From Telopea speciosissima (Eukaryota; Streptophyta; Magnoliopsida; Proteales; Proteaceae), in contig NC_057916.1 of the NCBI RefSeq assembly GCF_018873765.1, positions 50,780,540-50,844,539 on the forward strand: a DNA stretch of 64,000 nucleotides, in the 5' to 3' direction. A program made the position numbers and the translations under genes. Positions 1 to 64,000 of the stretch are shown one piece after another (the first letter of the stretch is position 1; every line of letters starts with the position of its first letter). The notes beneath the pieces are model-generated. The model was not told the origin of the DNA, did no database searches, and saw only the letters and a program-made list of their open reading frames with translations.

Positions 1-341
1 TCACTAGAGAATACAACAAAGCTGTATCACATTGGGCTTGCACAGGAGTTTGGCCCAGGGTTTGGACCTTACACCTACACCTCACCCAGGGTTAAATGCA
101 CCTATTTTTAGGTGTGGGCCCCACATTTATGGAGAGGAGAGAGATTATTTGGAGTTCAAGCTATACATGATGTAATGTGTAGTACAGTGGCATGGAGCTG
201 CAATCCACCTTCTGGCAGGTATATAGGAGATCATTCCCACTGGATCAGCTACTGGTGTGATGCTCCACAGAGTGCTTGGAGGATTGGCCAGGGTTCCTGT
301 CCTTCACTCAAATTCCCAGCCAGTTAGGGGCAGGTTTGACA
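1..341 (-). mobile_element. Tekay-1 3' LTR, part only
   Basis: This is the U3 end of the 3' LTR of a minus-strand Ty3/gypsy chromovirus; the rest lies left of the window. It matches positions about 11145-11488 closely. Its right edge is ...GGTTTGACA (CA end), directly next to a purine tract read on the minus strand. Unlike the right LTR, it has only one copy of the terminal 206-bp segment. Confidence 0.85.
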
Positions 342-355
342 TTTCTCCCCACCTT
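342..355 (-). other. Polypurine tract of Tekay-1
   Basis: On the minus strand this reads AAGGTGGGGAGAAA and abuts the TG of the 3' LTR. It is the expected plus-strand primer for reverse transcription and fixes the element's orientation and LTR edge. Confidence 0.85.
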
Positions 356-3300
356 ACAAAAATTTTGTCCTCAAAATTTTCTTACCTTGTAGCTCGAAGT
401 GTTGGGGATACTTATCCTACATTTCCTCTTCGCATTCCCACGATGCCTCTTCTATGGGACTGTTTTCCCATCAAACCTTAACGAATGCAACTGTGCATTT
501 ACGGAGGTTATGTTCCTTTCTGTCCAATATCTCTGTAGGCTATTCTTCATATGTCATATCCACATCTAATTGTTCAGGTTCAGTTGAGAGTGCATGTACT
601 AGGTTGTTGATGTACTTCCTTAGCATCGACACATGGAAAACATCGTGGATGGCTTGCAAGGATGGTGGTAATGCTAGCCGGTATGCTACGGGTCCTACTC
701 TGTTGAGGATTTCATAGGGACCGATGAATCTTGGGCTCAACTTGCCCTTCTTGTTAAAACATAGCAATCCCTTTGCTGGAGACACCCGGAGGAACACCTT
801 TTCTCCGACATTAAATTCAATATTCTATCTCCGATTATTGGCATAACTCTTCTCTCTCGATTGGGCCACATTGATCTTCTCTCTAATGATATCTACCTTC
901 TCGCAAGTTGCTTGTATCATCTCGAGCCTAAGATTCTTCCGTTCTCCAACTTTGTCCCAATATAACGGGGTCTGGCACTTTCGACCATAAAGAGCTTCAT
1001 ATGGTGCCATGCCAATGGTAGAGTGGTAGCTATTGTTGTATACAAATTCCACCGAAGGTATGTGGGCATCCCAACTGTCATTCACCTCTAAAATGTAGGC
1101 TCTGAGCATGTCCTCCAGAGTCTGGATTGTTCTTTCGTATTGCCCGTCTGTCTATGGATGCAAAGTCGTACTAAGGTTTAGTTGAGATCCCAGTGCCTTT
1201 TGCAGACTTCTCCAAAATCTTGAGGCAAATCGGGGATCCCTATCAGAAACAATGATGACAGGCATGCCATGTAAGCAGACTATATTCTCAATGTATAATT
1301 GGGTGAGCTTTTCCATTGAATAGTTTATTCTAATGGGAATGAAGTGAGCCGCCTTCGTCAGTCCGTCTACAATCACCTAGATTGCATTCATCCCTTTCCT
1401 AGTGTTGGGTAAATTTATCACAAAATCCATTTTAATTCTTTCCCACTTCCATTCAAGTATAGGGAGTGGCTATAACAACCCATACGGTCGGTGTCTCTCC
1501 ACCTTTATTTGTTGGCAAATGAGGCATTCGAACATGTAAATGGCTATGGTCTCCTTCATCCCAATCCACCAGTAGTACTTCTTCAGGTCATTGTGCATCT
1601 TCGTGCTTCCAAGGTGGATCGAATAGGGTGAGTTATGTGCCTCCTTAAGGATTCAGTCCTGCACATCATAGTCATTAGGCACACATAATCTGTCTCGAAA
1701 CTTCAATGCCCCATCATAGGCTAGTGTAAAGTCTGGGTCCTTGTGGACTCCATGCTGCACTTCCTAGATTATCTTGGCTCGAGGTCCAAAGGCTGCTTTT
1801 AAATTATCTCCTCACCAATTGATGGTTGTATATCTAAAGTTGCTAGCTGCATAGCCGTTCCTTTGATCAAGAGCTCTAGATCAAACTTTCAGGCCTCTTC
1901 TAACAGTTGCTCGCTTACAACCATGGAAGCGAGGGATGCGGTTTGTGATTTCATGCTTAACCCATCCGCCACTACGTTGGCCTTGCTAGGGTGGTACTGG
2001 ATCTCATAATCGTAGCCCTTCACCAATTCTAGCCACCGTCTCTGCCTAATATTCAGCTCCTTCTGGGTGAAGAAATACTTCAGACTTCTATGATCGCTGA
2101 AGATTTCACTCTTTTCACCATATAGGTAATGTCACCATATCTTCAACACAAAGACTACTGCTGTCAACTCTAAGTCATGAGTGGGGTAGTTCTTTTCGTG
2201 TTCCTTCAGCTGTTTTGAGGCATAGGCGACCACTTTACCTCTCTGCATTAAGACGCCACCCAATCTCATTCTAGATGCGTCGGTGTATATCACCATTCCT
2301 CCGGTGCCATCTCGAATAGTCAAAACTGGAGACATCACCAATCGATTTCTCAGTTCTTGGAAGCTTTTCTCGCAAGCATCGTTCCATTCAAACTTTGCGC
2401 TTTTCTTCGTTAGCTTAGTCATGTGCACTGAGATGCGTGAGAAATTCTCAATAAATTGGTGGTAATATTCGACCAAACCTAAGAAACTTAGGATCTCAGT
2501 GGTATTCTTCAGAGTCTCCTACTCGAGAACTGCTTTAACTTTGTCTAGGTCTACCTTGATGCCGTCCTTGGTGACAATGTGCCCCAAGAATCTGATTTGG
2601 TGAAGCCAAAATTCACACTTCCTAAACTTGGCATAAAGCTGGTGTTCCCACAAACGTTGCAACACGAAGGTAAGGTGTCGAGCATGCTCCTCTTCACTCT
2701 TGGAGTACACCAGAATGTCATCAATAAACACGATGATGAACTTGTCCAACATGTCATGGAACACTCTATTCATCATATCCATGAACGCTGTCGGGGTGTT
2801 GGTTAAGCCGAACGATAAGACTAGAAATTCATAATGTCCATATCGAGTTCTAAACACCGTTTTATGAATATCGCCACTCTTGATCTTCAACTAGTGGTAT
2901 CTAGACCTAAGATCGATCTTGGAGAAAACTCTTGCTCCCTGTAGTTGATTAAATAGATCATCAATACACGGCAGTGGATATCGATTCTTGATCGTCAGTT
3001 TATTTAGTTCACAATAATCGATACACAAATGCATACTACCATCCTTCTTCTTTACGAATAGCACGGGTGCTCCCTAGGGAGACACACTAGGTCGTATGAA
3101 ACCCTTCTTCAGCAAGTCTTGTAGTTGGACCTATAATTCTTTTAGCTCAATAGGTGCCATTTGATATGGTGCCTTGGATACCGGTGTTGTACCTGGAATT
3201 AGATCAATCGCGAATTCTGTCTCGCGATCAGGTGGTAACTGGGTCAGATCTTTTGGAAAACATCAGGAAAGTCTCTGACGTTGTCAAGTTCCTCCAAGGG

Positions 3301-3771
3301 CTTTATCTTTGGCTCGGTGTCCATCATAGTGGTCAAAAAGTCTTGACATCCTTCATCCAGCAACTTTGCGCCTGGAGGGCAGATAAGGTTATTCTTTTGG
3401 GCTTCCTCATCGGTTCACTTTAGTAGGTGAAAACTGACCCATCATCTAACTTGAATATTGTCTTCTTCTCTGCACACATGCGTTTTCTCCATAGGCGGAT
3501 AGCCAATCCATGCCTAATATTACGTCAAAGTCCTTCATATCAAATTTTATCAGATGTGCGGTCAGGTTCTTCCCAAAAATCTCTATCTGATAGGGTTCGT
3601 AAACTTCCTTTAGGCTCACCAAACTACCCTTCGGCATGCTGACTACTAAATCATGCCCGATGTCTCTTGGTTGATTAGTCATCCTACTCGCAAAGGTGGT
3701 AGAAATGAAGGAGTGGGATGCGCCTGAGTCGTATAGTACTCACACGGGGATGGTTGAGACATTCTGGGTAC
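356..3771 (-). pseudogene. Tekay-1 pol: protease, RT, RNase H, integrase, chromodomain
   Basis: A broken pol of a Ty3/gypsy chromovirus. Reading leftward from 3771: a protease with the active site present as DSGASHS near 3700; a reverse transcriptase at about 3150-2520 with the catalytic motif FIDD near 2720; an RNase H at about 2476-2000 beginning near YTDAS; a zinc-binding and DDE integrase at about 1600-825 with conserved VDGLTK, SDRDPRF and a DGQYER segment carrying the catalytic Glu; then the GPYEIL...VAYRLALP tail, and a chromodomain remnant at about 545-400. The chromodomain and the gag type place it in the Tekay-like lineage. Many in-frame stops and shifts interrupt it (for example a stop in the protease and two in the chromodomain), so no full protein can be made. 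The frame joins gag only if the 77-bp intron at 3772-3848 is removed. Confidence 0.9.
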
Positions 3772-3848
3772 CTAAGGTTTGTATATAACTTAGGTTCCAT
3801 ATATACATATGTTATCCCCTACAATTTAGTAGTGTTCAGTGGACTTAC
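3772..3848 (-). other. Predicted gag/protease intron, Tekay-1
   Basis: On the minus strand the donor reads ACAG|GTAAGTCC and the acceptor CCTTAG|GTACCC. Removing 77 bases joins the gag tail (PDVMTG) in phase 1 to the protease start, giving the same junction as in Tekay-2 and Tekay-3. If retained, gag ends at a stop inside the intron after seven codons. 77 is not a multiple of three, so retention also breaks the protease frame. No RNA evidence is available here. Confidence 0.65.
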
Positions 3849-5190
3849 CTGTCATTACATCGGGGTTTGCCTCCGCTTCTTCATTGGTCAGCGCGAATAC
3901 TTTTCCTTGAGTTCGATTGTCCCGTGGTTGAAAAGGTCTACCATAGGACTGGTTCGACGAGTACTTGTTGTATCCGCGGTGCCTGCATTCTCTGGTCATG
4001 TGCCCTACTTTGTTGCACACGTAGCACTTATTGGGCGGAACAGCCAGTGTTGAGGCTTGGCTTACTTGGCTTGTAGCTGGTCGGGCTGGCGAAGCTGCCA
4101 TTGTCACTTCACTTGCAGTTGGTTGAGCAAATCGATTATATGTGGGGCAAAAAGGGTTCTCACCCACATCTGGCCTACTATACGGAGTCGGATTGGGGCT
4201 TGAACTGGCACCTCAAAAAACCTTGTTTGGCCAACCGAAACTCTGGTAATTGCTTGGCCTTTTGTCCAATCTAGGTGACGTTGTAGCTTTCTCTTTTTCT
4301 TTCTTCTTCAATCCATCTTCCATAGTCTTCGCCTTGTCGACCATCTGAGCATAATCCTAGATATACATAATTGACAAAACGGACCCGATCTCAGGTTTAA
4401 GTCCCTTCTCAAATTTCTTCATCTTACTTACTTCCCCCTTTAGGTGCTCCGGAGCGACGTGGAACAGATCTTTGAACCGTTGCTGGTAATCCAGCACCGA
4501 CTTGGTTCCTTGCACAAGTGCAGAGAACTCAGATTCTGTTCTGTCCCCAAAGCTCTCTAGGAAGTAGTTCTTGAAGAAAACCTCTTTGAATTGCTCCCAT
4601 GTAGGATTCGGATAAGCGGCTTCAAGATTTGGCTTGGTAGCCTTCCACCAGGCTTCAACTTTGTTCTGTAGCTGATAACCCGCACATATCAGCTTTTGTG
4701 CATCCGTACATTCAAGCACATCAAATGCCTTCTCTAAGGCGCTAATCCACCGTTCTGGCTGCATTGCCTCAAAATTCAACTTGGAAAACATGGGTGGTTG
4801 GAGCTTCTTGATTTTCTCAATGACCTTGGCTGTAGAATTTTTTGTTAAGTGTTGGGGCATTGGTGGGGGGAAAAGTACGGGCCAGTTGGGTGGTGGAGGT
4901 GGCACTGCACGCTCTTGCATCATGGCCGCAAATTGTGTAGACATTTGGCCCAGCAGCTCCTGTTGTTGCTGCATAGTTCGCATCACAGTGGTTATGAAGG
5001 CATTCACCTCACCAGCCGCTATACCTGGCTGAGGTGCCGCAGTAGTGGCTTGAGCAGCCATTGGTACCCTCGGTGAAGTAGCCAACACTTCAAAATTTTG
5101 AGCTTCTGTTCCATTTGGCAGCTCAACCTTCGGAATAACTCGAGGGCATCTTTCTCGACAACCACCACGGTTGGTTCTAGTGTTGACCAT
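3849..5190 (-). pseudogene. Tekay-1 gag with CCHC zinc knuckle
   Basis: This is the capsid/nucleocapsid protein of the chromovirus. The start chosen is the ATG at 5190, just after a predicted leader intron; it opens MVNTRTNRGG, matching Tekay-3 (MVNTRSYSGG) and resembling Tekay-2 (MVNTCNRNRS). A proline-rich N-terminus leads into the retrotransposon gag domain (about 4840-4370, with WISALEKAFDVLEC and NPTWEQFKEVFFKNYF). A single knuckle follows at about 4000 (CYVCNKVGHMTREC). A stop near 4357 and a frame change before the knuckle break it. It is about 80% alike at protein level by eye to the Tekay-3 gag at 45267, so both belong to one family. Confidence 0.9.
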
Positions 5191-5200
5191 GTTTGCTATT

Positions 5201-5449
5201 CTGGAAAAAGCTACTTGTTCAATACCAACACTTCTTATCGAGGTCAACAAAATTCCTGTCTAATACATGTACATTTCCTATTCCACATCTCCAGTGAAGA
5301 TTATATCCTCATCCCAGCAAGGTGTATTTTAATTGTTTAATATTCTGTTCTTGTTATTTGTCTTATGTTTGAAGAATGTTTTATGATGTGTATGTTATGC
5401 ATGTTGTTATCTTGAATTTAACTTAAATAACAATTTCTTAGTTATGTAC
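5201..5449 (-). other. Predicted leader intron, Tekay-1
   Basis: Donor ACACAG|GTACATAAC and acceptor TTTTTCCAG|AATAGC lie just after a 73-codon upstream ORF and 10 bases before the gag ATG. The same splice sites occur in Tekay-3 (45000-45256). Conservation in two copies supports a real intron, but no transcript is available. Confidence 0.55.
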
Positions 5450-5455
5450 CTGTGT

Positions 5456-5677
5456 CTAGCAGGCAAGTAGTTCTAACTTCTTTCCGATTATGAACGCCAC
5501 CACATGTAGGTATTCTATGTCGGCTTTAACCTCGTCAGCTCAGGATAGGTAGATGGCTCGACCCACCGGTCCACTACTCTCAACAAGGGTGAGGAAGAAA
5601 TCCAATTGGTTCTCGGCTCGGGGTAGTACCTATTGTATCCGAATCAGTCTCTCCCTCAGTTGTCTAATATAGAGCAT
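5456..5677 (-). pseudogene. Upstream ORF of Tekay-1, 73 codons, two stops
   Basis: The reading frame from the ATG at 5677 to the TAG at 5456 aligns without any insertion or deletion to the intact 73-aa ORF at 44772-44993 in Tekay-3. The product would be a small, charged, mostly helical protein beginning M-YIRQLR and ending GKKLELL-C. I do not recognise a domain. Comparing the two copies by hand gives about 13 silent codon changes and about 20 replacing ones. Silent sites are far fewer than replacing sites, so this suggests past constraint. Two in-frame stops disable this copy. It ends six bases before the splice donor of the leader intron. Confidence 0.55.
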
Positions 5678-6386
5678 GTTGTTGGGGTATCCAAGCCCGA
5701 ACAACGTAATAGGGTCCTGCCATGAAGAAGTACTAAGTATCAGGCCACTATGGTCGCTTAATTACAAGAATTAAGTACAGCACTATAGGAAATTAAGTAA
5801 CATGAGCAGGAGAAATAAATAGGTTGGCTCGAGGTTGCACGAGGTATCTCAGTACCTACAGGGTTCAAATTCCACTCGACAGCCTAATAGATTCTATTCC
5901 TAATTGAACTAGGTTGTGGGTATGGTGAGGTCTACGCTCCCTAAGATTCTATAATTACATAGTACAACATATCTACATCCCTATGTTCAAGTTTGCATAG
6001 CATCACTCAACCATGGTTCGTACACACATGACAATAGGCGCATAATATTTAATATTACAGTACACTCTATTTATTATTTATTTATTTTATTTATTTGTTT
6101 TGTTTATATATATATATATATATATTTATTCTCAACCATTTAAATAAAAAGAGAAAATTTTAATTTCCATGCATCTTATCTCTCACTTTGATAGTCTACC
6201 CTTGGTGATAAACTACACTTGCCTTGCTCAACCAATAATGTGTATTATTAATTAATTATTTAAATTATTAAATAATATATATTTTTTTCTCATATATTTA
6301 TTTAATTAATGTTTTTAGGTCTATTATGCTGTTTTTAGGTGAGACCCATAAGTCCATATGCTTTTATGTCAAAACAGTAGAAAATC
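5678..6386. other. AT-rich leader between upstream ORF and antisense gene
   Basis: This part of the Tekay-1 internal leader holds no gene. It contains a (TA)n run at about 6105-6124 and AT-rich low-complexity DNA at 6060-6310. It may include promoter sequence for the antisense gene that follows, but no clear TATA box could be fixed. Confidence 0.5.
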
Positions 6387-6445
6387 ATTCTCTGGGCGAA
6401 ATCTCTGGGCATTAGGCACATCGCCCAGTGCACCGCCCAGAGAAT
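6387..6445. repeat. Inverted repeat ahead of Tekay-1 antisense gene
   Basis: Perfect 12-bp arms ATTCTCTGGGCG (6387-6398) and CGCCCAGAGAAT (6434-6445) enclose a second, shorter pair (TCTCTGGGC and GCCCAG). The same motif occurs in the Tekay-1 LTR at 10084-10123 and 11116-11155. It lies about 280 bp before the ATG of the antisense gene. Confidence 0.85.
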
Positions 6446-6726
6446 CGGGGCCCAGCCTATTTCAGTCTAAAACAGGTCATTTTCACCTCATTTGCTCTCT
6501 ATAGTCTTCCAAACACCCAGGGCAAATCTCCAAGGGCTTTTTCAACATCTCCCTTGCCAAAGCCACGTGTTTGCACGAGTCTTCCGTGCCCCCACGCCAT
6601 CCTAGGGTAAGTTTCTTGCGATTTTCTCTTGTTTTGGACTGTTGCCCACGGTTTTCACCCCTTTGGTTTGAAATTGCAAATTTTACTTGCCCTAATTCAC
6701 TTTTTATTCTTTCTTCTTGCAGGACC

Positions 6727-7957
6727 ATGTCCACAAGGCATAGTACGGCAAGGAAGTCAGTGGCACGCAAGAGGTTGCGGTCCAATCTCGAGCCTTTTTT
6801 GTCATCTTCTGTGCCACCAACCTCTCCGAGAGAGGATTCTTCCTCAGAGGAGCCAGACTTCGATCAATTTTGGTTTTCTAGGTACGTGCACTCTAGGGAT
6901 TGGTCCAACTTCAGTTCCAAGAACATAGTTAATGGGAGGATGGTATAGGTGGACGACTTCCACCAATATGGGTTGTATTCTAGGTTTAATATCCTAGGCT
7001 AGGCATCCATGTTGTTGCCCACCAAGCCATGTTACCCAAACATGGTTCGGTACTTCTATTGTAACCTTGTGCCATCTGGGGCACGAGAGTTCGGTTTGGA
7101 GAGTAGGGTGAAGGGTGTGGATATCAAACTCACCACTGCCATCTTGGCAGAGATCCTAGGGCTGCCTAACATAGGCGAGAGATGTTACTACAAGCCCAGG
7201 ATAGATATCTCAGATATGTTTTCCTTGGAGATCAAGAGGAGGGTCTTCAAGGCCTTGACCGGTTTAGAGAGGGTTCCTAAGTCTGAGGCTGACTATAAGC
7301 CTAGTGCTAGGATTATCAGTAGGTGTATCTCCTATAACATCTACCTGAAAGGCGGGAACCGGGGTAGTATCTCTATGTTGAGGGCTTACATCACCTACTG
7401 CCTATTGGGAGTGGGTAAGGGGGGTCCAATGATCAACCTCCCATAGCTACTGATGCAGGCTATGCTCTACCATGCTCAGAATCCTTCTGATGGAAACGTA
7501 CCTTATGGGAAGTTCCTAACCTTAGTGTTTCGACATTTTGATGTTCCCCTGGCGGAAGAGTACGTGGATAGGGATAGGTCTAGACCTATTAATAAGACCT
7601 CGATCATGAAGAAGAAGGTGCAAGGGGAGTTGGCTGGAGAGTGATCTAGAGGAGGGAGATGAGATAGAGTAGGAACAGGAGCAGGGAGTTGGCCTAGAGG
7701 AGTAGGGTGATGCAGAGGGATTTGGTACGCAGTTCGCTGATTTACCCTCCTATGAGGCAACTAGTGCTACGAGTTCACAGGTGCCAGAGTCCTATGGGTG
7801 GTCTGACATGACGTCACAGTTTCAGGGCCTCCACACTCAGCTTACAGAGATTTCTACGAGGATGGATCAGAGCTTCATGTCCCTTGAGGGGAGAGTAGGA
7901 TCCGTAGAGCGAAAGTTGGACTTCTGGGATACTTACTATCTCGTCGACTCACGATAG
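6727..7957 (+). pseudogene. Antisense extra gene of Tekay-1, putative plant transposon protein type
   Basis: An extra gene running opposite to gag-pol, between gag and the 5' LTR. It opens MSTRHSTARKS at 6727, after a predicted 5' UTR intron (donor GG|GTAAGT at 6607, acceptor TTGCAG at 6722). The conserved core runs from YPNMVRYFYCNL (about 7030) through VKGVDIKL, ILAEILGLP and PYGKFLTLVFRHFDV (about 7505). It matches the gene at 18270-19441 and the copia-B gene at 28314-29695. I assign the family known as putative plant transposon protein (Pfam Transposase_32, as I recall it). The C-terminus (about 7790-7950) looks like a coiled coil. Stops at about 6946, 7003, 7444 and 7642 and a frameshift before 7738 disable this copy. 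Its function is unknown. Confidence 0.75.
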
Positions 7958-8287
7958 ACTTAGCATCCACTGAGCGACATACCTCCTCAGGAGTAGCATT
8001 CCAGCTCGAGCTTCTTATGTTCAGCCTGACTTGATCTGATGTAGTTTTGACTTTTTTATCATGGTTTATGTAGTAGTTTTTTTTGTCAGCTTATGTATTT
8101 GGAAGTAGTACTTTCGGTTAAACTTTATGTAGTGGCTTCGACCATAGTTAACTCTTTATTAATGTAAATATGCATTCCATCTTTTACTTACATTTACCTC
8201 CCTGTGACTTTTCGTTAATTGCATGTTTTATTATTTGTAATTTATTATTCCTATTTTTTCATCTGTGTATGTAGAAAGAGCTTCAGA

Positions 8288-8299
8288 CTTTGATACCAA
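8288..8299 (-). other. Primer-binding site of Tekay-1
   Basis: On the minus strand TTGGTATCAAAG lies four bases inside the 5' LTR edge. It resembles the initiator methionine tRNA primer site TGGTATCAGAGC used by many plant LTR elements, with one change. Confidence 0.75.
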
Positions 8300-10083
8300 G
8301 CTCTGTCACACCCTAAACCACCCCTGGGAGGATTAGGTAGGTGATCCGAATTGCATGCCAGCACTCCGCCAAATCCCACGGATCTAGAAGCAGTTAATCC
8401 ATTCATAGACACACTTCCATAGTATTACCACAAGTAAACTCAGAGTGTTGCAAAGAAACTATATTTACATTGAAAGAAAAAAGAAGCGTAGCAGTATAGG
8501 AAATGATGATATATACATAAGTAAGTTTGATCATCCCCCACACATTCCTATAAATAAAATAGTAAGAACTAATATATACATCAGTTTAAATAAAAGAAAA
8601 TATATACAGGGCGAGGTAACTCAAACTCCAAAAATAAAGAGGAAAACTAAAAGCAAGAATGAGGATCAACCCCCAAAACAAAAAGCAGAATCAGCATTCA
8701 TGTCAACACCCATCACGGGTCAGTCCTCAGTAGTCACCAAGAACACTCGGACCATTGACACGACCTCTGTTGGGCTCCATACCAATATGATCATAACCAT
8801 CATGGCTCTCTTCCAGGTAATAAGCTTCCCCGCCACAGTGACATCAACCTATAAAATCATCTAATAGAAAAGCATATATAACAGAGTGTGAGGCCCACTG
8901 AGCCCGTGAATGAAACATCTCATCATGCATGCATTTGCAACCACAATCCATATGATCCTACATGATATGCAGGTCAAATTATTTATTAGCCACCAATAAA
9001 TACAACTAAGACAGGTTAGTGCTACTACAATCCCCAATACATGTATCCTTGGTGCGGGCTTTTAACCCCTTCCCCCGATACACCCATTGAGTTGTCGGAG
9101 AGGACCAATCAGCTCCCCCATTCGTTCACCAAGGTCAGCCCGACCAGCCCTCTGTGATTAACCTATAAGGCATCCGTCCCTTTTTCTCTTTTCTAGCTTA
9201 TAGCCCGACATATAGCTCATATTCACCATTCCGGTGCTAACATATTTCTTTTCTTTTCTTTTCTTTTCTCATAAATATACGGTCACTCCCATAGGCATCC
9301 AGCACCTTAACCCCTGTTGGCAAGGGTGCGTTGCACTAGTGTTGAAACTCTAACCCCATAAGTATATGGCATCGTATGAGTCAGGCGGTGTCAATCATAT
9401 CCCATTCTACGAGCTAGCATAGGCCTCATTTCCAAGCCGGCTACGGCATCTAGTCTAGCATTCACATTCAGTATAGATTATCAAACAGAATTGTCCAACA
9501 GTCAACACAGTTTTGTAATGGATTTATAAGATTTGAATTTAAACATGTATCACAATATCATTATTATAAGAATTTAATTTCAGAATATTATTTACGTTAC
9601 ATCTACATATGCGATGACATTCCACTCACCTTGGTCTGGTCCTATAGTATAAATCAAAATTGTGTTATTTAATATTCTAAACTATTTTTGAATGTCCTAG
9701 TGTTGATCTAGGCTCACTGGTTTGACTTGGTGCACAATATAGTATCACTTGGATATCTCTGGGTCTTGCACTGGGCTTTAGGTCTATGTCCCTGTGCATC
9801 ATCCAGAGAATGTGGTTCAGGTTCAGGTATGGTATCTTACCAATATAATGTATAGTACATGGTCCCTATAGTCTAACAGTACAATCCTTAGGTCAGCAGT
9901 GATGCTGGACCAACCTTGGCAAGGTTTCTAAGTCCTGTGGGGCTCACTTGGGTACCCAAGGTGTACATAATTATGGACAGCTGTGAGGAGGAGTATTTTG
10001 GTCATTTATCACATCCTTACACTATTCATGGTCCATTGGTGGAAGCCCCCAAAGTCAGATCTGCATATCAGCCCTTTTTAATT

Positions 10084-10123
10084 CTCTGGGCGATTCACTG
10101 GGTGATGTGTGCATCGCCCAGAG
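10084..10123. repeat. LTR copy of the Tekay-1 palindromic motif
   Basis: The arms CTCTGGGCGAT (10084-10094) and ATCGCCCAGAG (10113-10123) are perfect over 11 bp. The spacer is CACTGGGTGATG-like. It matches the inverted repeat at 6387-6445. Confidence 0.85.
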
Positions 10124-10890
10124 CCTGTTTAGAATGTGAACAGGCTCCAGATCTTAAGTTTTGCACCACAGGCAGTGCCATGGTCGATCCTTCATGCATG
10201 TTAGGTCATTGTGGATCCCATGAGGAGTGGTTTGCAGTGGTCCACTAGATCATGACTTGGGCACACCACTTGGCAGCCAGGAGCTGCCCAAACAGCCTAG
10301 GGAATAGTAACCCAGCTGTGTTCCAGCTTATGGCCATTATTTGGGCTGCATGCAGGGGTGATCCTACGTAAAATAGGGTGGTCTAAGGCTACTGCAACAT
10401 AGGGCTAGGCTGAGAGCAGCCTGTGTGTACAGATCCAAGCCTAGACTGCCTGTTCTTGGTGCAACAGTGCAGTGCAGTCTGGCACAAAGATGGATTTCGG
10501 TCTCAGGTGAACAATAGCAGCAAAAACACCTGAAAAATCCTCAGGTCTTCCATGCAATTTGTTTGCATGTTGGATGTGAGGCAGTACATGGCAGCCCCCA
10601 GGTGATCTGGGCTATCCATGACCAGAAATGCTTCGAAACAGTAGAGATCCATGGAGAAGAATAGTAATAGTAGTACAGCAGCATGTATAGGTATAGTTTT
10701 TATACTTGAACTTGGTTTGGCAAGCTGCTAGAGCTGAATGGGTGCTAAGGTATGTACTCTCTCCCTTCTTCTCCTTACTTTCTTCTTCTTCTCCTTCTTT
10801 TTTCCTCTCTTTTCTCTCTTCTTTCTCTCCCATGATTTGAACAGTAATAAAGGTTCTAAAATTAGGCTGGGAAAATTAGGCTGGGGTCCT

Positions 10891-10900
10891 CTATTTATAG
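10891..10900 (-). promoter_or_regulatory. Tekay-1 LTR TATA box
   Basis: The minus strand reads CTATAAATAG, a strong plant TATA box inside the 5' LTR in the element's direction. The palindrome at 11116-11155 lies about 215 bp upstream of it. Confidence 0.7.
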
Positions 10901-11115
10901 ACCAGCCCCAACTAGGGCCTGTTTGGCAGCCTAGGCCCACTGCTGAAATGCATTTTTGAAACTGATTCTGAGCCATTTTGGGCACTCTGGTGGTGTCCCA
11001 TAGGGGTCCACTGGTAATTTATGGTGCCCAATACTCCCATCTACCTCTAAAGGGTGCCCATGGTTAGTATGGGTGGTCCCCACACATCTGTTGATTAAAA
11101 TATTCAGTTTTACCA

Positions 11116-11155
11116 CTCTAGGCGATTCACTAGGTGATGTGTGCATCGCCCAGAG
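11116..11155. repeat. Second LTR copy of the Tekay-1 palindromic motif, upstream of TATA
   Basis: Arms CTCTAGGCGAT and ATCGCCCAGAG have one mismatch. The window begins inside the equivalent sequence of the left LTR, so both LTRs carry it. Confidence 0.8.
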
Positions 11156-11282
11156 AATACAACAAAGCTGTATCACATTGGGCTTGCATAGGGGTTTGGC
11201 CCAGGATTTGGACCTGACACCTACACCTCACCCAAGGTTAAATGCACCTATTTTTAGGTGTGGGCCCCACATTTATGGAGAG

Positions 11283-11692
11283 GAGAGAGATTATCTGGAG
11301 TCCAAGCTGTACATGATGTAATGTGTAATACAGTGGCATGGAGCTGCAATCCACCTTCTGGCAGGTATATAGGAGATCATTCCCAGTGGATCAGTTACTG
11401 GTGTGATGCACCACAGAGTGCTTGGAGGATTGGCCAGGGGTTCCTGTCCTTCACTCAAATTCCCAGCCAGTTAGGGGCAGGTTTGACTGAGAGAATACAT
11501 GGAGTCCAAGCTATACATTATGCAATGTGCAGTACAGTGGCATGGAGCTGCAATCCACCCTCTGGTAGGTATGTAGGAGATCATTCCCATTGGATCAGCA
11601 ACTGATGCGATGCTCAACAGAGTGTTTAGATGATTGACCAGGGTTTCCTGTTCTTCATTCAAATTCCCAGCCAGTCAGGGGCAGGTTTGACA
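11283..11692. repeat. 206-bp tandem duplication at the LTR end
   Basis: The segment from about 11283 to 11488 repeats, with changes, from about 11489 to 11692. Each unit holds the stretch from GAGAGA...GGAGTCCAAGC to GGGGCAGGTTTGAC. The left LTR (1-341) has one unit only. Confidence 0.85.
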
Positions 11693-12145
11693 GTAAAGGA
11701 CAGAACCCTAAGGAAATTTATTAGGCTTTGGCCCACACTTCAAGGCCAACAAGGGGAGGGTATACTAACATTTATAAGGGCAGTATCTTACCCCTCGACC
11801 GTCACGACGTGTCCTTTGTGATTTCGAAGAGTTTCCCGACCACGATGCTAAGCTCATCCCCGAAAGAGGTGTCTAAGTGTGGGGACACAGGAAAAGCCTT
11901 CTGGTACTCTTCACTCCAGGGATTGGTGCTAGGGGGATGGTCGACGAAATCACCATCAATAAATCTCCCCCACTGCCGGTTGAGGAACCTCTCTTCCATA
12001 GGCAAGCCTGTGAACTAGTCAAAAATCTTATGGCTAAGTTTGACTACAAGTGAAAACAACTCACCAGCATACACGGCAGCAGAATCTACATGTCATAAGA
12101 GAGAGAAACTATAATTAAATAGCAAATCTGGGTGCGGATGTAACA
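11693..12145 (-). mobile_element. Tekay-2 3' LTR fragment
   Basis: It matches 22381-22832 base for base apart from scattered changes, and ends ...GGATGTAACA. The missing part of this LTR should lie left of the window, beyond Tekay-1, because Tekay-1 split it. Confidence 0.85.
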
Positions 12146-15100
12146 TCCTCCGCACCTTACAAAAATTTCATCCTTGAAATTTGGCTTACCTTGTAAGAAT
12201 CCAAGGGAAGGGTACTTCACTCGCATCTCCACCTCGGCTTCCCAGGACGCTTCTTCTTCTGGGTGGTTGCACCACTTCACTTTCGCATTGTGAATAGGTC
12301 TATTGCGGAGCCACTTTGCTATCCTAGATCTTCTCGAGCTGTTCCTTATTAGACATATCCGCTGTCAGCCCTGGTGGTTCTTGAGATAGAGCATGACTTA
12401 GGTCATGTACGTACTTTTGTAACATGGACACATAGAAGACATCATGCACGCCATCCAAAGATGGTGGGAGTGCTAATCGATAAGCCACTGGTCCGACCTT
12501 CGCAAGAATTTCGTAGGGCCCAATATATCTTAGGCTTATTTTGCCCTTCTTGCTGAACCGCATCATGCCACCTTGAGGAATACCTTATCACTGAGAGAGA
12601 ACTCTAGATCCTTCCGTCTTCTGTCCGCATAGCCTTTCAGCCTAGACTGAGCAGCCCTGATTCGTTCACGGATCAAGTCCACCTTCTCATAAGTTGCTTG
12701 GATCAACTCCGTCCCAAGGATACATCACTCACCTACTTCATCCCAGTACAATAGAGTCTTACATTTCTTCCCATACTAAGCTTCAAATGGTGCCATCCTG
12801 ATAGTGGCTTGATAACTATTGTTGTAGGAAAATTTGATAAGCGAGATGTGCTCATCCCCAGTTGCCTTGCATATCAATGGCACAAGATCGGAGCATGTCT
12901 TCCATTGTCTGTATAGTTCTCTCTGACTGTCCATCAGTTTACAGGTGGAAGGCAGTGCTAAAACTCAACAAGGTGCCCATAGCTCTTTAGAATCCGCCCC
13001 AAAACTTGGATGTGAACCTGGGGTCCCGATCTGAGATAATGCTAACTGAAACTCCGTGCAGGTGAACCACGTTATCAATGTACAAGTGGGCCAGCTTATC
13101 CATAGAATAAGTGAAATGAGCTGTCTTCATCAATCTATCCACAATAACCCATAGAGCATCAACACCTCTGGGTGTACGAGGCAGTCCAGTGATGAAGTCC
13201 ATGCTAACATGTTCCCACTTCTATTCTAGCACGGGCAAGGAGTGTAAAAGGCCATGGGGCCGCTGTCTATCTGCCTTCACTTATTGACAAGTGAGATACC
13301 TAGCCACAAATTCAGCTACATCCCTCTTCATTCCACTCCACTAGTAGTATCCCTTCAGGTCCTTGTACATCTTAGTACTACCTGGGTGAATTGAATATGG
13401 AGAGTCATGTGCTTCTGTCAATACTTCCTTCCTCAACTGATCATCCTTGGGGACACATAATCGATCCCTAAACATGAGAACGCTGTTTTCTGTCAATGTG
13501 AAATTCAGATCTCGCTATGTATCACCCCAAATAGCTTCAATGATCTCTTGAATCGTTCATCTGAGGCCTGAGTAGACTGAATCCTTTCCACTAAGGTTGA
13601 TTGTACCGATAAGGCTGCTAGAGATAGAGTAACACCCTCTACTAGTAACTCCAAATCCATCCATCCAGCTTCTTCAACAAGTTCCTTACTGACAGCCAAG
13701 GATGTAATGGATAAGGTCTGGGACTTTTGACTAAGAGCATCCGCCATAACATTTTTCTTACCAGGATGGTAATGGATGGTGCAATCATAGTCCTTTATAA
13801 GCTCCAACCATCGCCTTTGTCTCATGTTGAGTTCTTTCTGGGTAAAGAAGTATTTGAGGCTTTTATGGTCACTGCAGATCTCATTCTTTTCTCCATACAG
13901 GTAGTGTCTCCAGATCTTTAGAGCGAAGACCACAGCCGCCAACTCTAAGTCATGAGTTGGGTAATTCCTTTCATAATCCTTTAGCTGACGAGAAGCATAG
14001 GCTATCACTTTTTTATTCTGCATCAAGACATAACCGAGACCCATCTTTGAGGCATCACAATAAACTACCATCCCCCCGGTACCATTTGGAATAGTAAGTA
14101 CTAGAGCCAAAATCAGTCACTACTTTAATTCCTGGAAGTTCCTCTCGCAGTCGTCTAACCACTCAAACTTCACTCCCTTCCGGGTTAGTCGAGTCATAGG
14201 AGCGGAGATCTTTGAAAAGTTCTCGATAAATCTCCTATAATAGTCGGCTAGACCGAGGAAGCTATGAATATCTACTACATTCTTTTGTGTCTCCCAGTCA
14301 ACTACAGACTTTACCTTGCCGGGGTCAACTTCAATACCCTTAGCAGAAACCAGGTGACCTAAGAAAGCCACTTGTTGTAACCAAAACTTGCACTTGCTGA
14401 ACTTAGCATACAATTGTTTTTCTCTCAAGCGCTGCAGCACAAAACGAAGGTGGTTAGCGTGCTCTTCTTCACTCTTGGAGTAGACCAGGATGTCATCAAT
14501 AAACACAATAATGTACTTATCCAGTACGTCGTGAAACATCCTATTAATTAATTCCATAAAGGCTACTGGGACATTTGTCAATCCGAAGGACATAACCAGA
14601 AACTCGTAGTGTCCATTTCGCAATCTGAATGCTGTCTTGTTGATGTCTCTACCTCTGATCTTCAACTAATGGTACCCCAAGCAGAGGTCGACCTTTGAGA
14701 ATAATCTTGTACCTTGTAATTGGTCGAATAAATCATCGATCCTAGGCAATGGGTACCGATTCTTGATCGTAAGTTTGTTAATTTCACGATAATCAATGCA
14801 CATACGCATACTACCGTCCTTCTTCTTTACAAATAATATAGGTGCGCTCCACGAGGAAACACTTGGTCTGATGAAGCCCTTCTTCAATAGGTCATTGAGT
14901 TGCTCTTGAAGTTCTTTCAATTCTGATGGGGCCATCCTGTACGGGGCCTTAGATACTAGAGCAGCACCGGGCACCAGGTCAATCATAAACTCTGTTTCCC
15001 GATCCGGTGGTAATCGTGTGAGGTCTTCCAGAAAGATGTCAGGGAAATCTCTTACTACACTTATATTTTCCATAGGTATAATCTTGGCTTTGGTGTCCAG

Positions 15101-15550
15101 CACGGAGACTAAGTAGCATTGACAACCTTCCGCTAACAACTTCTAAACTTGGAGAGCCAAAATGATTGTTTTCCTAGGCTTTTTTACTTTTGTTGCCCTT
15201 GAACGCAAATTCCTTGCCTTCCTCTGACTTGAAGAGTACTTTATTCTCTGTGCAGATCAGGATGGCTCCATGAGTGGACAACCAATCCATTCCCAAAATG
15301 ATATCGAAGTCCTTCATGTCCATGATTATAAAACTAGCCTCCAGCCCATGGTCACTTACTCGAGCTAGGAAAGAATTGAAGGCTTGGTCAAGCTTGACCT
15401 TACTTCCCGTCAGTGTACAAACTATCAGCTTCTGTTCCATACTTGCCGGTCTAATAGGTAGTTTCTCGACAAATGAAGGTGATATAAAGGAGTGTGATGC
15501 TCCCAAGTCAAACAACACATACGCAAGTAGGGAGCACATAGAAATCATGC
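12146..15550 (-). pseudogene. Tekay-2 pol: protease to chromodomain
   Basis: This pol follows a purine-rich tract at 12146-12158 (minus strand AAGGTGCGGAGGA). From the right: a protease with FDLGASHSF (active site DSG changed to DLG) near 15510; an RT at about 15000-14120 with FIDDILVYS near 14505; an RNase H at about 14090-13700 with [10 protein letters not shown]; an integrase at about 13320-12700 with [10 protein letters not shown] and SDRDPRF; the GPYEIL tail near 12510; and a chromodomain remnant at about 12400-12190 with VKWCNHPEEEASWE. RT through RNase H is nearly open (14665-13505), with one break near 14115. Elsewhere stops and shifts occur. It is the same lineage as Tekay-1 but a different family. 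Confidence 0.9.
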
Positions 15551-15623
15551 CTGATAAACACCAAATAGCCAAACATGATAAACTCAACATAAAGAATTTC
15601 ATTCAAGTGGTTGAGTACAATAC
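15551..15623 (-). other. Predicted gag/protease intron, Tekay-2
   Basis: Donor CATAG|GTATTG and acceptor TTTATCAG|GCATG flank 73 bases. Splicing gives DPGVIIG-MISMC in phase 1, at the same place as the introns of Tekay-1 and Tekay-3. 73 is not a multiple of three, so retention breaks the protease frame. Confidence 0.6.
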
Positions 15624-16944
15624 CTATGATGACACCAGGGTCAGACTGGGTTTCTTCATGAGTGACAAAATACACTCTTCCATGAGTTTTGCTTGCTGGA
15701 TGAGGAAGAAGTGGGCGAACTGTTGCCTTTACCTAAGGTGCCTTGGAAGTCACAGTTGGCCACGAACCTGCTTGTCGTGGATGTGGGCAATCCTTGACCA
15801 TATGACTGGACTCCTTGTAGTTGTAACAGATGAGAGTTTGGGTCCCATAATAAGGAGCCAACGTAGCTTTGGGTGCCTAGGCCACATCAGGTCTACGGGA
15901 CTATATTGGAGTTACAGTTGTGTAGGCCCCTCTCTTCTAGAACTTATTAGGTCCCATCGAGTCATAAGATGACATTAGCCTCTTGCCAGCTTGTATGGCC
16001 TTGTAGTTCTCTCTCTGCTGATCTTCAATCATCTTAGCAGCTTAAACCACTTTCACATAGGTAGGGTACTTGTGCAGCACCATAGATGTACTCAAGTTGG
16101 CTCTCTACCCTCTTTCAAATCTTCTTGCCTTAACTTCCTCAGCCTTCAAGTGTGCCGAAGCAAAATAGAAATACTCCTCAAAGGCATGTTGGTATTCAAG
16201 GACCGACTTGGATCCTTGGTTGAGGCTCATGAATTCAATTTCCTTCTTCTCTCGAAAGTTCTTTGGAAAGTAATTCTTAAGAAAAGCTTCTATAAACTGA
16301 GCCCAGGTTGCATTTGGGTATTTGGCCCAAAATTGCTCCCTTGAGGAACGCTACCATGTATCAACGTCACCTCGGAGTTGGAAAGTGGCACATCAGATCT
16401 TCTCAATGTCATTACATGGTAATACCTCGAAGATCCTCTCCAGATCTCTTATCCAAGTAGCTGGAAACATTGAGTCGTGAATCAACTTGTAGAAAGTAGG
16501 AGGACAATGCTTCTGGAATTTCTCTGAAAGCTTAGAGGCATCAACCCACTCTGGCACCATATTTTGGACTGGTAGGGCAGCCAGAGCAGGAGGAGGTGGA
16601 TTTTGTACTACTTATACCACAGGGACTTCAACTGTAGCTGGTACCAGGGGAGGAATGATATGTGTGGCAGCAGCTGCAGGAATAGGGACTATGCGCACCA
16701 GGGGTGGTACTCGTTGTCCTTCCCGTCCAACATTCTGGAGCTGGGTAGTCACAGTCTGCATGAAAGTGCATTGCTCATCTTGCGACTCCCAATGTTCCCA
16801 TTGCATATCTCGTAAAATGTTCCCCAAGAGTGCAGCAACATCCACATTAGTGTTAATTGGAGGCGGCACATGCAAACCTTCTTTAAAGACATCGCCGGTG
16901 TCATCCCTAGGAGGGGAACGATTCCGATTACAGGTGTTTACCAT
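15624..16944 (-). pseudogene. Tekay-2 gag
   Basis: Gag begins MVNTCNRNRS at 16944. The capsid domain spans about 16550-16130, with NATWAQFIEAFLKNYFPKNF. A zinc-knuckle remnant near 15815 has lost its second Cys (CYNYKESSHMVKDC). Several stops and shifts occur. The N-terminal codons are repeated in the tandem duplication at 16881-17418. Confidence 0.8.
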
Positions 16945-17418
16945 GATTCAGCGCCTGACATAGATAAGATGCTTTACAAGTTAGCACAAGGACATGGGGT
17001 AGCCAATGCAAGGTAAGGGGCCTCAAGGAAACAAGCACACAATTTTTATTCGAGATACGTGTAGTAACACACAAGGGAAACTAAGGCCCTAAAAGTAAGG
17101 CTGAGCCAAAAATGTAGGCCAATAGCCCTTTAGAACGCAGACCGATTCTCTTTAAAGACATCGCCGGTGTCATCCCTAGGAGGGGAACGATTCTGATTGC
17201 AGGTGTTTACCATGATTCAGCGCCTGACATAGATAAGATGCTTTACAAGTTAGCACAAGGACATGGGGTAGCCAATGCAAGGTAAGGGGCCTCAAGGAAA
17301 CAAGCACACAATTTTTATTCGAGATACGTGTAGTAACACACAAGGGAAACTAAGGCCCTAAAAGTAAGGTTAAGCCAAAAATGTAGGCCAATAGCCCTTT
17401 AGAACGCAGACCGATTCA
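16881..17418. repeat. 269-bp tandem duplication covering the Tekay-2 gag start
   Basis: 16881-17149 and 17150-17418 are almost identical, each beginning CTTTAAAGACATCGCC. Each copy holds the gag ATG (16944 and 17213) and about 20 codons. Confidence 0.9.
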
Positions 17419-17692
17419 CGGATGGAATTAGTCCTCTAACTCTGTTCGTGACTCCGTCGCCGAAATAGGCTGGACGGACTAATGGTCAGATTTGGAATAT
17501 GAATCCGTTCGTGCATCCGTTCTCAGGGTGCCCATTTTGGCCAAAAGACCAAGCCCTATGAAACTACAGATGGATCCTAGGTTATGGTTCCGTTCATTGT
17601 TCCGTGCAATTTTAAGAATGAAAACTTAAGTTTTTAAGCTCGACGAATTCACGGACAGAATCACGATAGTGGATCCATTCGTGCGTCCGTTC
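17416..17692. repeat. Motif cluster ahead of Tekay-2 antisense gene
   Basis: About four copies of a 40-bp unit lie here, with ACGGA(C/T) on one side and GTCCGT or ATCCGT on the other; the best is ACGGACAGAA...GTGCGTCCGT at 17651-17690. Very similar units occur in the Tekay-2 LTR at 21309-21585 and 22321-22375. The cluster precedes the spliced leader of the gene at 18270. Confidence 0.8.
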
Positions 17693-18269
17693 AAAAATTT
17701 TCATAAGAATACCAACCGCGTGTTTCAAACTCATTTTGGCTTGTTAGAAGAGAATGGAGGCACATAGCAGGGGAGCCCTAGCATCATCCGTTCAAAGTTT
17801 CTACACCCTAGATTGGTGGATTCAAGCCTTCCTCTACCAAGATCAAGTTTCTCATCCACAGGTAGGTGATTTTACCTCCATTTGGAATGCTTAGGGTTTG
17901 TTCTAGACCTTTTCTAGTGTTCTTGGTTGGATTTTTCTTCTCCTTCTTCCTTTTTACTGTGTTAGGTTGTTTGAAAAGTATTGGAACATTGTTTTTTTCT
18001 TTGATTATTTGCTTTCAAATTCAAGAATGAACATGCCTTTTCATTCCTACACCTATCGATTAGGGCTAGGGTTGGTTAAACCCTTCCCAAAACCGAAAAC
18101 TCTAACTATTTTTGGGGCAAATGAAATTCATACTAGGAATAGGTTCTAATTCTTCTTACAATTCATTTGTTGAGTTGCTGTGATTTATATATAATCTTTA
18201 TATTCTTATTGAAGTTACCAAATACATGTAGTGTCTTTGTATTGCTTGTGTGTAGGCAACTAGAGTGGA

Positions 18270-19441
18270 ATGGCTCCCAAAACAAGGGGAAGCAGGGCTC
18301 CTATAACAGCAACAACACCAGCACATTATGATGCCATTTTGTTTGTGTCTGCTGAGGCAGAGAGGCTATATACTGAAAAGTTTCATGATAGAAAGATTTT
18401 AGTGGGGAGGGAAGCTATCCTAGATGAGTTGATTGCCTTCAAGGTGGGGGAGAGGATCGATAGGTTGGGTGGTTCAGCATGTTATCTCCACCCAAGTTCT
18501 ACTATCATAGGTTGATTAAGCACTTTTACTCCAACCTGTCAATTACTCAGGAGGACCGGACTAGGCTTCGGCTTAACTCCTTTGTGAAGGGAGTGAAAAT
18601 TCCTTTTAATGAAGTAGAGTTGTGGGACATATTAGGAATAAGCTCTATTGGAGATCGTGTCTACCACCCACCAGGGAGAGATCTACTCTCCTATGTGTCC
18701 AAGACAAAGTACCAGCACCTGTATTCCACCTTGACCAATCAGAAGTACTAGTACCGGATGAATCAGACCGAGTTTGGTAAATCGCAGAGGATCTTGACTA
18801 TGCTGTCCAAGACCAACCTTGTTCCCATCAAGGGTCACAACACTGAGCCCTCACTCATGGCTGCAGCCCTAGGTTACTACCTGCATCAAGGCATTCAGGT
18901 GTGTCTACCCTATATCGTTATCAGACACATGGAGCAAGATCTATTCAAGTCCAGGAATAAGAAAACCCTGCCCTACAGGAGATTTCTCACCCGCATCTTC
19001 GAGCAGTTCCAGGTCAACCTGGAGGATGAACCCCCACCAAAGAGCTTTGAGGAGCCACTCGGGCACAATTCCCTGGCCCAGATGTGTATCAAGTGTGATA
19101 AATTCAGTGATGGAGAGCTAGTTGACCCTGAGGGGGATGGGGGTGAGGAGGAGAGCGATGATTATGAGGAGGAAGCACCAGTACAGTTCTCTGCTGGAGC
19201 TTCTAGTTCTGGGCCCTCTGACATGAGTGCAGTCCTAGATGCCCTTGGTCAGCTGAACACCAACATGACCAAGCTCAACTCCAACATGGTGCAGGGGTTC
19301 GAAGGGATACAGGGAGAGTTTGCTTCATATGACCGCCGCTTCGAGAGGATAGAGAAGGACATCCACGACATCAATGCCTATCTATACTACGGAGGCAACG
19401 ATGAAGAGGATGAGGACAACGATGAGGAGATGGGGGACTAG
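18270..19441 (+). pseudogene. Antisense extra gene of Tekay-2, putative plant transposon protein type
   Basis: The gene opens MAPKTRGSRAP at 18270 after a predicted 394-bp leader intron (donor CACAG|GTAGGT at 17862, acceptor GTGTAG at 18255). The core holds YHRLIKHFYSNL, FVKGVKIPF, LWDILGISSIGD and LPYRRFLTRIFEQFQVNL, matching the genes at 6727 and 28314. The C-terminal third (about 19225-19440) has a likely coiled coil (VLDALGQLNTNMTKLNSNM) and an acidic tail. Full length would be about 390 residues. Only one frameshift (about 18480-18515) and one stop (18752) break it, so it is the best preserved of the three. It runs opposite to gag-pol between gag and the 5' LTR. Biochemical role unknown. 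Confidence 0.75.
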
Positions 19442-19877
19442 GCCCCAACATCGCTGGAGTTATTATGGATTTTCTTTCTTTGGTGTTATTTTGAGTGGTT
19501 GTCTCAGAAACAATATTTTAAGTTTAACTTTTCCTTTGTCTTTTCTCTTCTTTTTTTTTTGGTTCAAGTGTGATATTATGGTTTTCAGTTGTGATTTTTG
19601 GGAGGTCCTTTTTGGGTTATATGTAATTATACTAACCTCCAAGGGAGGTTGAGTAAGTAAAACAGCTGGATGTACGTAATATATATATATATAATAGCTC
19701 TTTAGTTTTAATGTTATCCCTGTTATCTTGCTATGGTTCTCGATTTCCACCCTAGCTAGTCTTCTCCCTATGTTTTACATACATTCCAATTATGTCTGTT
19801 GAAAGCTTTTAACTTAGACCCTATTGTGTAGAGTAAATCAAGAGTCCTTGCTAGTCTATGGCTGGTGCAGAGCATCG

Positions 19878-19890
19878 CTCTCTGATACTA
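19878..19890 (-). other. Primer-binding site of Tekay-2, degenerate
   Basis: The minus strand reads TAGTATCAGAGAG three bases inside the LTR edge. It is close to the initiator methionine tRNA site TGGTATCAGAGC. Confidence 0.6.
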
Positions 19891-21308
19891 TGCTGTCACG
19901 CCCCCATCCCAAGCTTAGGAACAAGCACAGTCAAGAGGGTGACTGGGAAGACACTCATCATCCCATATCCTACCAGGATCAATGACACAGTGTCCCAATC
20001 CATAGTCAACAACCAAGGACAACATAAATAATTACAATTTATAGGAGGGAAGGAATATTCCATTCAAAACAGAATAAATGCAAGCAGAAGCAATATAAAT
20101 AGCAGTTACTATATGTTCAGCTGGCTAGGTGATATAATAATAGTTTAACACTGTTTACTGACTAACCATGACATAACTACTCAAAAGAATATAAAGTTAA
20201 TTATAGACAAATGTTCATAATGGGCACAAAGCCCCAAAAGAATTAAAAGAGGGGATTATCCCCAACAACATCACGGCCCGTAGGCACAATCATCACAGGG
20301 GTAGCCATCGTCGTGTTCTTCCGACACAGCCTCAGGTTCCTCCCTGCCAATACCATCATAATCTATCGGTTGGGCCTCTAGACCAGCCAGATATCCACCA
20401 CGTGCATCAAAATCTAAAAAGGTGTGTACACAGGGGGTTAACTCCACTGAGCCACTAAGGGGAAGGGGAATGCACAAACACACAATCACATATAGTCCAT
20501 GATGAATGTAATGTTAAATAGATTTTCCACCTAACAAACAATCTAAGTCAGAGTATATGCTACTATGATAACTCGGGAGACACTGTGGGTCACTTAACTT
20601 ATAGCCACAATGAAACCTCAGTTATCAACTGGGAGCCTACGCCGGTAGAAGCCATCTAACCATCCAGTGGCAGATCCCGATGATCAGTGGTCATCCCTGA
20701 CCTAGCATCTCTCCCCCACAGGCAATAAGGAGCCCCAATCACCCAACACCTAAACCCCTGTTGGTAAGGATCATAGCATGGGAGGGTGAATCCTAGCCGC
20801 AGATATACTACATGCAAGTTCTATCATCCCAAGAGTTATTTTGGGTACATTAACGTCCCATTCCATGTAGTACCCGGGTACTAGCAAGGCACGGCACATA
20901 CAGACCAGGATGGCAATCAATAATCTCATAAGCATTTTTGGGGTCCCAATACCGGCATACCCGGCACCATAACCCGATATAATAATATAAAGTAAACATA
21001 TTCACATTGCATCAATTCGTAACCAACATAGTTTATATGCAAGGATGCAACATGTTAAGAATGGATGCAAGTATAAGCACAATTATGTGATTTATATAGT
21101 TATATAAATAACAAGCCCAAACATCACCCAAAACCCACTCACAGTTTGTTTGCTTGTTGCTCGGGGTATTTGTTAAGATTTGCCTTGGTGCTCGCATTCC
21201 CGTATAAGTTACGAAGTCTGAGGATGCATGAGAATAAAGTTAGAAGTGCATAGATGGGTCCCATGAGGGGTCCCAACAATTAATGTGAAGTTTGAGTCAA
21301 GACAACAT

Positions 21309-21585
21309 GAACGGACGCAGGGATGGAGGCAACCAGGTGAGTCCGTTCTTGGCTCCGTCCAAGTATTCAGTGAAAATATATGGGACAGATTCACGGATGG
21401 AACTTCCAAGTGAATCCATTTGTGCATCTGTCCGAACCATGAGACATTCCCGAGAGCAAATGGATCAACGGATAGAGCTTCCAAGTGAATCCAGTCATGC
21501 ATCTGTTTGGACCCTGAGACATTCCCAAGAGCGAACGAATCAATAGACAGAACCACGATGATGGATCCGTTCGTGCGTCCGTCGA
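21309..21585. repeat. Tekay-2 private motif array in the LTR
   Basis: Four units of about 45 bp alternate ACGGA- and -TCCGT ends around variable centres. The last unit (about 21546-21583) is nearly identical to 17653-17690 in the antisense-gene leader. Confidence 0.8.
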
Positions 21586-22320
21586 ACCTCTCTTAGAGAT
21601 TTAGGAGGAAATCCTTCTCCAGCCTTTCATCCATGAGACCATAGGGGTCTTAGGGTTAGGGAGGTGAGTCCCAGGCTTTGTTAGGGTCCAAGATACCTAG
21701 CCCTATATGGGTCTTAGAAGCTTTTAAGGGATTGGAGCCCTCTCCAGGGTTTCCCAAACCTAGGTTTAGGTCTTAAGGCATCGAGTAGTAGCTCATGCCG
21801 TTAAAGCCATGAAGGCAGTAAGGGAGATGGAATGTAGGTCTCAAATTAGGAATTAAAGAAGGTTATTGGGTCTCCAATAGGAAACCCTAAGCTAGGAATC
21901 GATCCCAAGATGATCCCAAAGTTTGAAATGGAAAAGAGAGGGAGAAGAGGAGAGTATTCACCTTAAAGATGAGCCAATGAATGGCTTCCACCTCCACAGC
22001 TCTCTTCCAATCTCCTTCTTTAATGCCTTCAAAGCTCTCCAAGCTTCCACGGTTTTGGGTAGGTAGGAGAAGTGAAAAAGCCATAAATGGCTGGGCTCTG
22101 CTTTTATAACTAATACCCCACTTAGGGCCTGTTTGGCTTGGGGCTTTAAGAGTTAAAACTCATTTAAATGCCAACTCAGGCAAGTGGGTCCACCTATATA
22201 GCACACACACAATTCAATGAGACCAAGGGTGGGGTCCACCTTATCTAGGTGCTTAGGTAGGATGCCGGGGGCATGGGGTGTGGGTCTCACATGAGGAAAA
22301 CACCCAAAATCCTAAAATAG

Positions 22321-22375
22321 TATGGATGGATTAACGGACAGAAGAAGTCTTGTGAGTCCATTCATGCGTCCGTTG
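22321..22375. repeat. Tekay-2 private motif upstream of LTR TATA box
   Basis: One unit with ACGGACAGAAG and ATGCGTCCGT ends, about 215 bp upstream (in element direction) of the TATA box at 22101-22110. Confidence 0.75.
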
Positions 22376-22856
22376 CTGTTGTAAAGGATAGAACCCTAAG
22401 GAAATTTATTAGGCTTTGGCCCACACTTCAAGGCCAACAAGGGGAGGGTCTACTAACATCATAAGGGCAGTATCTTACCCCTCAACCATCACGACGTGTC
22501 CTTTGTGATTCCAAAGAGTTTTCCAATCGCGATGCTAAGCTCATCGCCGAAATAGGTGTCTAAGTGTGGGGACACAGGAAACGCCTTCCGGTACTCTTCA
22601 CTCTGGGGACTGATGCTAGGAGGATGGTCGATGAAATCACCGTCAATAAATCTCCCCCAGTGCCGATTGAGGAACCTCTCTTCCACAGGCAAGTCTGTGA
22701 ACTGGTCAAAAATTTTATGGCTAGGTTTGACCACAAGTGAAAATAGCTCACCAGCGTACATGGCAATAGAATCTACACGTCATAAGAGAGAGAAACTATA
22801 ATTAAATGGCAAATCTGGGCACGGATGAAACATGATGAAATTTCCACTCTAGTTGG

Positions 22857-24260
22857 TTAAGACACAACTTCCTTGCCCTTGGATTTCAAAATGTTAACTA
22901 GAGGAGATGATGTAATTTCTTCTTGTAAATTCATCTTCTGTGTCTCTTCCAATTCAATCTTCAATATCTTTAACTTCTGTTTAAAGACATTACACTCCTT
23001 TGCTTTGGATGATAGACCGATACTTAACTCATTAGTTATCTTGGTCATCTCTTCAACAATAATGTTTAATTGACTAACCTGCTCCTCCTTCTCCACAAGC
23101 TGACTCTATGGTTTTTATCTTCTTTTTGGCAACCTTGAGATTAGTTAAAGCAGAATATAACTCTGATTACAAGTCATACTCAGCTTCCTGTTCTTCCTCT
23201 TCTTCAGACTCTTTAGTAGTCTTGTGTTGCACCTTGTCTTCAAGTGTCATAAATAAAGTCTCAAATGAGTCACCATTTGACTCATCATCATCTTCTGATG
23301 ACTCATCTGAAGAAGACCTACACTTCTTTGAGATGAGACTTTTCTTCTTGAAATTCCCTTTTCTAGGGATGAACTTCTTTTTCCCTTTCTTGAACCTACT
23401 CTCTTGAGTATCTTAATCATCAAAATCTATAACCTTACCTTTCTTGGGACACTTTGAAGCAAAGTGATCAATTCCTCCACAGTCAAAACATTTCAAGGAA
23501 AGTTTTCCCTTATATTTGCATCCTCCTCTCTTGAGTTTCCTAGCCAAGTAGGCTATTAACTCATCATTAGAATCTTGATCATCTTCACTATCTTCCTTAA
23601 TTTTTAGTTTCTTCATGGGTTTAAATGTGGCTTCCTTCTCTATTGGTTTGGACTTGACTATTCTAATCTCATAAGCCATTAAAGTTCCATGCAACTCATC
23701 CACGCTCAAGGTGTTCAAATTTTTTAACTCTTCTAAGGCAGACGCGCTCGGGTTGTATAATTCAGGTAAAGATCTCAATATTTTCTTCACTACTACTGTA
23801 TCCTTCAATTCTTCACCTAATCCTCTAATGGAGTTGATGATTTTGTTTACCCTGCTCATGAACTGTTCAACTGTCTCTGCCTCAAACATCTTCAACCCTT
23901 CAAATATGTTCCTGTGATGTTGCAGCTTTGCCTCTCTAATTTTATCATCTCCCTCATGGATATTTTTAAGTTTGTCCCAAATCTCCTTTGATGTTGTGCA
24001 ACCGATCACTCTAGCAAATTCATTGTTCACAAGGGACCCTATAAGTGCAATTATTGCCTTAGCATCATCTTTGCACTTCTTCATCTCTGTTGTCTTTATG
24101 ATGTCTGTAGTAGGGGGTATGTAATCATTCTTCACTGCTAGCTAGACACCATAACCTAAAGACTTCAGATAAGCCTCCATTCTGATCTTCGAAAAATTAT
24201 AATTTGACCCATAAAAAATTGGAATTTTTCCATGCATGCTTCTTCCTTCACTGGATGCCA
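22857..24260 (-). pseudogene. Copia-A gag (UBN2-type capsid, CCHC knuckle)
   Basis: This is the gag of a Ty1/copia element. It opens MASSEGRSMHGKIPIF at 24260 and contains the copia gag core (TTSKEIWDKLKNIHEG, about 23990) and a knuckle CFDCGGIDHFASKC near 23490. A Ser/Glu-rich acidic stretch and a coiled coil follow (about 23400-22857). A stop replaces a probable Trp near 24140, and a frame change occurs after 23413. The pol is missing: Tekay-2 begins 24 bp past the last stop, so the rest should lie left of the window. Confidence 0.85.
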
Positions 24261-24319
24261 TTATTAACCAATATCAAATTGAACCCAAAACTATTAAGTT
24301 TCCTCTCTAGGGTAAACTA

Positions 24320-24332
24320 GCTCTGATACCAA
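24320..24332 (-). other. Copia-A primer-binding site
   Basis: The minus strand reads TTGGTATCAGAGC, an exact match to the usual initiator methionine tRNA primer site. It sets the 5' LTR to the right of it. Confidence 0.85.
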
Positions 24333-24333
24333 T

Positions 24334-26129
24334 TATTAAACTCAGGTTGACACTTAGAGGGGGGTCAATCAGGGTCACCAAAACCTTTTTTAAATTCTCC
24401 CAATAATGTACTTGATATCATTGTACTGATTGTCACACACTGCATAAAAACACCAACTGCCTAGGGCATCCCAATTGTACTAGTCTACAGTTCGTGTGCA
24501 CCCTCGCCTCACAACCAATAGATTGCTAGGCCTCCAAGGTATGCTCACCCATCCTGCACTCAAAATGCACTTTGATACAATTGCATAATATAAACAACGC
24601 ACAGAACACAATGGTTTACGTGATTTGGCAGAGTGCCTACGTCTATAGTGCAATACCCTAACCAGGGTTTCGTATATTCCACAATACGCTACTCAAAAGT
24701 TTTGATGGATACAATCACCCAAGAACTCCCAATCCCTGCTTCAGTTTGTGCAACCACACAAACGAAGGCAACTACCCCAATCTCTGTATAAGCCCCCACT
24801 TGACAGAGTTACAATAATTAATTATAAATAACATAACCAAATCCCCCATTACAATGGCCAATATTGGCTTACAATCAAACTAGGTTTTTTTTCAACTAAA
24901 CATGCAACCTAAAAACTCACAACGGGATTTACAATCGAGGATTACCTCTTTCAGAGTAATCCAACAATCATAAAGCCTCTGATGCATAGAAATCTTGTCT
25001 CTGTATGCTCTACTGCTCAAACCATCTTCAATACGAAGTCACCAAGCATAAAATAGTGATATCATCGACTTTCTATGCTCAGATGATTCTGCAACTACTT
25101 GCAATGGCTTCCCCTCTCGAAAAAATACCCATTTTTCAAAAAAATTCGTCCCATTTGGACTCCGGATGGCCAAGATATAGCCTTCCAAAGTTGAATGCTC
25201 CAAAACTGGTAACCAATGGTAGAATCGTAAATAACTAGATTCTTCGTGACAAAACCACGTGTAACGAGGACATGTGTCAGAGAATTTCACAAGGCCATCT
25301 ACATCAGAAATAATAGGTGATGTCATGCTAATGTTACACTCCATTATTGAATCACTTATTTCCTTTCTTTCTTCCTTCGTTTTGGAAAAGAATCTTGCAT
25401 CAATTCGCAACGTCCAAGAGGGATCTAAGTACTTGAAGCTGATCCGATGCTTGTGGAGATTTTGGAACTTTATCAACTTAAAGGAAACGTTTATCTACAG
25501 AATGGTCATTAAAGTTAAGCCAAAAAAAATGGCTAAGCATGAGAGAAAATGTCCTTCTCCAGATTCACTCTATTTTTTGCGCAATGACACAAAAAACTCC
25601 ATAACTTCCTCGTCTGACATAAAAAAGAGGTGAAAAACAAATTACATTGTAACCATGATTCAACAAGCTACATTTCTTATGAATTGTGTTTTGCCCAGAT
25701 CTGCCATTAAAACTTCCAAAAATAGCTTCAAAGTGGACCCACCTGCACGATCCTATGAAATCACAACTTTTAATGTACGAGGCCTTCACCTCCTGCTTCG
25801 GGCCTTTGCCAAACAATTCATAGGGATCCAATATTCTGCTAATAGTCATCATCCATGTTCGGATACCTCTGTAACCCTATCAAATTACTAAATTGCTCTT
25901 AACACAGTGTAGAAGCCTATTTGACCATTTTAACTCTTTCAACTCACCAAAAACCACTGCCACATCATCAATATGCCTAAAAACATTGCCAACTGTGACA
26001 ACACAACTCCAGAATGCTCCAATTGCCCAACAAAAAGGCTTAGCATTACATGTTATCACATAAGCAATGCGTGAGGGAGAAAATTGTTCAATGGTAGCAT
26101 CTAGTGTTGAAAGTTTGACCATTACTACA
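24334..26129 (-). mobile_element. Probable copia-A 5' LTR
   Basis: The left edge (TATTAAACTC, TG decayed to TA) directly follows the primer site. An AGAGGGGGGTC stretch near the edge resembles one in the copia-B LTR. The right edge is uncertain: I place it at ...TTACTACA near 26129, just before a Tat primer site. Small ORFs inside (for example 25039-25476 minus) match nothing I know and are probably chance. Confidence 0.5.
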
Positions 26130-26138
26130 TCCCAAATG

Positions 26139-26757
26139 AAGTCGCCACTGTGGGTTCCGCAATCTATCCCAGAGGAAAAGAGGTCCTACATCCTCAGGAG
26201 GTGGTCATTTTGTGACCCTTTGCTTGATATTGAATTCATTATTTAGATTCATCGTTGAGAATGAGGAAACAGAGTTATGCTTCATATAAATTAAAGAAAC
26301 AGGAGTCGCCACCTAGGGTTTGGGCCTAGGACCCAATAAGTGGTAGCCTAATTCTTCAGGAATGGAAAGGGCTACTTGATTCCATATGGTCTAGTCAAAG
26401 AGTCTGGGTAAGCGATCAGGTTATAAGGATGGGAAGGTATTAACACCCCACCTCAATCGGTTATACCAGTCTTTCCACTAGATGTTAGTTGTCGAATATT
26501 CTCCCATAATGATAAGTAGTTCTATAACCAACATGCAAGCCTAAAAATTAAATGTGATAATTGCAGAATAAAAGTGATCATGGTATCCTAAATTATTATG
26601 TACACTAAAACAAATTACTTTGATTATCTACATTATGCTCAAATAAAAGGAAAGGTGAAAATGTATACTTGCACGCAAAACTGACGATTATTGAAAATAC
26701 GGGATGTAGGATGTCCCCCTTGCACAGGTGGAGATAGATGATTGTCTTACCTCTCTT
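26139..26757 (-). mobile_element. Tat-lineage LTR remnant with primer site, minus strand
   Basis: The minus strand reads CACAG|TGGCGACTTC at 26139-26150, the TGGCGACTC-type primer site of Tat elements, with LTR sequence to its right. The LTR also carries CCTAGGTGGCGACTCC near 26320-26335, as the Tat-A LTR does at 44458-44473. Copia-B cuts it near 26758. Its internal part is not in the window. Confidence 0.65.
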
Positions 26758-28077
26758 TGGTTAGGAAAAGTTTTAAATTCACCTAGAGGGGGGTGAATAG
26801 TTGAAACTTGTAGGTAATAAATCTTTTACGAAATTATAAGTTATTAATATAAATTAAAATAATTGCACAAATAACACAAAGATTTTATAGTGGTTTGGCC
26901 AAATCTTGCCTACATCCACTTCTCTCTAATTTAGAAAAAATTCCACTAATTAAAACAATCTTGATAGAGAGCAAGAAGACTCTTATACAACTCTTGATTC
27001 CGAGCAAGAAGACTCAACCAATCTTGATTCCAAGCAAGAGGACTTAAACAACTCTTGATTCCGAGTAAGAGGACTCAACCAATCATAAATAACTACTAAG
27101 TAAAAGTGTTACCTCAACCTTAGTAGAAGTATGTGTTACCTTCCAACTTTAAAGCTTGAAGTATGATGTGGTGGAGGAGCTTGAGTGTGTGAGCTTATGA
27201 TAAATGAATACTTGTGATCAATGTATGCTCACTTGAGACTATGGCACTTAGAATGACAGAGCTTATGATGTTGTCTCTTAGTAGTAGTGATAGATGGCTT
27301 TTGAGCTTGAGCAAAGAACCTATTTATAGACTTGAAAGCTCAAACCTATAGTGAGCTATTTTTTTGAATTCGGATTCAAAAATAGCACCAATTCAGTTTA
27401 CCGATTCCAATTCAGTATACCAATTTGCCAAAATCACATAAGAATATAGCTGTTGATCCAACGGTCAGATTTTCTACTTCGGTATATTGGATCATGATCC
27501 AATATTCCGGATCCAATACGAAGCAAGCTGTTTGCACTCAAGAAAATCATGTATGAGGTTTATACAGAACTGGTATGCCGTTTCTGGATTTGGTATGTTG
27601 AATCAGCATTTTTGCTGAAAAGGTTTGAGTCCCATGGTGAACTGACTTAGGGCGATTCCACTGATCTTGGCCATATGGAATGGGTTCAAATAAACCTTCT
27701 AAGGTCATTCTAGCATGCGTGTGTGTGTGCATTACATCAATTTGTGACCTAAGAACAAATTCATAAATTAATACAAATTTAGTCTTCAATACACTTCAAG
27801 TCTTGAGCTCCATTGCTTCGCTTGAGTATTTGTCTTTATGATGTGTTCTTCTTACTTCATGATTATTTGGTGTCTTGAAAGCTTGGGGACTATGGCTTCA
27901 ATTGCTTTGATCATCAATCTCTTGAATTGAGTGTTCCCTCTCACTTGGTGCCATGCTCTTATATAGGGATTCTATGCATCTCAAACAAGAGTATAATTTG
28001 GTTTATTTGTTATCATAAAAAATTTGATATCATCACAGTGAATGATGGAGTTTGTGTGTGAGGACTTTCCTTCAACA
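26758..28077 (-). mobile_element. Copia-B 3' LTR
   Basis: The right edge is fixed by the purine tract: minus strand AAAAAGGGGGAGAT|TGTTGAAGG at 28077/28078. The left edge at 26758 (TGGTTAGGAA) is my best estimate. It holds short tandem repeats (about 26960-27085), a TATA box at 27321-27330 (minus, TCTATAAATA) and a 22-bp palindrome at 27484-27505. Confidence 0.7.
27484..27505. repeat. 22-bp perfect palindrome in copia-B LTR
   Basis: The half-site is ATATTGGATCA followed by its exact reverse complement. It lies about 155 bp upstream of the LTR TATA box in element direction. Related GGTATA/TTGGAT phrases flank it at about 27380-27420 and 27570-27605. Confidence 0.9.
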
Positions 28078-28091
28078 ATCTCCCCCTTTTT
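28078..28091 (-). other. Copia-B polypurine tract
   Basis: The minus strand reads AAAAAGGGGGAGAT directly before the LTR. It is preceded by TTTGTCATCATC-like sequence common in plant copia elements. Confidence 0.85.
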
Positions 28092-28313
28092 GATGATGAC
28101 AAATACTAACCAATAATAATGCAATTTGTAAAAAAAAATTGTTTCAATACATGACATCAATTGCATAAAAACATAAATTTAAATTCATTGCATAAGAGTT
28201 TCAATACATAACATCAATTGCATAAATTTAAATTCATTGCATAAGAAAAACAACTACATCTTCTCTCTCCCCCTTTGGCATTATCAAAAAGCGAGGTGGA
28301 ATAAGTACACATT

Positions 28314-29695
28314 TTATGGATTATGAGCATCGGGATTAAGTTGGTCTTGAGAAGGTATCCCGGGAAATGGAGGAATAGAAGGAATGGAAGATGTTTCTCC
28401 GGGAAAAGGTGCCCTAAAAGGTGGTCGAAAACCTTGAGGAGTAAAGCCTGGAGTTGGAGCAGCTTGAGGAGTAGCACCCGGAGTATCAAGTGAAAGAAAA
28501 CCAAGGGTATGAGACAAGGTTTGGACAGCATTGAAAATGCTATCTTGTCTAGGATTCATGGATTCAAAACTGGTCTTCATTTCTTGATGCAACAAGGTGA
28601 CATCATGTTAAAGTTGTTGTTGCCCAAATTCAAGTTCCATGACCCTTGTATCTGTTTCTTCCATGTATTCATCCATATTGGAAACCCAATCTTGAAAAGC
28701 AGCTGGTGCCCAACGTTGTTGACGTTGCCTTCTTGGAGGTGATAGCTCTCTTTCTTCAATGTCTTCATTGCTTGACTCTTCTTCATTGCTTTCTTCATAA
28801 AGCTCATGAATATCAGGAATGTTGATGGTATGAAATGAATTTTGAGTTATAGTGAGGGAAGTTGAATCGTAATCCACTTCATGATCAAGATTAAGATGAA
28901 AGGCTTTGAATATATGGGTAAGAAGATGCCCATATGGAAGATTTGTTGTCCACCGAGGGTGATCAATCTTTTTCATATACTACATAATGAAGTATGGAAG
29001 ACACATAAGTATGCTTGTAAAGACACAATAAGTAAGGTAAGCTTGAGGAGTCAAACACTTACTTCAATCACCTCCTCTTGGAATGAAGTTGTGTTGAATG
29101 ATATCGGAGATGACATGAGGAATTAACTTGAGCCTTCCAATGGGAACAGAGGCTTCATTTCCAAAATATTCTTCAAGAATGGTGGACTAGACTTATTCAT
29201 GATTGATGAGTTCTCCAAAATTGGTTTTCTTTAGAGTCCAAAAGATACACTCACCTTCACTGAGATACGGAGAATCCTTGCAAGATCATCAATGGAGATT
29301 TTCATGTGTACTCCTTTGACAAATGAAGTGATCTTCAAACTTCTCTCTAATCCACTAAATCGAAGTTTGTTGTAGAAATACTTGACAAGAGTGGGGTAGC
29401 ATGGTTCCATGAGATGAAGGAGAGAGTCCCATCTGATGTCTTTGAATTTCTTTTCAAATCAAAGACTATGGAAGGAAAAAGCATCAACTTCTCGTCCTTG
29501 AAATTTTCTTAAGAGAAAATGAGACCAGGTTTCATGAAAGTCGGGTGAAGGAAAGAGTTGAATTGGTTGATCTTCACTAGTGCCGCCTTAATGTCTTGAA
29601 GAACCGCCATGAACTGGAGTGATACTTCCTCCTCTTCTACCTCTTTTGGATGGTCGATCTTCTTCATTCATGGGTTGCGTGTCTCTTCTACTCAT
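28314..29695 (-). pseudogene. Copia-B extra gene, putative plant transposon protein type, sense strand
   Basis: The gene opens MSRRDTQPMNE at 29695, in the same direction as the element, between the lost pol and the 3' LTR. The core holds YPTLVKYFYNKLRFSG, FVKGVHMKISIDDLARILRIS (about 29415-29275) and LPYGHLLTHIFKAFHLNL (about 28940), homologous to the antisense genes of Tekay-1 and Tekay-2. A coiled-coil and proline-rich C-terminus ends at 28314, about 220 bp before the purine tract. Stops and shifts occur (near 29588, 29450, 29250 and elsewhere). Confidence 0.7.
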
Positions 29696-29696
29696 T

Positions 29697-31342
29697 TTGA
29701 AATACAACCTCTCCAAGGATCCATAGCAAATTGGGCAAGAATGATGGAAGATTTCTATATTAATGAGTCTGAAGTTGTAACCAGCTCTACTATAGTCCTG
29801 TCTAAGTCTATCTCTGAGTCTAGATCTGAGTCCTGTGGAAATGTCCAGTCCATTGGGCCTATCTGTACTCTTCCCCTTATCATGAATGAAATTGCTGATT
29901 CTGAGTATGTTTCTTCTTCTTCTTCCTATTCTTCTGATGATGATAATATCCTAGAACATCGTAATCTGTTAAAACAATTGGAGCAAAGAAGAGCTCAACC
30001 CGTCCAAGAGGACACCCATCCCGTAAATATAGGGACCGCTCAATGCCCTTGAATGATCAAAATTAGTTCTTCTCTTGACAATGATGAAACATCCCAAATG
30101 ATCTCTCTCCTCAAGGAATTTGAGGAAGTCTTCGCCTGGTCCTACAAGGATATGCCCAGCATCGATCCAAAGATTGTGCAACACGAACTACCAACATATC
30201 CGAAGGCTCGCCCAGTCAAGCAGAAGTTAAGGAGGATGTGGCCAGAATAGAGTGAGAAGATCAGGGAAGAAGTCATCAAATAATGGAATGCAGGATTTCT
30301 CCAAGTAACCCAGTACCCTCAATGGTTATCCAATATTGTCCCAGTCCCTAAGAAAGATGGGAAGGTCAGAATGTGTGTGGATTTCCGTGACCTAAACAGG
30401 GTCAGCCCGAAGGATGATTTTTCGTTACCCCACATTGACATTTTGGTAGACAACACTGCAGGCCATTCTCTACTGTCCTTCATGGATGGTTTCTCAGGAT
30501 ATAACCAAATTAGTATGTGCCCGAAGAACAGGGAGAAGACTGCCTTCACCACACCTTGGGGCACATTTTGCTACAAAGTAATGCCTTTTGGGTTAAAAAA
30601 TGCTAGGGCAACATACCAAAGAGCGGCCACGGCTATCCTACACGACATGATACACAAAGAAATAGAGGTATATGTCGATGATATGATAGTCAAATCTGTT
30701 GATCGACAAGGCCATTTTTCAGCCCTCAGAAAGTTTTTTGAAAGAATCAAAGAGTACAAGCTAAGACTGAACCCTCAGAAGTGTGTGTTTGGGGCCAAAG
30801 CAGAAAAATTATTGGGATTTCTTGTCAGCGAAAGAGGGATAGAAGTGGACCCTGACAAGATAAAGGCCACCACGAAAATGCCACCACCCCGGACAGAAAA
30901 AGAGGTACGAGGGTTTTTGGGCCGCATCTAGTACATCAGCAGATTCATATCTCGGTTGACATCCACTTATGAACCTATCTTCAAACTCCTAAGGAAGAAA
31001 GAGCCGAAAGAATGGAATGAGAAATGCCAAGATGCCTTTATGAAAATCAAAGAGTATCTACTTTCTCCTCCTATACTTGTCCCTCCAGTGTTCGGTGAAC
31101 CTTTGCTCCTATATTTGTCAGTAGGAGAAATAGCGGTCGGATTAATGATGGCTCAAGTTGGCAAGGCGGATGGAGAAGAGCACGCAATCTACTATGTAAG
31201 CAGGAAATTCCTCGAGTATGAAACTCGATATGCTCCAGTAGAGAAGACATGCACATCTCTGGTTTGGGTAACTAAGCGTCTGAGGAACTACATGGTGTCA
31301 CATCCCGTCAGGTTGATCTCTCGAATGGATCCAATTAAGTAA
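29697..31342 (+). pseudogene. Tat-A pol, part 1: RT and RNase H
   Basis: Tat-A starts abruptly at about 29697, with no gag or 5' LTR, at a join with copia-B. After an acidic Ser-rich linker (29800-30050), the RT runs from about 30060 to 30940 with FEEVFAWSYKDMP, RMCVDFRDLNR, PFGLKNARATYQ and the catalytic YVDDM near 30675. The RNase H follows to 31342. Stops at 30051, 30248, 30282, 30929 and 31340 break the frame, which otherwise stays open. The motif set is typical of the Tat lineage. Confidence 0.9.
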
Positions 31343-31360
31343 CTCTTCGAGAAACCAGCA

Positions 31361-32104
31361 TTGACAGGGAGGATGGCTAGGTGGACATTGTTATTATCAG
31401 AATTCAACATAACTTATGTCAATCAAAAGTCTGTGAAAGGACGAGCAATCTCTGACCATCTAGCAGCATTTCCCTCAGAGGATGATTCTCACGCAATAGA
31501 GGACCTCTTCCCAGATGAAGATTTGCACTCCATAGAAGCAGATCCAACTAAAGAGTGGCAATTGCACTTTGATGGAGCCGCCAATCAAAAAGGATTTGGC
31601 GCAGGGATATTACTGATAACCCCAGAGCATTTTTACTTGCCGATGGCCTTCAGATTAGAATTTGGTTGCACCAATAACATAGCAGAGTATGAAGCTTGTG
31701 CTATTGGGTTAGAAATGGCTCTGTCTATAGGGGTTGACAAAATTAAAATTTACGGAGATTCCTCCGTTGTGATCTGTCAAACACAAGGAAAGTGGAAGAC
31801 TAAGGATGAGAAGCTAAAGCCCTACCAAGTTTATCTGGAACAACTGACTCAATGCTTCAAGGAAGTTTCTTTTGAGTATCTACCCAGGGATAGCAATCGG
31901 TTTGCCAATGCTTTAGCCACTTTGGCGTCCATGGTAGAATGTGATACTCGGGACAAGATCCAGTCTTTCCTAACTAAAAGGAGGACCCGCCCAGCATATG
32001 GAGAGCCAGTCAATGCACTCACCGAGGATGGAAGGCCTTGGTATGCTCCAGTGGTCGACTACATCAAGGAAAGGAGGTACCCTAAAGAGTTTTCAAAAAA
32101 ATAG
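31361..32104 (+). pseudogene. Tat-A pol, part 2: second (archaeal-type) RNase H
   Basis: After the end of the first RNase H (MTGRMARWTLLLSEFNITYV) comes a second domain opening LHFDGAANQKGFGAGI near 31563. It has NNIAEYEAC, IKIYGDSSVVICQ and RDSNRFANALATLAS. A second RNase H of this type marks the Tat lineage. The frame stays open for 247 codons. Confidence 0.9.
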
Positions 32105-32152
32105 AAGAGGCATTTACGAAAATATGCTACTTAATTCATCCTCCAAGGAAAC

Positions 32153-33284
32153 TTGTTGTATAAGAGGTCTTATGATGGTATCCAACTATTATGTGTAGAT
32201 GAGGATCAAGCTAAAATCATTATGGAAGAAATCCATCAAGGAATATGTGAACCACACATGAATGTAAGGATGTTGGCCAAGAAAATTCTCAGGATGGGAT
32301 ACTATTGGGTCACTATGGAAGCTGAGTGTACTGCCTTCATAAGGCGATGTCATAAATGCCAGATATTTGCCAACATCATTCGTATTCCTTCGACAGAGTT
32401 GCACTCATTAAATGGCCCTTGGCCATTTTCTACTTGGGGAATTGATGTAGTTGGTAAAATAACTCTAAAAGCTTCAAATGGACACCAATTCGTGTTAGTC
32501 GCCATCGACTATTTCACAAAATGGGTGGAGGCTCAATCTTATGGAGTTTTAACTTCTGCCAAGGTTGCAAAATTCATAAAAGAGAATCTCATCTGCAGAT
32601 ACGGTGTGCCGCAGTAGTTGATTTCAGATCAAGGCTAGCATTTCAGGGGAAAAAGTGGAAGAACTCTGTAACCGATTTGGCATTAAGAGGCATAAGTCTA
32701 CTACTTACCGGCCACAGACTAATGGAGCGGTGGAAGCAGCCAACAAAAATATGAAGGTCATATTGCAAAAGATGGCAGATACACACAATGACTGGGCAGA
32801 GAAGCTTCCACTGGCCTTATGGGCATATCGGACGTTTATCCAAACCTCTACCGGAGCTACCCCGTATTCTCTGGTATATGGGATGGAAGCTGTATTGCCA
32901 GTAGAAATTCAAATCCCTTCTCTTCGAGTCTTACTCGATAGTCAATTGCCAGAAGGGGAATGGGTAAGGGCCAGATATGAAGAGCTCAATCTCCTAGATG
33001 AGAAAAGGATGAAGGCCATGGACAATCTTAAGAAATATCAGCAAAGAATGGCCAGGGTATTCAATAAGGGTGTCTGCACTCGAAGCATTGAAGAAGGAGA
33101 TTTGGTCCTTAGAGAGCAGCGAGCTCTAATTCATGACCTAAGACGAAAGTTTCGACCCAATTGGAGTGGACCCTACAAAGTCAAGACCATATTGCTAGGA
33201 CAAGCGGTCCAACTCTCTGATCTTGACGGAGAAGATCTTTGGGGATTGGTCAACATAGACGAGCTAAAGAAGTATTTCGTCTGA
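32153..33284 (+). pseudogene. Tat-A pol, part 3: integrase
   Basis: The zinc-binding part near 32240-32370 has HMNVRMLAKKILRMGYYW and CHKCQIFAN. The catalytic core shows WGIDVVGKI, VAIDYFTKWVEA, then SDQG with a stop before it, and TNGAVEAANKNMK with the catalytic Glu near 32732. The C-terminus reads PNWSGPYKVKTIL and ends VNIDELKKYFV at 33284. A stop and frame change near 32617-32660 disable it. Confidence 0.9.
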
Positions 33285-33580
33285 GATATGTAAGGATTTG
33301 AACTACGTTCGACCTGATTCCTCTCAAAGGATACGTAGGCAACTCAATGTATTCGGGTACGGTCTCATAAAAAAAAAAAACAAAAAAGAGAGGGCATTGT
33401 ATTGGGTTCCTCCCAAAAATTCTGCCAGCCGACGTCCCTTGCACATATGGGTAAATCTCACCATTTGGCCTTCTGTTCCTTGACCTAGCTTAGGAGTAGA
33501 GTCATCTAGAGCTGGTTATTAACGAAGGATTTATTCATTCTATGTCACAAAATGCTAACCCAATCCTTGATGCAGGTAGT

Positions 33581-34507
33581 ATGAGGGGACCACAGAAAGA
33601 AGGACTCGACGAATAGTAGCGCCAGTGGACTCTCTGGATGAATGTGGATGAGCCTACACTTCTAGAGGATCACCATCTAATAGTATTGGGAAGAATCGGT
33701 TGCTTCAAGCTCCATCATGACTTGCTAAAGGAAGTGTCGAAGTGCTGGCACCCCCAATTGCATGCATTTTGCTTCGAAAAAGTCTGGCTAGCTCCGACCA
33801 ATGAAGAATTCAGGGCTTGCATGATGGCACCCCCTCGAGGAAAGTTGTTCCTCCCAACTATGAAGAAAGAACAGCTTTTCAAAAATTTGGAAGATTTCTT
33901 TGCCATGAATAAGGAGTTAAAGCAAGTTCTCAATTATAACAAGGTGGATGCATTGAAAGTTATGAAGATCTTCAATAACAATAGATTTGAAGAAGAAAGA
34001 CATATCCGACGCAGAAAGTGGGCGTACTTATTCTGTATGATTGGGAGGTACTTGTTAGCATCTTCAGGAAAAGGCATGTCTCCAATGATTGTAGAAGTGG
34101 TTAAGCAGATTGAAGAAGGATGCGACATCGCTCTTACCATTTTGGCAGAAACATTCAAAGGGTTTGATACCATGAGTCAGTCTCAGAAATACGGAATAGA
34201 CTTCCTTCATGGATCTCCGACGGTGTTCCAAATGTGGTTGATGGAAAAACTAAAATTGGTAACACCAATTCCGTGTCCTCACCTCCGACCTATGCATTAT
34301 CAAATAAAAAGGGAAAAGTCAGAATTCCATAAGGTCCTAGACTGGAAGAAATATTTGGAGGAGAGAGATGTCCAAGAAATCCAATGGAACTGCCCTTGGA
34401 TGAAGGCCGAGATAGAAAAATCAGAAACACTAGGGTACAATTATGTGAGATTCATGGGTCTAATTCACACCAATTTTTATATCCCTTCTTTAGTATCTCC
34501 GAGGTAG
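33581..34507 (+). pseudogene. DUF7745-type extra ORF of Tat-A
   Basis: A sense ORF just after pol. The frame opens at 33581 (MRGPQKEGLDE) behind a possible acceptor CTTGATGCAG, then two TAG codons (33614-33619); an uninterrupted 289-aa frame follows from 33638. Features include LGRIGCFKLHHDLLKEVS, KVWLAPTNEEFRACM, GRYLLASSGKG and GSPTVFQMWLMEKL. This pattern matches the DUF7745 family of plant retrotransposon-borne proteins as I recall it. It ends 440 bp before the stop of the converging antisense PMD gene. Function unknown. Confidence 0.7.
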
Positions 34508-35273
34508 GAACAGCCTAAGATGGAGAATTTCAGAACTCCAGAGATGTTGACACAAGAAGTGGTGATTCTGTTATCCGAAAAATGTTGTAAATAAGTGATA
34601 TCAATCTGATGTTCCTATCTTTACTTGTTTGTCTGTCCTTTCTCAAATTCTCTGTCCTTTCTCATGTAATGAAATCATTTATCAATAGAACTTGTGCTTC
34701 TAAAGAAAGGGACGGAGTCTTGTGTGTATTCCAAAGAAGAAAATATCCAATGAATTCATAAATAATTCGTTTATGTGTACAAAAAAAAAAAAGAGAAGAA
34801 AAGTGTACATAGAAATTGCACCAGTATCCATACAAAAAATATATAAACAAAAAAAAGGAAGGAGAGTAAATGTACATAGTTGTAACAATATTTCCAAAAA
34901 AAAAAAGAGAAGAAGAGAAAGAACAAAACAAAAAAGAAGAGGAGGGGTCACGACTTAGGGGAGTAATCGTCAACATCCAAGCCTTCCCCCTTTCCGCTCT
35001 GGGACTCCATCAGGGCATCTCTCTCGACCTCAACCCGTATAAGGTTGAGCTGCAGCTGCTCATTTGCAAGCCTCAGTCTCTCAATCTCTCTCCTGTAATG
35101 GTCAAACTCAACCCTCTAAAAAGAAAAGAGAGAGGAAAATCGAAAGATAAGCATGAATAAAAAAAATGGAAATAAAATGAAATAAAAAAAAGAGGGGGGG
35201 GGGGGAAGTGATGAAGCATTACCATCCTATGGCCCGCGTCCACACGCGAGATGATCGTCTCGTCCATGCTCGT

Positions 35274-36983
35274 TGATGAGCACATTTATGTGTGAAATCT
35301 TAGGGCATAAAGCATACATTTTACCATATTGGACAGAGTTACTCGGTGCTTTCTTGTGCTTTTTAGGTTTTAGGTGAATTCTTGTGAAAATGGAGGAGAT
35401 GATGCTAAGAAAATGTTTTTAAGGTGTTTAAAGGTGTTAATGGCTTGGATGCGTAGCCCATCGAGTCAGCTTCGCAACGGTTCAAACGGCACATGATTCC
35501 GAGTTCAAACGAAGAAGTTACGACCGTTTCCGTAACGAAGCACGAAAATGGTCTATAGGGGTTTATTTGTAATTATTGACAGTCAGTTGGGGACAAAGTG
35601 AAGCGAAAGTTCAGATTGCAGGGGCCTTAACAAAATTATTAGAAGTTACATTTCTTGTACCCGAAAGATTCCATTTGGAGGGCTCTGGACAGTCCAACTT
35701 CAACTTGAGATATCTTGGGCTCCCGAACTCCAAATTGGACGAAATTTGGGTCTATTTTGGGTTATTTTTCACAAGGAACACAATGGTGAGGCCTATATAA
35801 GCACCCCATGCTCCACTTTTCCTGAAGGACAGAATGGGTATTTTATTTATTCTTGAAGGAATCCTAGTCATCACCCTTACTCTCTCTCTCCTCCAACTTC
35901 TCAAGGGCACTTCTGGAATTTTACTTGGGATAGACTTATTTTGAAAGATATTCTCTCACCTATGGAAAGTTGAAAAATCAAAGATGCTTTGATTTTATTG
36001 CTTGGAGAAGATATCTACAAAGAAAAGGAAGCACTTGTTAGAATTGGAAGTTTACTTTTCTAGAAATAGAAGGTCTATGTAAACAATCTTCTCTTCTTCT
36101 TCTTTCTATTTTTTTCTTTTTTCTTAAGATTCAAGGCATTGTAAAAGAGGAAGGAGAAGAGAATATTCTCTTTTCTTAGGGAATATTTCTCCTACACTTC
36201 CCTCTTCTCCCTTCTCTTCTCTTCCCCCTATAAATACCCCTTGCCCTTTGGGTTGGAAGAAGTTAGTTTTTTAGTTCAGTTTTTAGTTAGTTTTTAGTTC
36301 AATTTTAATTCAGTTTTTTAGTGTAATTTTTACTTCATTCACTTAGTGAAATTTTCTCTTCTTTTCCTATTTTTTGCTTAAGTTCTTAGTTTTAATTTCA
36401 AGTTCCTAGTTTTGATTTCATAAGTCTAGTTTAATGGTTGTAATAGTTTTAGTTTAAAGCTTCCTAGTCTAAGTTCCTATGTTGATGACAAGACATGGAG
36501 ATTTAGAAGAGGAAGCCATGGAGAGTTTATTCAAGTATTCAAGCACATCAAGGTATCTCATTCTCTAAACCCTTAATCTCATTCTCCCTCTCCTTTATCT
36601 CCCTCTATCTTCTTCTTCTTCTCCCTCTATTTCTTTTTTTTTTTTTTTTTATATGGTTGTGGTTTGTGGATGCACTTTTATTCCCTTATTTCTTTTTATG
36701 TGGTTATTATGTGTGACTGCATTTTTATTCCTTTCAATTTGTATTAGTCTGATAGGTTAGATGTTCATGTGTTAAGACGTCAATTTAATCCCTTAATTTT
36801 GTTAGATGCTTATGAGTTAGGATGCATTAATTTTTATTAATTTAATTAGTTTAATTTAACACTTTAATTTGGTTCACTTTGCATTACTTTTAAGTTAGTT
36901 AAATAAAGTGGCGTATATCTCCTCGTGTTCGACCCGTAGCTACGATTGACCCGTACGCTTGCGATTTTATTTTAACTCAAACA
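35274..36983 (+). mobile_element. Solo LTR copy A, in PMD exon 6
   Basis: It runs from TGATGAGCACAT to ACTCAAACA (1710 bp). Flanks CTCGT (35269-35273) and CTCGC (36984-36988) form a 5-bp target duplication with one change. It matches copies B and C throughout. It has a GCCTATATAAGC TATA box near 35793. No internal coding sequence accompanies it. The lineage is unassigned; the end resembles Athila-type LTRs. Confidence 0.9.
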
Positions 36984-38878
36984 CTCGCCATCATGCGCCT
37001 CATGTCGGCATATCGGCTCGCATCCACCTAAACATGATATTCATCCAAGATGTCAAGAATTTGAAAAATAACGGATAAAGTTAGGAAAGTTGGATGTGCT
37101 TACCCCATCATAAGGAAGAGGGAGGCCTAGGTCCGTGTCTGCAGCCCGAGGAGGTGGTAAGATGACCTCAACCATCCCAGGCTTGTGGTGGCGAATAAAC
37201 CACGAATGATACCCAGGATTGTGGTCATCTAGACCAGCAATTCGCAGGGCTGGAACCTCTCCAGAAGGCCCAACACCTGACTCCACCTCCCCTACTCGGG
37301 AGGCGCGAGAAGAGCTCCCACCACCATAGACCCCTGGAATCACGGGGCGACCTGGAAACTGTCAAGAAAAGAAACAAATCAAGATAAAAGCTAGTTTAAC
37401 AATCTATGGAAAAGAGGGGAAAATGGAGAAAATCTCACCTGAGGCCCCTCAGGGGTAAGGGGGACGCAGACTGTCTCTCGGAGAAGGAAGTCAATATAGT
37501 CTGTCTCGGCTAGCACCAGCCCAGTCGCGGGTTCACCAACCCTCCAGTGCTCGATCTCCTCTCGATCCATCAAGGCTGGCTGATGGACCCAAGCAGGAGG
37601 AGGGCAGGGCACCAAGCGAGCCTCAGACCACTGCAGGGACAGTCGCTCTCCCAAGTAAAAGGCAAACCCCCATGGGCCCTCAAAGAGGACCCCGTGAGTG
37701 GAGAGAGCTGAGGCCCTAGCAAACAGGTCCGGCTCTAAAATCATCTCCCCCAAGTAAGGGCGGAGAGAAGCCTATCAAGTAAAAGTCAAGATCAATGCAA
37801 AGAAAAAAAAAAATAAGAAAAGAGAAAATAAGATAAACAATTAGTTTAGATTTACCTCGGTAGGCTGCAGCTCGTTCAGGAGGCCACAAATGGACCCAAG
37901 GTCCTAATCGCGACCACTCTTGAGCAAATGGGACTTATGCCATTGCGTAGTCCGAGGATAGGTGGTCTCGGGATCATCCCCAGGTCTGAAGGTGGGGACC
38001 CTGAACCGAAGAATCTCATAGCTCCATGTCTGTAATAGATAGTCACAAGTGAGCTCAAATAAACAAAAAATAAAACAAAAAAAAAAAAGGAAAAGGCAAA
38101 GTTGACGAAGTTTACCCATAGGACATTATAGCATCCAATCAAGTTCGGCGACCCCCCAACCAGATAGTCCAACATATCTAGGAAATAGGCGTACGCCGAA
38201 CCCCCCCCAATCGTAGCCCGCGGCCACGTCAAAGTTCTCAAAAAAGCAAACATATACGGCATCGGCTGTCACCGTACCCATCATATCGCTGAAAATCACC
38301 TCCGCCAGCAAGAAGAGGAGGAAGCATCGAGCCTGCTGATCCTGAATATCGGATGGCGACTGGTCTATAACAACCCTCTCATCCCAGGTACCCCTCAGGA
38401 CCGACGCGGGGATCTCTCTCCTAGTAATAGCGATCCCCAGCTGATGCCTTTAATACTCTAGGAGCTCTGACGGCTCCGTCCAGGCTATAATCCTCTCCTC
38501 CGGAGTCAGTGTCACGGGTACCCCTCTAAAGGGTAATCCCGTGGTCATGTAGAAATCTAGGGGGGTGACCGTCGCCTCACCAAATGGAAGATGAAACGTA
38601 TGGGTGCTCGACCACCACCTCTCCATTAAAGCCCTCGCAGTCGGGCTGTTTAACTCGTGGGCTAGGGATGAGGCAATGTATCCCAGCCCGGTCCGAACCA
38701 CCCGCGACTGTACCACCGGGCAGAGTATGCGGTACCACTCTGAAACAGCCTCCAGCCTACAATACTTCTTGAGCGAAGGAAGGGGGTTGCCCTGCAAAGA
38801 AAAATAAGGCAAATGGTTAGCCAAAATAGTTGGGACAATAGTTGAATAAATAAATAGTAATGAAAAAAGGGGGGCATT

Positions 38879-39766
38879 ACCTCGATTTATGTGCCAAAAG
38901 ACACTTAGGGTAGTGTTCGATGGCCTCGCTTTGATTTACGTGTCACTAGGTGCCTAGGATGGTATCTAGAGGCATTACCAAGATTTGCATGCCAAAAGAC
39001 ACTTAGGGTAGTGTCTGATGGCATCACTTTGATTTGTGTGTCACTAGGTGCCTAGGATGGTATCTAGAGGCGTTACCTCAATTTACGTGCCAAAAGACAC
39101 TTAGGGTAGTGTTTGATGGCATCGCTTTGATTTGTGTGTCACTAGGTGCCTAGGATGATATCTAGAGGCGTTATCTCGATTTGCATGCCAAAAGACACTT
39201 AAGGTATTGTCCGATGGCCTCGCTTTGATTTGCATGTCACTAGGTGCCTAGGATGGTATCTAGAGGCATTACCTAGATTTGCATGCCAAAAGACACTTAG
39301 GGTAGTGTCTGATGGCATCATTTAGATTTGTGTGTCACTAGGTGCCTGGGATGGTATCTAGAGGCGTTACCTAGATTTGCATGCCAAAAGACACTTAGGG
39401 TAGTGTTTGATGGCCTCGCTTTAATTTGTATGTCACTAGGTGCCTAGGATGGTATCTAGAGGCGTTACCTCGATTTGCATGCCAAAAGACACTTAGGGTA
39501 ATGTCCGATGGCCTCGCTTTGATTTATGTGTCACTAGGTGCCTAGGATGGTATCTAGAGGCGTTACCTCGATTTACATGCCAAAAGACACTTAGGGTAAT
39601 GTTTGATGGCCTCGCTTTGATTTATGTGTCACTAAGTGCCTAGGATGGTATCTAGAGGCGTTACCTCGATTTGCATGCCACAAGACACTTAAGATAGTGT
39701 CTGATGGCATCACTTTGATTTGCGTGTCATTAAGTGCTTGGGGCAAAATCTAGGGACGTTACCTCG
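38879..39766. repeat. 98-bp minisatellite in PMD intron 1, about 9 copies
   Basis: Units repeat every 98 bp (for example 38879, 38977, 39075). Each holds two related halves of about 49 bp: one with GCCAAAAGACACTTAGGGT, the other with GTCACTAGGTGCCTAGGAT, both opening GATTTG. It makes up most of intron 1 (38792-39846). Confidence 0.9.
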
Positions 39767-40093
39767 AATCTATGCGATGAGGTATGAAGCTAATAATATA
39801 ACAAATAAAATGCATAAATTGAAAGGTAAAGAGTAAGACTACTGACCTGGCCCCATATGGAGCGGCAACCATGGCGGGCAGTGTCGACTAAGGTGACCCC
39901 TGAAGGGTACCATGCAGCTCATGCGTCACGAACAGTAGTGCCAAGTAATGGCTCCCTGTGGGACTGGCGTCCGCGTCGACGAAAAGACATGATGAGAGAA
40001 GGAGGGTGAACAAAAAAAAATGGAAGTCAAAAAAATCAAAAAGGCAGGGCTTCGCAGCAAAAAATGGCAATAGAGAGTAAGGTGAGGGCACTT

Positions 40094-40248
40094 CTATTTA
40101 TAAAAAATGCTATCATGCCCACAGCACCGTGGAGATCTCCACGGCGCCGTGGAAGTTCCTCCTCGGAACCGTGGGATTTGGCACGGAGCCGTGCAAGCAC
40201 GGTGCCGCCCATACACAGTGCCGTGCAGGCCCCCACATGGCGCCGTGG
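40094..40248 (-). promoter_or_regulatory. Promoter of antisense PMD gene: TATA box and palindrome array
   Basis: On the minus strand TATAAATAG (40102-40094) lies about 104 bp before the PMD ATG. Just upstream, 40122-40248 holds seven versions of the palindrome CCACGGCGCCGTGG; the copy at 40139-40152 is perfect. The same motif sits upstream of the TATA box in the Tat-A LTR (43577-43688). Confidence 0.8.
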
Positions 40249-40559
40249 CCAAAAAAAAAAAATAAATACATATATATATACAAAAAAATAAATAAATAAA
40301 ATAAGTCCGAGGATTACTCCTCGTGCGAATGGATTATCAGATTACGATGAAAGCCACTTGGAACCCGAATCATGGGGCCCCGCGTATGGTTTGGCTGAGG
40401 TTTTAATTATTTCCGCACTTATGAGCAACTGATCCTTTCCAGAGTCATAGGTCTTCTTTACAGAGTCAATCCATTATTGAATTTTCGTGTTTGGGAGGAT
40501 CGTGTCTCCAGAAAAGAACATCTGATCTACGGGTGTATGTGCAACATAATCCCCAATGA

Positions 40560-43190
40560 AGTTACCAAAACCTTATTGAATGATGCTTCATCACCCACCA
40601 AGCTACACATCCCTAGTGGAGTTCTCAAAATCTGATCCTTGGTTGAGTGGTGCCCCATTACTCTTCAATCCCGATTTCTGTTCAAACAGGTGTCCCTTCA
40701 CCTTCTGGAGCGGTGTTTCATCACCCTCAGAGTTATGCCTTCCTAGTGGATTTGTCAAAACCTAGTGTTTGAGTTAAAATAATCGTACGGGTCAATCGTA
40801 GCTACGGGTCGAACACGAGGAGATATACGCCACTCTATTTAACCAACTTAAAAGTAATGCAAAGTGAACCAAATTAAAGCGTTAAATTAAACTAATTAAA
40901 TTAATAAAAATTAATGCATCCTAACTCATAAGCATCTAACAAAATTAAGGGATTAAATTGACGTCCTAACACATGAGCATCTAACCTATCAGACTAATGC
41001 AAATTGAAAGGAATAAAAATGCAGCCACACATAATAACCACATAAAAAAGAATAACGGAATAAAAGTGCATCCACAAACCACAACCATATAAAAAAAAAA
41101 AAAAAAAAAGAAATAGAGGGAGAAGAAGAAGAAGATAGAGAGAGATAGAGGAGAGGGAAAATAAGATTAAGGGTTTAGAGAATGAGATACCTGGATGTGC
41201 TTGAATACTTGAATAAACTCTCCATGGCTTCCTCTTCTAAATCTCCATGTCTTGTCATCAACATAGGAACTTAGACTAGGAAGCTTTAAACTAAAACTAT
41301 TACAACCATTAAACTAGACTTATGAAATCAAAACTAAGAACTTGAAATCAAAACTAAGAACTTAAGCCAAAAATAGGAAAAGAAGAGAAAATTTCACTAA
41401 GTGAATGAAGTAAAAATTACATTAAAAAACTGAATTAAAATTGAACTAAAAACTGAACTAAAAAACTAACTTCTTACAACCCAGAGGGCAAGGGGTATTA
41501 TAAGGGGAAGAGAGGAGAAGAGAGAAGAGGGAAGTGTAGGAGAAATATTCCCTAAGAAAAGAGAATATTCTCTTCTCCTTCCTCTTTTACAATGCCTTGA
41601 ATCCTAAGAAAAAAGAAAAAAATAGAAAGAAGAAGAAGAGAAGATTATTTACATAGACCTTCTATTTCTAGAAAAGTAAACTTCCAATTCTAACAAGTGC
41701 TTCCTTTTTTTTGTAGATATCTTCTCTAAGCAATAAAATCAAAGCATCTTTGATTTTTCAACTTTTCATAGGTGAGAGAATATCTTTCAAAATAAATCTA
41801 TCCCAAGTAGAATTTCAGAAGTGCCCTTGAGAAGTTGGAGGAGAGAGAGAGTAAGGGTGATGACTCGGATTCCTTCAAGAATAAATAAAATACCCATTCT
41901 GTCTTTCAGAAAACGTGGAGCATGGGGTGCTTATATAGATCTCACCATTGTGTTCCTTGTGAAAAATCACCCAAAATAGACCCAAATTTCGTCCAATTTG
42001 GAGTTCGGGAGCCCAAGATATCTCAAGTTGAAGTTGGACTGTCCAGAGCCCTCCAAATGGAATCTTTCGGGTACAAGAAATATAACTTCTGGTTATTTCG
42101 TTAAGACCCCTGGCATCTGACCTTTTGCTTCATTTTGTCCCTGTCCGACTATCAATAATTACAAATAAACCCCTATAGACCAGTTTCGAGCTTCGTTATG
42201 GAAACGGCCGTAACTTCTTCGTTTCAACTCGGCATCAAGTGCCATTTGAACCGTTGCAAAGCTGACTCGATGGGCTACGCATCCAAGCCATTAACACCTC
42301 TAAACAGCTTAAAAACATTTCCTTAGCATCATCTCCTCCATTTTCACAAGAATTCACCTAAAACCTGAAAAGCACAAGAAAGCACCGAGTAACTCTGTCC
42401 AATGTGGTAAAATGTATGTTTTATGCCCTAAGATTTCACACATAAATGTGCTCATCACCTAGTTCTCGGAAGAGTGATGCCTCATCACCCTCAGAGTTAT
42501 ACATCCTCAGTGAAAATTTTAAACAATCCCCAGTGAAAACTTAATCTTGGGGCCGAGTAGTGCCTTATCTTGACTTGTGGGCCGAGTGGTGCCTTATCAA
42601 GATCTTCGATCAAGTGGTGCCTTATCACCCTCAAATTCGATCTTTAGGCCGAGTGGTACCTTATCTTGATCTGTGGGCCAAGTGGTGCCTTATCTAGATC
42701 TTCGATCGAGCGGTGCCTTATCACCCTCAAATTTCATCTTTGGGCCGAGTGGTGCCTTATCTAGATCTTTGGTCGAGCTGTGCCTTATCACCCTCATGTT
42801 TTCGGTCGAGTGGTGCCTTATCACCCTCAAACTTGATCTGTGGGCTGAGTGGTGCCTTATCTAGATCTTTGGTCTAGCTGTGCCTTATCACCCTCAAACT
42901 TGATCTTTGGGCCGAGTGGTGCCTTATCTTGATCTGTGGGCCGAGTAGTGCCTTATCTAGATCTTCGGTCGAGAGGTGCCTTATCACCCTCAAAATTCTA
43001 TCCCCAGTGGAGCCCCTTATTTTGATCTTTGGGTCGAGTGGTGCCTTATCTAGATCTTCAGGCCGAGTGGTACCTTATCTTGATCTTTGGGCCTAGTGGT
43101 GCCTTATTTAGATCTTTGGTCGAGCGGTGCCTCATCACCCTCATATTTTCGGTCGAGCGATGCCTTATCACCCTCAAAATTTGATTGAGT
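40560..43190. repeat. Tat-A 3' tandem-repeat region, split by solo LTR C
   Basis: Degenerate units of about 33-40 bp built around GAGTGGTGCCTTATC(A) and GATCTTTGGGCC fill 40560-40765 and 42458-43190. Tandem repeats between pol and the 3' LTR are common in Tat elements. ORFs across it (such as 43104-43790 minus) are repeat by-products. Confidence 0.8.
40766..42457 (-). mobile_element. Solo LTR copy C, minus strand
   Basis: The same family as copy A, inverted: 1692 bp, from TGTTTGAGTT to GTGCTCATCA on the plus strand. The target duplication CCTAG is exact (40761-40765 and 42458-42462). It sits in the Tat-A 3' tandem repeats. Confidence 0.92.
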
Positions 43191-43383
43191 AATGGTCACA
43201 AGATAGAGATTTGGTTTTTCCGAGTTTTTCTTTTGAGGATTATCGAAAGATTTCATCGTGATTAACCGTCTCTTTTTAGCAACTCTGTCGCCTTTGAGCA
43301 AAGCGTCAGCAGTACATGCTCTTGGTGACAAAATTAGTCGGTCTTTTGTCTTTACCCTTCGGCTGTTGGCACAGGCCTCAGCC

Positions 43384-43397
43384 AAAGAGGGGTAAAC
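43384..43397 (+). other. Tat-A polypurine tract
   Basis: AAAGAGGGGTAAAC lies immediately before the TG of the 3' LTR. It shows that the PMD gene and the tandem repeats are inside Tat-A, not beside it. Confidence 0.8.
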
Positions 43398-44623
43398 TGT
43401 AGATACTGATTTTTGCCACCCCCTAATTGGCGATGATGACAATGGGACATGGACGATGGACGATGCACTCTCCCTCTTTCTAGATCCAAGATACCTGACC
43501 CATAAGACCAAGAACCATGTTGAGCACAAAATGACCCATTTTAGGCCCAAAAACAAGAAAAAATGGCACTGCGCCCCCACGGCGCCATGGGGATGTGTAC
43601 CGGATTGCCACGGAGCCATGAGAGGATGTGACATCAGCTTACTGACCTCACACACGGCACCGTGGAAAAATCCCCCACGAAGCCGTGGAGGACTTATCTG
43701 GCCAGGAGAGAGAGGGGGTCCCTCCCTATAAATAGGAGGGTCCCCTCCCACATTTTCAAAGGAAATTTTGGGTAGAGAGACCCTCCCCAAGTGATTTCCA
43801 TCCTCTTTGTCTCATTTCTTTCACCCTCTTTTCTCTCCTTTCTCTTATGAGAGTGTGAGTGAGTGAAATTTTCTTGGTCGTGGATAGATCCTTCGATTAT
43901 CCCTTCGAGCATAGAGCGCTCCTGCTCCTAGCCATTGTTATCCCATCAGTGCACGGATAACCATCAAAACCCCTTTAGTTCAGATGTTATTTTGTCTGTT
44001 TTTCTCATCTCCAAATCATTTGAAAGAGCCTTTGCTCTGCCCAGAAAGAATCGGCGTCCGTATGTTCGTCTATCTCCCCTGAGCCAGGGGAATACAGCCA
44101 TACAGGTATAATTACGACATTCTTGTTGATTCAATGTAGTCCTTTCGTATTTCATTATTTTAGTCCCTTTTTTTTCGGATATGTAATGTAGTTTATTATG
44201 CTTTAGTTCAATTCATAGCATCTGAGTGTAATTCATAATATCCCCCATCCCCGTAATAAAAGAGAGAGAACATTCATCTTTATATAACATCTAATACAGA
44301 GAGACCAGCTTCGGCCAGGCGAGGTGGGTGCCTAACACCTTCCCACACTCGTAACTTGACCCCTTACCCGAACCTTTGGTCAGACCATATGGAGTCTTGT
44401 AGCCCGATTCTGCTCACAACGGATAGGGCTACACTCAATGGGTCCTAGGCCCTAACCCTAGGTGGCGACTTCACATTATTTTAGCATATTTTAATGCACG
44501 ATCCCAACCCCCCATTTATCCATATCATACATTGACAATATTATCCATATATATATCCATACATCCAAACCCTTGTCGCCATAAGGCTGGGGAACCCTCG
44601 TCTCGAGGACCACGATACTTACA
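43398..44623 (+). mobile_element. Tat-A 3' LTR
   Basis: It starts TGTAGATACTGATTTTTGCC, a typical Tat LTR opening. It carries CCTAGGTGGCGACTTC at 44458-44473, also seen in the LTR remnant at 26139-26757. The right edge is approximate, since a Tekay fragment abuts it near 44624. Confidence 0.75.
43577..43735 (+). promoter_or_regulatory. Tat-A LTR promoter: palindrome array and TATA box
   Basis: Four versions of CCACGGCGCCGTGG lie at 43577-43590, 43608-43621, 43652-43665 and 43675-43688, followed 39 bp later by TATAAATAG (43727-43735). The layout mirrors the PMD promoter at 40094-40248. Confidence 0.8.
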
Positions 44624-44771
44624 CCCATTTATTTTTTTTTGAATATAGTTACTTAAATTCCTGTAGGCATGTACGTAATTCTTTTAATTAAGTATTCATA
44701 GTAACTTGATGCTTAGAACCTCTTCATGACAGGACCTTACTACCTCATTCAAGCCTGGAGACCCCAACAAC

Positions 44772-44993
44772 ATGATCTATATTAGGCAACTAAGAGATAA
44801 ACTAAATCGGATACAACAAGTACTACCCCGAGCCGAGAACCGATTGGTCTTCTTCCTAACCCTTGCTGACAATAGCGGACCGGAGGGACGAGCCCTTTAC
44901 CTATCCTTAGCCGAGGAGGTTAGAGCCGACATAGAGTACCTACATATGATGGCTTTCATGACCGGAAAGAAGCTGGAACTGCTTGTCTGTTAG
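44772..44993 (+). CDS. Upstream ORF of Tekay-3, 73 aa, intact
   Basis: An open frame, M-YIRQLRDKLNRIQQ...GKKLELLVC, upstream of the Tekay-3 gag. It aligns without gaps to the broken copy at 5456-5677. It is rich in Leu, Arg and Glu and probably helical. It stops six bases before the donor of a 257-bp leader intron (45000-45256). I do not recognise the family. It may be a regulatory upstream ORF or a small accessory protein. Confidence 0.5.
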   Translation: MIYIRQLRDKLNRIQQVLPRAENRLVFFLTLADNSGPEGRALYLSLAEEVRADIEYLHMMAFMTGKKLELLVC

Positions 44994-44999
44994 GCTCAG

Positions 45000-45256
45000 G
45001 TACATAATTAAAAGGTTTTTGTTAAAAATTTAAAATTTATTATATAGTGTCATGCATAGCTTAACATCGCATAAAATACTCTTGAACAGAACACAAGTAA
45101 AAGAAACACTTCATAATAAACAAAAAAAAAAACATATATAATAACACACCTTGCTGGTACGACTACATAAATTCACAGGAATTGTGGTATTGACTAGGAA
45201 TTATTTGTTGACCTCGATAAGGAGTGTTGGATTATTGAACATGTTGCTCTTTTCAG
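45000..45256 (+). other. Predicted leader intron, Tekay-3
   Basis: Donor GCTCAG|GTACATAAT and acceptor GCTCTTTTCAG|AAAAGC flank 257 bp; the gag ATG follows at 45267. It is equivalent to 5201-5449 in Tekay-1. Confidence 0.55.
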
Positions 45257-45266
45257 AAAAGCAACC

Positions 45267-46716
45267 ATGGTCAACACAAGAAGTTATTCAGGTGGTCATC
45301 GTGGAAAACGCCCTCGCGTTATACCGGAGGTTGAAATGCCAAATGGAACCAAGGCCCAAAATTCTGAAGCATCTGCTGCTTCGTCGGGGGCACCAACGGC
45401 TACTCAAGCCACTATTGCAGCACCTCAGCCGGGTATAGCAGCCGGAGAGGTGAATGTTTTCATGACTACTATGATGCGGACCATGCAGTAACAACAAGAA
45501 TTGCTGGGCCAAATGTCTACGCAATTTGCGACCATGATGCATGAGCGTGCAGTACCACCTCCACCACCCAACCAGCCCATACTTTTCCCACCACCTGTGC
45601 CTTAACACTTAGCGAAAAACTCTACTAGCAAGGTGATGGAGAGATTCAAGAAACTCCAACCACGCGTATTTTCCAGGTTGGATTCCAAGGCAATGCAGCC
45701 GAAATGGTGGATTAGTGCCTTAGAGAAGGCATTTGATGTGCTTGAGTGTTCAGATGCGCAAAAGATGATATGTGCGGGTTATCAGCTGCAGAATGAGGCT
45801 GAAGCCTGGTGGGAGGCTACCAAGCCAAATCTTGAAGCCGCTCGTCCGAATCCCACATGGGAGCAATTTAAAGAAGTCTTCTTCAAGAACTACTTCCCGA
45901 AAAGTTTTAGGGATAGGAAAGAAGCAGAGTTCTCCGCACTGGTACAAGGAACCAAGTTAGTGTTGGATTATCAACAACAGTTTGAAGATCTGTTCCATTT
46001 CGCTCCAGAGCACCGGAAAGGGGAAGTTAGCAAGATGAAGAAGTTTGAGAAGGGACTTAAACCTAAGATCGGGTCAGTTCCATCAGTTATGGACATCCGG
46101 GTCTATGCTCAGATGGTCGACAAGGCGAAGACTATGGAAGACAGATTTAAAGAGAAAGAGAAAGAGAAAGCTATGACGTCGCCCGGGATGGGCAAAAGGC
46201 CAAGTAATTTCTAGACCTTTGGTTGACCAAACAAGGTTTTTCGTGGAACCAGTTCAAACCCCAATCCGACTCCGTACTGCAGGCCGAACGTGGGCCAGAA
46301 TCCTTTTCGCCCCACTTTCAATCGACCTACTCAACCGGCTACGAGTCAAGCGACAACAGTAGCTTCGCCAGCCCGACTAGCTACAAGTCAAGTGAGCCAA
46401 GCCTCAACACTAGCTGTTCCACCGTATAAGGTTTATGTGTGCAATAAAGAAGGGCACATGGCCAAAGAATGCAGGCAGCATGGATACGGCAATAACTTAC
46501 CAAATCAGTCCTACGCTAGACCTTTTTCAGCCATGGGACAATCAGACGCGAGGAAAGGTATTCGCGTTAAAGAACAAGGAAGCTAAGGCGAACCCTGATG
46601 TATTGATAGGTAAGTCCACTGAACACTACTATGTTATAGAAATAACCGGTCTATATATGTAACCTAAACTATATACGAACCTTAGGTCCCCTGAATGTCT
46701 CAACCATATTGGACAA
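45267..46716 (+). pseudogene. Tekay-3 gag fragment
   Basis: Gag of the same family as Tekay-1, on the plus strand. It opens MVNTRSYSGG and has the capsid domain at about 45633-46130. A knuckle at 46433-46474 reads VCNKEGHMAKEC with its first Cys changed to Val (VYVCNKEGH; only partly intact). Stops at 45489, 45603 and 46212 and a frame change break it. The gag/protease intron (46610-46685) is present, followed by about 30 bp of protease exon (PLNVSTI), where the fragment ends. No RT or LTR accompanies it. Confidence 0.85.
46610..46685 (+). other. Predicted gag/protease intron, Tekay-3
   Basis: Donor GATAG|GTAAGTCC and acceptor CCTTAG|GTCCCC, 76 bp, phase 1. The unspliced gag frame ends inside it (stop at 46660). 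It is the third copy of this intron in the window. Confidence 0.65.
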
Positions 46717-48067
46717 GTGTATGTCCATCAAACCCGGTTCGGTCTGGTTCAACCCGATTCACCTTTGTATTAAACTTTTATACATTTTAGTTTAATATTG
46801 TCACATGCGATATAAACTTTTTAAGCATTATGTGTCCATAAGTTTTACTTAAAATGGTAGTCATGACTAGGGTTTGGGCTAGGCACCCTTATCACATGGT
46901 CGTCACGTTGGGTATGCCTAGACATGCGATGTCAGGGTACAAATGCAAGTGCTCACAAGTTTGATGTGTGCATTGGTGAACAATCTACTTTGTCGATTCC
47001 CTCATGTATTATTGCCAAATGTAGGAAGGGATAGACATGTGTCACCGACACCCTATACCTAAGGGAACCTTGTCACTATAACGTGTGATCGCATTCTTTG
47101 ATTCATCAATGATTGAGACTCAAGCGAGTCAAAGCCGGTGTTCTGGGAATACATGAACACTTTGTGAGTGAAGGAGTTATCCAACATGGTCACCACTGCC
47201 CGATTGGGGAACACCAAGATTGAGACTGTCTGTGTATGGTCGGATCAGAATCTGGATCCAGTGCCGTTTTGGAAATGGTTTTGCGAAAATCTATTTTACA
47301 TAAAATGATAGATTATATATAATTATTTGAACAAAGTGTTTTATCGAGTTTTGCAGGACCCGATCAGATACACATACGCTCTTATATGGACATGTACTAT
47401 GGATTGGGGTTTGGCAGTACTTGTGTACATGCCCTAGATTCCATAATGATGGTGTTAATTAGTGGGGGTTCGTATATGATAAATTGTTATCATATAGGGA
47501 GTTATTTGGAATTTACTATTTTAATTGGTTCTTTATTTAATTAATGGATATGATGCTAATTGTAATTATCCCTAAATATTAAATAAAGTAACTAATTAAT
47601 ACTTTCCCTATTAGATTCTGCTTCTTTCCCTTTTAGAAGCACTTTGAGTTTAAACAGAACTGCCAAGCAAAGAGAGTGAGAGACAGACTCTCACTGGGAT
47701 TAATTCTAATCCATTCGGGGTGTTTAGAAAACCCTATGCCTATTTATAGGGGACCAAAAATGCAGAGAGGGGCACTGGTCTACGTTTTCAGCCTAGCCTC
47801 CTCTCGTATGTTTTGGTCACTCTCTCTCCCTCTTGTGATCTCTCTCCTTCTTCTTCTAGTTTCTTTCATCTGTGTTTGAGAGTTAGGGTTTAGAAACCCT
47901 GATCTGTGCTGAAGAATTTGAGAGCATTTGGGATTGGCTTGAAGAACCTTGGTAGCGCCATTGGAGGTTCAGATCTGTTTACTTGGAGCGCTCACTGGAG
48001 GAAGAACCATTGTCTATTGGAGGAGCAACACTTAAGGCTCACCAGGTTAGCAATTCTTGATTAATTT
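46717..48067. other. Unassigned LTR-like stretch
   Basis: No gene is seen. The sequence has a possible TATA box (CCTATTTATAGG, 47740-47751) and pyrimidine-rich DNA beyond it, as in many LTRs. It has no match elsewhere in the window and no clear edges. The right end abuts a truncated Tat-B LTR. Confidence 0.4.
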
Positions 48068-48350
48068 GGCCAACCAAGGAAGAGCCCTGCTACCCAATGT
48101 CTCTATCCACTGCATGGATCACTTGCCATCAAATTGGGACTCTCCACACCACCATACTCCGCTATAAAAAGGAAGGTATGCTACTCCATTAACCATCTTG
48201 AATTCTATTCACTTGTCTGTTTGCTCAGAGAGGTCTAACTTGGGCATCGGAGAGTCCTAGGCCGGAACCACACCGGTTCTCTTTTGTCACCCAGGTTTTT
48301 TTACAAGTTATGGCACTCGAAGGAACGCTGAACGATTTCTTGACGTAATA
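48068..48350 (+). mobile_element. Tat-B 5' LTR, truncated
   Basis: It matches 60205-60487 of the 3' LTR closely, including a GCTATAAAAAGG TATA box, and ends ...GTAATA where the other LTR has GCAACA. About 470 bp of the LTR start is missing. Confidence 0.9.
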
Positions 48351-48352
48351 GA

Positions 48353-48372
48353 TTGGTGCCGTCTGTGGGAAC
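48353..48372 (+). other. Tat-B primer-binding site
   Basis: TTGGTGCCGTCTGTGGGAAC lies two bases after the LTR. This TGGCGCCGTCTGTGGG-type sequence is a common primer site in one group of Tat elements. Confidence 0.75.
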
Positions 48373-48416
48373 GACGCTAGCCATCGTACTTACTAGCTTG
48401 TTCTCATAACTATTCC

Positions 48417-51400
48417 ATGGCACCACGAGGCAAGACGATCGTTCCCTCCACCAACAATGTTGCGAGGGATGGGAATGGATCACCTCCTCCAGAGAGCTCT
48501 CGTCATAGAGCCAATGACCATGACCATGTCTCTCTAGAGAGGGAGATCCCAGATGATGAACAAGTTGCGATAGTGGAACCCAACAACGAAGTAGTGGTGG
48601 AGGTAGTACCTAACCCCAATGCACCAGGAACTATGGGTCAGATCAATGACCTATAGCGACAGATCCTCGATGATCAATGACTCTTTCGAAACTATCTGAG
48701 GTAGCTTGTGATGTCCCATTGCCGCACGACATCGCCAACATCAAGGACAGAGCCTGTACTTTGACAGGAGCCAAACCCTAGGAGATCATCCCCCAGGGGT
48801 GAAAGGTCAGAGAGACTGGCGAGGCAAGCAACCCCTACTCCCCAACAGGGGGAGCCTTCTTGGCATCCCTGGAGGACGAGGGACCTCCCAGTACTGTCAG
48901 ATCGTGGAAGGACACCAACACACAGAACGAGGGTACCTAGCCCAGAGAGATCCATCAGGAGGTTTGTGTTCCAAGGTCGACTAGGCGGAAGTCACACACC
49001 AAGGCGGAGCCAAACCTACTGATGAGCACATTTATGTGTGAAATCTTATGGCATAAAGCATACATTTTACCACATTGGACAGAGTTACTCGGTGCTTTCT
49101 TGTGCTTTTCAGGTTTTAGGTGAATTCTTGAGAAAATGGAAGAGATGATACTAAAGAAATGTTTTTAAGCTGTTTAAAGATGTTAATGGCTTGGATGTGT
49201 AGCCCATCGAGTCAGCTTCGTAACGGTTCAAACGGCACTTGATTCTGAGTTGAAACGAAGAAGTTACGGCCGTTTCCGTAACGAACGCGCGAAAATGGTC
49301 TGTAGGGGTTTATTTACAATTATTGACAGTCGGCCGGAGACAAAGTGAAGCGAAAGTTCGGATTCTAGGGGTCTTAACGAATAATCAGAAGTTATATTTC
49401 CTGTACCCGAAAGATTCCATTTGGAGGGATCTGGACAGTCCAACTTCAACTTAAGATATCTTGGGCTCCCGAACTCCAAATTGGACGAAATTTGGGTCTA
49501 CTTTGGGTGATTTTTCGTAAGGAACACAATGGTGAGGCCTATATAAGCACCCCATGCTCCACGTTTTCTGAAGGACAGAATGGGTATTTTATTTATTCTT
49601 GAAGGAATCCTAGTCATCACCCTTACTCTCTCTCTCCTCCAACTTCTCAAGGGCACTTCTGGAATTCTACTTGGGATAAATTTATTTTGAAAGATATTCT
49701 CTCACCTATGGAAAGTTGAAAAATTAAAGATACTTTGATTTTATTGCTTGGAGAAGATATCTACAAAGAAAAGGAAGCACTTGTTAGAATTGGAAGTTTA
49801 CTTTTCTAGAAATAGAAAGTATATGTAAACAATCTTCTCTTCTTCTTCTTTCTATTTTTTTCTTTTTTCTTAGGATTCAAGGCATTGTAAAAGAGGAAGG
49901 AGAAGAGAATATTCTCTTTTCTTAGGGAATATTTCTCCTACACTTCCCTCTTCTCTCTTCTCCTCTCTTCCTCTTATAAATACCCCTTACCCTCTGGGTT
50001 GTAAGGAGTTAGTAGTTTTTTAGTTCAGTTTTTAGTTAGTTTCTAGTTCAATTTTAATTCAGTTTTTTAGTGTAATTTTTATTTCATTCACTTAGTGAAA
50101 TTTTCTCTTCTTTTCCTATTTTTGGCTTAAGTTCTTAGTTTTGATTTCAAGTTCCTAGTTTTGATTTCATAAGTCTAGTTTAATGGTTGTAATAGTTTTA
50201 GTTTAAAGCTTCCTAGTCTAAGTTCCTATGTTGATGACAAGACATGGAGATTTAGAAGAGGAAGCCATGGTGAGTTTATTCAAGTATTCAAGCACATCAA
50301 GGTATCTCATTCTCTAAACCCTTAATCTCATTCTCCCTTTCCTCTATCTCTCCCTATCTTCTTCTTCTTCTTCGTCTATTTCTTTTATTTTTTTTATATG
50401 GTTGTGGTATGTGGATGCACTTTTATTCCCTTATTTCTTTTTATGTGATTATGAAGTGTGACTGCGTTTTTGTTATTCCTTTCAATTCACTTTAGTTTGA
50501 TAGGTTAGATGCTCATGTGTTAGGACACCAATTTAATCCCTTAATTTTGTTAGATGCTTATGAGTTAGGATGCATTAATTTTTATTAGTTTAATTAGTTT
50601 AATTTAACACTTTAATTTGGTCCACTTTGCATTACTTTTAAGTTAATTAAATAGAGTGGCGTATATCTCCTCGTGTTCGACCCGTAGCTACGATTGACCA
50701 GTACGCTTGCGGTATTATTTTAACTCAAACACCTACCGAGAAGAAAGCCTCTCTCGATCATGCCAGGATTCATCACGACGTGACCATTCACCATCCCGCC
50801 AATACTCATGGCGGGAGGGGACTTCGAGGAGAGGACGTGATCGAGGTCGCAGCGAACATCCTGCTAGGCGGGAGACACGAGATAAAGAGCAAGACAAAAG
50901 ACTCTGAGAGTTGGACGAGAAGTTGGAAGGACTGAAGAAGCAGACTAAAGGCGAGATGCACTCAATACCTGGACAACACCCATTCTCAACAGAGATCATG
51001 TCAGCCATACTCCCCTCCAGGTTCAGGTTACCCACCTTTGAACTCTACAGTGGTACCATGGGCCCTAATGACCACATCAACTATTTCAATGGTATGATGA
51101 CACTGTATGGTGGATCGGACGTGGTCCCCTGCCGAGCATTCCCTGCATCCCTCAAGGGTGCAGCTACTTCCTGGTTCTCCAGACTACGACCGAGGTCGAT
51201 AGGATCATTCGTAGAACTGTGCGAGCAGTTTGTTACCCACTTCTAGAGCAACGTCAAGCAGAAGAAGACCACGGTTAATCTACTGAACATGATACAGAAC
51301 CCTGGGGAGTCCCTCAGGGAGTATGTCAGCAAGTTCACTAAGGAGTCCCTGGAGGTCCAAGACTTAGATGACCAGACCCAGCATGCAGCCTTGGCTAGGG

Positions 51401-52011
51401 GTATCAGGGACCTCAACTTGATCAAAGACCTGGCACGTTATGAGACCAGGACCATGAGGGAGCTTCTAGAGTGGTGTAACAAGTTCGCCAACATGGTCGA
51501 GGTAGTACAGGCTAGGAAGAAGGTGATCGAGGCCAAGCCACAAGATAATAAGCGGTCAGCGCTAGATGACCGCAAAGAAAGTAAGAGGTCGAGGACCGAG
51601 CGTCGACAAGAGAAGGGCGACCGCCCATCAGGAAGGACGGAGCGTCGCCCAGAGTGGAGTAAACGAGCAAGCAGTCCAGAGTTCAAACCTCTGAACACTA
51701 CCAGGTCTCAGATCCTCATGCAGATCCAGGACTGTGACCTACTTCGTTGGCCACGACCCATGCTAGCAGGGCTTGAGAAGCACAACCCCAACAAGTACTG
51801 TCTCTTCCACAAGGAGAATGGGCATGACACAGAGGACTGCTACCAACTAAAGAGGGAGATAGAGCAACTTGTAAGAGCAGGGAGCCTGGACAAATACGTA
51901 AAGGGGAGACGTGATGGCCGTTCGAGCCAAGGAGGTCGAGGTCGTGACCAAGAAAGAGAGGAACCAAGAAGGGAAGAAAGAAGGACAGATCAAGAGAGAG
52001 ACCGCCCATAG
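48417..52011 (+). pseudogene. Tat-B gag, split by solo LTR B
   Basis: Gag opens MAPRGKTIVPSTNN at 48417. An Arg/Ser-rich N-terminal region is cut at 49019 by a 1.7 kb solo LTR and resumes at 50737. The capsid domain (50960-51470) has RFRLPTFELYSGTMGPNDHI and GAATSWFSRLRP. The zinc knuckle CLFHKENGHDTEDCYQLK near 51800 is typical of Tat elements. An Arg-rich tail ends at 52011. Stops at 48654, 50905 and 51244 add to the damage. Confidence 0.9.
49020..50731 (+). mobile_element. Solo LTR copy B, in Tat-B gag
   Basis: The same 1.7 kb family as copies A and C (1712 bp), plus strand. It has an exact 5-bp target duplication CCTAC (49015-49019 and 50732-50736). Confidence 0.93.
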
Positions 52012-52267
52012 GAGCGGAGAGATGTAGCCGAGCCTAGTGGCACCAAAGGAGCCCCCCATCCTCACCATACTAGGAGGACCGGGGTAGGAGTCTACTAGAA
52101 AGGCCAAAGCCCATGCCAGGTTCGTGGGAGTAGCGGAGAAGCCAAACAAGGTAGCCAAATCTGAGACAGTGATCTCCTTCTCGGATGAAGACTTGGAAGG
52201 ACTAAGCTTTCCACATGAGGATGCCCTGGTAGTATAGGTGGAGGTAGCCAACTGACCTGTACACAGG

Positions 52268-54256
52268 GTGTTGATAGATACAGGAGCCTCAGTAGATGTA
52301 CTCTCCCTGGAAGCCTACCGACAGTTCGGGTTCGAAGACGATCAACTCAAGCTAGAGCCCACCAACCTCCATGGTTTCTCAGGTGCTACTGCTTCCATCA
52401 GGGGCATTATAGAGCTACCTTTCACCTTTGGAGAACATCCTCGACAAGTAACCATCATGGTGAAATTTATGGTCGTCAAGTTCGTGGTGTCATTTAACGG
52501 CCTCCTAGGGCGACCATCCCTGATAGCCCTTAGAGGACTCGTGTCTCCACTCTACCTGAAGATGAAGTTTCCCACTGACAACGGAGTAGGCGAGGTCCGA
52601 GGCGATCAGAAGAAGGCCAGGGAATGTTATGCCACCTTTGTCAAGAGGAACAATGGTAACACCCGAGGAATGGCACTGTGTATGGAGAACCTGGTTAGTG
52701 ATCAGAGAGATGAATTGATAGAGAGAAGAGGAAAGCCAGTGGAAGATCTCATCCCATGGCCGCTCAGCAAGGATGACCCTTCCAAGGTCGTACAGGTGGG
52801 CTCACTATTGAGCAAGGAGCTGAAGGATGAGATTGGATACCTTCTCCAAGCTAACATGGATGTCTTCGCATGGTCGACCTCTGACATGCCAGGCATACCA
52901 CGGTCCATAGCAGAACATCGGCTACATGTCGATTCAATCAGGAAGCCCATCCAGCAGAAGCGGCGCAACTTCACCCTTGATCGACAAGCAGCTATCAAAG
53001 AAGAGGTCAAAAAATTGAGCCAGTCTGGGTTCATTAGAGAGGAGAAGTTCCCTACCTGGCTCGCGAACGTGGTCATGGTACCCAAACCCAATGGGAAGTG
53101 GAGAATGTGCGTCAACTACACCAACTTAAATAAGGCATGCCCAAAGGACGAGTACCCACTACCCAGGATTGATCTGCTGATCGACGCTACCGTCGGACAT
53201 GAGATGCTGAGTTTCATGGATGCCTACTCTGGTTACAACCAGATCCTCATGCATGAGGATGATGAATCTTACACCACCTTCCGAATGGATAAGGAGAACT
53301 ACTGCTACTATGTCATTCCGTTCAGATTGAAGAATGCAGGGGCCACCTACCAGAGGATGGTCAACAAGATGTTCAAGGAATAGATTGGGTGTAACATGGA
53401 GGTGTATGTGGATGACATGTTCATCAAAAGCGTCCAAACCCACCAACACCTGACCGACCTAAAAGAAGCATTCACTGTGCTGAGAAGAAACCAGATGAAG
53501 CTAAACCCTACAAAGTGCGCCTTCAGAGTAACGTCAGGGAAGTTCCTAGGGTTCATGGTCTCAGTACATGGAATAGAAGCCAACCCCTCCAAGATCAAGG
53601 CCATCCAAGAGATGGCACCACCTCGGATGGTCAGGGAAGTATAGAGATTGAATGCGAGGATCGCCACCCTTTCAAGGTTCGTGTCACGGTCGGGAGACAA
53701 GTGTCTGCCATTCTTTAAGACACTAAAGAACCTCCGAAGTCCGAAAGACTTTGCATGGACAGAGGAGTGCCAGAAGGCGTTCGATGAGCTAAATGAGTAC
53801 CTCGAGAATCCACTACTGCTCGGGTGACCAGAACCCAAGGAAGGACTACAAATCTACTTGGCTGCGACCCCCGTCGCGGTGAGCGCAGTACTATTAAGGG
53901 AAGAGGGTAAGATATAGAAACCCATCTATTATGTTAGCCATGTCCTGATTGATGTAGAGACCAGGTACACAAGGATGGAGAAGGTAGCCTATGCACTGGT
54001 GATCGTGGCTAGGAAGCTACGACCTTACTTCCAAGCCCATACTATCATAGTCCTCACTGACCTACCGTTGAAAAAGGTGTTACACAAGCCGGATGTCTCA
54101 GGACGGTTGATGGCCTGGGCAGTAGAATTGAGTGAACATGACATTCGATTCCAACCTCGGATAGCCATCAAAGGCCAAGCTTTGGCAGACTTCGTTGCTG
54201 AATGCACTCTACTTGAGATCGAGCCAAAAGAAGAAGAACCAAAGGAGCATGATTGA
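52268..54256 (+). pseudogene. Tat-B pol: protease, RT, RNase H
   Basis: The protease has the active site LIDTGASVDVL at 52268. The RT (52830-53640) has WRMCVNYTNLNKACPKD, SFMDAYSGYNQI and YVDDMFIKS near 53405. The RNase H runs to 54256 (AATPVAVSAVLLREE, TRMEKVAYALV, LSEHDIRFQPR). The first 371 codons are open. Stops at 53381, 53642, 53825 and 53917 follow. Confidence 0.9.
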
Positions 54257-54660
54257 GGATCGTGGGAGAGTACATGGATGGTTCGAGTAATGCCGTAGGA
54301 AGTGGGGCTGGCTTTATATTCATCAGCCACAAAGGATTTCGAATCCAGTATGCTCTCCAATTCACCTTTCCAGCATTCAATAATGAAGTAGAATACGAAG
54401 CATTACTCGCTGGACTCTGGGTAGCCAAGGCCATTCAAGTCACACATCTATCTATCCGGAGTGACTCCCAGCTTGTAGTGAACCAGGTGAATGGAGAGTA
54501 TGAGGCGAAGGATGAGCGAATGACGTCATACCTAGCATGAGCCTGAGTGCTGATCGGGGAGTTCGAGAAGTTCGAGATGGTCCGAGTTCCCAAGATCTAG
54601 AATGCTACTACCGACGCCCTGTACAGGCTAGCCAATGATGAACTCTGTAACCTGGACAAT
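54253..54660 (+). pseudogene. Tat-B second RNase H
   Basis: This second RNase H domain opens YMDGSSNAVGSGAGFIF, then has NNEVEYEALLAGL and LSIRSDSQLVVNQVNGEYEAKD. It overlaps the previous frame by four bases at ATGA. Stops at about 54538 and 54597 break it. It places Tat-B in the Tat lineage. Confidence 0.85.
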
Positions 54661-54738
54661 GCAGTATATGTTGAAATACTACATCAACCAATATACCAGG
54701 AGAAGCAGGTCAATGAGATCGAGGAGGGGCCTAGTTGG

Positions 54739-55968
54739 ATGGACCCTATACTCAACTACCTACAGAACGATGTCTTACCAAAAGATAAAGTCGAAGTAAG
54801 GAAGATAAGAATGAGAGCTGCGAAGTACACCATCCTAGACAGAGTACTATACAAGAGGGGGGCCACAGCACCACTACTACGGTGCCTGGGACCCAAGGGA
54901 GCCCAATATGCCTTGGCAGAGGTCCATGAGGGGATATGCGGAAGCCACATGGGAGGAAGAGCTCTAACCTACAAAGTCCTCCGCCAGGGGTTCAACTAGC
55001 CACGCATGCAAGAAGAAGCAATACAGTATGTCAAGGCTTGCGAGCAATGTCAATTGTTCACCCCATCACCCCATCTACCCGCCACCAAGCGGACATCAAT
55101 CATCAACACCATTCCCTTTGCCATGTGGGGGGGTGGACATCTTAGAAAACTTCACAGCAGCGTCAGGAACTACAAGTACTTGGTGGTCGCCATAGACTAC
55201 TTCACTAATGGGTCGAGGCCAAGCCATTGGCCAAGATTACAGAGAATGAAATGGAGAAGTTCGTCCGAGATGACGTCATCTATAGGTTCAGGGTACCAAG
55301 AATAATTGTGTCAGATAATGGGAAGCAGTTCAACAACCCCAAGTTCAGAGTCTTCTATTAGAGCTACAACATTGACTATTGGCCTGTATCGGTAACCTAC
55401 CCACAGGCCAATGGTCAAGTGGAGGTGACAAACAGAATGTTGCTAGATGGAATTAAAAAAAGGTTAGAAGGAGCCAAAGGGAAATGGGTCGAGGAACTAC
55501 TAAGTATTCTGTGGGCATACCGCACCATAGTAAGGACACCCACAAGGGAAAGCCCATTCCGCCTAGCATATGGCACAGAGGCCCTGGCACCAGTAGAGGT
55601 CCTCGCCATGTCCCACAAAGTACTGCCCTTCAATGAACGAACCTATACCGATGGACTACGAGCGAACTTGGACTTCATAGATGAGGTCCGCGAGAAGGCA
55701 CTCCTCAGGAACGTGGCTTATCAGCAGCGAACAACCAAGTACTATAATGCCAGAGTAAGAGAGAGGTTATTCCACCAGGGAGATCTAGTCCTAAGGAGGG
55801 CCAGTGCATCGTAGCCACGAATGGAAGGGAAGCTATCAGCCAACTGGGAAGGACCTTATATAGTTTCCAAGCAGATACACCCAGGGACCTACCGCTTGAA
55901 AACTCCGGGGGGTAAGAAGATAGACCGTACCTAGAACTCAGAGCTCCTATAGAAATACTATCAGTAAG
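54739..55968 (+). pseudogene. Tat-B integrase
   Basis: The zinc-binding part has GICGSHMGGRALTYKVLRQGF and CEQCQLF. The catalytic core has VVAIDYFTN, SDNGKQF and QANGQVEVTNRMLL (Asp, Asp and Glu visible across frames). It continues with WAYRTIVRTPTRESPFRLAYG and a C-terminal LSANWEGPYIV. Several stops and frame changes (55000, 55240-55420, 55812) break it. Confidence 0.85.
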
Positions 55969-56050
55969 AGTAGAAGCAGCAGTACCACCAGTAGTAATAG
56001 TAGTAGTAGTAGCAGTAACAACAGTGGCAGTAGCGTAGTAGTAGTAGATG
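55965..56050. repeat. Trinucleotide microsatellite
   Basis: An imperfect (AGT/AGC)n run directly after the Tat-B integrase. Confidence 0.85.
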
Positions 56051-56159
56051 CATTATAGTTTGCATTACAGTTTTCAAGGATAATTTGAAATTTTATTTGA
56101 AGTAAATAGTTGATTTCGGATATACTCGTCTACTTCTATTACTCAATCGAATCACTTCC

Positions 56160-56432
56160 ACCACACCAAGGTGCGTAGACCGCCAAGGCGTAATGCCACC
56201 AAGGTTCGTAGACCACCCAGGCGTAATGCCACCAAGGTCCGTAGACCACAAAGGCACAATGCCACCAAGGTCCATAGACCACCAAGGTGCAATGCCACCA
56301 AGGTCCGTAGACCACCAAGGCGTAATGCCACCAAGGTCCGTAGACCACGGAGGCGCAATGCCACCGAGGTCCGTAGACCACCAAGGTACAATGCCACCAA
56401 GATCCGTTGACCCCCAAGGTCCGTAGACCGTC
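56160..56432. repeat. 33-bp minisatellite in Tat-B 3' region, about 8 copies
   Basis: Units repeat every 33 bp around AATGCCACCAAGGTCCGTAG. All six frames read through parts of it, giving false repeat proteins. 33 is a multiple of three, which explains the long open frames. Confidence 0.9.
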
Positions 56433-56661
56433 GAGGTCCGAGAGCTATTAAAGCAATAGGTCACCAAGATTAAAACAACTACTGAAGACGATAGACACAC
56501 ACATCAACCATAAGGAACGGTACGACGAAGAAGATAAGAAGTTAACTACTTATAACAAGAGAAGGAGGTCACAGTAATCACATAGTTCGGAGTTCACAAG
56601 TTCAACATGCCATATGCCCAAAAAGTCAAGAAACCTCCACTAAGGGAGTCACATCCTCCTC

Positions 56662-58778
56662 TTAAGGGGAAGCCATCTCAAAATCAGGAGGGGGTGCCAT
56701 GACCTCCTCCACAGGAGCAGTACCCTCATCAGGCTGGGCGACGCCCTCCTCAGGCACCACAGTGCTCTCTCCCACAGGGACATCAGTGGCCATAATAGTA
56801 ATTGAGGTCAGTACCGCAACACCTGTAAACCGCGAGAAGTCATAACTAGGGGTCTCCTCAAGAACGTAGGCGGCCAAGTCTTGGATCCCCTGTATTGTAT
56901 ATCCCTTGGTTCTCCTTGTAGAACCAATCCATGAGCTTCAAAGACTGCTGGTACTCCGCCACAGCTCGCTTGCCAGACTCGGCTAACTCCACCTCATGAC
57001 CCTGCCTCACATCTCGAAGCTCCTCCTCCAAGGCACGGATCCAGGATGAACTCTCAGCCTCCATAGTCACGCTCCAGGAAGACATAGCCTTGAGCTTCTC
57101 AGCCATCCTCCTCACTCGAATGGTGGCCTCCTCTAGGGTGACTCGGTGCTCCTGGAGCTCCCTCTCCATACTGCATAGCTTGTGAACCTGCTGGATCTCC
57201 TAGAACACTTTCTGCTCAAGACGAAGTACCGCCTCAGTGGTGCGATGTTGAACCTGTGAACAACAAGAACATCAGAAACCCATCACATAATGACAGTGAA
57301 AATAAAAAAAGGGGGAAGAGATCCGACTCACCGAAGCCATGTCCTGATAAAGAGCATGCACCAGAACCGAGTCACTCATCCCCTGAAAGGCTGTACACTC
57401 AGTAGGAAGCCTCCCCAGATCCAACCATTCCTGAGGCACACCCGGGCATGTCAAGGCGCACCCTCCTGAAGCTCCCAAGGAAGCACGAGAGTGGATGGGG
57501 TAGGCAGATCAGCAGTCGATGGTGGCAGTGGATCAGCGAACGTACCGACGAAAGAAGCCACTCCCTGCGTGGTAGTAGGAGGAAGAATGGAAGATCTCGG
57601 AGCATCAACAGCCGACCGTGGTTTTAGGAGGATAATCCGCGGACCACTCCTCGTAGTACTGGGCGCATCAGGACCCCCTTTTCGCTTGACACCAGCGGCT
57701 ATAGTAGAGGAAGGTCTAGAGGCTGCCGAAACACTCCCACCAGAAGATGAACCACCCTGAGCGGCCCTCTTCCGCAGGTTAGCACGGAAGATATTGATAT
57801 CCGGGCGAAGGTCCACTGCACAACAATACCCAAGGAAGACATTAGATAAAAACCAACGGCAAAGGCAGTAAGAGAAAGATACAAGCATAAAGATCAAGTA
57901 CAGAAGACAATAATCTTACCAGGACTCAGCTTCCATAGGAATAGGAAGGCCTCCGAGTCCAGCTCCTAGACGTTGAATGGATCACGTCCCAGACATCGCT
58001 TGAGGGAGTCGCCCTCAAAGTCACTCAACTCAAGGTTGTGATTGACCCTCTTGGGGTCGATAACCTCCCAAGTAGTCCGTAATGAACATCGGGGGATCGT
58101 AGCAAAAAAGAAGAGATCCCTCCAATACTTCACTGAACTAGTGGTCCCCTCGAGGAGCTCCAAAGTAGCATAGGGTCCCTTGAGGACGCGACGAGCAAAG
58201 TGATAACATCCACCGTCCCCCTTCTTCAACAGGTAAAAATACGAGAACAGGGGAACGGTGGCAGCATGCCCCATACGGGTGAAGTACACATAAAAGCCCA
58301 AAATAACCCTCCAGGAATTGGGCAATACCTACCCGGGGGTGAGGTGCCAGTGCTCTAACACTAACTCGACAAAATGGGGAACAGGAAAGCGAAGACCCTG
58401 GGAGAAGAAAATGCGGTAGAGACAGATCTTGTCCACTCGATGAGAGAAGGCATAATTGTCGGGTTCGGGAATACGAAGCATGACATCAGAAGGAATGTGG
58501 AACTCCTGGCGAAGGGAGACCAAATCTGAAGGGGTCAGGACACTGACAACATGACCTGACCTACTAGCAGGGCCAGCGACCGTAGGTGCCGCCCCAGAAG
58601 ACCTAGGACCTCTACCAAGACTAGGGGCGTTGGAAGGTCCCACTTCCCCATCACTAGCTGTAGGGGAAGGCACTGAAGAGGGGGTGGCCGCAGTAGAAGG
58701 CGACTCCGAGGAAGGTTCCTCAGAGGATCCAACCACGACCGTGGCAGGATCAGAGTCACTAGAGGATGACATGAACAA
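56662..58778 (-). pseudogene. Antisense Transposase_28-type gene of Tat-B, three exons
   Basis: Predicted exons (minus): 58778-57920, 57815-57332 and 57253-56662, with GT/AG ends. Exon 1 opens MFMSSSSDSDPATVV. It holds the core LVSLRQEFHIPSDVMLRIPE, LRFPVPHFVELVLEHWHL, LPNSWRVILGFYVYF and SSVKYWRDLFFF. That pattern matches the putative gypsy-type transposon family (Pfam Transposase_28, as I recall). Exon 2 is Ser/Pro-rich. Exon 3 is a coiled coil (MERELQEHRVTLEEATIRVRR) with an acidic tail. Stops at about 58331 and 57961 and frame changes in exons 2 and 3 disable it. It lies between pol and the 3' LTR, opposite to the element. Confidence 0.75.
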
Positions 58779-58918
58779 TAGTGGGATAGATTACTTACTT
58801 AGAGAGTGATCTCCCCCAAAGGCAAGAGGCTGACATAAGAAGGAAGAAGACAAGCTGCAGCAGTTAACCAACAAATCCATGAGAGAGATGGAAAAAAAAA
58901 AAATTCACCTGAAATGGA

Positions 58919-59330
58919 TAGGCGGGGGCGACCTCAAGCAGGCGCGGCCTCTAACGGGCACGACCTCAACTGGGCGCCACCCATAGGCGTGGCCTCCACA
59001 TGACCCTAGGTGCGGCCCCCAACAATGCGACCCCAGGCACGGCCTCCAATACGGCACGGCCCTGGGTGCGTTCTCAAATCCCAGGCATGACCTTGAGTGG
59101 GGGAACAGGTACGGCCCCGGGTGCGGCCTCTGGTGTAGACACAGACGGGCGTGACCTCTAGCGTGGATGCAGATGGGCGCGGCCTCGGGCACGACCCAAA
59201 CCCAGACCCGGACCGGTGGGGTAGGCACAAACTTGGACGGGGCGCGACCTCAAACAGATGCGGGCAAGGAGTGTGACCACGACGGGCGCGACGAGCAAGC
59301 CACGAGCCACGAGCACAAGCACTAAAGCCA
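58919..59330. repeat. GGCGCGGCCTC motif array ahead of Tat-B antisense gene
   Basis: About 15 degenerate copies of a GGCGCGGCCTC motif spaced 15-40 bp, GC-rich against an AT-rich background. They lie 140-550 bp upstream of the antisense ATG (58778). The same motif fills 59818-59968 in the 3' LTR. A minus-strand CCTATAAAT at about 59633-59641 could be the TATA box, which would place the array in the RNA leader. Confidence 0.8.
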
Positions 59331-59720
59331 ATCCACCAAGCCTCAAACAAGAGCCAATGGCCAAGCAAAAACAAGAGAGCTATCCTTAGCCATCAAAGAA
59401 CAAACACTTGGGGGGCACAAAAAACAAGAGCCAAATGCAAGGAAGTGACAAGGTTAAAAAAAGTGAAAAGCAAAAAGCAAAAAGGAGATGATGAGAAGAA
59501 GGGAAAAGTGAAAAAGAAAAAGAGAAGAAAGGAGATATATACATCTAAAAAAAAAAAAAAAAAAAAAAAGAGAAGAACAAAAACTATAGGAGGAGAGGTC
59601 TGAACCTACAACCTCCCCCACCTCCCTAGAAGATTTATAGGCACGCCCCTCTAGAGAAGCTTATTCACGACAAACCCCTCACTACATGAATGCATTACTC
59701 TCTTGAACACTCTGTTCCAA

Positions 59721-59736
59721 GAGAGTAGGGGGCAAA
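59721..59736 (+). other. Tat-B polypurine tract
   Basis: GAGAGTAGGGGGCAAA lies directly before the TGATGAACCC that opens the 3' LTR. Confidence 0.85.
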
Positions 59737-60487
59737 TGATGAACCCAAGATCATACAGACCAACCATGAGCGGCCATGTGTCCCGGTCTGAAGGGAGAGC
59801 CAGCTTAGACACGATCCACGGGTGCGGCCTCCAGGCGTAGCCTCCACAGGCTCTAGGCGCAACCTCCATAGGCGTGGCCTCATAGGCGCTGCCTCCTTGG
59901 GTGTGGCCTCTCACAGGCGCGGCCTCCCACTGGCGCGGCCTCTCTTGGGCGCTGCCTCCTCGCTAGGCACGGGCTCATCAAGTTCTACGTCATGTCATAG
60001 ATATGACCCACGCGGACGTTGTGGCACCTAGCCTGTGATCCAGTCATCAATATAGACATACGCCATCTCCAGGACTCTAGGCCACCGCCTAGAAGTCACG
60101 TCACCCAGACGGACTCAAACACCAAAGGTGTTATTACTACACACACAGGTGTCTATCTATCAAGGATCCCAACACCGCTGGGATACTCCCTTCCGCAGGG
60201 AGACGGCCAACCAAGGAAGAGCCCTGCTACCCAGGGTCTCTATCCACTACATGGATCACTCGCCATCAAACTGGGACTCTCCACACCGCCATACTCCGCT
60301 ATAAAAAGGAAGGTATGCTACTCCATTAACCATCTTGAATTCTATTCACTTGTCTGTTTGCTCAGAGAGATCTAACTTGGGCATCGGAGAGTCCTAGGCC
60401 GGAACCACACCGGCTCTCCTTTGTCACCCAGGTTCTTTTGCAGGTTACGATACTCGAAGGAACACTGAACGATTTCCTGACGCAACA
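59737..60487 (+). mobile_element. Tat-B 3' LTR, 751 bp
   Basis: It runs from TGATGAACCC to GACGCAACA; its last 283 bases match the truncated 5' LTR. It contains the GGCGCGGCCTC array (59818-59968) and the TATA box TATAAAAA (60300-60307). The next bases, CATGG, would be the target duplication, but the 5' partner is lost. Confidence 0.9.
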
Positions 60488-62107
60488 CATGGTTTAATGC
60501 TGGTTCATGATGGTTCAATGTATTGATTCAATTTAAGTGATCTTGGTTTATAAACATTTAAGGACTAAGCACATTGTGATAAATCATCACTTCATTAGAG
60601 TCATGTGCAAAAATGAGAGTCATGTGCAAAAATGACATATTAATATTGAATTTATTAAGTCAAAGATCAAATTGCTCCTATCTTTACTAAGACACTCAAA
60701 GAGGATGGTTTTTTGTTATCTTAGGAAAGGTCTTGGAGTTAGGAGTATTCTTAAATAACATACCTCACTAACTATAGTATTACGACATCTACATAAACAT
60801 TACTTAGATTAAGCCATAAGCATCATTGAGGCTAATTCATCAGCATTATTTTAGTTTAAATCATAAAGCATTATATAGATTAAGTCATAGCATGTGTATT
60901 TGTACAACCAATGGCCTTTTAGATTATTGAGTTTTGAAAAAAAATAAAAAAACTCTTCATCTATATGTAAATTCATTTATGGGCTTATAGGTAAGCCCAT
61001 GCTATGACCTTGGATTTAAAAAAAAGACTCTGAGTCTATATGTAAGCCCATTAAGGCTTTGTAGGTTTATGTGTTTTATTGCAAATCTTTTTATCTAAAT
61101 GTAAAACTGGGGATGACTTTATAGGTTAATGAACTCATTAATATCTGTTTTTGTATATATTTAATTTAATGGGAAGCAGTTTTCTGTATGGGAGTGTGGC
61201 CTACGCCAGCACTTCCATGTGTCTATCTCTCTCTTCCTTAAAATAAAGAGGTAGAGGTGTCTTTTCACATGGGAGGAGAGAGATGGAGAACTTTTTCCCA
61301 TATTTAACAGCTTGTCCTTCCGAATAAACTGATTTAGTCCGAGCCAACGACAAGAATTAACATGCAGATTACCAGATACAGAGGTAACAAACTTACTTTC
61401 TAGGGAGTTGAGAATAAACATGCGTTGGGTTGGGATAACCTGACAACCCCCTCTTGTTTAGAAGGGAGTAGGGGTGTGGGTCTCAGAGTGTAATGGGTAG
61501 AAGTTAGGAATGGGAAAGTGCAGGAACCACTGAACTACTGAAGTGATCCAACGCTTTCTTCTTTTGATACGTTCGCTCTTTGACCGTAGAAGACCTTTTT
61601 CCTCAATTATTCAGTACATGTTCTGCAGATAATTCTACGTTTCCAATTCGTCCATGTGAGCTTCGAACTATTGAATTCAAAGCTGTTAATTAGATGTTGT
61701 GGTGTGTCCTTTTGATTTTAGATAGTTTTTGATCTTCTAGGTTTTCAGTTCACGAAGCTCATCCCGTGGTTAGATTATTAAATTTTGTTTTTTATAAGTT
61801 TAACATTGCTTGATTTAGAATCGCCTCCGTTATGAAACTGATACTACTTTCTTTTCCCAATCCATGATGAGGTTACGCTGTTATTGAATTTATCAACATA
61901 AACACATTTTCCAAACAGAAGACGTAGACACTCTGATCGAAAAAGAATCTCCAAACCCGTAATTGTAGTCATCCCTGTTACCTCTCGTGAACCTAAAAGG
62001 AATGACTTGAGTTTGGAGGAGTTTTTGTTTTCGTGTGATAGAATTTATAAAATTTCTAAATTTCGGAAATAGTTTATTTATTTCTGGTTTTCTCCTTAGC
62101 AGCAGAA
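60488..62107. other. Unique-looking upstream region of the nuclease gene
   Basis: AT-rich DNA without transposon hallmarks and with no match elsewhere in the window. I see no gene; the ORF at 61161-61421 (minus) looks like chance. It should include the promoter and 5' UTR of the gene at 62108. No TATA box was placed with confidence. Confidence 0.5.
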
Positions 62108-62215
62108 ATGGTCCGTTTCTCTTCTGTTGGACGACTGTTTTTGCTTCTGCAATTACTTCCAGGAATTCTAGCTTGGGGAAAGGAAGGACACTATGCTATA
62201 TGCAAAATAGCTGAG
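62108..62215 (+). CDS. S1/P1-type nuclease, exon 1 (ENDO4-like), gene runs off the window
   Basis: The exon encodes 36 residues from the ATG at 62108. A hydrophobic signal peptide (VGRLFLLLQLLPGILA) is followed by WGKEGHYAICKIAE, then a donor GAG|GTAAAA in phase 0. In plant S1/P1 nucleases the mature protein starts at this Trp. The Trp amino end and the His of WGKEGH bind the catalytic zinc cluster. The family cuts single-stranded DNA and RNA in the secretory path, often in senescence or cell death. The first exon of Arabidopsis ENDO genes ends at the same place. KEGHY-CKIAE looks closest to the ENDO4 type. No second exon could be found before 64000. Confidence 0.8.
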
Positions 62216-64000
62216 GTAAAACATCTGATATGTCTATAATTACTCACGGATTTTGTTGTTGTGGTTTCCTCCCATCAAGTGGGTTATATTTAAGTTGGAA
62301 CTATTTGTGTTGAAATTATTCCTAGCAAAATCCCATTCCTATAGGTTAATGCACCTTATTTCCTTACATGAGTGGTTAGAAAATTTTCCTTGAATAAATC
62401 TCTAGATTTTTTGGAGCGTAAAACGAAAGCACTTTTGATGGATTTGCCTTTGCAAGACTAGAGGTCAGGGTCGCTTCTTATGAACTTTCAATAAGGCTCT
62501 AAAACTCTTGCTAGGCCGGGATTAGTACACGGTCTAGAATATGCTGCCTATTTTATCAGATTCACTTGTATCTAGGCCTGATCCTCTTAATTACATTAGA
62601 TTAAGCATTTAATGGTTTCTAACCATAAGTTCAAGAGTAATCCACCTAAGAATGCATGTATATTGTCTAACTTTGGTGTTTCTTCCTTTATCCATTCTCA
62701 TGATAAAGAGAAGAAAGAATGGTCCCACATTGGATGCTTAGTAAAATGAGAATAAATTTTTATATTGCATGTCCGGGCTGGTTCATTAATCTTCCTCAAT
62801 TGTTCACCCTTTTAAACCAGCACATCTCTCTTCTGAGATGTCTCAATCCTTTTCCCTTTTGGTCAACCACCCGTCCGGCTGGTTCAATCCTCCCTATGAA
62901 TCGGGCTCAGCTCCTCGTACGAAGAGCAAGGAGTCCCTCCTCATACGTTTTCCGTGTCCTTCATAAAACTGAAAACCGATCTCTAAGATTTTTATTTTTA
63001 TTAATTTTTTAATGAAACAAATGGCACCCACACCCTTCTTCATTTTCTACCTTCTTCGACTTCTTCCTTCAACTTCTTCTTCGCATAAGGACAAAGAAAC
63101 ACCACCGCCCCAACCCCTCTGCTTCCTCCCAATGCATCTGCAACCGCACTCCCAGCACCTATAACCCTACCCTCAAATCCCACGCTGACAGGCTAACCCT
63201 CTGTTTCGCCCTCTAATCCCACACTTGCCACTCCCTGCAACCCACTCCTGAATCCCCACTTAGGTAGCTGAACGATGTAGGTTTCTGCTATTGGTGGGGG
63301 CATAGTTGTCACGGCGTCACGGCGATCCAAGTCGGTGGAGGGGTGTCACGTCGATATATCGACATGTCGCCCGCCATGGCAACGCGAGCATGTCGACCAT
63401 GTTTTATTTTTTATTTTCTCTATTTTTAATGTTTTAATAGATGTATACTCAAGCCATGTTTTATTTTTTCTCTATTGTTTCTCAAGTTTTAAGAAGAAAA
63501 TTCAGAAATCGAAGAAGAAATCGAAGAGGGAAAGAAGAAATCGAAGAGGGAAGAAGAAATCGAAGACAGGAAGAAGAAATCGAAGAGGGAAAGAGAGACA
63601 GGAAGAAGAAATCAAAGAGGGACGCCATGGCGTAGGCCGCCATGCAACCTTCTCCAACGCCAGGACGCCATGGAGGAGCCATGGCGGCTATGGGTGGGGG
63701 TTTCTTGAGCATTGGATGAGTAGTTGCTTGCAGTCGTTTCTAGAAAAGATGGTGATCTTAGGTTTAGGTTACGGTTCTCTTCATCGGTGGTTGAGTTTGA
63801 GTTTCTCCGGTATAATTTGTCCGCCATTAGAAATCTAAGTTTTCACCTATTCAGAAAGAGCCGAAAAAAAAATCAGCTTTTGAACAAACTATATCAATGG
63901 AGAAGAAATTCAGAAAATGTAAATATGAGTGTACGAAGAAGATCAGATCGAGATGGGGAAAAAAATCAGAAATTAACTAAATAGAATCCTAATTTCAGAT
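62216..64000 (+). other. Probable first intron of the nuclease gene
   Basis: No second exon with the expected family motifs is seen, so this is probably a long intron. It holds a GAAGAAATCGAAGAGG-type purine microsatellite at about 63490-63620, and GCCATGG-rich sequence at 63340-63390 and 63620-63690. ORFs over these are repeat-driven. A transposon insertion in the intron is possible, but no edges were found. Confidence 0.45.

Follow-up and report, generated by a model that had tools for sequence, protein, structure and literature searches.

Four Ty3/gypsy elements of two lineages, lying in a 64,000-nucleotide stretch of Telopea speciosissima DNA (contig NC_057916.1, positions 50,780,540 to 50,844,539; the window), each carry a private repeated motif in two places, the LTR and the region upstream of a gene that runs antisense to gag-pol. 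This family-specific code shared by both promoters suggests a self-recognising control circuit, and we give a probability of about 0.55 to the reading, drawn from the sequence, that the product of every antisense gene binds DNA and regulates both the gene's own promoter and the LTR of its element.

Based on their LTRs and PPTs these are LTR elements and not Mutator-like DNA transposons. The lineage names Tekay and Tat come from the initial reading and are supported by the domains, by the appearance of the PBS and PPT and by the published association with PMD and T28. In Pfam searches gag was detected in Tekay-1 and in Tat-B, which also matched RT, as did the Tat-A region; the Tekay RT was identified by eye only. 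The antisense genes matched Transposase_32 (T32; 4.5e-9 and 1.2e-5), PMD (3e-12) and, weakly, Transposase_28 (T28; 0.0035), the T32 and T28 scores lying below the curated Pfam cut-offs. The parts of the elements are as follows, with the strand where one applies.

Tekay-1, 6387..6445: four-half-site module CTCTGGGCGAT upstream of the antisense T32 gene, start gaps 13, 15-17, 12
Tekay-1, 6727..7446, plus: antisense T32 gene, candidate ATG 6727, domain within 7003-7446, frame broken near 6948 in this copy
Tekay-1, about 8304..11692, minus: 5' LTR, PBS-like 8287-8298, TATA 10899, inner boundary placed by the 3' LTR of a relative (L001)
Tekay-1, 11116..11155: LTR module, 217-256 bp upstream of the LTR TATA
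Tekay-1, 10084..10123: LTR module on the downstream side of the TATA
Tekay-1, 9771..9811: third LTR module, degenerate
Tekay-2, 17410..17695: array of TCCRTTCRTGCRTCCGT dimers upstream of the antisense T32 gene
Tekay-2, 18752..19441, plus: antisense T32 gene, C-terminal part, frame open
Tekay-2, 19891..22832, minus: 5' LTR, PBS-like 19879-19890, TATA 22108
Tekay-2, 22322..22380: LTR module, about 225-265 bp upstream of the LTR TATA
Tekay-2, 21304..21589: LTR array on the downstream side of the TATA
Tat-A, 40119..40248: palindromes CCACGGCGCCGTGG, 17-146 bp upstream of the PMD-gene TATA (40102, minus)
Tat-A, 38450..39990, minus: antisense PMD gene, 5' part, candidate ATG 39990, PMD in 38450-38935
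Tat-A, 43398 to about 44475, plus: 3' LTR, PPT-like 43384-43397, TATA 43727, right end approximate, started at 43399 in the computations
Tat-A, 43577..43688: LTR palindromes, about 40-150 bp upstream of the LTR TATA
Tat-B, 58925..59251, plus: direct-repeat array GGCGCGGCCTC upstream of the antisense T28 ATG (58772)
Tat-B, 57966..58772, minus: antisense T28 gene, N-terminal part, weak Pfam match
Tat-B, 59737..60487, plus: 3' LTR, PPT-like directly upstream, TATA 60300
Tat-B, 59821..59976, plus: LTR direct-repeat array, 324-479 bp upstream of the LTR TATA

The initial annotation had assigned such a motif pair to each element; all four pairs were found at the positions claimed, and the LTR ends, PPTs and TATA boxes are consistent. 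Its description of the motif as usually palindromic has to be corrected for Tat-B, where the motif is a direct repeat. Likewise, the motif stands upstream of the LTR TATA in all four elements, with the qualification that the Tekay LTRs have further sites downstream of the chosen TATA, each of these LTRs holding three TATA-like matches from which the pair aligning between both LTRs was taken.

The sharing exceeds what is seen elsewhere in the elements. In a motif-agnostic local-alignment test, the match of the antisense-upstream region to its own LTR was equalled by no other internal segment in any of the four (0/135 for Tekay-1, 0/131 for Tekay-2, 0/164 for Tat-A, 0/151 for Tat-B), and among 1000 dinucleotide shuffles the real match was reached by 0, 0, 1 and 0, respectively. 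Segments of the 64 kb outside the element reached it in 0/519, 0/520, 5/485 and 0/525 cases, and three listed ones of Tat-A's five lie on the conserved end of another Tat-like LTR, near 26.3 kb. This test was used in place of a shared-k-mer count, which was too noisy: at k=7 the antisense-upstream value was reached by 21/136, 0/131, 27/158 and 7/151 segments and at k=9 by 4, 0, 0 and 0, in the same order. The palindrome score alone failed to single out these promoters, and it is the sharing that is exceptional. The claim that the motif differs between families was borne out by a four-by-four match matrix, which is diagonal with weaker matches between elements. Arrays of a short private motif are thus present in the elements' own non-coding DNA: TCCRTTCRTGCRTCCGT, with up to three mismatches, has 13 matches in the 64 kb, all within the two promoter regions of Tekay-2 (0.28 expected), and GTGCATCGCCCAGAGAAT has five, all in Tekay-1 (0.06 expected), both patterns, unlike the segment test, having been picked after viewing the sequence.

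The spacing of the half-sites is nearly fixed and alike in the antisense-promoter and LTR contexts. In Tekay-1 the gaps are 13, 15-17 and 12 upstream of the antisense gene and 12 and 15 in two LTR modules, and in Tekay-2 paired half-sites are 12 bp apart in both promoters. The distance from the site to the aligned TATA in the LTR is similar in Tekay-1 (217 bp) and Tekay-2 (225 bp) with different letters.

Most of the relatives checked elsewhere in the genome retain the pairing. Half-site modules occur in both places in all six relatives read of the Tekay-1 kind, and so does the motif in the three read of the Tat-B kind and in the six of the Tekay-2 kind that have both promoters (12 read). The refuting case proposed earlier, a relative in which the antisense gene is retained while the motif is missing from an uninterrupted LTR, was not encountered among these 21 (12, 6 and 3). 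For Tat-A, where coordinates only were compared, the exact palindrome lies 1.0-3.1 kb upstream of five of six PMD matches, the 6 kb upstream of the sixth contain none, and in only one of the six are exact copies present at the distance of the antisense promoter as well as at that of the LTR; genome-wide, CCACGGCGCCGTGG occurs 1467 times vs 0 for the reversed control. The antisense gene families are kept in many genome copies, many of those listed having long open frames: each of four genome searches, with 5042, 5391, 3173 and 2683 first-look candidates, returned at least 150 scored matches, including at least 150 relatives in its own genome for the Tekay-2 T32 gene and likewise for the Tat-B T28 gene. 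At E<=1e-3 no relative of T32, PMD or T28 was detected in twenty RT-anchored 10-kb stretches, which served as background; one of them (L007), counting against a regulator circuit, holds a Tekay-2-like LTR with its own palindromic array and no T32 gene detectable in the stretch.

Protein and site had been supposed to evolve together, and among Tekay-2 relatives a change of the motif in each of the two promoters accompanies T32 divergence. Position 5 of the motif is T in 29/36 upstream and 45/56 LTR sites of close relatives vs 12/41 and 10/43 in distant ones, counts that were added by hand over non-independent sites and that in effect reflect one clade split; a stricter test of the pairing between upstream and LTR motifs over seven loci gave 0.054.

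A circuit can be proposed from these observations. The antisense gene, of the T32, PMD or T28 family, would have its own promoter and a predicted nuclear, sequence-specific DNA-binding product that recognizes arrays of the element-specific half-site in their nearly fixed geometry. Binding upstream of the antisense gene would result in autoregulation, and binding in the U3 region of the element's own LTR would control gag-pol transcription. Protein and site would diverge together, and it is therefore proposed that related families stop cross-regulating. As to the putative effect of the protein on transcription or silencing, activation or anti-silencing is weakly favoured over repression. A wider version, advanced here tentatively, is that unrelated LTR lineages convergently built VANC-like systems, in which an antisense anti-silencing activator from any of at least three protein families may read a fast-evolving private code in its own promoter and in its LTR, each element family de-silencing only itself.

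The same site evidence would be expected if the antisense protein were a repressor or copy-number governor, silencing the element through sites in the two promoters and keeping its own gene under negative feedback, and the closeness of the Tat-A sites to both TATA boxes fits autorepression as well as LTR repression; we regard this as unlikely, since a purely self-limiting gene would be less obviously kept in a family of this size (first-look, unverified candidates numbering 5042 and 5391). Plant LTRs in general are driven by host factors, and both places being promoters, the shared motif might reflect a common need for the same host transcription factor. This seems quite unlikely, given that the motif differs in every family of one genome, the LTRs of Tekay-1 and Tekay-2 having different motifs even where their positions correspond, and that the sites, composites of about 40 bp in which the half-sites are spaced almost invariably, drift jointly in both places within a family.

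Two further readings dispense with a private DNA binder. A piece of the LTR promoter may have been copied to the antisense gene and kept alike by gene conversion; Tekay-1 and Tekay-2 indeed share blocks of 40-50 bp or more, and an old array duplication is possible because the array upstream of the antisense gene can be aligned with that of the LTR over 240-315 bp, with 58-61% identity, in four Tekay-2 relatives (L023, L024, L028, L032). Against this, the Tekay-1 match ends at the module edge, Tat-A shares 14-bp palindromes only, the LTR array of a Tat-B relative (L046) repeats steadily every 18 bp or so, which its antisense array does not, and the shared state persists in many diverged relatives, so that this reading is very unlikely; a copied array could, moreover, still be a bound array. 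The palindromes could also form hairpins in the genomic RNA, to which Gag or an accessory RNA-binding protein would bind for packaging, dimerisation or silencing evasion, in line with the unusually good RNA folding of the Tekay-1 modules (z -3.2 to -6.0) and of Tat-A (z -3.5 to -4.0) and with the structural resemblance of maize and sorghum Tekay aORF proteins to a dsRNA-binding-motif protein, as described in the available sections of PMC11728184. Folding is little or absent in Tekay-2 (z -2.3 to +0.7) and in the Tat-B arrays (z +0.5, +0.9), and RNA hairpins therefore cannot be the general explanation and were rejected as such on these z-scores, leaving this reading highly improbable.

The DNA-binding regulator circuit would work like the VANDAL/VANC system of Arabidopsis, in which VANC binding and demethylation were shown and the motifs differ between related families, YAGTATTAY vs AGTTGTCC/AGTTGTAC (PMC5735166, available sections). 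Both have an element-encoded protein family and short private motif arrays in the element's own non-coding regions, with a motif that varies between related families. By analogy only, the present elements are comparable to that system and not members of it: VANDALs are DNA transposons whose VANC proteins contain DUF1985/DUF287, whereas here LTR elements carry T32, PMD or T28 antisense genes, with arrays both in the LTR and ahead of the antisense gene. When nine pieces of the window were compared with Pfam at E<=10, a search in which HMMER filters drop most matches above 0.1, neither DUF1985 nor DUF287 appeared; T32, PMD/DUF7745 and T28 were returned, along with a few weak matches attributed to chance. 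Further searches brought no relatives among viral contigs, no meaningful ones by sequence among solved structures and, for one query against a protein database, 212 candidates with none at E<=0.001; structure prediction of the sense PMD protein (pLDDT 34) was not usable.

Antisense genes of these types have been published. Plant LTR retrotransposons carry antisense or additional ORFs such as Grande gene23, Retand TRP28, Ogre PMD and the Tekay 5' aORF (PMC7264820, PMC11963269, PMC6317226, PMC11728184), which overlap in gene family and place with those described here. The product of maize Grande gene23 is nuclear and the gene has its own promoter (PMC7264820), Retand TRP28 has predicted DNA binding and a suggested regulatory role (PMC11963269), and in sunflower, within the same four papers, the Tekay 5' aORF is an ORF(+) without a known domain and the T32 match is in an Athila element. 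The sections of these papers at hand report neither a target site nor a motif common to the LTR, such as the present elements have in LTR and antisense promoter. Host PMD proteins, MAIN and MAIL1, act on gene expression and transposon silencing, and a promoter motif is enriched among the genes going down in their mutants (PMC7156037, in part); they share the PMD domain with the Tat-A gene and differ in being host genes. The portions of the literature on plant LTR antisense genes consulted contained no report of a shared private motif.

The antisense regulator of HTLV is named HBZ. Antisense HTLV genes are mentioned in PMC7264820 and PMC11963269, and the likeness lies in an antisense gene proposed to regulate transcription of the element; the HTLV antisense promoter is inside the 3' LTR (PMC7264820), unlike the separate promoter with the LTR's private sites seen here.

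LTR retrotransposons are a major part of plant genomes, and antisense genes occur in many plant Ty3/gypsy elements, with a function called unknown in the available literature sections. A private site common to the LTR and the antisense promoter provides a concrete candidate target for the antisense protein and a prediction as to which elements are able to control each other. Should the proteins de-silence, sequence-specific anti-silencing would extend from one DNA-transposon group to LTR retrotransposons and a set of new DNA-binding specificities would be supplied.

The 1.7-kb repeats at 35274, 40764 and 49020 were taken at first for LTRs of the studied elements and rejected; they have TG...CA ends and 5-bp duplications, the latter read by eye and mismatched in one of the three, and are solo-LTR insertions. 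Elsewhere in the genome, and counting against the proposed circuit, the Tat-A palindrome is found 6.6-6.9 kb upstream of two of the six T28 matches listed on contig 1 below 45.6 Mb. A purine run at 35184 was dropped as a PPT because it appears, also by eye, to lie within an intron of the antisense PMD gene.

In all four elements the antisense gene is the gene that adjoins the non-LTR array, and each element carries a short repeated motif of its own both in its LTR promoter and upstream of this gene, a pattern consistent with the antisense gene encoding a DNA-binding regulator of its own promoter and its own LTR. The window is made up of nested plant LTR elements (Tekay and Tat lineage names come from the initial sequence reading, not from an RT tree), with the following features:

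about 8304-11692, minus strand: Tekay-1 5' LTR, its inner boundary set using the remaining 3' LTR sequence fetched directly left of the window
19891-22832, minus strand: Tekay-2 5' LTR
TATA 40102 and candidate ATG 39990: antisense PMD gene of Tat-A, element on the plus strand
ATG 58772 (antisense gene) and 59737-60487 (3' LTR), plus strand: Tat-B, with gag-pol, antisense Transposase_28 (T28) gene, PPT and 3' LTR
35274, 40764 and 49020: three 1.7-kb repeats, solo LTRs nested in these elements

The antisense Transposase_32 (T32) gene is placed between LTR and gag in Tekay-1 and Tekay-2 alike, and in Tat-A (plus) the antisense PMD gene is followed by a tandem-repeat region, the PPT and the 3' LTR from 43398. 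The PMD match is above the curated Pfam cut-off and the T32 and T28 matches are below it. The solo LTRs have TG...CA termini; their 5-bp duplications were read by eye, and one pair contains a mismatch. Beside the 3' LTR of Tekay-1, a fetched flank (L001:4488-5171) contains a Tekay-1-like LTR, 75% identical, that retains a full four-half-site module; as this flank is not the remainder of the 3' LTR of Tekay-2, the junction at 11692 gives too simple a picture of the nesting.

The motif sharing proposed in the initial annotation was assessed without reference to any motif, by comparing each antisense gene's upstream 400-500 bp with the LTR of the same element and leaving out windows touching solo LTRs, the tested stretch itself or fragments known to come from that element's LTRs. 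The best own-LTR match beat all other internal windows in the four elements (reached by 0/135 in Tekay-1, 0/131 in Tekay-2, 0/164 in Tat-A and 0/151 in Tat-B) and was reached by 0/519, 0/520, 5/485 and 0/525 windows outside the element, respectively; three of the five outside windows of Tat-A, those listed, all lie on the end of a different Tat-like LTR near 26.3 kb. Shuffled controls agreed with the proposal, the match being reached by at most one of 1000 dinucleotide shuffles in each element (one in Tat-A, none in the others), and the summed own-LTR score was reached by none. That the motif differs between elements was likewise confirmed by a 4x4 table of upstream stretches against LTRs (slightly wider LTR limits), where the diagonal was the maximum in every row. 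When the 64 kb were compared all against all (matches up to 150 bp, E<=0.002), 41 short matches remained once nine homologous pairs already known and four tandem arrays had been removed; several are the motif pairs, and many others reflect homology in coding sequence or at LTR ends, low complexity or local repeats. K-mer counts were less clear-cut: k=7 singled out Tekay-2 only, and k=9 all except Tekay-1.

Half-site cores of Tekay-1 start at gaps of 13, 15 and 12 in the antisense promoter and of 12 and 15 in two LTR modules. In Tekay-2, half-site pairs are 12 bp apart on the antisense side (17499/17511, 17669/17681) and in the LTR (21561/21573, 22352/22364), the distance from the first half-site to the opposite one being, by our own reading, 19 bp in three modules and 18 bp in others; the window contains 13 matches to its 17-base dimer vs 0.28 expected, five of them ahead of the antisense gene and eight within the LTR. 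The LTR upstream site is found 217 bp (Tekay-1) and 225 bp (Tekay-2) from the aligned TATA, a similar distance with different letters. The motif had also been described as usually palindromic, which is true of Tat-A, where palindromes lie near and upstream of both TATA boxes (9 of 10 window matches, <=3 mismatches), but palindromicity by itself is unremarkable and Tat-B has a direct-repeat array (20 of 25 window matches within the two places, <=2 mismatches). Variants in the Tat-B arrays (58925-59976) are often CG-to-TG or CG-to-CA (by eye), as expected from old methylated cytosines.

Relatives were sought in the same genome (823-Mb assembly). For the T32 gene of Tekay-2, 150 matches were listed of 5042 candidates, 57-83% identical excluding the window's own copy, and 12 were fetched, picked to span the identity range. 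Both promoter regions are present in six (L023, L024, L028, L029, L031 and L032), and arrays are common to the two regions in all of these; in L031 the shared block is beyond the LTR part mapping to Tekay-2, with three more dimers falling within the mapped part. In each of the remaining six, one region has been lost by insertion/deletion (judged from BLAST maps), the LTR being interrupted in L022, L026, L030 and L033 and the antisense upstream region gone in L025 and L027; the surviving region holds three or more dimers in five and one in L030. For Tekay-1, six of 150 listed T32 matches (5391 candidates) were read, two short stretches each, and all six contain 2-4 half-sites upstream and 3-5 in the LTR (<=2 mismatches, both strands), with module gaps mostly of 12-13 and 16-18; shuffled versions of these stretches gave 2 half-site matches in total. 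Tekay-1-like LTRs of L001, L022, L026 and L030 likewise retain two or more half-sites.

Three of the 150 T28 matches listed for Tat-B (2683 candidates) were read and show arrays at both offsets in 3/3, the LTR start having been checked by eye in L046 only, where the LTR array repeats every ~18 bp and the antisense array differs. The exact Tat-A palindrome CCACGGCGCCGTGG occurs 1467 times in the 823-Mb genome, its reversed control not once; several pairs ~140-160 bp apart are seen within the first 50 places listed. Based on coordinates alone, the PMD matches listed (150 of 3173 candidates) that fall on contig 1 below 45.6 Mb (n=6) were compared with the palindrome places listed there. An exact palindrome is present 1.0-3.1 kb upstream in five (random-position expectation, 0.24%), with none within 6 kb downstream; only one of the six has it at both promoter and LTR distances (from coordinates), and one has no exact palindrome nearby, which counts against a regulator acting on both promoters.

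Each motif is largely confined to its own family. Across the 12 Tekay-1-relative stretches there is a single Tekay-2 dimer (<=2 mismatches); in the six Tekay-2 relatives this dimer is found 3-5 times upstream and 3-8 times in the LTR, with 0 copies in the T32 gene, and the Tekay-1 half-site 0 times upstream and 0-2 in the LTR. Other stretches, 200 kb in total, gave a background of 8 Tekay-2 dimers, 16 Tekay-1 half-sites, 0 Tat-A and 1 Tat-B motifs. Against this privacy, the Tat-A palindrome lies 6.6-6.9 kb upstream of two of the six T28 matches that are listed for the first 45.6 Mb of contig 1 (G000:C1:40587408-40587767 and G000:C1:43944749-43945108), which also counts against the regulatory reading and is perhaps caused by nesting.

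It had further been claimed that protein and site evolve together. At motif position 5, Tekay-2 relatives with >=71% protein identity (the window's own copy included) have T in 29/36 upstream and 45/56 LTR sites, and those with <=68% in 12/41 and 10/43, omitting the LTR of L022, L026, L030 and L033 and the upstream region of L025 and L027. The shift thus appears in both promoters (Fisher, 9e-6 upstream and 1.5e-8 LTR), but sites within an array are non-independent, the contrast is essentially one tree split, and a stricter test of whether the upstream motif pairs best with its own LTR gave 0.054 (7 loci, 5040 permutations); these results point to co-evolution but do not prove it.

For a DNA-binding protein specific to one family, spaced half-site arrays in both promoters of its element would be required, and arrays private to a family that track its divergence would suit such a binder, the antisense gene being its putative source; many listed relatives of these genes have long open frames. 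Judging from sequence, the protein may de-silence, activate or repress. Palindromes acting as RNA hairpins would fit Tekay-1 and Tat-A but not Tekay-2 and Tat-B, and are not a general explanation, while a host factor behind the motifs leaves their family privacy unexplained. In L023, L024, L028 and L032 the two arrays can be aligned, with their spacers, over 240-315 bp (58-61% identity), which could reflect an old duplication and counts against the regulatory reading. So does a Tekay-2-like LTR (L007:4626-7266) with a different palindromic array, of GGTTT half-sites again 12 bp apart by eye, beside which no T32 gene was detectable in the stretch.

Antisense genes of the T32, PMD and T28 families are already known. 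In published work, the maize Grande antisense product is reported to be nuclear and to have its own promoter (PMC7264820), DNA binding is predicted and a regulatory role suggested for TRP28 (PMC11963269), and 57% of Ogre elements are reported to carry PMD and 23% of Retand elements T28 (PMC6317226). A possible influence of aORF proteins on methylation is raised there as a question, with reference to VANC (PMC12844716). VANC, an element-encoded sequence-specific anti-silencing factor already known (PMC5735166), would work alike, but the elements here are of another class and their protein domains are different, so the likeness is one of working and not of membership in the VANC system. No report of a private motif common to the LTR and antisense promoter of LTR elements was found in a literature search with subscription papers mostly outside its reach.

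Three further observations concern the window. A fifth element (26304-29700, minus strand) has a Tat-like LTR end with a TATA at 27328, a 30-bp palindrome (27480-27509) upstream of it and an adjoining T32-domain gene (29231-29458) whose upstream region is seemingly cut off near 29700 (by eye). In the antisense PMD gene, the frame with the PMD domain is overlapped at its upstream end by a 98-bp tandem repeat of ~9 copies (38873-39737). A second PMD/DUF7745-like gene, this one in sense orientation (33638-34507), directly follows the integrase in the region that also contains the antisense PMD gene.
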